Notes under the pieces: generated by a model
What the model was told of the DNA's origin: nothing
Databases searched by the model: none
Seen by the model: only the letters and a program-made list of their open reading frames with translations
Shown: piece by piece, positions 1 to 64,000 of the stretch
How positions within the stretch are numbered: position 1 is the first letter of the stretch
Layout of the letters: each line of letters begins with the position of its first letter
Origin: Panopea generosa
Lineage: Eukaryota; Mollusca; Bivalvia; Adapedonta; Hiatellidae
NCBI GenBank assembly: GCA_029582155.1
Contig: CM055899.1
Span: 53,291,353 to 53,355,352 of the forward strand
Direction: 5' to 3'
DNA length: 64,000 bases
Program-made: the position numbers and the translations under genes

Positions 1-1180
1 ATTGTATTGAATGATTGTGGAGGCAATTTTAGAAAATACTATAGTTTTTATGGAATAAAATAAAAAAGAGTATGAGATAGTAACACAATTATACATACAA
101 TCATTTGCTTTATCCAGGTTGTTCCTTTCCAATTTCTTCCATCCTGTCCATATCCATCTCTAATGTAATAGATCCTGTCTCATCTCCATCTCCAGTACCA
201 CCAATGCCATCATTAACATTACCCGATATTTCATCAACATTATCATCATCAATATTATCACAACCATCATCAATATCATTATCATCATCAATTATCATTA
301 AGTATCTCTCACTGGTAAAGTCGTAGGTTCGAGCCAATTGTGGTCCAAAGACTTTTTTTCAGATTGTTGGCTTGTTACTTGCAGAATGACAGTGGTCCTG
401 TGCCGATTTATGTGCTTGGAGACTGCCCCAATACATATAAAAGGTGGATACCATATATAACCTGTAATGTGTTGTACATGATGTGCAACTCAACTTATTA
501 AATTTCTGTGTATTAATTTACTTTCTCTGTCACATCAAAGTAAACAAAATACGTCAAACGTTTTATATATGAATCATAACTATCATTTACAGATAAATGT
601 ACAATTGTATTGAATAATTGTGGAGGCAATTGTAGAAATACTATAGTTTTTATGAAATAAAATAAAGTATGAGATAGTTACACAATTATACCTACAATAA
701 TTTGCTTTATTCAGGTTGTTCCATCTCCATCTGATCTCCATCTCCAATATCATCCATCCTGTCCATATCCATCTCATATATATAAGATCCTGTCTCATTT
801 CCATCTCCAGTACCACCAATGCCATCGTTAACATTACCCGATAGTTCATCAACATAATCATCATCAATATTATCACAATCATCATCAATATCATTATCTT
901 CATAAATTATCATTAAATTTCTCTCACTGGTTAAGTCGTAGGTTCGAGCCAATTGTGGTCCAAAGGCTTTACTTTAGATTGTTGGCTTGTTACTTGAAGA
1001 ATGACAGTGGTCTTGTGCTGATTTATGTGCTTGTGGACTGCCCCCATACATAAAAGTTGGATACCATATATAACCAGTAATGTGTAGTAAATGGTGTTGA
1101 ACTCATCTCAATAATTTACTGTGAATTAATTTACTTTCTCTATCACATTAGATTAAACGAAATACTTCAAACGTTTTATA
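1..1180. repeat. Post-array block, copy matching 11384-12570
   Basis: The first two units share rare variants with the two units after array I. These are ATACATACAATC instead of ATACCTACAATC, CAAAGACTTT, CTTGGAGACTGCCCC, GATGTGCAACTCAACT, and in the second unit CGATAGTTCATC and TTGAAGAATGACAGTGGTC. The offset is about 11383-11389 bp. This marks the left window edge as lying just after another 55-bp array. Confidence 0.75.
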
Positions 1181-4100
1181 TATAAATCATAACTATCATT
1201 TACAGATAAATGTACAATTGTATTGAATAATTGTGGAGGTAATTGTATAAATACTATAGTTTTTATGAAATGAAATAAAATAAAATAAAGTATGAGATAG
1301 TAACACAATTATACCTACAATCATTTGCTTTATCCAGGTTGTTCCATCTCCAATCTCATCCATCCTTTCCATATCCATCTCCAATATATTAGATCCTGTC
1401 TCATCTCCATCTCCAGTACCACCAATGCCATCGTTAACATTACCCGATATTTCATCAACATTATCATCATCAATATTATCACAACCATCATCAATATCAA
1501 TACCATCATCAATTATCATAACGTATCTCTCACTGGTAAAGTCGTAGGTTCGAGCCAATTGTGATCCAAGGCTTTACTTCAGATTGTTGGCTTGTTACTT
1601 GCAGAATGACAGTGGTCCTGTGTTGATTTATGTGCTTGGGGACTGCCCCCATACATATACAAGTTGGATACCATATATAACCTGCAATGTGTTGTACATG
1701 ATGTTCAACTCAACTCAATAAATTATTGTGTATTAATTTACTGATTATATCACATCAAAGTAAATAAACTACTTCAAAAGTTTTATATAAATCATAACTA
1801 TAATTTACAGATAAATGTACAATTGTATTGAATGATTGTAGACGCAATTGTAGAAATTCTATAGTTTTTATGAAATAAAATAAAGTATGAGATAGTTACA
1901 CAATTATACCTACAATCATTTGCTTTATCCAGGTTGTTCCATCTCCAATTTCTTCCATCCTGTCCATATCCATCTCTAATGTATTAGATCCTGTCTCATC
2001 TCCTTCTCTAGTACCACCAATGCCATCGTTAACATTACCCGATATTTCATCAACATTATCATCATCAATATTATCACAATCATCATCAATATCATTATCA
2101 TCATCAATTATCATTACGTATCTCTCACTGGTAAAGTCGTAGGTTCGAGCCAATTGTGGTACAAAGGCTTTACTTCAGATTGTTGGCTTGTTACTTGCAG
2201 AATGACAGTGGTCCTGTGCCGATTTATGTGCTTGTGGACTGCCCCCATACATAAAAGTGGGATACCATATATAACCAGTTATGTGTTGTAAATGGTGTTG
2301 AACTCATCTCAATAAATTACTGTGTATTAATTTAATTTCTCTATCACATTAAAGAAAACGAAATACTTCAAACGTTTTATATATGAATCATAACTATCAT
2401 TTACAGATAAATGTACAATTGTATTGAATGATTGTGGAGGCAATAGTAGAAAATACTATAGTTTTTATGAAATAAAATAAAATAAAGTATGAGATAGTAA
2501 CACAATTATACCTACAATCATTTGCTTTATCCAGGTTGTTCCATCTCCATCTGATCTCCATCTCCAATCTCATCCATCCTGTATATATCCATCTCCAATA
2601 TATTAGATCCTGTCTCATCTCCATCTCAAATACCACCAATGCCATCGTTAACATTACCCGATATTTCATCAACATTATCATCATCAATATTATCACAATC
2701 ATCATCAATATCAATATCATTATCATCATAAAATATCATTAAGTATCTCTCACTGGTTAAGCCGTAGGTTCGAGCCAATTGTGGTCCAAAGACTTTACTT
2801 CAGATTGTTGGCTTGTTACTTGCTGAATGACAGTGGTCCTGTGCCCATTTATGTGCTTTGGGACAGCCCCAATACATATAAAAGTTGGATACAATCTATA
2901 ACCTGTAATGTGTTGTACATGATGTTCAACTCAACTCAATAAATTACTCTGTATTAATTTACTTTCTCTATCACATCAAAGTAAACAAAATATTTCAAAC
3001 GTTTTATATATAAATCATAACTATCATTTACAGATAAATGTACAATTGTATTGAATGATTGTGGAGGCAATTGTCGAAATACTATAGTTTTTATGAAATA
3101 AAAAAAAAAATGAGATAGTAACACAATTATACCTACAATCATTTGCTATATCCAGGTTGTTCCATCTCCAACTGATCTACATCTCCTATCTCATCCATCC
3201 TGTCCATATCCATCTCCATTTTATTAGATCCTGTCTCATCTCCATCTCCAGTACCACCAATGCCATCGTTAACATTACCCGATATTTCATCAACATTATC
3301 ATCAACAATATTATCACAACCATCATAAATTATCATTAAGTATCTCTCACTGGTAAAATCGTAGGTCGAGCCAATTGTGGTCCAAATGCTTTACTTCAGA
3401 TTGTTGGCTTGTTACTTGCAGAATGATAGTGGTCCTGTGCCGATTTATGTGCTTGGGGACTGCCCCCATACATATAAAAGTTGGATACCATTTATAACCT
3501 GTAATGTGTTCAACATGATGTTCAACTCAACTCAATAAATTATTGTGTATTAATTTACTGATTATATCACATCAAAGTAAACAAAATACTTCAAACGTTT
3601 TATATAAATCATAACTATCATTTACAGATAAATGTACAATTGCATTGAATGATTGTGGAGGCAATTTTTGAAATACTATAGTTTTTATGAAATAAAATAA
3701 AGAATGAGATAGTAACACAATTATACCTACAATCATTTGCTTTATCCAGGTTGTTCCATCTCCAATATCATCCATTCTGTCCATATCCATCTCCAATATA
3801 TTAGATCCTGTCTCATCTCCATCTCAAGTGCCACCAATGCCATCGTTAACATTATCCGATATTTCATCAACATTATCATCATCAATATTATCACAATCAT
3901 CATCAATATCATTATCATCATAAATTATCATTAAGTTTCTCTCATTGGTAAAGTCGTAGGTTCGAGCCAATTGTGGTCCAAAGGCTTTACTTCAGATTGT
4001 TGGCTTGTTACTTGCAGAATGACAGTGGTCCTGTGCCGATTTATGTGCTTGTGGACTGCCCCCATTCATAAAAGTGGGATACCATATATAACCAGTAATG

Positions 4101-7088
4101 TGTTGTAAATGGTGTTGAACTCATATCAATAAATTACTGTGTATTAATTTACTTTCTCTATCACAATAAAGTAAACAAAATACTTAAAACGTTTTATAAA
4201 TAAATCATAAATATCGTTTACAGATAAATGTACAATTGTATTGAATGATTGTGGACGCAATTGTAGAAAATATTCTAGTTTTTATGAAATAAAATAAAAT
4301 AAAGTATGAGATAGTAACACAATTATACCTACAATCATTTGCTTTATCCAGGTTTTTCCATCTCCATCTGATCTCCATCTCCTATCTCATCCATCCTGTC
4401 CATATCCATCTCCAATATATTAGATTATGTCTCATCTCCTGCTCCAGTACCACCAATACCATCGTTAATATTACCCAATATTTCATCAACATTATCATCA
4501 TCAATATTATCACAATCACCATCAATATCAATATCATCATCAATTATCATTAAGTATCTCTCACTGGTAAAGTCGTAGGTTCGAGCCAATTATGGTCCAA
4601 AGGCTTTACTTCAGATTGTTGGCTTGTAACTTGCAGAATGACAGTGGTCCTGTGCCCATTTATGTGCTTTGGGACAGCCCCCATACATATAAAAGTTGGA
4701 TACAATATATAACCTGTAATGTGTTGTACATGATGTTCAACTCAACTCAATAAATTATTGTGTATTAATTTACTGATTATATCACATCAAAGTAAACAAT
4801 ATACATCAAACGTTTTATATAAATCATAACTATCATTTACAGATAAATGTACAATTGTATTGAATGATTGTGGAGGCAATTGTCGAAATACTATAGTTTT
4901 TATGAAATAAAATAAAGAATGAGATAGTAATACAATTATACCTACAATCATTTGCTATATCCAGGTTGTTCCATCTCCAACTGATCTCCATCTCCTATCT
5001 TATCCATCCTGTCCATATCCATCTCCAATATATTAAATCCTGTCTCATCTCCATCTCCAGTACCACAAATGCCATCGTTAACATTACCCGATATTTCATC
5101 AACATTATCATCATCAATATTATCACAACCATCATAAATTATCATTAAGTATCTCTCACTGGTAAAATCGTAGATTAGAGACAATTGTGATCCAAATGCT
5201 TTACTTCAGATTGTTGGCTTGTTACTTGCAGAATGACAGTGGTCCTGTGCCAATTTATGTGCTTGGGGACTGCCCTCATACATATAAAAGTTGGATACCA
5301 TATATAACCTGCAATGTGTTGTACATGATGTTCAACTCAACTCAATAAATTATTGTGTATTAATTTACTGATTATATCACATCAAAGTAAACAAAATACT
5401 TCAAACGTTTTATATAAATCATAACTATCATTTACAGATAAATGTACAATTGTACTGAATGATTGTGGACGCAATTGCAAAAATACTATAGTTTTTATGA
5501 AATAAAATAAAGTATGAGATAGTAACACAATTATACCTACAATCATTTGCTTTATCCAGGTTGTTGCATCTCCATCTGATCTCCATCTCCAATATCATCC
5601 ATTCTGTCCATATCCATCTCCAATATATTAGATCCTGTCTCATCTCCATCTCAAGTACCACCAATGCCATCGTTAACATTACCCGATATTTCATCAACAT
5701 TATCATCATCAATATTATCACAATCATCATCAATATCAATATCATTATCATCATAAATTATCATTAAGTTTCTCTCACTGGTAAAGTCGTAGGTTCGAGC
5801 CAATTGTTGTCCAAAGGCTTTACTTCAGATTGTTGGCTTGTTACTTGCAGAATGACAGTGGTCCTGTGCCCATTTATGTGCTTGGGGACTGCCCCCATAC
5901 ATATAAAAGTTGGATACCATATATAACCTGCAATGTGTGGTACATGATGTTCAACTCAACTCAATAAATTATTGTGTATTAATTTACTGATTATATCACA
6001 TGAAAGTAAACAAAATACTTCAAACGTTTTATAAAAATCATAACTATTATTTACAGATAAATGTACAATTGCATTGAATGATTGTGGACGCAATTGTAGA
6101 AATACTATAGTTTTTATGAAATAAAATAAAGTATGAGATAGTAACACAATTATACCTACAATCATTTGCTTTATCCAGTTGTTCCATCTCCATCTCCAAT
6201 ATTATCCATTCTGTCCATATCCATCTCCAATATATTAGATCCTGTCTCATCTCCATCTCAAGTACCACCAATACCATCGTTAACATTACCCGATATTTCA
6301 TCAACATTATCATCATCAATATTATCACAATCATCATCAATATCATAATCATCATAAATTATCATTAAGTATCTCTCACTGGTAAAGTCGTAGGTTCGAG
6401 CCAATTGTGGTCCAAAGGCTTTACTTCAGATTATTGGCTTGTTACTTGCAGAATGACAGAGGTCCTGTGCCGATTGATGTGCTTTTGGACTGCCCCCATA
6501 CATAAAAGTGGGATACCATATATAACCAGTAATGTGTTGTAAATGGTGTTGAACTCATATCAATAAATTATTGTGTATTAATTTACTTTCTCTATCACAT
6601 TAAAGTAAACGAAATACTTCAAACGTTTGATATATAAATCATAATTATCGTTTACAGATAAATGTACAATTGTATTGAATGATTGTGGAGGCAATTGTAG
6701 AAAATATTATAGTTTTTATGAAATAAAATAAAATAAAGTATGAGATAGTAACACAATTATACCTACAATCATTTGCTATATCCAGGTTGTTCCATCTCCA
6801 ATCTCATCCATCCTGTCCATATCCATCTCCAATATATTAGATCCTGTCTCATCTCCACCTCCAGTACCACCAATGCCATCATTAACATTACCCAATATTA
6901 TCACAACCATTATCAATATCATCATAAATTAACATTAAGTATCTCTCACTGGTAAAGTCGTAGGTTCGAGCCAATTGTGGTCCAAATGCTTTACTTCAGA
7001 TTGTTGGCTTGTTATTTGCAGAATGACAGTTGTCCTGTGCCGATTTATGTGCTTGGGGACTGCCCCCATACATATAAAAGTTGGATAC
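1..7088. repeat. Long-unit (~608 bp) satellite, segment I
   Basis: Head-to-tail copies of an AT-rich unit, all in the same orientation. The first copy is cut by the window edge. Later copies start (at the ACAATTGTATTGAATG motif) near 601, 1214, 1819, 2415, 3042, 3635, 4232, 4851, 5445, 6065 and 6665, giving periods of 593-627 bp. The last copy is interrupted by the first 55-bp array. Length differences come mainly from a 17-bp direct-repeat deletion in the CATCTCC region, gains and losses of TCA triplets, and 5-bp steps in an AAAAT run. No open frame looks genic: the frames of 60-120 codons fall over the triplet tract and recur in every copy. The first two copies (1-1180) closely resemble 11384-12570. 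Confidence 0.96.
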
Positions 7089-7360
7089 CATATATAACCT
7101 GTAATGTGTTATGAATGGTGCCTCCACCCTCCACCCAATGCAACTGGTACCATGTATAACATGCTATGTGTTGTTGATGGTACCTCCAAGCTCCACCCAC
7201 AGCACATGGAGTCATATATAACCTGTAATGTGTTGTGGATGGTACCTCCACTACCACCCACAGCACCTGGTGTCATATATAACCTTTAATGTGTTGTGGA
7301 TGGTGTCATCGTCTTCCACCAACAGCACCTGGAGCCATATATAACATGTAATGTGTTGTT

Positions 7361-7810
7361 GAAGGTGCCTCCACCCACAACACTTTGTGCCATATATAAC
7401 CTGTAATGTGTTGTGAATGGTGCTTTCACCCACAGCACCTGGTGCCATATATAACCTGTTATGTGTTGTTGCAGGTGCCTCCACCCTCCACCCACAGCAA
7501 CTTGTGCCATATATAACCTGTAATGTGTTGTTGAAGGTGCCTCCACCCACATCACTTTGTGCCATATATAACCTGTAATGTGTTGTGAATGGTGCTTTCA
7601 CCCACAGCACCTGGTGCCATATATAACCTGTTATGTGTTGTTGCAGGTGCCTCCACCCTCCACCCACAGCAACTTGTGCCATATATAACCTGTAATGTGT
7701 TGTTGAAGGTGCCTCCACCCACATCACTTTGTGCCATATATAACCTGTAATGTGTTGTGAATGGTGCTTCCACCCACAGCACCTGGTGCCATATATAACC
7801 TGTTATGTGT
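7361..7810. repeat. 172-bp trimer higher-order repeat in array I left edge
   Basis: A set of three monomers (55+55+62 bp) is repeated at a 172-bp step from 7361 to 7533 to 7705, the last copy being partial. Diagnostic bases are CACTTTGTGCC, GTGCTTTCACC/GTGCTTCCACC, CTGTTATGTG and GTTGCAGGTGCC. A related set lies at about 57730-58000 in array III with the same 172-bp step. Confidence 0.85.
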
Positions 7811-8289
7811 TGTAAATGGTGCATCCACCCACAGCACCTGGTGCCATATATAACCTGTAATGTGTTGTTGAAGGTGCCTCCATCCACAGCACCTTGTGCC
7901 ATATATAACATATAGTGTGTTGTGAATGATGCCTCCACCCACGGCGCCTGGTGCCATATATAACCTGTAATGTGTTGTTCATGGTGCCTCCACCAACGGC
8001 ACCTAGTGCCATATATAGCCTGTAATGTGTTGTGAATGATGCCTCCACCCTCCACCCACAGCACCTTGTGCCAAATATAACCAGTAATGTGTTGTTGATG
8101 GTGCCTCCACCATCCACCCACAGCACCTTGTGCCATATATAACCTGTAATGTGTTGTTGATGGTGCCTCCACCCTCCACCCACAGCACCTTGTGCCATAT
8201 ATAACCTGTAAAATGTTATGGATGGTGCCTCCACCCTCCACCCACAGCACCTTGTGCCATATATAACCTGTAATGTGTTGTGAATGGTG

Positions 8290-10040
8290 CCTCCATCCAC
8301 AGCACCTGGTGCCGTATGTAACCTGCAATGTGTTGTTGAAGGTGCCTCCACCCACAGCACCTTGTGCCATATATCACCTGTAATGTGTTGTGAATGGTGC
8401 CTCCACCCACAGCAGCTGGTGCCATATATAACCTGTTATGTGTTTTGAATGGTGCCTCCACCCACAGCACCTTGTGCCATATATAACCTGTAATGTGTTG
8501 TGAATGGTGCCTCCAACCACAGCACCGTATGCCATATATAACCTGTAATGTGTTGTTGAAGGTGCCTCCACCCACAGCACCTTGTGCCATATATAACCTG
8601 TAATGTGTTGTGAATGGTGCCTCCACCCACAGCACCTGGTGCCATATATAACCTGCAATGTGTTGTTTAAGGTGCCTCCACCCACAGCACCTTGTGCCAT
8701 ATATAACCTGTAATCTGTTGTGAATGGTGCCTCCACCCACAGCACCTGGTGCCATATATAACCTGTAATGTCTTGTGAATGGTGCCTCCACCCACAGCAC
8801 CTTGTGCCATATATAACCTGTAATGTGTTGTTGAAGGTGCCTCCACCCACAACACCTTGTGCCATATATAACCTGTAACGTGTTGTGAATGGTGTCTCCA
8901 CCTACAGCACCTGGTGCCATATATAACCTGTAACATGTTGTTGAAAGTGCCTCCACCCACAGCACCTTTTGCCATATATAACCTGTAATGTGTTGTGAAT
9001 GGTGCCTCCACCCACAGCACCTTGTGCCATATATAACCTGTAATGTGTTGTTGAAGGTGCTTCCACCCACAGCACCTTGTGCCATATATAACCTGTAATG
9101 TGCTGTGAATGGTGCCTCCACCCACAGCACCTTGTGCCATATATAACCTGTAATGTGTTGTTGAAGGTGCCTCCACCCACAGCACCTTGCGCCATATATA
9201 ACCTGTAATGTGTTGTGAATAGTGCCTCCACCCACAGCACCTTGTGCCATATATAACCTGTAATGTGTTGTGAATGGTGCCTCCACCCACAGCACCTTGT
9301 GCCATATATAACCTGTAATATGATGTTGAAGGTGCCTCCACCCACATCACCTTGTGCCATATATAACCTGTAATGTGTTGTTGAATGTGCGTCCACCCAC
9401 AGCACCTTGTGCCATATATAACCTGTAATGTGTTGTGAATGGTGCCTCCACCCACAGCACCTGGTGCCATATATAAACTGCAATGTGTTGTTGAAGGTGC
9501 CTCCACCCACAGCACCTTGTGCCATATATAACCTGTAATGTGTTGTGAATGGTGCCTTCATCGACAGCACCTTGTGCCATATATAACCTGTAATGTGTTG
9601 TGAATGGTGCCTCCACCCACAGCACCTGGTGCCATATATAACCTGTAATGTGTTGTGAATGGTGCCTCCACCCACAGCACCTTGTGCCATATATAACCTG
9701 TAATGTGTTGTGAATGGTGCCTCCACCCACAGCACCTGGTGCCATATATAACCTGTAATGTGTTGTGAATTGTGCCTCCACCCACAGCACCTTGTGCCAT
9801 ATATAACCTGTAATGTGTTGTGAATGGGATCTCCACCCACAGCACCTTGTGCCATATATAACCTGTAATGTGTTGTGAATGGTGCCTCCACCCACAGCAC
9901 CTGGTGCCATATATAACCTGTAATGTGTTGTGAATGGTGCATCCACCAACAGCACCTTGTGCCATATATAACCTGTAATGTGTTGTGAATGGTGCTTACA
10001 CCAACAGCACCTGGTGCCATATATAACCTATAATGTGTTG
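8290..10040. repeat. Homogeneous 55-bp core of array I
   Basis: About 32 consecutive 55-bp monomers without the 7-bp CCTCCAC addition. Two subtypes interleave (GTGAATGGTGCC and GTTGAAGGTGCC), together with CACCTTGTGCC or CACCTGGTGCC endings. Copies differ from the consensus by few bases, unlike the array edges. Confidence 0.85.
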
Positions 10041-10282
10041 TTGATGGTGCCTCCACCCTCCAACCACAGCACCTGATGCCATATATAACCTGTAATGTGT
10101 TGTTGATGGTGAAAACACCCTCCACCCACAGCACCTTGTGCCATATATAACCTATAAAATGTTGTGGATGGTGCCTCGACCCTCCACACACAGCACCTTG
10201 TGAAATATTTAACCTGTAATGTGTTGTGAATGGTGCCCCCACCCACAGCACCTGGTGCCATATATAACCTGTAATGTGTTGT

Positions 10283-10712
10283 GAATGTTGCCTCCACCCA
10301 CAGCACCTTGTGCCATATATAACCTGTAATGTGTTGTGAATGTTGCCTCCACCCTTCACCCACAGCACCTGGTGCCATATATAACCTGCAATGTGTTGTG
10401 AATGGTGCCTCCCCCAACAGCACCTGGTGCCATATATAACCTGTAATGTGTTGTTGAATGTGCTTCCACCCTCCACCCACAGCACCTGGTGCCATATATA
10501 ACCTGTAATGTGTTGTGAATGTTGCCTCCACCCACAGCACCTTGTGCCATATATAACCTGTAATGTGTTGTGAATGTTGCCTCCACCCTTCACCCACAGC
10601 ACCTGGTGCCATATATAACCTGCAATGTGTTGTGAATGGTGCCTCCCCCAACAGCACCTGGTGCAATATATAACCTGTAATGTGTTGTTGAATGTGCTTC
10701 CACCCTCCACCC
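10283..10712. repeat. 234-bp tetramer higher-order repeat in array I right edge
   Basis: Four monomers (55+62+55+62 bp) are duplicated at a 234-bp step (10283 and 10517). Shared marks are GAATGTTGCCTCC, CACCCTTCACCC, GTGCCTCCCCCAACAGC and TTGAATGTGCTTCC. The two copies are nearly identical, so the event is recent relative to the divergence of neighbouring monomers. Confidence 0.85.
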
Positions 10713-10750
10713 ACAGCACATGGTGCTATATATAACCTGTAATGTGTTGT

Positions 10751-11255
10751 GAATGGTTCTTCCACCCTCCACCCACAGCACCTGGTGCCATATATAACCA
10801 GTTATGTGTGCTATATATAACCTGCAATGTGTTGTTGATGGTGCTTCAACCCTCCACCCACAGAAACTGGTGCCATATATAACCTGTAATTTGTTGTGAA
10901 TGGTACCTCCTACCTCCACCCTCAGCACCTTGTGACATATATAACCTATAATGTGTTGTGAATGGTGCTTCGACCCACAGCACCTGGTGCCATATATAAC
11001 CTGTAATGTATTGTTGAATGTGCCTTGACCCTCCACCCACAGCACCTTGTGCGATATATTACCTGTAATGTGTTGTGAATGGTGCATCCATCCACAGCAC
11101 CTGGGGCCATATATAACCTGTAATGTGTTGTTCAAGGTGCCTCCACCCTCCACCTACAGCACCTTGTGCCATATATAACCTGTAATGTATTGTTGATGGT
11201 GCTTCCGACTTCCACCCACAGCACCTTGTGCCATATATAACCTGTAATGTGCTGT
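10751..11255. repeat. Right edge of array I, shared with array II
   Basis: This edge and 37299-37920 have the same order of odd monomers: GAATGGTTCTTCC, a truncated monomer (TTATGTGTGCTATATATAAC), CACAGAAACTGGTGCC, CTGTAATTTGTTG, TGACATATATAACC, TGCGATATAT and GCTTCCGACTTCC. The array II version is longer by about 117 bp, which equals one 55- plus one 62-bp monomer. Array III lacks this edge. Confidence 0.85.
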
Positions 11256-12722
11256 ACATGATGTTCAACTTAACTCAATAAATTAATGTGTATTAATTAA
11301 CTTTCTCTATCACATCAAAGTAAACAAAATACTTCAAACGTTTTATATATAAATCATAACTATCATTTACAGATAAATGTACAACTGTATTGAATGATTG
11401 TGGAGGCAATTTTAGAAAATACTATAGTTTTTATGAAATAAAATAAAATAGAGTACGAGATAGTAACACAATTATACATACAATCATTTGCTTTATCCAG
11501 GTTGTTCCATCTCCAATCTCTTCCATCCTGCCCATATCAATCTCCAATATATAAGATCCTGTCTCATCTCCATATCAAGTACCACCAATGCCATCGTTAA
11601 AATTACATGATAGTTCATCAACATTATCATAATCAATATTATCACAATCATCATCAATATCAATATCATAATCATCATAAATTATCATTAAATATCTCTC
11701 ACGGAAAAAGTCGTATGTTCGAGCCAATTGTGGCCCAAAGACTTTTTTCAGATTGTTGGCTTGTTACTTGCAGAATGACAGTGGTCCTGTGCCGATTTAT
11801 GTGCTTGGAGACTGCCCCCATACATATAAAAGTTGGATACCATATATAACCTGTAATGTGTTGTACATGATGTGCAACTCAACTGACTAAATTACTGTGT
11901 ATTAATTTATTTTCTCTGTCACATCAAAGTTAACAAAATACTTCAAACGTTTTATATATGAATCATAACTATCATTTACAGATAAATGTACAATTGTATT
12001 GAATAATTGTAGAGGCAATTGTAGAAATACTATAGTTTTTAAGAAATAAAATAAAGTATGAGAAAGTTACACAATTATACCTACAATCATTTGCTTTATC
12101 CAGGTTGATCCATCTCCATCTGATCTCCATCTCCAATATCATCCATCCTGTCCATATCCATCTCCTATATATTAGATCCTGTCGCATCTCCATCTCCAGT
12201 ACCACCAATGCCATCGTTAACATTACCCGATAGTTCATCAACATTATCATCATCAATATTATCACAATCATCATCAATTTCATTATCATCATAACTTATC
12301 ATTAAGTATCTCTCACTGGTTAAGTCGTAGGTTCGAGCCAATTGTGGTCCAAAGGAGTTACTTCAGATTGTTGGCTTGTTATTTGAAGAATGACAGTGGT
12401 CTTGTGCTGATTTATGTGCTTGTGGACTGCCCCCATACATAAAAGAGGGATACCATATATAACCAGTAATGTGTTGTAAATGGTGTTGAAATCATCTCAA
12501 TAATTTACTGTGTATTAATTTACATTCTCTATCACAATAAAGTAAACGAAATACTTCAAACGTATTATATATAAATCATGACTATCATTTACAGATAAAT
12601 GTACAATTGTATTGAATGATTGTAGAGGCAATTGTAGAAAATACTATAGTTTTTATGAAATAAAATAAAGTATGAGATAGTAACACAATTATACCTACAT
12701 TCATTTGCATTAACTAGGTTGT

Positions 12723-12924
12723 TCCATCTCCATCTGATCTCCATCTCCTATCTCATCCATCCTGTCCATATCCATCTCCAATATATTAGATCCTGTCTCA
12801 TCTCCATCACAAGTACCACCAATGCCATCGTTAACATTACCCGATATTTCATCAACATTATGATCATCAATATTATCACAATCATCATCAATATCAATAT
12901 CATTATCATCATAAATTATCATTA
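12723..12924. repeat. G-poor CAT/ATC triplet tract of the long unit (example)
   Basis: Low-complexity tract of CATCTCC-type heptamers followed by ATC/TCA triplets and terminated by ATTATCATT. Equivalent tracts occupy the same place in all long units. The tract reads on the minus strand as Asp/Asn-rich (GAT), Met/Ile-rich (ATG) or stop-containing frames, and on the plus strand as Ser/Ile/His-rich frames. This explains why similar 60-120-codon open frames recur on both strands in each unit. The minus Asp-rich frame that starts MARTYDF opens on TTG, not ATG. I do not call it a gene. Confidence 0.85.
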
Positions 12925-12936
12925 AGAATCTCTCAC

Positions 12937-12959
12937 TGGTAAAGTCGTAGGTTCGAGCC
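12937..12959 (+). other. tRNA-promoter-like B-box (and weak A-box-like) motif
   Basis: GGTTCGAGCC contains GTTCGAGCC, a full match to the Pol III B-box pattern GWTCRANNC. Just upstream, CTCACTGGTAAAGTCG loosely resembles the D-arm/A-box part of tRNA-derived sequences, but the gap to the B box is far shorter than in a real tRNA. The T-arm does not pair (GTAGG against CAATT), so this is not a tRNA gene. The motif recurs in most long units (for example 30146-30155), with occasional single-base losses. Function is unproven. A remnant of a tRNA-derived SINE head is possible. Confidence 0.35.
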
Positions 12960-15900
12960 AATTGTGGTCCAAAGGCTTTACTTCAGATTGTTGGCTTGTT
13001 ACTTGCAGAATGACTGGTCCTGTGCCGATTTTTGTTCTTGTGGACTGCCCCCATACATAAAAGTGAGATACCATATATAACCAGTAATGTGTTGTAAATG
13101 GTGTTGAACTCATCGCAATAAATTACTGTGTATTAATTTACTTTCTCTATCATATAAAAGTAAACGAAATACTTCAAACGTTTTATATATCAATCATAAC
13201 TATCATTGACAGGTAAATGTACAATTGTATTGAATGATTGTGGAGGCAATTGTAGAAAATACTATAGATTTTATGAAATGAAATGAAATAAAGTATGAAA
13301 CAGTAACACAATTATACCTACAATCATTTCCTTTATCCAGGATTTCCATCTCCATCTGATCTCCATCTCCAATCTCATCCATCCTGTCCATATCCATCTC
13401 TAATATACTAAATCCTGTCTCATCTCCATCTCCAGTACCACCAATACCATCGTTAACATTACCAGGAATTTCATCAACATTATCATCATCAATGTTATCA
13501 CAATCATCATCAGTATCATTATCATCATTAAATATCACTCACTGGAAAACTCGTAGGTTCGAGCCAATTGTGGTCTAAAGGCTTTACTTCAGATTGTTGG
13601 CTTGTTACTTGCAGAATGACAGTGGTCCTGTGACGATTGATGTGCTTCTAGACTGCCCCTATGCATAAAAGTGGGATACCATATATAACCAGTAATGTGT
13701 TGTAAATGGTGTTGAACTCATATCAATAAATTACTGTGTATTAATTTACTTTCTCTATCACATTAAAGTAAACGAAATACTTCAAACGTTTCATATATAA
13801 ATCATAACTATCATTTACAGATAAATGTACAAATGTATTGAATGACTGTGAAGGCAATTTTAGAAAAAAATATAGTTTTTATGAAATAAAATAAAATAAA
13901 GTATGAGATAGTAACACAATTATACCTACAATCATTTGCTTTATCCAGGTTGTTCCATCTCCATCTGATTTCCATCTCCTATCTCATCCATCCTGTCCTT
14001 ATTCATCTCCAATATATTAGATCCTGTCTCATCTCCATCACCAGTACCACCAATGCCATCGTTAACATTACCCAATATTTCATCAACATTATCATCATCA
14101 ATATTATCACAATCATCATCAATATCAATATCATTATCATCATCAATTATCATTAAGTATCTCTCACTGGTAAAGTCGTAGGTTCGAGCCAATTGTGATC
14201 CAAAGGCTTTACTTCATATTGTTGGCTTGTTACTTGCAGAATGACAGTCGTTCTGTGCTGATTTATATGCTTGGGGACTGCACCCATACATTTGAAAGTT
14301 GGATACCATATATAACCAGTAATGTGTTGTACATGATGTTCAACTCAACTCAATAAATTACTGTGCATTAATTGACTGATTATATCACATCAAAGTAAAG
14401 AAAATACTTCAAACGTTTTATATATAAATCATAACTATCATTTACAGATAAATGTACAATTGTATTGAATGATTGTGGAGGCAATTGTAGAAATACTATA
14501 GTTTTTAAGAAATAAAATAAAATATGAGATAGTAACACAATTATACCTACAATCATTTGCTTTATCCAGGTTGTTCCATCTCCATCTGATCTCCATCTCC
14601 AATCTCATCCATCCTGTCCATATCCATCTCCAATATATTAGATCCTGTCTCATCTCCATCTCCAGTACCATCAATGCCATTGTTAACATTACCCGATATT
14701 TCATCAACATTACCATCATCAATATTATCACAATCACCATTAATATCAATATCATTATCATCATCAATTATCATTGAGTTTCTCTCACTGGTAAAGTCGT
14801 AGGTTCGAGCCACTTGTGGTCCAAAGGCTTTACTTCTGATTATTGGCTTGTTTCTTGCAGAATGACAGTGGTCCAGTGCCGATTTATGTGCTGGTGGCCT
14901 GCCTCCATACATAAAAGTGGGATACTATATATAACCAGTAATGTGTTGTAAATGGTGTTGAACTCATCTCAATAAATTACTGTGTTTTAATTTACTTTCT
15001 CTATCACATTAAAGTAAACAAAATACTTCAAACGTTTTATATATAAATCATAACTATCATTTCCAGATAAATGTACAATTGTATTAAATGATTGTGGAGG
15101 CAATTGTAGAAAATACTATAGTTTCTATGAAATTAAATAAAATAAAGTATGAGATAGTAACACAATTATACCTACAATCATTTGCTTTATCCAGGTTGTT
15201 CCATCATCAATTTCTTCCATCCTGTCCATATCCATCTCCAATATATTAGATCCTGTCTCATCTCCATCTCCAGTACCACCAATGCCATCGTTAACATTAC
15301 CCGATATTTCATCAACATTATCATCATCAATTTTATCACAATCATCATCAATATCAATATCATTATCATCATCAATCATCATTAAGTTTCTCTCACTGGT
15401 AAAGTCTTAGGTTCGAGCCAATTGTGATCCAAAGGCTTTACTTCAGATTATTGGCTTGTTTCTTGCAGAATGACAGTGGTCCTGTGCCGATTTATGTCCT
15501 TGTGGACTGCCCCTATGCATAAAAGTGGGATACCATATATAACCAGTAATGTGTTGTAAATGGTGTTGAAGTCATATTAATAAATTTCTGTGTATTAATT
15601 TACTTTCTCTATCACATTAAAATAAACAAAATACTTCAAACGTTTCATATATAAATCATAACTATCATTTACAGATAAATGTACAATTGCATTGAATGAT
15701 TGTGGAGGCAATTGTCGAAATACTATAGTTTTTATGAAATAAAATAAAGAATGAGATAGTAACACAATTATACCTACAATCATTCGCTATATCCAGGTTG
15801 TTCCATCTCCAACTGATCTCCATCTCCAATCTCATCCATCCTGTCCATCACCATCTCCAATATATTAGATCCTGTCTCATCTCCATCTCCAGTACCACCA

Positions 15901-18726
15901 ATGCCATCGCTAACATTACCCGATATTTCATCAACATTATCATCATCAATATTATCACAACCATCATCAATATCATCATAAATTATCATTAAGTATCTCT
16001 CACTGGTAAAGTCGTAGGTTCGAGCCAATTGTGGTCCAAAGGCTTTACTTCAGATTATTGGCTTGTTACTTGCAGAATGACAGTGGTCCTGTGCCGATTG
16101 ATGTGCTTGTGGACTGCCTCCATACATATAAAAGTTGGGATACCATATATAACCAGTAATGTGTTGTAAATGGTGTTGAGCTCATATCAATAAATTATTG
16201 TGTATTAATTTACTGATTATATCACATCAAAGTAAACAAAATACTTCAAACGTTTTATATAAATCATAACTATCATTTACAGATAAATGTACAATTGTAT
16301 TGAATGATTGTGTACGCAATTGTAGAAATACTATAGTTTTTATGAAATAAAATAAAGTATGAGAAAGTAACACAATTATACCTATAATCATTTGCTTTAT
16401 CCAGGTTGTTCCATCTCCAATTTCTTCCATCCTGACCATATGCATCTCTAATGTATTAGATCCTGTCTCATCTCCATCTCCAGTACCACCAATGCCATCA
16501 TTAACATTACCCGATATTTCATCAACATTATCATCATCAATATTATCACAATCATCATCAATGTCAATATCATCATCAATTAGCATTAAGTATCTCTCAC
16601 TGGTTAAGTCGTAGGTTCGAGCCAATTGTGGTCCAAAGGCTTTACTTCAGATTGTTGGCTTGTTACTTGCAGAATGACAGTGGTCCTGTGCCCATTTATG
16701 TGCTTTGGGACAGCCCCCATACATATAGAAGTTGGATACAATATGTAACCTGTAATGTGTTGTACACGATGTTCAACTCAACTCAATAAATTACTGTGTA
16801 TTAATTTACTTTCTCTATCACATCAAATTAAACAAAATACTTCAAGCGTTTTATATAAAAATCATAACTATCATTTACAGATAAATGTACAATTGTACTG
16901 AATGATTGTAGAGGCAATTGTCGAAACACTGTAGTTTTTATGAAATAAAATAAAGAATGAGATAGTAACACAATTATACCTACAACCATTTGCTATATGC
17001 AGGTTGTTCCATCTCCAAATCTCCATCTCCAATCTCATCCATCCTGTCCATATCCATCTCCAATATATTAGATCCTGTCTCATCTCCATCTCCAGTACCA
17101 CCAATGCCATCGCTAACATTACCCGATATTTCATCAACATTATCATCATCAATATTATCACAACTATCATCAATATTATCATAAATTATCATTAAGTATC
17201 TCTCACTGGTAAAATCGTAGGTTCGAGCCAATTGTGGTCCAAATGCTTTACTTCAGATTGTTGGCTTGTTACTTGCAGAATGACAGTGGTCCTGTGCCGA
17301 TTTATGTGCTTGGGGACTGCCCCCATACATATAAAAGTTGGATACAATATATAACCTGCAATGTGTTGTACATGATGTTCAACTCAACTCAATAAAATAC
17401 TGTGTATTAATTTACTGATTATATCACATCAAAGTAAACAAAATACTTCAAACGTTTTATATAAATCATAACTATCATTTACAGATAAATGTACAATTGT
17501 ATTGAATGATTGTGGACGCAATTGTAGAAATACTATAGTTTTTATGAAATAAAATAAAGTATGAGATAGTAACACAATTATACCTATAATCATTTGCTTT
17601 ATCCAGGTTGTTCCATCTCCATCTGATCTCTATCTCCAATATCATCCATTCTGTCCATATCCATCTCCAATATATTAGATCCTGTCTCATCTCCATCTCA
17701 AATACCACCAATGCCATCGTTAACATTACCCGATATTTCATCAACATAATAATCTTCAATATTACCAAAATCATCATCAATATCAATATCATTATCATCA
17801 TAAATTATCATTAAGTATCTCTTACTGGCAAAGTCGTAGGTTCGAGCCAATTGTGGTCCAAAGGCTTTACTTCAGATTATTGACTTGTTTCTTGCAGAAT
17901 GACAGTGGTCCTGTGCCGATTGATGTGCTTCTGGACTGCCCCCATACATAAAAGTGGGATACCATCTATAACCAGTAATGTGTTGTAAATGGTGTTGAAC
18001 TCATCTGAATAAATTACTGTGTATTAATTTAATTTCTCTATCACATTAAAGAAAACGAAATACTTGAAATGTTTTATATATAAATCATAACTATCATTTA
18101 CAGATAAATGTACAATTGTATTGAATGATTGTGGAGGCAATAGTATAAAATACTATCGTTTTTATGAAATAAAATAAAATAAAGTATGAGATAGTAACAC
18201 AATTATACCTACAATCATTTGCTTTATCCAGGTTGTTGCATCTCCATCTGATCTCCATCTCCAATATCAGCCATTCTGTCCATATTCATCTCCAATATAT
18301 TAGATCCTGTCTCATCTCCATCTCCAGTACCACCAATGCCATCGCTAACATTACCCAATATTTCATCAACATTATCATCATCAATATTATCACAACCATC
18401 ATCAATATCATCATCAATTATCATTAAGTATCTCTCACTGGTAAAATCGTAGGTTCGAGCCAATTGTGGTCCAAATGCTTTACTTCAGATTGTTGGCTTG
18501 TTACTTGCAGAATGACAGCAGTCCTGTGCTGATTAATGTCCTTGGGGACTGCTCACATACATATAAAAGTTGGATACCATATATAACCAGTAATGTGTTG
18601 TACATGATGTTCAACTCAACTCAATAAATTACTGTGTATTAATTTACTTTCTCTATCACATCAAAGTAAACAAAATACTTCAAACGTTTTATATATAAAT
18701 CATAACTATCATTTACAGATAAATGT

Positions 18727-21154
18727 ACAATTGCATTGAATGATTGTGGAGGCAATTTTAGAAAATACTATAGTTTTTATGAAATAAAATAAAATAAAGT
18801 ATGAGATAGTAACACAATTATACCTACAATCATTTCCTTTATCCAGGTTGTTCAATCTCCAATCTCTTCCATCCTGTCCATATCCATCTCCAATATATTA
18901 GATCCTGTCTCATCTCCATCTCCAGTACCACCAATGTCATCATTAACATTACCCGATATTTCATCAACATTATCATCATCAATATTATCACAATCATCAA
19001 TAATACCAATATCATTATCATCATCAATTATCATTAAATATCTCTCACTGGTAAAGTCGTAGGTTCGAGCCAATTGTGGTCCAAAGGCTTTACTTCAGAT
19101 TGTTGGCTTGTTTCTTGCAGAATGACAGTGGTCCTTTGCTGATTTATGTGCTGGTGGGCTGCCTCGATACATAAAAGTGGGATACTATATATAACCAGTA
19201 ATGTGTTGTAAATGGTGTTGAACTCATCTCAATAAATTACTGTGTATTAATTTACTTTTTCTATCACATTAAAGTAAACGAAATACTTAAAACGTTTTAT
19301 ATATAAATTATAACTATCGTTTACAGATAAATGTACAATTTTATTAAATGATTGTGGAGGCAATTGTAGAAAATATTATAGTTTTTATGAAATAAAATAA
19401 AATAAAGTATGAGATAGTAACATAATTATACCTACAATCATTTGCTTTATCCAGGTTATTCCATCTCCAATCTCTTCCATCCTGTCCATATCCATCTCCA
19501 ATATATTAGATCCTGTCTCATCTCCATCACCAGTACCACCAATGCCATCGTTAACATTACCCGATATTTCATCAACATTATCATCATCAATATTATTACA
19601 ATCATCATCAATATCAATATCATTTTCATCATAAATTATCATTAAGTATCTCTCACTGGTAAAGTCGTAGGTTCAACCAAATTGTGGTTCAAAGGCTTTA
19701 CTTCAGATTGTTGGCTTGTTTCTTGCAGAATGACAGTGGTCCTGTGACGATTTATGTGCTTGTGGACTGACCTATACGTAAAAGTGGGATACCATATATA
19801 ACCAGTAATGTGTTGTAAATGGTGTTGAACTCATCTCAATAAATTACTGTGTATTAATTTACTTTCTCTATCACATTAAAGTAAACTAAATACTTCAAAC
19901 GTTTTATATATAAATCATAACTATCATTTACAGATAAATGTACAATTGCATTGAATGATTATGAAGACAATTTTAGAAAATACTATAGTTTTTACGAAAT
20001 AAAATAAATAAAGTATGAGATGGTAACACAATTATACCTACAATCATTTCCTTTATCCAGGTTGTTCAATCTCCAATCTCTTCCATCCTGTCCATATCCA
20101 TCTCCAATACATTAGATCCTGTCTCATCTCCATCTCCAGCACCACCAATGTCATCATTAACATTACCCGATATTTCATCAACATTATCATCATCAATATT
20201 ATCACAATCAACAATAATACCAATATCATTATCATCATCAAAAATCATTAAATATCTCTCACTGGTAAAGTCGTAGGTTCGAGCCAATTGTGGTCCAAAG
20301 GCTTTACTTCAGATTGTTGGCTTGTTTCTTGCAGAATGACAGTGGTCCTGTGCTGATTTATGTGCTGGTGGGCTGCCTCCATACATAAAAGTGGGATACT
20401 ATATATAACCAGTAATGTGTTGTAAATGGTGTTGAACTCATCTCAATAAATTACTGTGTATTAATTTACTTTTTCTATCACATTAAAGTAAACGAAATAC
20501 TTCAAACGTTTTATATATAAATCATAACTATCGTTTACAGATAAATGTACAATTGTTTTGAATGATTGTGGAGGCAATTGTAGAAAATATTATAGTTTTT
20601 ATGAAATAAAAGAAAATAAAGTATGAGATAGTAACATAATTATACCTACAATCATTTGCTTTATCCAGGTTATTCCATCTCCAATCTCTTCCATCCTGTC
20701 CATATCCATCTCCAATATATTAGATCCTGTCTCATCTCCATCACTAGTACCACCAATGCCATCGTTAACATTACCCGATATTTCATCAACATTATCATCA
20801 TCAATATTATCACAATCATCATCAATATCAATATCATTTTCATCATAAATTATCATTAAGTATCTCTCACTGGTAAAGTCGTAGGTTCGAGCCAATTGTG
20901 GTCCAAAGGCTTTACTTCAGATTGTTGGCTTGTTTCTTGCAGAATGACAGTGGTCCTGTGCCGATTTATGTGCTTGTGGACTGACCTATACGTAAAAGTG
21001 GGATACCATATATAACCAGTAATGTGTTGTAAATGGTGTTGAACTCACCTCAATAAATTACTGTGTATTAATTTACTTTCTCTATCACATTAAAGTAAGC
21101 GAAATACTTAAAACGTTTTATATATAAATCATAACTATCGTTTACAGATAAATG
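18727..21154. repeat. Two-unit duplication (18727-19941 and 19942-21154)
   Basis: Units at 18727 and 19942, and at 19335 and 20549, pair at a step of about 1214 bp. Shared rare marks are TTGTTCAATCTCC, AATGTCATCATTAAC, GTGCTGGTGGGCTGCCTC, CAGGTTATTCC, CATTTTCATC and GGACTGACCTATACG. The neighbouring units do not share them. Confidence 0.8.
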
Positions 21155-22289
21155 TACAATTGTATTAATGATTGTGGAGGCAATTGTAGAAAATACTATA
21201 GTTTTTATGAAATTAAATAAAATAAAGTATGAGATAGTAACACAATTATACCTACAATCATTTGCTTTATCCAGGTTGTTCCATCTCCAATTTCTTCCAT
21301 CCTGTCCATATCCATCTCCAATATATTAGATCCTGTCTCATCTCCATCTCCAGTACCACAAATGCCATCGTTAACATTACCCGATATTTCATCAACATTA
21401 TCATCATCAATATTATCACAATCATCATCAATATCAATATCATTATCATCATAAATTATCATTAAGTATCTCTCACTGGTAAAGTCGTAAGTTTGGGCCA
21501 ATTGTGGTCCAAATGCTTTACTTCAGATTGTTGGCTTGTTTCTTGCAGAATGACAGTGGTACTGTGCCGATTTATGTGCTTGTGGACTGCCCCCATACAT
21601 AAAAGTGGGATACCATATATAACCAGTAATGTGTTGTAAATGGTGTTGAACTCACCTCAATAAATTACTGTTTATTAATTTACTTTCTCTATCACATTAA
21701 AGTAAACGAAATACTTCAAACGTTTCATATATAAATCATAACTATCATTTACAGATAAATGTACAAATGTATTGAATGACTGTGGAGGCAATTTTAGAAA
21801 AAAATATAGATTTTATGAAATAAAATAAAGTATGAGATAGTAACACAATTATACCTACAATCATTTGCTTTATCCAGGTTGTTTCATCTCCATCTGATTT
21901 CCATCTCCAATCTCATCCATCCTGTCCATATTCATCTCCAATATATTAGATCCTGTCTCATCTCCATCACCAGTACCACCAATGCCATCGTTAACATTAC
22001 CCGATATTTCATCAACATTATCATCATCAATATTATCACAATCATCAATAATATCAATATCATTATCATCATCAATTATCATTAAATATCTCTCACTGAT
22101 AAAGTCGTAGGTTCGAGCCAATTGTGGCCCAACGGCTTTACTTCAGAATGTTGGCTTGTTACTTGCAGAATGACAGCAGTCCTGTGCTGATTCATGTGCT
22201 GGGGGACTGCTCACATACATATAAAAAGTCGGATACCATATATAACCTGTAATGTGTTGTACATGATGTTCAACTCAACTCAATAAATT

Positions 22290-25200
22290 ACTGTGTATCA
22301 ATTTTTTTCTCTCTATCACATTAAAGAAAACAAAATACTTCAAACGTTTTATATATAAATCATAACTATCATTTACAGATCAATGTACAATTGTATTGAA
22401 TGATTGTGGAGGTAACTGTAGAAAATACTATAGTTTTTATGAAATAAAATAAATTAAAGTACGAGATAGTAACACAATTATACCTACAATCATTTGCTTT
22501 ATCCAGGTTGTTCCATCTCCATCAGATCTCCATCTCCAATCTCATCCATCCTTTCCTTATCCATCTCCAATATATTAGATCCTGTCTCATCTCCTTCTCC
22601 AGTACCACCAATACCATCGTTGACATTACCCGATATTTCATCAACATTATAATCATCATCAATATTATCACAATCATCATCAATATCAATATCATAATCA
22701 TCATAAATTATCATTTAGTATCTTCATTGATAAAATAGTAGGTTCGAGCCAATTGTGGTCCAAAGGCTTTACTTCAGATTGTTGGCTTGTTACTTGCAGA
22801 AAGACAGTGGTCCTGTGCCGATTTATGTGCTTGGGGACTGCCTCCATACATATAAAAGTTGGATACCATATATAACATGCAATGTGTTGTACATGATGTT
22901 CAACTCAACTCAATAAATTATTGTGTGTTAATTGACTTATTTTATCATATCAAAGTAAACAAAATACTTCAAACGTTTTATATAAATCATAACTATCATT
23001 TACAGATAAATGTACAATTGTATTGAATGACTGTGGACGCAATTGTAGAAATACTATTATAGTTTTTTTGAAATAAAATAAAGTATGAGATAGTAACACA
23101 ATTATACCTACAATCATTTGCTTTATTCAGGTTGTTCCATCTCCATCTGATCTCCAATATCATCCATTCTGTCCATATCCATCTCCAATATATTAGATCC
23201 TTTCTTATCTCCATCTCAAGTACCACCAATGCCATCATTTTCATTACCCGTTATTTCATCAACATTATCATCATCAATATTATCACATTCATCATCAATA
23301 TCAATATCATTATCATCATTATAAATTATCATTAAGTATCTCTCACTGGTAAAGTTGTAGGTTCGAGCCAATTGTGGTCCAACGGTTTTACTTCAGATTG
23401 TTGGCTTGTTACTTGCAGAATGACAGTGGTCCTGTGCCGATTTATGTGCTTGTGGACTGCCCCCATACATATAAAAGTTGGATACCATATATAACCTGTA
23501 ATGTGTTGTACATGATGTTCAACTCAACTCAATAAATTACTGTATATTAATTTACTTTCTCTATCACATCAAAGTTAAACAAAATACTTCAAACGTTTTA
23601 TATATAAATCATAACTATCATTTACAGATAAATGTACAATTGTATTGAATGATTGTGGAGACAATTGTAGAAATACTATAGTTTTTATGAAATAAAGTAA
23701 AGAATGAGATAGTAACACAATTATACCTACAATCAATGGCTATATCCAGGTTGTTCTATCTCCATCTGATCTCCATCTCCAATCTCATCCATCCTGTCCA
23801 TATCCATCTCCAATATATTAGATCCTGTCTCATCTCCATCTCCAGTACCACCAATGCCATCGTTAACATTACCCGATATTTTATCAACATTATCATCATC
23901 AATATTATCACAATCATCATCAATATCAATATCATCATCAATTATCATTAAGTATCTCTCACTGGTTAAATCGTAGTATCGAGCCAATTGTGGTCCAAAT
24001 GCTTTACTTCAGATTGTTGGCTTGTTACTTGCAGAATGACAGTGGTCCTGTGCTGCTTTATGTGCTTGTGGACTGCCCACATACATAAAAGTGCGATACA
24101 ATATATAACCAGTAATGTGTTGGAAATGGTGTTGAACTCATCTCAATAAATTACTGTGTATCAATTTACTTTCTCTATCACATTAAAGAAAACAAAATAC
24201 TTCAAACGTTTTATATATAAATCATAACTATCATTTACAGATCAATGTACAATTGTATTGAATGATTGTGGAGGTAACTGTAGAAAATACTATAGTTTTT
24301 ATGAAATAAAATAAAATAAAGTACGAGATAGTAACACAATTATACCTAAAATCATTTGCTTTATCCAGGTTGTTCCATCTCCATCAGATCTCCATCTCCA
24401 ATCTCATCCATCCTTTCCTTATCCATCTCCAATATATTAGATCCTGTCTCATCTCCTTCTCCAGTACCACCAATACCATCGTTGACATTACCCGATATTT
24501 CATCAACATTATAATCATCATCAATATTATCACAATCATCATCAATATCAATATCATAATCATCATAAATTATCATTTAGTATCTTCATTGATAAAATAG
24601 TAAGTTCGAGCCAATTGTGGTCCAAAGGCTTTACTTCAGATTGTTGGCTTGTTACTTGCAGAAAGACAGTGGTCCTGTGCCGATTTATGTGCTTGGGGAC
24701 TGCCTCCATACATATAAAAGTTGGATACCATATATAACATGCAATGTGTTGTACATGATGTTCAACTCAACTCAATAAATTATTGTGTGTTAATTGACTT
24801 ATTTTATCACATCAAAGTAAACAAAATACTTCAAACGTTTTATATAAATCATAACTATCATTTACAGATCAATGTACAATTGTATTGAATGACTGTGGAC
24901 GCAATTGTAGAAATACTATTATAGTTTTTTTGAAATAAAATAAAGTATGAGATAGTAACACAATTATACCTACAATCATTTGCTTTATTCAGGTTGTTCC
25001 ATCTCCATCTGATCTCCAATATCATCCATTCTGTCCATATCCATCTCCAATATATTAGATCCTTTCTTATCTTCATCTCAAGTACCACCAATGCCATCAT
25101 TTTCATTACCCGATATTTCATCAACATTATCATCATCAATATTATCACATTCATCATCAATATCAATATCATTATCATCATTATAAATTATCATTAAGTA

Positions 25201-25496
25201 TCTCTCACTGGTAAAGTTGTAGGTTCGAGCCAATTGTGGTCCAACGGTTTTACTTCAGATTGTTGGCTTGTTACTTGCAAAATGACAGTGGTCCTGTGCC
25301 GATTTATGTGCTTGTGGACTGCCCCCATACATATAAAAGTTGGATACCATATATAACCTGTAATGTGTTGTACATGATGTTCAACTCAACTCAATAAATT
25401 ACTGTATATTAATTTACTTTCTCTATCACATCAAAGTAAACAAAATACTTCAAACATTTTATATATAAATCATAACTATCATTTACAGATACATGT
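22290..25496. repeat. ~1.35-kb block repeated 1862 bp apart
   Basis: Blocks at about 22290-23634 and 24152-25496 are nearly identical at an offset of 1861-1862 bp. They share TATCATTTAGTATCTTCATTG, GAAAGACAGTGG, CTATTATAGTTTTTTTG, CCTTTCTTATC and CATCATTTTCATTACCCG. A third copy lies at about 52020-53353, offset about 27857-27866 bp from the second, and that match continues to about 53950. Confidence 0.85.
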
Positions 25497-28400
25497 ACAA
25501 TTGTATTGAATGATTGTGGAGGCAATTTTAGAAAATACTATAGTTTTTATGAAATAAAATAAAGTATGAGATAGTAACACAATTATACCTACAATCATTT
25601 GCTTTATCCAGGTTGTTCCATCTCCAATCTCTTCCATCCTGTCCATATCCATCTCCAATATATTAGATCCTGTCTCATCTCCATCACCAGTACCACCAAT
25701 GCCATCATTAACATTACCCGATATTTCATCAACATTATCATCATCAATATTATCACAATCATCAATAATATCAATATCATTATCATCATCAATTATCATT
25801 AAATATCTCTCACTGGTAAAGTCGTAGGTTCGAGCCAATTTTGGCCCAAAGGCTTTACTTCAGATTGTTGGCTAATTACTTGCAGAATGACAGTGGTCCT
25901 GTGCCGATTTATGTGCATTTGGACTGCCTCCATACATAAAAACAGGATACCATATATAACCAGTAATGTGTTGGAAATGGTGTTGAACTCATCTCAATAA
26001 ATTACAGTGTATTAATTTACTTTCTCTATCACATTAAAGAAAACAAAATACTTCAAACGTTTTATATATAAATCATAACTATCATTTACAGATCAATGTA
26101 TAAATTGTATTGAATGATTGTGGAGGTAACTGTAGAAAATACTATAGTTTTTATGAAATAAAATAAAATAAAGTATGAGATAGTAACATAATTATACCTA
26201 CAATCATTTGCTTTATCCAGGTTGTTCCATCTCCAATCTCATCCATCCTGTCCATATCCATCTCCAATATATTAGATCCTGTCTCATCTCCATCACCAGT
26301 ACCACCAATGCCATTGTTAACATTACCCGATATTTCATCAACATTATCATCATCAATATTATCACAATCATCATCAATATCAATATCATTATCATCATAA
26401 ATTATCATTAAGTATCTCTCACTGGTAAAGTCGTAGGTTCGAGCCAATTGTGGTCCAAAGGCTTTATTTCAGATTGTTCGCTTGTTACTTGCAGAATGAC
26501 AGTGGTCCTGTGCTGCTTTATGTGCTTGTGGACTGCCCCTATGCATAAAAGTGGGATACCATATATAACCAGTAATGTGTTGTAAATGGTATTGAACTCA
26601 CATCAATAAATTTTGCGTATTAATTTATTTTCTCTATCACATTAAAGTAAACGAAATACTTCAAACGTTTTATATATAAATCATAACTATCATTTACAGA
26701 TAAATGTACAATTGTATTAAATGATTGTGGAGGCAATTGAAGAAAATACAATAGTTTTTATGAAATAAAATAAAATAAAGTATGAGATAGTAACATAATT
26801 ATACCTACAATCATTTGCTTTATCCAGGTTGTTCCATCTCCAATCTCTTCCATCCTGTCCATATCCATCTCCAATATATTAGATCCTGTCTCATCTCCAT
26901 CACCTGTACCACCAATGCCATTGTTAACATTACCCGATATTTCATCAACATTATCATCATCAATATTATCACAATCATCACCAATATCAATATCATCATA
27001 AATTATCATTAAGTATCTCTCACTGGTAAAGTCGTAGGTTCCAGCCAATTGCGTTCCAAAAGCTTTACTTCAGACTGTTCACTTGTTACTTGCAGAAAGA
27101 CAGTGGTCCTGTGCTGATTTATGTCCTTGGGGACAGCCCCCATACATATAAAAGTTGGATACCATATATAACCTGTAATGTGTTGTACATGATGTTCAAC
27201 TCAACTCAATAAATTACTGTGTATTAATTTACTTTCTCTATCACATCAAAGTTAAACAAAATACTTCAAATGTTTTATATATAAATCATAACTATCATTT
27301 ACAGATAAATGTACAATTGTATTGAATGATTGTGGAGACAATTGTAGAAATACTATAGTTTTTATGAAATAAAATAAAGAATGAGATAGTAACACAATTA
27401 TACCTACAATCAATTGCTATATCCAGGTTGTTCTATCTCCATCTGATCTCCATCTCCAATCTCATCCATCCTGTCCATATCCATCTCCAATATATTAGAT
27501 CCTGTCTCATCTCCATCTCCAGTACCACCAATGCCATCGTTAACATTACCCGATATTTCATCAACATTATCATCATCAATATTATCACAATCATCATCAA
27601 TATCAATATCATCACCAGTATCATCTTTAATTATCATTAAGTATCTCTCACTGGTAAAGTCGTAGGTTCGAGCCAATTGTGGTCCAAATGCTTTACTTCA
27701 GATTGTTGGATTGTTATTTGCAGAATGACTGTGGTCCTGTTCCGATTAATGTGCTTGTGGACTGCCCACATACATAAAAGTGAGATACCATATATAACAA
27801 GTAATGTGTTTGAAATGGTGTTGAACTCATCTGAATAAATTACTGTGTATTAATTTACTTTCTCTATCACATTAAAGAAAACAAAATACTTCAAACGTTT
27901 TATATATAAATCATAACTATCATTTACAGATCAATGTACAATTGTATTGAATGATTGTGGAGGTAACTGTAGAAAATATTATAGTTTTTATGAAATAAAA
28001 TAAAATAAAGTATGAGATAGTAACACAATTATACCTACAATCATTTGCTTTATCCAGGTTGTTCCATCTCCATCTGATCTCCATCTCCAATCTCATCCAT
28101 CCTTTCCATATCCATCTCCAATATATTAGATCCTGTCTCATCTCCATCTCCAGTACCACCAATGCCATCGTTAATATTACCCGATATTTCATCAACATTA
28201 TCATTATCAATATTATCACTATCATCATCAATATCAATATCATAATCATTATAAATTATCATTTAGTATCTCTCATTGATAAAATAGTAGGTTTGAGCCA
28301 ATTGTGGTCCAAAGGCTTTACTTCAGATTGTTGGCTTGTTACTTGCAGAATGACAGTGGTCCTGTGCCGATTTATGTGCTTGGGGACAGCCCCTATACAT

Positions 28401-31400
28401 ATAAAAGTTGGATACCATATATAACCTGTAATGTGTTGTACATGACGTGCAACTCAACTGATTAAATTACTGTGAATTAATTTACTTTCTCTATTACATC
28501 AAAGTAAATAAAATACTTCAAACGTTTTATATATGAATCACAACTATCATTTACAGATAAATGTACAATTGTATTGAATGATTGTGGAGGCAATTTATAG
28601 AAATACTATAGTTTTTATGAAATAAAATAAAGTATGAGATAGTTACACAATTATACCTACAATCATTTGCTTTATCCAGGTGGTTCCATCTCCATCTGAT
28701 CTCCATCTCCAATATCATCCATCCTGTCCATATCCATCTCCAATATATTAGATCCTGTCTCATTTCCTTCTCCAGTACCACCAATGCCATCGTTAACATT
28801 ACCCGATATTTCATCAACATTATCATCATCAACATTACCACAATCATCATCAATATCAGTACCATCACCAATTATCATTAAGTATCTCTCACTGGTAAAG
28901 TCGTAGGTTCGAGCCAATTGTGTTCCAAAGGCTTTACTTCAGATTGTTGGCTTGTTACTTGCAGAATGACAGTGGTCCTGTGCCGACTTGTGTGCTTGTG
29001 GACTGCCCACATACATATAAAAGTTGGATACCATATATAACCAGTAATGTGTTGTACATAACGTGCAACTCAACTCAATAAATTACTGTGTATTAATTTA
29101 ATTTCTCTATCACATTAAAGAAAACGAAATACTTCAAACGTTTTATATATAAATCATAACTATCATTTACAGATAAATGTTCAATTGTATTGAATGATTG
29201 TGGAGGCAATAGTAGAAAATACTATAGTTTTTATGAAATAAAATAAAATAAAGTATGAGATAGTAACACAGTTATACCTACAATCATTTGCTATATCCAG
29301 GTTGTTCAATCTCCATCTGATCTCCATCTCCTATCTCATCCATCCTGTCCATATCAATCTCCAATATATTAGATCCTGTCTCATCTCCATCTCCAGTACC
29401 ACCAATGCCATCGTTAACATTACCCGATATTTCATCAACATTATGATCATCAATATTATCACAACCATCACCAATATCAATATCATCATAAATTATCATT
29501 AAGTATCTCTCACTGGTAAAATCGTAGGTTTGAGCCAATTGTAGTCCAAATGCTTTACTTCAGATTGTTGGCTTGTTACTTGAAGAATGACAGTGGTCCT
29601 GTGCCCATTTATGTGCTTGGGGACTGCCCACATACATATAAAAGTTGGATACCATCTATAACCTGCAATGTGTTGTACATGATGTTCAACTCAACTCAAT
29701 AAATTATTGTGTATTAATTTACTGATTATATCACATCAAAGTAAACAAAATACTTCTAACGTTTTATATAAATCATAACTATCATTTACAGATAAATGTA
29801 CAATTGTATTGAATGATTGTGGACGCAATTGCAGAAATACTATAGTTTTTATGAAATAAAATAAAGTATGAGATAGTAACACAATTATACCTATAATCAT
29901 TTGCTTTATCCAGGTTGTTCCATCTCCATCTGATCTCCATCTCCAATATCATCCATTCTGTCCATATCCATCTCCAATATATTAGATCCTGTCTCATCTC
30001 CATCTCAAGTACCACCAATGCCATCGTTAACATTACCCGATATTTCATCAACATTATCATCTTCAATATTATCAAAATCATCATCAATATCAATATCATT
30101 ATCATCATAAATTATCATTAAGTATCTCTCACTGGTAAAGTCGTAGGTTCGAGCCAATTGTGGTCCAAAGGCTTTACTTCAGATTATTGGCTTGTTTCTT
30201 GCAGAATGACAGTGGTCCTGCGCCCATTTATGTGCTTGGGGACTGCCCTCATACATAAAAGTAGGATACCATATATAACCAGTAATGTGTTGTAAATGGT
30301 GTTGAACTCAACTCAATAAATTACTGTGTATTAATTTACTTTCTCTATCACATTAAAGAAAACAAAATACTTCAACCATTTTATATATAAATCATAATAA
30401 TCGTTTACAGATAAATGTACAATTGTATTGAATGATTGTGGAGGCAATTGTAGAAAATATTATAGTTTTTATGAAATAAAATAAAATAAAGTATGAGATA
30501 GTAACACAATCATACCTACAATCATTTGCTTTATCCAGGTTATTCCATCTCCAATTTCTTCCATCCTGTCCATATCCATCTGTAATGTATTAGATCTTGT
30601 CTCATCTCCATCTCCAGTACCACCAATGCCATCATTAACATTACCCGATATTTCATCAACATTATCATCATCAATATTATCACAATCATCATCAATATCA
30701 ATATCATCATAAATTATCATTAAGTTTCTCTAACTGGTAAAGTCGTAGGTTCGAGCCAATTGTGGTCCAAAGGCTTTACTTCAGATTGTTGGCTTGTTAC
30801 TTGCAGAATGACAGTGGTCCTGTGCCTATTTATGTGCTTGGGGACTGCCCCCATACATATAAAAGTTGGATACCATATATAACCTGCAATGTGTGGTACA
30901 TGATGTTCAACTCAACTCAATAAATTATTGTGTATGAATTTACTGATTATATCACATCAAAGTAAACAAAATACTTCAAACGTTTTATATAAATCATAAC
31001 TATTATTTACAGATAAATGTACAATTGTATTGAATGATTGTGGACGCAATTGTAGAAATACTATAGTTTTTATGAAATAAAATAAAGTATGAGATAGTAA
31101 CACAATTATACCTACAATCATTTGCTTTATCCAGGTAGTTCCATCTCCATCTCCAATATCATCCATTCTGTCCATATCCATCTCCAATATATTAGATCCT
31201 GTCTCATCTCCATCTCCAGTACCACCAATGCCATCATTAACATTACCCGATATTTCATCAACATTATCATCATCAAGATTATCACAATCATCATCAATAT
31301 CAATATCATCATCAATTATCATTAAGTTTCTCTAACTGGTAAAGTCGTAGGTTCGAGCCAGTTGTGGTCCAAAGGCTTTACTTCAGATTATTGGCTTGTT

Positions 31401-34400
31401 ACTTGCAGAATGACAGTGGTCCTGTGCCGATTGATGTGCTTGTGGACTGCCCCCATACATAAAAGTGGGATACCATATATAGCAAGTAATGTGTTGTAAA
31501 TGGTGTTGAACTCATATCAATAAATTATTGTGTATTAATTTACTTTCTCTATCACATTAAAGTAAACGAAATACTTCAAACGTTTGATATATAAATCATA
31601 ACTATCGTTTACAGATCAATGTACAATTGTATTAAATGATTGTGGAAGCAATTGTAGAAAATATTATAGTTTTTATGTAATAAAATAAAATAAAGTATGA
31701 GATAGTAACACAATTATACCTACAATCATTTGCTTTATTCAGGTTGTTCCATCTCAAATTTCGTCCATCCTGTCCATATCCATCTCTAATGTATTAGATC
31801 CTGTGTCACCTCCATCTCCAGTACCACCAATGCCATCATTAACATTACCTGATATTTCATCAACATTATCATCAATATCAATATCATTATCATCATAAAT
31901 TATCATTAAGTTTCTCTCACTGGTAAAGTCGTAGGTTCGAGCCAATTGTGGTCCAAAGGCTTCACTTCAGATTGTTGGCTCGTTACTTGCAGAATGACAG
32001 TGGTCCTGTGCCCATTTATGTGCTTTGGGACAGCCCCCCATACATATAAAAGTTGGATACCATATATAACCTGTAATGTGTTGTACATGATGTTCAACTC
32101 AACTCAATAAATTACTGTGTATTAATTTACTTTATCACATCAAAGTAAACAAAATATTTCAAACGTTTTATAAATAAATCATAACTATCATTTACAGATA
32201 AATGTACAATTGTATTGAATGATTGTGGAGGCAATTGTAGAAATACTATAGTTTTTATGAAATAAAATAAAGAATGAGATTGTAACACAATTATACCTAC
32301 AATCATTTACTATATCCAGGTTGTTCCATCTCCAACTGATCTCCATCTCCAATCTCATCCATCCTGTCCATATCCATCTCCAATATATTAGATCCTGTCT
32401 CATCTCCATCTCCAGTACCACCAATGCCATCATTAACATTACCCGATATTTCATCAACATTATCATCATCAATATTATCACAACCATCATCAATATCATC
32501 ATAAATTATCATTAAGTATCTCTCACTGGTAAAATCGTAGGTTTGAGCCAATTGTGGTCCAAATGCTTTACTTCAGATTGTTGGCTTGTTATTTGCAGAA
32601 TGACAGTGGTCCTGTGCCGATTTATGTGCTTGGGGACTGCCCCCATACATATAAAAGTTGGATACCATATATAACCTGTAATGTGTTATGAATGGTGCCT
32701 CCACCCACAGCAACTGGTACCGTGTATAACATGCTATGTGTTGTTGATGGTGCCTCCAACCTCCACCCACAGCACCTGGAGCCATATATAACCTGTAATG
32801 TGTTGTGGATGGTGCCTCCACTACCACCCACAGCACCTGGTGCCATATATAACCTGTAATGTGTTGTGAATGGTGCTTCAACCCACAGCACCTGGTGCCA
32901 TATATAACCTGTTATGTGTTGTTGAAGGTGCCTCCACCCTCCACCCACAGCACCTTGTGCCATATATAACCTGTTATGTGTTGTAAATGGTGCCTCCACC
33001 CACAGCACCTGGTGCCATATATAACCTGTAATGTGTTGTTGAAGGTGCCTCCACCAACAGCACCTTGTGCCATATATAACCTGTAGTGTGTTGTGAATGA
33101 TGCCTCCACCAACGGCGCCTGGTGCCATATATAACCTATAATGTGTTGTTCATGGTGGCTCCACCAACGGCACCTAGTGCCATATATAACCTGTAATGTG
33201 TTGTGAATGATGCCTCCACCCTCCACCCAGAGCACCTGGTGCCATATATAACCTGTAATGTGTTGTTGATGGTGCCTCCACCAACGGCACCTAGTGCCAT
33301 ATATAACCTGTAATGTGTTGTGAATGATGCCTCCACCCTCCACCCACAGCACCTGGTGCCATATATGACCTGTAATGTGTTGTGAAAGGTGCCGCCACCC
33401 ACAGTACCTTGTGCCATATATAACCTATAATGTGTTGTTGATGGTGCCTCCACCCTCCAACCACAGCAACTTGTGCCATATATAACCTGTAATGTGTTGT
33501 TGATGGTGCCTCCACCCTCCACCCACAGCACCTGGTGCCATATATAACCTGTAAAATGTTGTGGATGGTGCCTCCACCCTCCACCCACAGCACCTTGTGC
33601 CATATATAACCTGTAATGTGTTGTGAATGGTGGCTCCACCCACAGCACCTGGTGCCATATATAACCTGCAATGTGTTGTTGAAAGTGCCTCCACCCACAG
33701 CACCTTGTGCCATATATCACCTGTAATGTGTTGTGAATGGTGCCTCCACCCACAGCACCTGGTGCCATATATAACCTGTAATGTGTTGTGAATGGTGCCT
33801 CCACCCACAGCACCTGGTGCCATATATAACCTGCAATGTGTTGTTGAAGGTGCCTCCACCCACAGCACCTTGTGCCATATCTAACCTGTAATCTGTTGCG
33901 AATGGTGCCTCCACCCACAGCACCTTGTGCCATATATAACCTGTAATGTGTTGTTGAAGGTGCCTCCACCCACAGCACCTTCTGCCTTATATAACCTGTA
34001 ATGTGTTGTTGAAAGTGCCTCCACCCACAGCACCTTGTGCCATATATAATCTGTAATGTGTTGTGAATGGTGCCTCCACCCACAGCACCTTGTGCCATAT
34101 ATAACCTGTAATGTGTTGTTGAAGGTGCCTCCACCCACAGCACCTTGTGCCATATATAACCTGTAATGTGTTGTGAATGGTGCCTCCACCCACAGCACCT
34201 TCTGCCATATATAACCTGTAATGTGTTGTGAATGGTGCCTCCACCCACAGCACCTTGTGCCATATATAACCTGTAATGTGATGTTGAAGGTGCCTCCACC
34301 CACAGCACCTGGTGCCATATATAACCTGTAATGTGTTGTTGAAGGCGCCTTCACCCACAGCACCTTGTGCCGTATATAACCTGTAATGTGTTGTTGATGG

Positions 34401-34549
34401 TGCCTCCACCAACGGCACCTAGTGCCATATATAACCTGTAATGTGTTGTGAATGATGCCTCCACCCTCCACCCACAGCACCTGGTGCCATATATAACCTG
34501 TAATGTGTTGTGAAAGGTGCCGCCACCCACAGCACCTTGTGCCATATAT

Positions 34550-36200
34550 AACCTATAATGTGTTGTTGAAGGTGCCTCCACCCACAGCACCTTGTGCCAT
34601 ATATAACCTGTAATGTGTTGTTGAAGGTGCCTCCATCCACAGCACCTTCTGCCATATATAACCTGTAATGTGTTGTTGAAAGTGCCTCCACCCACAGCAC
34701 CTTGTGCCATATATAACCTGTAATGTGTTGTTGAAGGTGCCTCCACCCACAGCACCTTCTGCCATATATAACCTGTAATGTGTTGTTGAAAGTGCCTCCA
34801 CCCACAGCACCTTCTGCCATATATAACCTGTAATGTGTTGTTGAAGGTGCCTCCACCCACAGCACCTTCTGCCATATATAACCTGTAATGTGTTGTGAAT
34901 GGTGCCTCCAACCACAGCATCTTGTGCCATATATAATCTGTAATGTGTTGTTGAAGGTGCCTCCACCCACAGCACCTTGTGCCATATATAACCTGTAATG
35001 TGTTGTTGAAAGTGCCTCCACCCACAGCACCTTGTGCCATATATAACCTGTAATGTGTTGTTGAAGGTGCCTCCACCCACAGCACCTTCTGCCATATATA
35101 ACCTGTAATGTGTTGTTGAAAGTGCCTCCACCCACAGCACCTTCTGCCATATATAACCTGTAATGTGTTGTTGAAAGTGCCTCCACCCACAGCACCTTGT
35201 GCCATATATAACCTGTAATGTGTTGTTGAAGGTATCTCCACCCACAGCACCTTCTGCCATATATAACCTGTAATGTGTTGTTGAAAGTGCCTCCACCAAC
35301 AGCACCTTCTGCCATATATAACCTGTAATGTGTTGTTGAAGGTGCCTCCACCCACAGCACCTTCTGCCATATATAACCTGTAACGTGTTGTGAATGGTGC
35401 CTCCAACCACAGCACCTTCTGCCATATATAATCTGTAAAGTGTTGTTGAAGGTGCCTCCACCCACAGCACCTTGTGCCATATATAACCTGTAATGTGTTG
35501 TTGAAAGTGCCTCCACCCACAGCACCTTGTGCCATATATAACCTGTAATGTGTTGTTGAAGGTGCCTCCACCCACAGCACCTTCTGCCATATATAACCTG
35601 TAATGTGTTGTTGAAAGTGCCTCCACCCACAGCACCTTGTGCCATATATAACCTGTAATGTGTTGTTGAAGGTGCCTCCACCCACAGCACCTTCTGCCAT
35701 ATATAACCTGTAATGTGTTGTTGAAGGTGCCTCCACCCACAGCACCTTCTGCCATATATAACCTGTAATGTGTTGTGAATGGTGCCTCCAACCACAGCAC
35801 CTTTTGCCATATATAATCTGTAATGTGTTGTTGAAGGTGCCTCCACCCACAGCACCTTCTGCCATATATAACCTGTAATGTGTTGTGAATGGTGCCTCCA
35901 CCCACAGCCCCTGGTGCCATATATAACCTGTAATGTGTTGTTGAAGGTGCCTCCACCCGCAGCCCCTGGTGCCATATATAACCTGTAATGTGTTGTTGAA
36001 GGTGCCTCCACCCACAGCACCTTCTGCCATATATAACATGTAATGTGTTGTGAATTGTGCCTCCACCCACAGCACCTTGTGCCATATATAACCTGTAATG
36101 TGTTGTGAATGGTGCCTCCACCCACAGCCCCTGGTGCCATATATAACCTGTAATGTGTTGTTGAAGGTGCCTCCACCCATAGCACCTGGTGCCATATATA
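34550..36200. repeat. Array II core subfamily with CACCTTCTGCC
   Basis: A run of 55-bp monomers in which at least fifteen copies carry CACCTTCTGCC and most carry GTTGAAGGTGCC or GTTGAAAGTGCC, often alternating. The variant is almost confined to this array, as expected if a mutant monomer spread locally after the arrays separated. Confidence 0.8.
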
Positions 36201-36369
36201 ACCTGTAATGTGTTGTTGAATGTGCTTCCACCCTCCACCCACAGCACCTGGTGCCATATATAACCTGTTATGTGTTGTGAATGGTTCTTCCACCCTCCAC
36301 CCACAGCACCTGGTGCCATATATACCCTGTAATGTGTTGTGAATGGTGCCTCCCCCAACAACACCTGGT

Positions 36370-37270
36370 GCCATATATAACCTGTAATGTGTTGTTGAAT
36401 GTGCTTCCACCCTCCACCCACATCACCTTGTGCCATATATAACCTGTAATGTGTTGTTGATGGTACCTCCACCTTCCACCCACAGCAACTTCTGCCATAT
36501 ATAACCTGTAATGTGTAGTTTATGGTGCCTCTACCCTCCACCCACAGCACTTTGTACTATATATAACCTGTAATGTGTAGTTGATGGTGCCTCTACCCTC
36601 CACCCACAGCACTTTGTACTATATATAACCTGTAATGTGTAGTTAATGGTGCCTCTACCCTCCACCCACAACACTTTGTGCTATATATAACCTGTTATGT
36701 GTTGTGAATGGTTCTTCCACCCTCCACCCACAGCACCTGGTGCCATATATACCATGTAATGTGTTGTGAATGGTGCCTCCCCCAACAGCACCTTGTGCCG
36801 TATATAACCTGTAATGTGTTGTGAATGGTGCCTCCACCCACAGCACCTGGTGCCATATATAACCTGTAATGTGTTGTGAATGGTGTCCTCCACCCACAGC
36901 ACCTTGTGCCATATATAAGCTGTAATGTGTTGTGAATGGTGCCTCCCCCAACAGCACCTGGTGCCATAAATAACCTGTAATGTGTTGTTGAATGTGCTTC
37001 TACCCTCCACCCACATCACCTTGTACCATATATAACCTGTAATGTGTTGTTGATGGTACCTCCACCTTCCACCCACAGCAACTTCTGCCATATATAACCT
37101 GTAATGTGTAGTTGATGGTGCCTCTACCCTCCACCCACAGCACTTTGTACTATATATAACCTGTAATGTGTAGTTTATGGTGCCTCTACCCTCCACCCAC
37201 AGCACTTTGTACTATATATAACCTGTAATGTGTAGTTTATGGTGCCTCTACCCTCCACCCACAGCACTTT
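36370..37270. repeat. ~593-bp duplication in array II right edge
   Basis: Stretches at about 36370-36680 and 36960-37270 share the order TTGAATGTGCTTC, CACATCACCTTGT, GATGGTACCTCCACCTTCC, CAACTTCTGCC, then several TGTGTAGTT...CACTTTGTAC copies. CATCACC lies at 36421 and 37014, a step of 593 bp. The variation in the number of TGTGTAGTT copies suggests further slippage. Confidence 0.75.
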
Positions 37271-37298
37271 GTGCCATATATAACCTGTAATGTGTTGT

Positions 37299-37920
37299 GA
37301 ATGGTTCTTCCACCCTCCACCCACAGCACCTGGTGCCATATATAACCTGTTATGTGTGCTATATATAACCTGCAATGTGTTGTTGATGGTGCCTCAACCC
37401 TCCACCCACAGAAACTGGTGCCATATATAACCTGTAATTTGTTGTGAATGGTACCTCCAACCTCCACCCACAGCACCTAGTGACATATATAACCTGTAAT
37501 GTGTTGTGAATGGTGCTTCCACCCACAGCACCTGGTGCCATATATAACCTGTAATGTATTGTTGAAGGTGCCTCCACCCTCCACCCACAGCACCCAGTGC
37601 GATATATAACCTGTAATGTGTTGTGAATAGTGCTTCCACCCACAGCACCTGGTGCCATATATAACCTATAATGTATTGTTGAAGGTGCCTCCACCCTCCA
37701 CCCACAGCACCTTGTGCGATATATAACCTGTAATGTGTTGTGAATGGTGCATCAACCCACAGCACCTGGGGCCATATATAACCTGTAATGTGTTGTTGAA
37801 GGTGCATCCACCCTCCACCTACAGCACCTTGTGCCATATATAACCTGTAATGTATTGTTGATGGTGCTTCCGACTTCCACCCACAGCTCCTTGTGCCATA
37901 TATAACCTGTAATGTGTTGT
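37299..37920. repeat. Right edge of array II, shared with array I
   Basis: Partner of 10751-11255. It holds the same truncated monomer near 37350-37372 and ends with the same GCTTCCGACTTCC monomer before returning to the long unit at ACATGATGTTCAACTTAACT. Confidence 0.85.
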
Positions 37921-40900
37921 ACATGATGTTCAACTTAACTCAATAAATTAATGTGTATCAATTTACTTTCTCTATCACATCAAAGTAAACGAAATACTTC
38001 AAACGTTTTATATATAAATCATAACTATCATTTACAGATAAATGTACAATTGTATTGAATGATTGTGGAGGCAATTTTAGAAAATACTTTAGTTTTTATG
38101 AAATAAAATAAAATAGAGTACGAGATAGTAACACAATTATACATACAATCATTTGCTTTATCCAGGTTGTTCCATCTCCAATCTCTTCCATCCTGCCCAT
38201 ATCAATCTCCAATATATAAGATCCTGTCTCATCTCCATCTCAAGTACCACCAATGCCATCGTTAAAATTACACGATAGTTCATCAACATTATCATAATCA
38301 ATATTATCACAATCATCATCAATATCAATATCATAATCATCATAAATTATCATTAAATATCTCTCACGGATAAAGTCGTAGGTTCGAGCCAATTGTGGCC
38401 CAAAGACTTTTTTTCAGATTGTTGGCTTGTTACTTGCAGAATGACAGTGGTCCTGTGCTGATTTATGTGCTTGTAGACTGCCCCCATACATAAAAGTGGG
38501 ATACCATATATAACCAGTAATGTGTTGTAAATGGTGTTGAACTCATCTCAATAAATTACTGTGTATTAATTTACTTTCTCTATCACATTAAAGTAAACGA
38601 AATACTTCAAACGTTTCATATATAAATCATAACTATCATTTACAGATAAATGTACAATTGAATTGAATGATTGTGGAGGCAATTGTAGAAAATACTATAG
38701 ATTTTATGAAATAAAATGAAATAAAGTATGAGACAGTAACACAATTATACCTACAATCATTTCCTTTATCCAGGATTTCCATCTCCATCTGATCTCCATC
38801 TCCAATCTCATCCATCCTGTCCATATCCATCTCTAATATACTAGATCCTGTCTCATCTCCATCTCCAGTACCACCAATGCCATCGTTAACATTACCAGGA
38901 ATTTCATCAACATTATCATCATCAATGTTATCACAATCATCATAAGTATCATTATCATCATCAATTATCATTAAATATCACTCACTGGAAAAGTCGTAGG
39001 TTCGAACCAATTGTGGTCTAAAGGCTTTACTTCAGATTGTTGGCTTGTTACTTGCAGAATGACAGTGGTCCTGTGACGATTGCTGTGCTTGTAGACTGCC
39101 CCTATGCATAAAAGTGGGATACCATATATAACCAGTAATGTGTTGTAAATGGTGTTGAACTCACCTCAATAAATTACTGTTGATTAGTTTACTTTCTCTA
39201 TCACATTAAAGTAAACGAAATACTTCAAACGTTTCATATATAAATCATAACTATCATTTACAGATAAATGTACAAATGTATTGAATGACTGTGGAGGCAA
39301 TTTTAGAAAAAAATATAGTTTTTATGAAATAAAATAAAATAAAGTATGAGATAGTAACACAATTATACCTACAATCATTTGCTTTATCCAGGTTGTTCCA
39401 TCTCCAATTTCTTCCATCCTGTCCATATCCATCTCCAATATATAAGATCCTGTCTCATCTCCATCTCCAGTACCACCAATGCCATCGTTAACATTACCCG
39501 ATATTTCATCAACATTATCATCATCAATATTATCACAATCATCATCAATATCATTATCATCATCAATTATCATTAAGTATCTCTCACTGGTAAAGTCGTA
39601 GCTTCGAGCCAATTGTGGTCCAAAGGCTTTACTTCAGATTGTTCGCTTGTTACTTGCAGAATGACAGTGGTCCAGTGCCGATTTCTGTGCTCGTGGACTG
39701 CCCCCATACATAGAAGTGGGATACCATATATAACCTGTAATGCGTTGTAAATGGTGTTGAACTCATCTCAATAAATAACTGTGTATTAATTTACTTTCTC
39801 TATCACATTAAAGTAAACGAAATACTTCAAACGTTTTATATATGAATCATAACTATCATTTACAGATAATTGTACAATTGTATTGAATGATTGTGGAGGC
39901 AATTGTAGAAAATACTATAGTTTTTATGAAATTAAATAAAATAAAGTATGAGATAGTAACACAATTATACCAACAATCATTTGCTTTATCCAGGTTGTTC
40001 CATCTCCAATTTCTTCCATCCTGTCCATATCCATCTCCAATATATTAGATCCTGTCTCATCTCCAGTACCACCAATGCCATCGTTAACATTACCAGATAT
40101 TTCATCAACATTATCCTCATCAATATTATCACAATCATCATCAATATCAATATCATTATTTTCATAAATTATCATTAAGTATCTCTCACTGGTAAAGTCG
40201 TAGGTTCGAGCGAATTGTGGTCCAAAGGCTTTACTTCAGATTGTTGGCTTGTTTCTTGCAGAATGACAGTGGTCCAGTGCCGATTTATGTGCTTGTGGAC
40301 CTGCCCCTATGCATAAAAGTGGGATACCATATATAACCAGTAATGTGTTGTAAATGGTGTTGAACTCACCTCAATAAATTACTGTGTATTAATTTACTTT
40401 CTCTATCACATTAAAGTCAACGAAATACTTCAAACATTTTATATATAAATCATAACTATCTTTTACAGATAAATGTACAATTGTATTAAATGATTGTGGA
40501 GGCAATTGTAGAAAAATACTATAGTTTTTATGAAATAAAATAAAATAAAGTATGAGATAGTAACATAATTATACCTCCAATCATTTGCTTTATCCAGGTT
40601 GTTGCATCTCCAATCTCTTCCATCCTGTCCATATCCATCTCCAATATATTAGATCCTGTCTCATCTCCTTCTCCAGTACCACCAATACCGTCGTTAACAT
40701 TTCCCGATATTTAATCAACATTATCATCATCAATATTACCACAATCATCATCAACATCAATATCATTATCATCATAAATTATCATTAAGTATCTCTTACT
40801 GGTAAAGTCATAGGTTCAAGCCAATTGCGGTCCATAGGTTTTACTTCAGATTATTCGCTTGTTACTTGCAGAATGACAACGGTCCTGTGCTGATTTATGT

Positions 40901-43379
40901 CCTAGGGGACAGCCCCCATACATATAAAAGTTGGATACCGTATATAACCTGTAATGTGTTGTACATGATGTTCAACTCAACTCAATAAATTACTGTGTAT
41001 TAATTTACTTTCTCTATCACATCAAATTAAACAAAATACTTCAAACGTTTTATATATAAATCATAACTATCATTTACAGATAAATGTACAATTGTATTGA
41101 ATGATTGTGGAGACAATTGTAGAAATACTATAGTTTTTATGAAATAAAATAAAGAATGAGATAGTAACACAATTATACCTACAATCAATTGCTATATCCA
41201 GGTTCTTCTATCTCCATCTGATCTCCATCTCCAATCTCATTCATCCTATCCGTATCCATCTCCAATATATTAGATCCTGTCTCATCTCCATCTCCAGTAC
41301 CACCATTGCCATCGTTAACATTACCCGATATTTCATCAACATTATCATCATCAATATTATCACAATCATCATCAATATCAATATCATCATCAATTATCAT
41401 TAAGTATCTCTCACTGGAAAAATCGTAGGTTCGAGCCAATTGTGGTCCAAATGCTTTACTTCAGATTGTTGGCTTTTTACTTGCAGAATGACAGTGGTCC
41501 TGTGCCGATTTATGTGCTTGTGGACAGCCCCCATACATATAAAAGTTGGATACCATATATAACGTGCAAGGTGTTGTACATGATGTTCAACTGAACTCAA
41601 TAAATTATTGTGTGTTAATTGACTTATTTTATCACATCAAAGTAAACAAAATACTTCAAACGTTTTATATAAATCATAACTATCATTTACAGATAAATGT
41701 ACAATTGTATTGAATGACTGTGGACGCAATTGTAGCAAATACTATAGTTTTTAAGAAATTAAATAAAATATGAGATAGTAACACAATTATACCTACAATC
41801 GTTTGCTTTATCCAAGTTGTTCCATCTCCATCTGATCTTCCATCTCCAATCTCATCCATCCTGTCCATATCCATCTCCAATATATTAGATCCTGTCTCAT
41901 CTCCTTCTCTAGTACCACCAATGCCATTGTTAACATTACCCGATATTTCATCAACATTATCATCATCAATATTATCACAATCATCATCAATATCAATATC
42001 ATTATCATCATAAATTATCATTAAGTATCTCTCACTGGTAAAGTCGTAGGTTCGACCCAATTGTGATCCAAAGGCTTTACTTCATATTGTTGGCTTGTTA
42101 CTTGCAGAATGACAGTCGTTCTGTGCTGATTTATGTGCTTGGGAATTGCACCAATACATTTGAAAGTTGGATACCATATATAACATGTAATGTGTTGTAC
42201 ATGATGTTCAACTCAACTCAATACATTACTGTGTATTAATTTACTTTCTCTATCGCATCAAAGTAAACAAAATACTTCAAAAGTTTTATATATCAATCAT
42301 AACTATCGTTTACAGATAAATGTACAATTGTATTGAATGATTGTGGAGGCAATTGTAGAAATACTATAGTTTTTAAGAAATAAAATAAAATGTGAGATAG
42401 TAACACAATTATACCTACAATCATTTGCTTTATCCAGATTGTTCCATCTCCATCTGATCTCCATCTCCAATCTCATCCATTCTGTCCATATCCATCTCCA
42501 ATATATTAGATCCTGTCTCATCTCCTTCTCTAATACCACCAATGGCATCGTTAACATTACCCGATATTTCATCAACATTATCATCATCAATATTATCACA
42601 ATCATCATCAATATCAATATCATCATCAATTATCATTAAGTATCTCTCACTGGTAAAGTCGTAGGTTCGAGCCAATTGTGATCCAAAGGCTTTACTTCAT
42701 ATTATTGGCTTGTTACTTGCAGAATGACAGTCGTTCTGTGCTGATTTATGTGCTTGGGGACTGCACCCATACATTTGAAAGTTGGATACCATATATAACC
42801 AGTAATGTGTTGTACATGATGTTCAACTCAACTCAATAATTTACTGTGTATTAATTTACTTTCTCTATCACATCAAATTAAACAAAATACTTCAAACGTT
42901 TTATATATATATCAAAACTATCATTTACAGATAAATGTACAATTGTATTAAATGATTGTGGAGGCAATTGTAGAAAAAACTATAGTTTTTATGAAATAAA
43001 ATAAAATAAAGTATGAGATAGTAACACAATTATACCTACAATCATTTGCTTTATCCAGGTTGTTCCATCTCCATCTGATCTCCATCTCCAATATCATCCA
43101 TTCTGTCCATATCCATCTCCAATATATTAGATCCTGTCTCATCTCCATCTCAAGTATCATCAATACATCATTTTCATTACCGGATATTTCATCAACATTA
43201 TCATCATCAATATTATCACAATCATCAATAATATCAATATCATTATCATCATCAATTATCATTAATTATCTCTCACTGGTAAAGTCGTAGGTTCGAGCCA
43301 ATTGTGGTCCAAAGGCTTTACTTCAGATTGTTGGCTTGTTACTTGCAGAATGACAGTGGTCCTGTGCCGATTTATGTGC

Positions 43380-44160
43380 TTGGGGACTGCCCCCATACAT
43401 ATAAAAGTTGGATACCATATATTACCAGTAATGTGTTGTACATGATGTTCAACTCAACTCAATAAATTATTGTGTGTTAATTGACTTATTTTATCACATC
43501 AAAGTAAACAAAATACTTCAAACGTTTTATATAAATCATAACTATCATTTACAGATAAATGTACAATTGTACTGAATGACTGTGGACGCAATTGTAGAAA
43601 TACTATTATAGTTTTTATAAAATAAAAAAAAGTATGAGATAGTAACACAATTATACCTACAATCATTTACTTTATCCAGGTTGTTCCATCTCCATCTGAT
43701 CTCCATCTCCAATATCATCCATTCTGTCCATATCCATCTCCAATATATTAGATCCTGTCTCATCTCCATCTCAAGTACCATCAATACATCATTTTCATTA
43801 CCCGATATTTCATCAACATTATCATCATCAATATTATCACAATCATCAATAATATCAATATCATTATCATCATCAATTATCATTATATATCTCTCACTGA
43901 TAAAGTCGTAGGTTCGAGCCAATTGTGGCCCAAAGGCTTTACTTCAGATTGTTGGCTTGTTACTTGCAGAATGACAGCAGTCCTGTGCTGATTCATGTGC
44001 TTGGGGACTGCTCACATACATATAAAAGTTGGATACCATATATAACCTGTAATGTGTTGTACATGATGTTCAACTCAATTCAATAAATTACTGTGCATTA
44101 ATTAACTTTCTCTATCACATCAAAGTAAACAAAATACTTCAAACGTTTTATATATAAATC
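43380..44160. repeat. Block shared with 49472-50255
   Basis: The two stretches match at an offset of about 6092 bp. Both carry the uncommon ACCATATATTACCAG, ACTATTATAGTTTTTAT, ACCATCAATACATCATTTTC, CAGCAGTCCTGTGCTGATTC and TGCATTAATTAACTT. Confidence 0.8.
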
Positions 44161-44174
44161 ATAACTATCGTTTA

Positions 44175-45640
44175 CAGATAAATGTACAATTGTATTAAAT
44201 GATTGTGGAGGCAATTGTAGAAAATACTATAGTTTTTATGAAATAAAATAAAATAAAGTATGAGTTAGTAACACAATAATACCTACAATCATTTGCTTTA
44301 TCAAGGTTATTCCATCTCTAATCTCTTCCATCCTGTCCATATCCATCTCCAATATATTAGATCCTGTCTCATCTCCATCACTAGTACCACCAATGCCATC
44401 GTTAACATTACCCGATATTTCATCAACATTATCATCATCAATATTATCACAATCATCATCAATATCAATATCATTTTCATCATAAACTATCATTAAGTAT
44501 CTCTCACTGGTAAAGTTGTAGGTTCGAGCCAATTGTGGTCAAAAGGCTTTACTTCAGATTATGGGCTTGTTTCTTGCAGAATGACAGTGGTCCAGTGCCG
44601 ATTTATGTGCTTGTGGACTGCCTCCATACATAAAAGTGGGATACTATATATAACCTGTAATGTGTTGTAAATGGTGTTGAACTCATCTCGATAAATTACT
44701 GTGTATTAATTTACTTTCTCTATCACATTAAAGTAAACGAAATACTTAAAACGTTTTATATATGAATCATAACTATCATTTACAGATAAATGTACAATTG
44801 TATTGAATAATTGTGGAGGCAATTGTAAAAAATACTATAGTTTTTATGAAATAAAATAAAATAAAGTATGAGATAGTAACACAATTATACCTACAATCAT
44901 TTGCTTTATCCAGGTTGTTCCATCTCCAATCTCTTCCATCCTGTCCATATCCATCTCCAATATATTAGATCCTGTCTCATCTCCATCACCAGTACCACCA
45001 ATGCCATCATTAACATTACCCGATATTTCATCAACATTATCATCATCAATATTATCACAATCATCAATAATATCAATATCATTATCATCATCAATTATCA
45101 TTAAATATCTCTCACTGGTAAAGTCGTAGGTTCGAGCCAATTGTGGCCCAAAGGCTTTACTTCAGATTGTTGGCTTGTTACTTGCAGAATGACAGTGGTC
45201 CTGTGCCGATTTATGTGCTGGTGGGCTCCCTCCATACATAAAAGTGGGATACTATATATAACCAGTAATGTGTTGTAAATGGTGTTGAACTCATCTCAAT
45301 AAATTACTGTGTATTAATTTACTTTTTCTATCACATCAAAGTAAACGAAATACTTAAAACGTTTTATATATAAATCATAACTATCGTTTACAGATAAATG
45401 TACAATTGTATTAAATGATTGTGGAGGCAATTGTAGAAAATAATATAGTTTTTATTAAATAAAATAAAATAAAGTATGAGTTAGTAACACAATTATACCT
45501 ACAATCATTTGCTTTATCAAGGTCATTCCATCTCCAATCTCTTCCATCCTGTCCATATCCATCTCCAATATATCAGATACTGTCTCATCTCCTTTTCCAG
45601 TACCACCAATGCCATCGTTAACATTACCCGATATTTCATC
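44175..45640. repeat. Block shared with 55178-56640
   Basis: Unit starts 44185, 44794 and 45402 match 55187, 55798 and 56405 at offsets of 11002-11004 bp. Shared marks are GTATGAGTTAGTAACAC, TTTATCAAGGTTATTCC, CATCACTAGTACC, CATAAACTATCATT and GATTATGGGCTTG. To the right the 56.6-kb copy switches to resemble 48.7-48.9 kb. Confidence 0.8.
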
Positions 45641-48600
45641 AACATTATCATCATCAATATTATCACAATCATCATCAATATCAATATCATTATCATCATA
45701 AATTATCATTAAGTATCTCTCACTGGTAAAGTCGTAGATTCGAGCCAATTGTGGTCCAAAGGCTTTACTTCAGATTGTTCGCTTGTTACTTGCAGAATGA
45801 CAGTGGTCCTGTGCCCATTTATGTGCTTGTGGACTGCCCCTATGCATAAAAGGTGAATACCATATATAACCAGTAATGTGTTGTAAATGGTGTTGAACTC
45901 ACCTCAATAAATTACAGTGTATTAATTTACTTTCTCTATCACATTAAAGTAAACGAAATACTTCAAACGTTTTATATATGAATCATAACTATCATTTACA
46001 GATAAATGTACAATTGTATTGAATGATTGTGGAGGCAATTGTAGAAAATACTATAGTTTTTATGAAATTAAATAAAATAAAGTATGAGATAGTAACACAA
46101 TTATACCTACAATCATTTGCTTTATCCAGGTTGTTCCATCTCCAATTTCTTCCATCCTGTCAATATCCATCTCCAATACATTAGATCCTGTCTCATCTCC
46201 ATCTCCAGTACCACCAATGCCATTGTTAACATTACCCGATATTCATCAACATTATCATCATCAATATTATCACAATCATCAATAATATCAATATCATTAT
46301 CATCATAAATTATCATTAAGTATCTCTCACTGGTAAAGTCGTAGGTTCGGGCCAATTGTGGTCCAAAGGCTTTACTTCAGATTGTTGGCTTGTTTCTTGC
46401 AGAATGACAGTGGTCCTGTGCCGATTTATGTGCTTGTGGACTGCCCCCATACATAAAAGTGGGATACTATATATAACCAGTAATGTGTTGTAAATGGTGT
46501 TGAACTCATCTCAATAAATTACTGTGTATTAATTTACTTTCTCTATCACATTAAAGTAAACGAAATACTTAAAACGTTTTATATATCAATCATAACTATC
46601 ATTTACAGATAAATGTACAATTGTATTAAATGATTGTGGAGGCAATTGTAGAAAATACTATAGTTTTTATGAAATAAAATAAAATAAAGTATGAGTTAGT
46701 AACACAATTATACCTACAATCATTTGCTTTATCCAGGTTGTTCTATCTCCATCTGATCTCCATCTCCAATCGCATTCATCCTGTCCATATCCATCTCCAA
46801 TATATTAGATCCTGTCTCATCTCCATCTCCAGTACCACCAGTGCCATCGTTAACATTACCCGATATTTCATCAACATTATCATCATCAATATTATCACAA
46901 TCATCATCAATATCAATATCATCATCAATTATCATTAAGTATCTCTCACTGGTAAAGTCGTAGATTCGAGCCAATTGTGGTCCAAAGGCTTTACTTCAGA
47001 TTGTTGGCTTGTTACTTGCAGAATGACAGTGGTCCTGTGCCGATTTATGTGCTTGTGGACTGCCCCAATACATAAAAGTGGGATACCATATATAACCAGT
47101 AATGTGTTGTACATGATGTTCAACTGAACTCAATAATTACTGTGTGTTAATTGACTTATTTTATCACATCAAAGTAAACAAAATACTTCAAACGCTTTAT
47201 ATAAATCATAACTATCATTTACAGATAAATGTACAATTGTATTGAATGATTGTGGACGCAATTGTAGAAATACTATAGTTTTTAAGAAATAAAATTAAAT
47301 ATGAGATAGACACACAATTATACCTACAATCATTTGCTTTATCCAGGTTGTTCCATCTCCATCTGATCTCCATCTCCAATCTCATCCATCCTGTCCATAT
47401 CCATCGCCAATATATTAGATCCTGTCTCATCTCCTTCTCTAGTACCACCAGTGCCATCGTTAACATTACCCGATATTTCATGAACATTATCATCATCAAT
47501 ATTATCACAATCATCATCAATATTAATATCATAATCATCATAAATTATCGTTTAGTATCTCTCACTGATAAAGTCGTAGGTTCGAGCCAATTGTGGTCCA
47601 AAGGCTTTACTTCAGATTGTTGGCTTGTTACTTGCAGAATGACAGTGGTCCTGTGCCGATTCATGTCCTTGTGGACTGCCCCCATACATAAAATAGGGAT
47701 ACCATATATAACCTGTAATGTGTTGTAAATGGTGTAGAACTCATCTCAATAAATTACTGTGTATTAATTTAATTTCTCTGTCACATTAAAGTAAACATAA
47801 TACTTCAAACGTTTTATATATAAGTCATAGCTATCATTTACAGATAAATGTACAAATGTATTGAATGATTGTGGAGGCAATTGTAGAAAATACTATAGTT
47901 TTTATGAAATAAAATAAAATAAAGTATGAGGTAGTAACACAATTATACCTACAATCATTTGCTTTATCCAGGTTGTTCCATCTCCAATCTCTTCCATCCT
48001 GTCCATATCCATCTCCAATATATTAGATCCTATCTCATTTCCATCTCCAGTACCACCAATGCCATCGTTAACATTACCCGATACTTCCTCAACATTATCA
48101 TCATCAATATTATTATCATCATAAATTATCATTTAGTATCTCTCACTGGTAAAGTCGCATGTTCGAGCGAATTGTGGTCCAAATGCTTTACTTATATTGT
48201 TTGTTTGTTACTTGCAGAATGACAGTGTTCCTGTGCCGATTTATTGCTTGGGGATTGCCCCCATACATATAAAACTTGGATACCATATATAACCTGTAAT
48301 GTGTTGTTCATGATGTGCAACTCAACTGATTTAATTACTGTGAATTAATTTACTTATTATATCACATCAAAGTAAATAAAATACTTCAAACGTTTTATAT
48401 ATAAATCATAACTATCAGTTACAGATAACAGTACAATTGTATTCAATGACTGTGGACGCAATTGAAGAAAAAACTATAGTTTTTATAAAATAAAATAAAG
48501 TACGAGATAGTCACACAATTACACCTACAATCATTTGCTTTATCCAGGTTGTTCCATCTCCATCTGATCTCCATCTCCAATATCATCCATCCTGTCCATA

Positions 48601-51600
48601 TCCATCTCCAATATATTAGATCCTCTCTCATTTCCTTCTCCAGTACCACCAATGCCATCGTTAACATTACCCGATATTTCATCAACATTACCATCATCAA
48701 CATTACCACAATCATCATCAACATCAATATCATTATCATCATAAATTATCATTAAGTATCTCTCACTGGTAAAGTTGTAGGTTCGAGCCAATTGTGGTCC
48801 AAATGCTTTACTTCAGACTGTTGGCTTGTTTATTGCAGAATGACAGTGGTCTTGTGCCGATTGATGTGCTCGTGGACTGCCTCCATACATAAAAGTGGGA
48901 TACAATATATAACCAGTAATGTGTTGTAAATGGTGTTGAACTCATCTCAATAAATTACTGTGTATTAATCTACTTTCTCTATCACATTAAAGTAAACGAA
49001 ATACTTCAAACGTTTTATATATCAATCATAACTATCATTTACAGATAAATGTACAAATGAAGTGAATGATTGTGGAGGCAATTGTGGAAAATACTTTAGT
49101 TTTTATGAAATAAAATCAAGTATGAGATAGTAACACAATTATACCTACAATTATTTGCTATATCCAGGTTGTTTCATCTCCATCTAATCTCCATGTACAA
49201 TCTCATCCATCCTGGTCATATCCATCTCCAATATATTAAATCCTGTCTCATCTGCTTCTCCAGTACCACCAATGCCATCGTTAATATTACCCGATATTTC
49301 ATCAACATTATCATCATCAATATTATCACAATCATCATCATTATCAATTATCATTAAGTATCTCTCACTGGTAAAGTCGTAGGTTCGAGCCAATTGTGGT
49401 CCAAAGACTTTACTTCAGATTGTTGGCTTGTTACTTGCAGAATGACAGTGGTCCTGTGCTGATTTATGTGCTTGGGGACTGCCCCCATACATATAAAAGT
49501 TGGATACCATATATTACCAGTAATGTGTTGTACATGATGTTCAACTCAACTCAATAAATTATTGTGTGTTAATTGACTTATTTTATCACATCAAAGTAAA
49601 CAAAATACTTCAAACGTTTTATATAAATCATAACTATCATTTACAGATAAATGTACAATTGTATTGAATGACTGTGGACGCAATTGTAGAAATACTATTA
49701 TAGTTTTTATGAAATAAAAAAAAGTATGAGATAGTAACAAAATTATACTTACAATAATTTGCTTTATCCAGGTTGTTCCATCTCCATCTGATCTCCATCT
49801 CCAATATCATCCATTCTGTCCATATCCATCTCCAATATATTAGATCCTGTCTCATCTCCATCTCAAGTACCATCAATACATCATTTTCATTACCCGATAT
49901 TTCATCAACATTATCATCATCAATATTATCACAATCATCAATAATATCAATATCATTATCATCATCAATTATCATTAAGTATCTCTCACTGATAAAGTCG
50001 TAGGTTCGAGCCAATTGTGGCCCAAAGGCTTTACTTCAGATTGTTGGCTTGTTACTTGCAGAATGACAGCAGTCCTGTGCTGATTCATGTGCTTGGGGAC
50101 TGCTCACATACATATAAAAGTTGGATACCATATATAACCTGTAATGTGTTGTACATGATGTTCAACTCAACTCAATAAATTACTGTGCATTAATTAACTT
50201 TTTCAATCACATCAAAGTAAACAAAATACTTCAAACGTTTTATATATAAATCATAACTATCATTTACAGATAAATGTACAATTGTATTGAATGATTGTGG
50301 AGGCAATTTTAGAAAATACTAAAGTTTTTATGAAATAAAATAAAATAAAGTATGAGATAGTAACACAATTATATCTACAATCATTTGCTTTATCCAGGTT
50401 GTTTCATCTCCATCTGATTTCCATCTCCAAACTCATCCATCCTGTCCATATCCATCTCCAATATATTAGATCCTGTCTCATCTCCTTCTCCAGTACCACC
50501 AATGCCATCGTTAACATTACCCGATATTTCATCAACATTATCATCATCAATATTATCACAATCATCATCAATATCAATATCATAATCATCATCAATTATC
50601 ATTTAGTATCTCTCACTGATAAAGTCGTAGGTTCGAGCCAATTGTGGTCCAAAGGCTTTACTTCAGATTGTTGGCTTGTTACTTGCAGAATGACAGTGGT
50701 CCTGTGCTGATTTATGTGCTTGGGGATTGCCCCCATACATATAAAAGTTGGATACCATATATAACCTGTAATGTGTTGTACATGATGTGCAACTCAACTG
50801 ATTAAATTACTGTGAATTAATTTACTTTCTCTATCACATCAAAGTAAACAAAATACTTCAAACGTTTTATATATGAATCACAACTATCATTTACAGATAA
50901 ATGTACAATTGTATTGAATGATTGTGGAGGCAATTGTAGAAATACTATAGTTTTTATGAATTAAAATAAAGTATGAGATAGTTACACAATTATACCTACA
51001 ATCATTTGCTTTATCAAGGTTGTTCCATCTCCATCTGATCTCCATCTCCAATCTCATCCATCCTGTCCATATCCATCTCCAATATATTAGATCCTATCTC
51101 ACCTCCATCTCCAGTACCACCAATGCCATCGTTAACATTACCCGATATTTCATCAACATTATCATCATCAATGTTATCACAATCATCATCAATATCAATA
51201 TCATCATAAATTATCATGAAGTATCTGTCACTGGTAAAGTCGTAGGTTCGAGCCAATTGTGGTCCAAAGGCTTTACTTCAGATTGTTCGCTTGTTACTTG
51301 CAGAATGACAGTGGTCCTGTGCTAATGTATGTCCTTGGTTACTGCCTCCATACATATAAAGGTTGGATACCATATATAACATGTAATGTGTTGTAAATGA
51401 TGTTCAACTCAACTCAATAAATTACTGTGTATTAATTTACTTTCTCTATCACATTAAAGTAAACAAAATACTTCAAACGTTTTAATATATATAAATCATA
51501 ACTATCATTTACAGATAAATTTACAACTGTATTCAATGATTGTGGAGTCCATCCTATATATACTATAGTTTTTAAGAAATAACATAAAGTATGAGATAGT

Positions 51601-52019
51601 AACACAATTATATCTACAATCATTTGCTTTATCCAGGTTGTTCCATCTCCATCTGATATCCATTTCCAATCTCATCCATCCTTTCCATATCCATCTCCAA
51701 TATATTAGATCCTGTCTCATCTCCATCTCCAGTACCACCAATGCCATCGTTAACATTACCCGATACTTCCTCAACATTATCATCATCAATATCAATATCA
51801 TCATCAATTATCATTAAGTATCTCTCACTGGTAAAGTCGTAGGTTCGAGCCAATTGTGGTCCAAATGCTTTACTTCAGATTGTTGGCTTGTTACTTGCAG
51901 AATGACAGTGGTCCTGTGCCGATTTATGTGCTTGTGGACTGCTCACATACATAAAAGTGCGATACCATATATAACCTGTAATGTGTTGGAAATGGTGTTG
52001 AACTCATCTCAATAAATTA

Positions 52020-53950
52020 CTGTGTATTAATTTACTTTCTCTATCACATTAAAGAAAACAAAATACTTCAAACGTTTTATATATAAATCATAACTATCAT
52101 TTACAGATCAATGTACAATTGTATTGAATGATTGTGGAGGTAACTGTAGAAAATACTATAGTTTTTATGAATAAAAATAAAATAAAGTACGAGATAGTAA
52201 CACAATTATACCTACAATCATTTGCTTTATCCAGGTTGTTCCATCTCCATCAGATCTCCATCTCCAATCTCATCCATCCTTTCCATATCCATCTCCAATA
52301 TATTAGATCCTGTCTCATCTCCTTCTCCAGTACCACCAATACCATCGTTGACATTACCCGATATTTCATCAACATTATCATCATCAATATTATTACAAAC
52401 AATATCAATATCATAATCATCATAAATTATCATTTAGTATCTTCATTGATAAAATAGTAGGTTCGAGCCAATTGTGGTCCAAAGGCTTTACTTCAGATTG
52501 TTGGCTTGTTACTTGCAGAATGACAGTGGTCCTGTGCCGATTTATGTGCTTGGGGACTGCCTCCATACATACAAAAGTTGGATACCATATATAACATGCA
52601 ATGTGTTGTACATGATGTTCAACTCAACTCAATAAATTATTGGGTGTTAATTGACTTATTTTATCACATCAAAGTAAACAAAATACTTCAACCGTTTTAT
52701 ATAAATCATAACTATCATTTACAGATAAATGTACAATTGTATTGAATGACTGTGGACGCAATTGTAGAAATACTATAATAGTTTTTATGAAATAAAATAA
52801 AGTATGAGATAGTAACACAATTATACCTACAATCATTTGCTTTATTCAGGTTGTTCCATCTCCATCTGATCTCCAATATCATCCATTCTGTCCATATCCA
52901 TCTCCAATATATTATATCCTTTCTTATCTCCATCTCAAGTACCACCAATGCCATCATTTTCATTACCCGATATTTCATCAACATTATCATCATCAATATT
53001 ATCACATTCATCATCAATATCAATATCATTATCATCATTATGAATTATCATTAAGTATCTCTCACTGGTAAAGTTGTAGGTTCGAGCCAATTGTGGTCCA
53101 ACGGTTTTTCTTCAGATTGTTGGCTTGTTACTTGCAGAATGACAGTGGTCCTGTGCTGATTTATGTGCTTGTGGACTGCCCCCATACATATAAAAGTTGG
53201 ATACCATATATAACCTGTAATGTGTTGTACATGATGTTCAACTCAACTCAATAAATTACTGTATATTAATTTACTTTCTCTATCACATCAAAGTAAACAA
53301 AATACTTCAAACGTTTTATATATAAATCATAACTATCATTTACAGATACATGTACAATTGTATTGAATGATTGTGGAGGCAATTTTAGAAAATACTATAG
53401 TTTTTATGAAATAAAATAAAGTATGAGATAGTAACACAATTATACCTACAATCATTTGCTTTATCCAGGTTGTTCCATCTCCAATCTCTTCCATCCTGTC
53501 CATATCCATCTCCAATATATTAGATCCTGTCTCATCTCCATCTCCAGTACCACCAATGTCATCGTTAACATTACCCGATATTTCATCAACATTATCATCA
53601 ATATTATCACAATCATCAATAATATCAATATCATTATCATCATCAATTATCATTAAATATCTCTCACTGGTAAAGTCGTAGGTTCGAGCCAATTGTGGCC
53701 CAAAGGCTTTACTTCAGATTGTTGGCTTGTTACTTGCAGAATGACAGTGGTCCTGTGCCGATTTATGTGCATTTGGACTGCCTCCATACATAAAAATAGG
53801 ATACCATATATAACCAGTAATGTGTTGGAAATGGTGTTGAACTCATCTCAATAAATTACAGTGTATTAATTTACTTTCTCTATCACATTAAAGAAAACAA
53901 AATACTTCAAACGTTTTATATATAAATCAAAACTATCATTTACAGATCAA
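52020..53950. repeat. Distant copy of the 24152-26100 block
   Basis: Unit starts 52115, 52733, 53354 and about 53955 match 24249, 24875, 25497 and 26100 at a nearly constant offset of 27855-27866 bp, with the same rare variants, including GTGCATTTGGACTGCCTCC and GATCAATGTATAAATTG. It differs by small changes such as a shortened triplet tract near 52390. Confidence 0.85.
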
Positions 53951-55177
53951 TGTATAAATTGTATTGAATGATTGTGGAGGTAACTGTAGAAAATACTATA
54001 GTTTTTATGAAATAAAATAAAATAAAGTATGAGAAAGTCACACAATTATACTTACAATCATTTGCTTTATCCAGGTTGTTTCATCTCCATCTGATCTCCA
54101 TCTCCAATCTCATCCATCCTGTCCATATCCATCTCCAATATATTAGATCCTGTTTCATCTCCATCTCCAGTACCACCAATACCATCGTTAACATTACCCG
54201 ATATTTCACCAACATTATCATCAATATTATCACAATCATCAATAATATCAATATCATTACCATCATCAATTATCATTAAGTATCTCTCACTGGTAAAGTC
54301 GTAGGTTCGAGCCAATTGTGTTCCAAAGGCTTTACTTCAGATTGTTGGCTTGTTACTTGCAGAATGACAGTGGTCCTGTGCCAACTTGTGGCTTGTGGAC
54401 TGCCCACATACATATAAAAGTTGGATACCATATATAACCTGTAATGTGTTGTACATGACGTGCAACTCAACTCAATAAATTACTGTGTATTAATTTACTT
54501 TCTCTATCACATCAAAGTAAACAAAATACTTTAAACGTTTTTCTATATAAATCATAACTATCATTTACAGATAAATGTACAATTGTATTGAATGATTGTG
54601 GACGCAACTGTAGAAAATACTATAGTTTTTATGAAATAAAATAAAATAAAGTATGAAATAGTAACACAATTATACCTACAATCATTTGCTTTATCCAGGT
54701 TGTTCCATCTCCAATCTCTTCCATCCTGTCCATATCCATCTCCAATATATTAGATCCTGTCTCATCTCCATCACCAGTACCACCAATGCCATCGTTAACA
54801 TTACCCGATATTTCATCAACATTATCATCATCAACATTATCACAATCATCAATAATATCAATATCATTATCATCATCAATTATCATTAAATATCTCTCAC
54901 TGATAAAGTCGTAGGTTCGAGCCAATTGTGGCCCAAAGGCTTTACTTCAGATTGTTGGCTTGTTACTTGGAGAATGACAGTGGTCCTGTGCCGATTTATG
55001 TGCTGGTGGGCTGCCTCCATACATAAAAGTGGGATACTATATATAACCAGTAATGTGTTGTAAATGGTGTTGAACTCATCTCAATAAATTACTGTGTATT
55101 AATTTACTTTTTCTATCACATTAAAGTAAACGAAATACTTGAAACGTTTTATATATAAATCATAACTATCGTTTACA

Positions 55178-56640
55178 GATAAATGTACAATTGTAATAAA
55201 TGATTGTGGAGGCAATTGTAGAAAATACTATAGTTTTTATGAAATAAAATAAAATAAAGTATGAGTTAGTAACACAATTATACCTACAATCATTTGCTTT
55301 ATCAAGGTTATTCCATCTCCAATCTCTTCCATCCTGTCCATATCCATCTCCAATATATTAGATCCTGTCTCATCTCCATCACTAGTACCACCAATGCCAT
55401 CGTTAACATTACCCGATATTTCATCAACATTATCATCATCAATATTATCACAATCATCATCAATATCAATATCATTTTCATCATAAACTATCATTAAGTA
55501 TCTCTCACTGGTAAAGTTGTAGGTTCGAGCCAGTTGTGGTCCAAAGGCTTTACTTCAGATTATGGGCTTGTTTACTTGCAGAATGACAGTGGTCCTAGTG
55601 CCTAATTTATGTGCTCGTGGACTGCCTCCATACATAAAAGTGGGATACTATATATAACCTGTAATGTGTTGTAAATGGTGTTGAACTCATCTCAATAAAT
55701 TACTGTGTATTAATTTACTTTCTCTATCACATTAAAGTAAACGAAATACTTAAAACGTTTTATATATGAATCATAACTATCATTTACAGATAAATGTACA
55801 ATTGTATTGAATGATTGTGGAGGCAATTGTAGAAAATACTATAGTTTTTATGAAATAAAATAAAATAAAGTATGAGATAGTAACACAATTATACCTACAA
55901 TCATTTGCTTTATCCAGGTTGTTCCATCTCCAATTTCTTCCATCCTGTCCATATCCATCTCCAATATATTAGATCCTGTCTCATCTCCATCACCAGTACC
56001 ACCAATGCCATCATTAACATTACCCGATATTTCATCAACATTATCATCATCAATATTATCACAATCATCAATAATATCAATATCATTATCATCATCAATT
56101 ATCATTAAATATCTCTCACTGGTAAAGTCGTAGGTTCGAGCCAATTGTGGCCCAAAGGCTTTACTTCAGATTGTTGGCTAATTACTTGCAGAATGACAGT
56201 GGTCCTGTGCCGATTTATGTGCTGGTGGGCAGCCTCCATACATAAAAGTGGGATACCATATATAACCAGTAATGTGTTGTAAATGGTGTTGAACTCATCT
56301 CAATAAATTACTGTGTATTAATTTACTTTTTCTATCACATCAAAGTAAACGAAATACTTAAAACGTTTTATATATAAATCATAACTTTCGTTTACAGATA
56401 AATGTACACTTGTATTAAATGATTGTGGAGGCAATTGTAGAAAATACTATAGTTTTTATGAAACAAAATAAAGTATGAGTAAGTAACACAATTAAACCTA
56501 CAATCATTTGCTTTATCAAGGTTATTCCATCTCCAATCTCTTCCATCCTGTCCATATCCATCTCCAATATATTAGATACTGTCTCATCTCCATCTCCAGT
56601 ACCACCAATGCCATCGTTAACATTACCCGATATTTCATCA
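55178..56640. repeat. Block shared with 44175-45640
   Basis: Partner of the preceding block. In its third unit the triplet tract changes to the CATTACCATGATCAACATTA type, close to 48690, and the following CTCGTGGACTGCCTCC also matches 48870, so this region is a mosaic of two donors. Confidence 0.8.
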
Positions 56641-57458
56641 ACATTACCATGATCAACATTACCACAATCATCATCAACATCAATATCATTATCATCATAA
56701 ATTATCATTAATTATCTCTCACTGGTAAAGTTGTAGGTTCGAGCCAATTGTGGTCCAAATGCTTTACTTCAGATTGTTCGCTTGTTACTTGCAGAATGAC
56801 AGTGGTCTTGTGCCGATTGATGTGCTCGTGGACTGCCTCCATACATAAAAGTGGGATACCGTATATAACCAGTAATGTGTTGTAAATGGTGTTGAACTCA
56901 TCTGAATAAATTACTGTGTATTAATTTACTTTCTCTATCACATCAAAGTAAACGAAATACTTCAAACGTTTTATATATAAATCATAACTATCATTTACAG
57001 ATACATGTACAATTGTATTGAATGATTGTGGAGGCAATTGTAGAAAATACTATAGTTTTTATGAAATTAAATAAAATAAAGTATGAGATAGTAACACAAT
57101 TATACCTACAATCATTTGCTTTATCCAGGTTGTTCCATCTCCAATTTCTTCCATCCTGTCCATATCCATCTCCAATATATAAGATCCTGTCTCATCTCCA
57201 TCTCCAGTACCACCAATGCCATCGTTAACATTACACCGATATTTCATCAACATTATCATCATCAATATTATCACAATCATCATTAATATCATCATAAATT
57301 ATCATTAAGTATCTCTCACTGATAAAATCGTAGGTTCGAGCCAATTGTGGTCCAAATGCTTTACTTGAGATTGTTGGCTTGTTATTTGCAGAATGACAGT
57401 GGTCCTGTGCCGATTTATGTGCTTGGGGACTGCCCCCATACATATAAAAGTTGGATAC

Positions 57459-60400
57459 CATATATAACCTGTAATGTGTTATGAATGGTGCCTCCACCCT
57501 CCACCCACAGCAACTGGTACCATGTATAACATGCTATGTGTTGTTGATGGTGCCTCCAACCTCCACCCACAGCACCTGAAGCCATATATAACCTGTAATG
57601 TGTTGTGGATGGTGCCTCCACTACCACCCACAGCACCTGTTGTCATATATAACCTGTAATGTGTTGTGATGGTGTCATTGTCTTCCACCAACAGCACCTG
57701 GAGCCATATATAACCTGTAATGTGTTGTTGTAGGTGCCTCCACCCACAGCACTTTGTGCCATATATAACCTGTAATGTGTCGTGAATGGTGCTTCCACCT
57801 ACAGCACCTGGCGCCATATATAACCTGTTATGTGTTGTTGCAGGCGACTCCTGCCTCCACCCACAGCAACTTGTGCCATATATAACCTGTAATGTGTTGT
57901 TGAAGGTGCCTCCACCCACATCACTTTGTGCCATATATAACCTGTAATGTGTTGTGAATGGTGCTTCCACCCACAGCACCTGGTGCCATATATAACCTGT
58001 TATGTGTTGATCAAGGTGCCTCCACCCTCCACCCACAGCACCTGGTGCCATATATAACCTGTTATGTGTTGTAAATGGTGCCTCCACCCACAGCACCTTG
58101 TGCCATATATCACCTGTAACTGTGTTGTGAATGGTGCCTCCACCCACAGCACCTGGTGCCATATATAACCAGTAATGTGTTGTGAATGGTGCCTCCACCC
58201 ACAGCACCTTGTGCCATATATAACCTGTAATGTGTTGTGAATGGTGCCTCCACCCACAGCACCTTGTGCCATATATAACCTGTAATGTGTTGTTGAAGGT
58301 GCCTCCACCCACAGCACCTTGTGCCATATATAACCTGTAATGTGTTGTGAATGGTGCCTCCACCCACAGCACCTGGTGCCATATATAACCTGCAATGTGT
58401 TGTTGAAGGTGCCTCCACCCACAGCACCTTGTGCCATATAAAACCTGTAATATGTTGTGAATGGTGCCTCCACCCACAGCACATGGTGCCATATATAACC
58501 TGCAATGTGTTGTTGAAGGTGCCTCCACCCACAGCACCTTGTGCCATATAAAACCTGTAATATGTTGTGAATGGTGCCTCCACCCACAGCACCTGGTGAC
58601 ATATATAACCTGTAATGTGTTGTGAATGGTGCCTCCACCCACAGCACCTTGTGCCATATATAACCTGTAATGTGTTGTTGAAGGTGCCTCCACCCACAAC
58701 ACCTTGTGCCATATATAACCTGTAATGTGTTGTTGAAGGTGTTTCCACCCACAGCACCTTGTGCCATATATAACCTGTAATGTGTTGTGAATGGTGCCTC
58801 CACCCACAGCACCTTGTGCCATATATAACCTGTAATGTGTTGTTGAAGGTGCCTCCACACACAGCACCTTGTGCCATTTATAACCTGTAATGTGTTGTGA
58901 ATGGTGCCTCCACCCACAGCATCTTGTGCCATATATAACCTGTAATGTGTTGTTGAAGGTGCCTCCACCCACAGCACCTTGTGCCATATATAACCTGTAA
59001 TGTGTTGTTGAAGGTGCCTCCACCCACAGCACCTTGTGCCATATATAACCTGTAATGTGTTGTGAATGGTGCCTCCACCCACAGCACCTTGTGCCATATA
59101 TAACCTGTAATGTGTTGTTGAAGGTGCCTCCACCCACAGAACCTTGTGCCATATATAACCTGTAATGTGTTGTGAATAGTGCCTCCACCCACAGCACCTT
59201 GTGCCATCTATAACCTGTAATGTGTTGTGAATGGTGCCTCCACCCACAGCACCTTGTGCCATATATAACCTGTAATGTGATGTTGAAGGTGCCTCCACCC
59301 ACAGCACCTTGTGCCATATATAACCTGTAATGTGTTGTTGAAGGTGCCTCCACCCACACCACCTTGTGCCATATATAACCTGTAATGTGTTGTTGAAGGT
59401 GCCTGAACCCACAGCACCTTGTGGCCTATATAACCTGTAATGTGTTGTGAATGGTGCCTCTACCCACAGCAGCTGGTGCCATATATAACCTGCAATGTGT
59501 TGTTGAAGGTACCTCCACCCACAGCACCTTGTGCCATATATAACCTGTAATGTGTTGTGAATGGTGCCTCCACCCACAGCACCTTGTGCCATATCTAACC
59601 TGTAATGTGTTGTGAATGGTGCCTCCACCCACAGCACCTGGTGCCATATATAACCTGTAATGTGTTGTGAATGGTGCCTCCACCCACAGCACCTGGTGCC
59701 ATATATAACCTGGAATGTGTTGTGAATGGTGCCTCCACCCACAGCACATTCTGCCATATATAACCTGTAATGTGTTGTGAATGGTGCATCCACCTACAGC
59801 ACCTTGTGCCATATATAACCTGTAATGTGTTGTGAATGGTGCCTCCACCCACAGCACCTTGTGCCATATATAACCTGTAATGTGTTGTGAATGGTGCCTC
59901 CACCCACAGCACCTGGTACCATATATAAGCTGTAATGTGTTGTTGAAGGTGCCTCCACCCACAGCACCTGGTGCCATATATAACCTGTAATGTGTTGTGA
60001 AAGGTGCCGCCACACACAGCACCTTGAGCCATTTATAACCTGTAATGTGTTGTTGATGGTGCCTCCACCCTCCACCCACAGCACCTTGTGCCATATATAA
60101 CCTGTAAAATATTGTGGATGGTGCATCCACCCTCCACCCACAGCACCTTGTGCCATATATAACCTATAATGTGTTGATGAAGGTGCTCCACCCACAGCAA
60201 CTTGTGCCATATATAACCTGTAATGTGTTGTTGAAGGTGCCTGAACCCACAGCACCTGGTGCCATATATAACCTGTAATGTGTTGTGAATGGTGCCTCCA
60301 CCCACAGCACCTGATGCCATATATAACCTGCAATGTGTTGTTGAAGGTGCCTCCACCCACAGCACCTTGTGCCATATATAACCTGTAATGTGTTGTGAAT

Positions 60401-60562
60401 GGTGCCTCCACCCACAGCACCTGGTGCCATATATAACCTGTAATGTGTTGTGAATGGTGCCTCCACCCACAGCACCTGGTGCCATATATAACCTGTAATG
60501 TGTTGTGAATGGTGCCTCTACCCACAGCACCTTGTGCCATATATAACCTGTAATGTGTTGTG
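57459..60562. repeat. 55-bp satellite array III
   Basis: The smallest short array, about 55 copies. The left edge (57459-58040) has 62-bp and other odd-length monomers matching the left edges of arrays I and II. From about 58080 to 60050 it is almost pure 55-bp copies. A pair of 62-bp copies lies near 60060-60150, followed by 55-bp copies up to the exit into the long unit. The variant-rich right edge shared by arrays I and II is missing here. Minus-strand frames of 627 and 597 codons overlap in different frames. Confidence 0.96.
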
Positions 60563-63500
60563 CATGATGTTCAACTTAACTCAATAAATTAATGTGTATT
60601 AATTAACTTTCTCTATCACATCAAAGTAAATAAAATACTTCAAACGTTTTATATATAAATCATAACTATCATTTACAGATAAATGTACAATTGTATTGAA
60701 TGATTGTGGTGGCAATTTTAGAAAATACTTTAGTTTTTATGAAATAAAATAAAATAGAGTACGAGATAGTAACACAATTATACCTACAATAATTTGCTTT
60801 ATCCAGGTTGTTCCATCTCCAATCTCTTCCATCCTGCCCATATCAATCTCCAATATATAAGATCCTGTCTCATCTCCATCTCAAGTACCACCAATGCCAT
60901 CGTTAAAATTACACGATAGTTCATCAACATTATCATAATCAATATTATCACAATCATCATCAATATCAATATCATAATCATCATAAATTATCATTAAATA
61001 TCTCTCACGGATAAAGTTGTAGGTTCGAGCCAATTGTGACCCAAAGACTTTTTTTCAGATTGTTGGCTTGTTACTTGCAGAATGACAGTGGTCCTGTGCC
61101 GATTTATGTGCTTGGAGACTGCCCCCATACATATAAAAGGTGGATACCATATATAACCTGTAATGTGTTGTACATGATGTGCAACTCATCTTACTCAATT
61201 ACTGTGTATTAATTTATTTTCTCTATCACATCAAAGTTAACAAAATACTTCAAACGTTTTATATATGAATCTAACTATCATTAACAGATAAATGTACAAT
61301 TGTATTGAATAAATGTAGAGGCAATTGTAGAAATACTATAGTTTTTAAGAAATAAAATAAAGTATGAGATAGTTACACAATTATACCTACAATCATTTGC
61401 TTTATCCAGGTTGTTCCATCTCCATCTCCATTCTCATCCATACTGTCCATATCCATCTCCAATCTATTAGATCCTGTCTCATCTCCATCTCAAGTACCAC
61501 CAATGCCATCGTTAAAATTACACGATAGTTCATCAACATTATCATAATCAATATTATCACAATCATCATCAATATCAATATCATAATCATCATAAATTAT
61601 CATTAAATATCTCACGGATAAAGTTGTAGGTTCGAGCCAATTGTGACCCAAAGACTTTTTTTCAGATTGTTGGCTTGTTACTTGCAGAATGACAGTGGTC
61701 CTGTGCCGATTTATGTGCTTGGAGACTGCCCCCATACATATAAAAGGTGGATACCATATATAACCTGTAATGTGTTGTACATGATGTGCAACTCATCTTA
61801 CTCAATTACTGTGTATTAATTTATTTTCTCTATCACATCAAAGTTAACAAAATACTTCAGACGTTTTATATATGAATCTAACTATCATTAACAGATAAAT
61901 GTACAATTGTATTGAATAAATGTAGAGGCAATTGTAGAAATACTATAGTTTTTAAGAAATAAAATAAAGTATGAGATAGTTACACAATTATACCTACAAT
62001 CATTTGCTTTATCCAGGTTGTTCCATCTCCATCTCCATTCTCATCCATACTGTCCATATCCATCTCCAATATATTAGATCCTGTCTCATCTCCATCTCCA
62101 GTACCACCAATGCCATTGTTAACATTACCCGATATTTCATCAACATTACCATCATCAATATTATCACAATCACCATTAATATCAATATCATTATCATCAT
62201 AAATTATCATTGACTTTCTCTCACTGGTAAAGTCGTAGTTTCGAGCCACTTGTGGTCCAAAGGCTTTACTTCAGATTATTGGCTTGTTTCTTGCAGAATG
62301 ACAGTGGTCCTGTGCTGATTTATGTGCTGGTGGACTGCCTCCATACATAAAAGTGGGATACTATATATAACCAGTAATGAGTTGTAAATGGTGTTGAACT
62401 CATCTCAATAAATTACTGTGTATTAATATACTTTCTCTATCACATTAAAGTAAAGAAAATACTTCAAACGTTTTATATATAAAGCATAACTATCATTTAC
62501 AGATAAATGTACAATTGTATTGAATGATTGTAGAGGCAATTGTAGAAAATACTATAGTTTTTATGAAATAAAAGAAAGTATGACATATTAACACAATTAT
62601 ACCTACAATTATTTGCATTAACCAGGTTGTTCCATCTCCATCTGATCTCCATCTCCTATCTCATCCATCCTGTCCATATCCATCTCCAATATATCAGATC
62701 CTGTCTCATCTCCATCTCCAGTACCACCAATGCCATCGTTAACATTACCCGATATTTCATCAACATTATCATCATCAATATTATCACAATCATCATCAAT
62801 ATCAATATCATCATAAATTATATTTAAGAATCTCTCAATGGTAAAGTCGTAGGTTCGAGCCAACTGTGGTCCAAAGGCTTTACTTCAGATTGTTGGCTTG
62901 TTACTTGCAGAATGACAGCGGTCCTGTGCTGATTTATGTGCTTGTTGACTGCCCCCATACATAAAAGTGGGATACCATATATAACCGGTAATGTGTTGTA
63001 AATGGTGTTGAACTCATCTCAATAAATTACTGTGTATTAATTTACTTTCTCTATCACATTAAAGTAAATGAAACACTTCAAACGTTTCATATATAAATCA
63101 TAACTATCATTTACAGATAAATTTACAAATGTATTGAATGACTGTGGAGGCAATTTTAGAACAAAATATAGTTTTTATGAAATAAAATAAAATAAAATAT
63201 GAGATAGTAACACAATTATACCTACAATCATTTGCTTTATCCAGGTTGTTCCATCTCCATCTGATTTCCATCTCCAATCTCATCCATCCTGTCCATATTC
63301 ATCTCCAATATATTAGATCCTGTCTCATCTCCATCTCCAGTACCACCAATGCCATCGTTAACATTACCCTATATTTCATCAACATTATCATCATCAATAT
63401 TATCACAATCATCATCAATATCAATATCATCATCAATTATCATTAAGTATCTCTTACTGGTAAAGTCGTAGGTTCGAGCCAATTGTGGTCCAAATGCTTT

Positions 63501-64000
63501 ACTTCAGATTGTTGGCTTGTTACTTGCAGAATGACAGTGGTCCTGTGCCGATTTATGTGCTTGTGGACTGCCCACATACATAAAAGTGCGATACCATATA
63601 TAACCAGTAATGTGTTGGAAATGGTGTTGAACTCATCTCAATAAATTACTGTGTATTAATTTATTTCTCTATCACATTTAAGAAAAGAAAATACTTCAAA
63701 CGTTTTATATATAAATCATAACTATCATTTACAGATCAATGTACAATTGTATTAAATGATTGTGGAGGCAATGGTAGAAAATACTATAGTTTTTATGAAA
63801 TAAAATAAAATAAAGTATGAGTTAGTAACACAATTATACCTACAATCATTTGCTTTATCAAGGTTATTCCATCTCCAATCTCTTCCATCCTGTCCATATC
63901 CATCTCCAATATATTAGATACTGTCTCATCTCCATCTCCAGTACCACCAATGCCATCGTTAACATTACCCGATATTTCATCAACATTACCATCATCAACA
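60563..64000. repeat. Long-unit (~608 bp) satellite, segment IV
   Basis: Unit starts at 60687, 61295, 61903, 62511, 63125 and 63743. The last unit runs off the window. The unit at 60687 is the post-array type, also seen at 11381 and 38045. The units at 61295 and 61903 are near-identical over long stretches and look like a recent single-unit duplication. Beyond them the copies resemble those near 14.5 kb and 24 kb. No genic frame is seen. Confidence 0.95.
61295..62510. repeat. Recent single-unit duplication with a hybrid unit
   Basis: Units at 61295 and 61903 begin with the same marks (GAATAAATGTAGAGGCAATTG, CCATTCTCATCCATACTGTCC). The right half of the 61295 unit instead matches the unit before it (AAAATTACACGATAGTTC, CTCACGGATAAAGTTG, CAAAGACTTTTTTTCAG). 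The 61295 unit is therefore a join of the two neighbouring types, as a single unequal crossover would give. Confidence 0.8.

What the first reader, a model, noticed from the sequence alone, without database searches (positions are those of the whole stretch)
7089..60562. A 55-bp satellite grown three times inside, and in register with, a ~608-bp satellite
All three short arrays enter and leave the long unit at the same place. The entry is GGATACCATATATAACC and the exit is TAATGTG followed by TGTACATGATGTTCAAC or a one- or two-base variant. About 25 bp (CATATATAACCTGTAATGTG and a few more) are common to unit and monomer. Removing each array leaves a host unit of about 574, 610 or 599 bp. The monomer thus looks like a local expansion nucleated at one sub-site of the long unit, which was then either copied with its host unit or renewed at the same site. 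A two-tier nested satellite with a fixed nucleation point is unusual and may be undescribed in this organism.
Basis: seen in the sequence. Interest (0 to 1): 0.75.

Follow-up and report, generated by a model that had tools for sequence, protein, structure and literature searches.

The report
Two nested satellites from one SINE
A long repeated DNA block contains shorter repeat blocks at one spot, most likely because both kinds of repeat descend from the tail of the same small jumping element and because one insertion was later copied several times.

Summary
Three 55-bp arrays (window 7088-11263, 32665-37928, 57458-60569) sit in the ~608-bp satellite with the same entry and exit; removing them leaves units of 609, 608 and 610 bp. 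Seven more embedded arrays read on the same contig share the joints.

The ten host units form one clade (10 of 10 inside, 0 of 135 other units), so the shared site is mostly shared descent. The 55-bp family also stands alone on C3 and C6, with no long unit in the stretches read, so it probably did not start in this unit.

The shared tract comes from a dispersed tRNA-derived SINE (16,701 tail-motif sites). The long unit holds a 5'-truncated copy (SINE 44-248), and the monomer is probably its last ~56 bp. SINE-like tails repeat at 55 bp at 13 loci on 11 contigs. Both tiers thus seem to come from one SINE: a new variant of known SINE-derived satellites.

The parts
1..64000 (+). ~608-bp satellite (88 unit starts in the window by pattern); consensus 620 columns, mean identity 91% over 2000 random pairs of 135 complete units of C6:53.2-53.4 Mb
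7088..11263 (+). embedded 55/62-bp array 1 (4176 bp); degenerate at both ends, more homogeneous in the middle
32665..37928 (+). embedded 55/62-bp array 2 (5264 bp); degenerate at both ends
57458..60569 (+). embedded 55/62-bp array 3 (3112 bp); belongs to the class without the degenerate right end
7083..7120 (+). entry joint of array 1 (same at 32660-32697 and 57453-57490)
11231..11263 (+). last partial monomer and exit joint of array 1 (same at 37896-37928 and 60537-60569)
20250..20450 (+). example of the SINE-derived part of an ordinary long unit (SINE positions 44-248, E 3e-16; spans the array entry site at 20394)

Best explanation
Both satellites descend from one dispersed tRNA-derived SINE. 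Inferred course: (1) a 5'-truncated SINE copy plus about 400 bp of other DNA became the ~608-bp unit and spread in three domains of contig C6; (2) separately, the last ~56 bp of SINEs of this family became tandem with a 55-bp period at many places, and one lineage (with the altered half CCTCCACCCACAGCACCTGGTG and a 62-bp variant) grew into arrays on C3, C6 and C16; (3) an array of that lineage joined one 608-bp unit by exchange inside the 33-bp SINE-tail tract that the two share, which adds the array without loss of host bases; (4) that array-bearing unit was copied to at least ten places, and the arrays then changed length by internal unequal exchange. Shown: the joints, the common descent of the ten host units, the SINE homology of the long unit, stand-alone arrays, other joints at the domain edge. 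Inferred: that homologous exchange made the founding joint, the SINE origin of the altered half of the monomer, and the order of steps. No function is proposed; repeat turnover explains the whole.
For: Joints identical in 10 of 10 embedded arrays read. A genome-wide scan for the entry joint (up to one mismatch) gave 14 sites, control 0: these ten, one edge-zone site on C6, and three on C3. Host flanks: left 0.981 mean identity among hosts (45 pairs), 0.925 host-other (440 pairs, which include an eleventh, edge-zone row), 0.909 other-other (300 pairs); right 0.975, 0.922, 0.913. Tree of joined flanks: 10 of 10 hosts in one clade, 0 of 135 others, SH-aLRT 96, one change. Array right ends fall in two classes of 4 and 6, 0.96-0.99 alike within a class. 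Listed long units match SINE 44-248 (or nearly) with E 1e-18 to 3e-16. SINE tail motif: 16,701 sites, control 4. Monomer half collinear with the SINE: p 0.0007-0.016 for six array consensuses, and 16 of 41,986 genomic 23-mers reach the score of the best. SINE-tail trimer search: 13 loci on 11 contigs with 140 bp or more aligned at 55-bp period (40 of 240 candidates scored). Stand-alone arrays: no long unit in 5 of 5 loci read.
Against: The unanchored test of the monomer-specific half against the SINE is weak (p 0.04-0.39), so SINE origin of that half rests on its position. The stand-alone arrays read have no SINE body in the stretch fetched. The separate left-flank tree gives the host clade almost no support (0.05), and the right-flank clade (0.764) holds one edge-zone row as well. 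Array left ends are 0.84-1.00 alike, and those of L035 (0.84-0.90) are no closer than random interior pieces (mean 0.89, 95th percentile 0.96). High identity reaches only the host unit and its left neighbour (5 arrays, 10 pairs), so no long repeated block carries the arrays. Three C3 sites resemble the entry joint and could not be read. Arrays at C6:63.90-63.91, 63.925 and 60.969-60.977 Mb were not read to their ends.
Confidence: 0.72

Rival explanations
1. Local nucleation: one 608-bp unit expanded its own SINE-tail segment into 55-bp repeats, and this unit was copied.
For: SINE-like tails do become tandem at 55 bp elsewhere, so the site may be prone to it; one founder is all that the tree needs. 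The host's own 23 bp before the tract resemble the monomer half weakly in two of four comparisons (p 0.02-0.03).
Against: In the other two comparisons they do not (p 0.09-0.11), and all four scores are 0 or below, against 4 to 11 for the dispersed SINE. Arrays on C3 and elsewhere on C6 carry that half; five stand-alone arrays have no long unit in the stretch read.
Confidence: 0.13
2. Array first: the 608-bp unit was born from the flanks of a 55-bp array, and array-free units arose by collapse of the array to one 33-bp remnant.
For: Large 55-bp arrays lie at the left edge of the 53-Mb domain and just beyond the listed units of the 60.9-Mb domain.
Against: Array hosts are one clade, closer to the other units (0.925) than these are to each other (0.909). 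The unit runs through the SINE from near the B box to its 3' end, which explains the 33 bp without any array.
Confidence: 0.08
3. Independent arrays were inserted repeatedly at the same site by homology.
For: The tract is present in the units generally, and edge-zone array 53270839 enters at the same site in a host that is not close to the ten (0.86-0.89), so a second event at this site is likely.
Against: Ten hosts form one clade with one change, and array right ends are shared between copies.
Confidence: 0.05
4. Assembly artefact.
For: Tandem DNA is hard to assemble; no reads were available here.
Against: Ten copies of different lengths (1856-5264 bp) on both strands share the same joints.
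Confidence: 0.02

Closest known systems
SINE-derived satellites (sSats) of squamate reptiles (PMC10702118; abstract and passages seen)
   Same: Tandem repeats made of portions of tRNA-related SINEs, arising from several SINE families; the authors say that many SINE copies make a first duplication by unequal homologous recombination more likely.
   Different: Here two tandem repeats of different unit length seem to come from one SINE and one is nested in the other. The same paper calls earlier SINE-satellite examples inconclusive.
PcH-sat of the limpet Patella caerulea, from a Nin-SINE (PMC11121367; abstract and passages seen)
   Same: A satellite whose 179-bp unit holds a 118-bp SINE segment, lacking box A and box B.
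   Different: One tier only; another SINE; here the match starts after the A box and a B-box-like GGTTCGAGCC remains.
Retrotransposon-derived arrays in Lathyrus sativus, e.g. FabTR-58 in Ogre (PMC7004042; passages seen)
   Same: Short tandem arrays repeated at intervals inside a larger repeated sequence, with expansion of arrays first present inside a mobile element.
   Different: LTR retrotransposon, not SINE; the outer tier is the element itself.
Minisatellites from Alu and mouse B1 SINEs (reviews PMC9659126 and PMC6947457; passages and tables seen)
   Same: Tandem growth of a short SINE segment.
   Different: From what I saw, other SINEs and no second satellite from the same SINE around them.

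Membership tests
tRNA-derived SINE (for the dispersed element) | pol III A box and B box in the head | tested here: met
   TGGCCGAGTGG and GGTTCGAGTCC in 3 of 4 copies; the fourth has the B box alone. Box consensus recalled. Rfam and ARAGORN find no tRNA in the two C6 copies.
tRNA-derived SINE (for the dispersed element) | many dispersed copies of similar length ending in a simple tail | tested here: met
   16,701 tail-motif sites; the 40 listed matches span 227-254 bp on 16 contigs; poly(A) after the end in 2 of 4 copies
tRNA-derived SINE (for the dispersed element) | target site duplications | not tested
   little flank was fetched and I did not look
SINE-derived satellite (608-bp unit) | tandem unit homologous to a dispersed SINE | tested here: met
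   E 1e-18 to 3e-16 for the listed units over about SINE 44-248
SINE-derived satellite (55-bp monomer) | whole monomer homologous to a SINE part | tested here: inconclusive
   33-bp half clear; 22-bp half p 0.0007-0.016 when placed, p 0.04-0.39 when not; SINE-like tails with 55-bp period exist
Higher-order repeat (arrays carried by one long repeated block) | collinear runs of near-identical units between copies | tested here: not met
   in C6:53.2-53.4 Mb no run of 3 or more units at 97.5% or better; 32 of 9,045 unit pairs reach it. Not tested for the minus-strand copies, two of which have identical flanks

The most novel reading that the evidence does not exclude
The 3' tail of this SINE is a genome-wide seed for tandem DNA: the same ~55-bp segment has become tandem many times independently, and because the element also seeds larger satellites, later exchange between tail-derived arrays and SINE-bearing satellites builds nested, two-tier satellites at a site fixed by homology.
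Probability: 0.35. Interest if true: 0.62.

Novelty: new variant of a known kind. Interest (0 to 1): 0.42.

Why it matters
It gives a worked case in which a dispersed element seems to supply both the outer and the inner unit of a nested satellite, and explains a 'fixed nucleation point' by ordinary homology and descent. With 16,701 SINE-tail sites and 13 loci already seen with repeated tails, one genome offers a natural series from a single tail to a long array, so the first steps of satellite birth can be counted instead of guessed.

Tried and rejected
A second monomer relic in the long unit (around consensus 355-375, alike by eye): no support, p 0.78-0.80. Rfam on the window: no match at gathering scores; ARAGORN: none. 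A long higher-order repeat as carrier of the arrays: not found. A trimer period inside the arrays (165 bp in TRF): lags 1-7 differ by about 0.02 in identity or less, so no strong inner higher-order repeat. The long unit outside C6: 17 of 17 listed matches and 40 of 40 in each lie on C6, but those lists are capped (1 of 273, 40 of 662 and 40 of 739 candidates scored). Two 400-base pieces meant to show the ends of the array at C6:63.90 Mb lay inside it, so its joints are unknown.
Full report
Setting. The window is C6:53291353-53355352 of a 1.474-Gb assembly in 39 contigs.

Observation. The window is a ~608-bp satellite (88 unit starts by pattern; mean identity 91% over 2000 random pairs of the 135 complete units of 53.2-53.4 Mb; intervals outside 540-700 bp were left out there). 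Three 55-bp arrays with a 62-bp variant monomer lie in it. In arrays 1 and 2 the best eighths match the monomer consensus at 0.95 and 0.93 and the outer ones at 0.82-0.88; array 3 starts at 0.84 and is clean to its right end. Degenerate ends with a homogeneous centre are what unequal exchange gives (established knowledge).

More arrays. In 53.2-53.4 Mb two further embedded arrays lie to the right of the window (53368574, 53387724), and left of it is a 27-kb edge zone made mostly of 55-bp arrays. Three embedded arrays on the minus strand at 53.019-53.051 Mb and two at 60.918-60.932 Mb were also read. All ten embedded arrays read have the same joints. Further arrays on C6 (60.969-60.977, 63.90-63.91, 63.925 Mb) were not read to their ends; two pieces of the one at 63.90 Mb lay inside it. 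A 38-base entry-joint pattern with up to one mismatch has 14 places in the genome, control 0: the ten, 53270832 in the edge zone, and three on C3. The C3 sequences are one base from the array form and also one base from a plain-unit form, and could not be read.

Other joints. In the edge zone the array at 53270839 enters at the usual site but leaves in the TCA-rich stretch at about unit position 401 (placed at 71% identity over 75 bp). Those at 53274362 and 53280536 enter at position 365 with the same joint, probably one event copied; the former leaves at about 401, the latter at the usual exit (53291232). Two further arrays (53263835, 53265448) start in DNA that does not match the long unit.

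Descent. Left and right 300-bp flanks of the ten hosts are 0.981 and 0.975 identical on average (45 pairs each), against 0.925 and 0.922 to other units (440 pairs each, with one edge-zone row among the hosts) and 0.909 and 0.913 among others (300 pairs each). On a tree of joined flanks the ten are one clade with none of 135 other units in it, SH-aLRT 96, one change of state (the two edge-zone rows, known on one side only, were left out). Trees of one side alone give the same grouping but with support 0.05 (left) and 0.764 (right, with the edge-zone row 53291232 inside). Array right ends fall in a class of four that keep the degenerate end and a class of six without it, 0.96-0.99 alike within a class and 0.86-0.88 between; left ends are 0.84-1.00 alike, L035 being no closer (0.84-0.90) than random interior pieces (mean 0.89, 95th percentile 0.96). 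For the five arrays of 53.2-53.4 Mb, the unit left of the host is 0.95-0.98 alike between copies and most further units fall to background; no collinear run of three units at 97.5% was found. So one array-bearing unit was copied, with little around it or long enough ago for the surroundings to be scrambled.

The inner family is not local. A 35-base monomer pattern has 1,581 places (control 0); the listed ones lie on C3, C6 and C16. Stand-alone arrays were read at C3:50.907, 58.360 and 70.858 Mb and C6:64.010 and 64.035 Mb. The long unit without its shared tract finds nothing in these five or in the two inner pieces from C6:63.90 Mb (control locus 8 hits); only 2-6 kb was read at each of the five, so a more distant long unit is not excluded. 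Embedded monomers are 0.89-0.91 alike among themselves, 0.88-0.90 to two edge-zone arrays, 0.85-0.87 to a third, 0.86-0.87 to C6:64.010, 0.83-0.87 to two C3 arrays, 0.79-0.80 to C3:70.858 and 0.75-0.77 to C6:64.035 (699 monomers of 50-64 bp, others left out, only 7 from C3:58.360). Their consensuses share the half CCTCCACCCACAGCACCTGGTG or a near variant, which the long unit lacks.

The common source. Outside the satellite, C6:53224733-53224985 matches long-unit columns 469-620 and 1-56. It belongs to a dispersed element: 6,661 first-look candidates, the 40 listed on 16 contigs. Four copies aligned show an element of about 245 bp with an A box (3 of 4) and a B box (4 of 4), a tail ..CTCCACCAGTAAAACTGGATATGCCATATATAACCTGAAATGTGTTGAAAATGGCGTTAAACCCCATTC (C7 and C16 copies) and, in two, poly(A). 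I read it as a tRNA-derived SINE; the likeness of its head to tRNA-Leu is recalled, and Rfam and ARAGORN do not call a tRNA in the two C6 copies. Single long units match about SINE 44-248 with E 1e-18 to 3e-16 among those listed. The unit has lost the A box region and keeps a B-box-like GGTTCGAGCC.

The monomer and the SINE. The 33-bp half is plainly SINE tail. The other half, placed just before it as in the SINE, scores above shuffles (p 0.0007-0.016 for six array consensuses; 16 of 41,986 genomic 23-mers reach the best score), but without that placing the test is weak (p 0.04-0.39). Support comes from SINE tails themselves: 16,701 places hold the motif CTCCACCAGTAAAACTGG with up to one mismatch (control 4), and among the roughly 100 listed, pairs lie exactly 55 apart at C1:19917658 and C1:21184620 and 110 apart at C1:31773100; one other close pair is 96 apart. 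A typed three-unit tail finds 13 loci on 11 contigs with 140 bp or more aligned, at 76-86% identity (40 of 240 candidates scored). So SINE-like tails are tandem at 55 bp in many places. Whether these are independent events is not shown.

Mechanism. Both joints of the founding insert fall inside the tract that unit and monomer share through the SINE, and no host base is lost. That is the expected product of homologous exchange between a tail-derived array, linear or circular, and the SINE tail in one long unit (inference). Copying of the host unit then gave the present set.

Compared with print. SINE-derived satellites are known in squamates (PMC10702118, abstract and passages) and in a limpet (PMC11121367, abstract and passages); Alu- and B1-derived minisatellites are listed in reviews PMC9659126 and PMC6947457 (passages and tables); arrays set at intervals in a larger repeated element are described in PMC7004042 (passages). 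In the listings (titles and starts of abstracts, save the papers named) I saw no report of two nested satellites from one SINE; subscription papers are mostly not in that library.

Verdict. Observation confirmed, interpretation partly supported; a new variant of a known kind, of moderate interest.

Noticed in passing
C6:53017501-53052000 (L031-L033): Inverted copies of array-bearing units; two arrays about 15,287 bp apart have identical 300-bp flanks on both sides, so a recent duplication lies here.
   Followed up: partly
L017:3539-5446 and L046 (C6:64034501-64037500): The left edge of the C6:53.26 domain and the C6:64.035 locus are about 81-82% alike over flanks and 53-bp arrays together: an old segmental copy along C6.
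   Followed up: partly
C3:58386270, 58390567, 58481495: Three C3 places one base from the array entry joint, near C3 monomer arrays: C3 may hold a related long unit.
   Followed up: no
long unit, e.g. window 12126-12198 and 12235-12264: Long units carry a ~31-bp repeat in about 2.3 copies and a TCA-rich stretch, which may explain part of their length variation.
   Followed up: no
C19:5283255-5284322, C23:876816-877178, C10:67819465-67819888: Runs of SINE-tail-like 55-bp repeats on other contigs, 75-85% identical to the typed tail trimer; the C19 run is broken by a gap without listed match.
   Followed up: no
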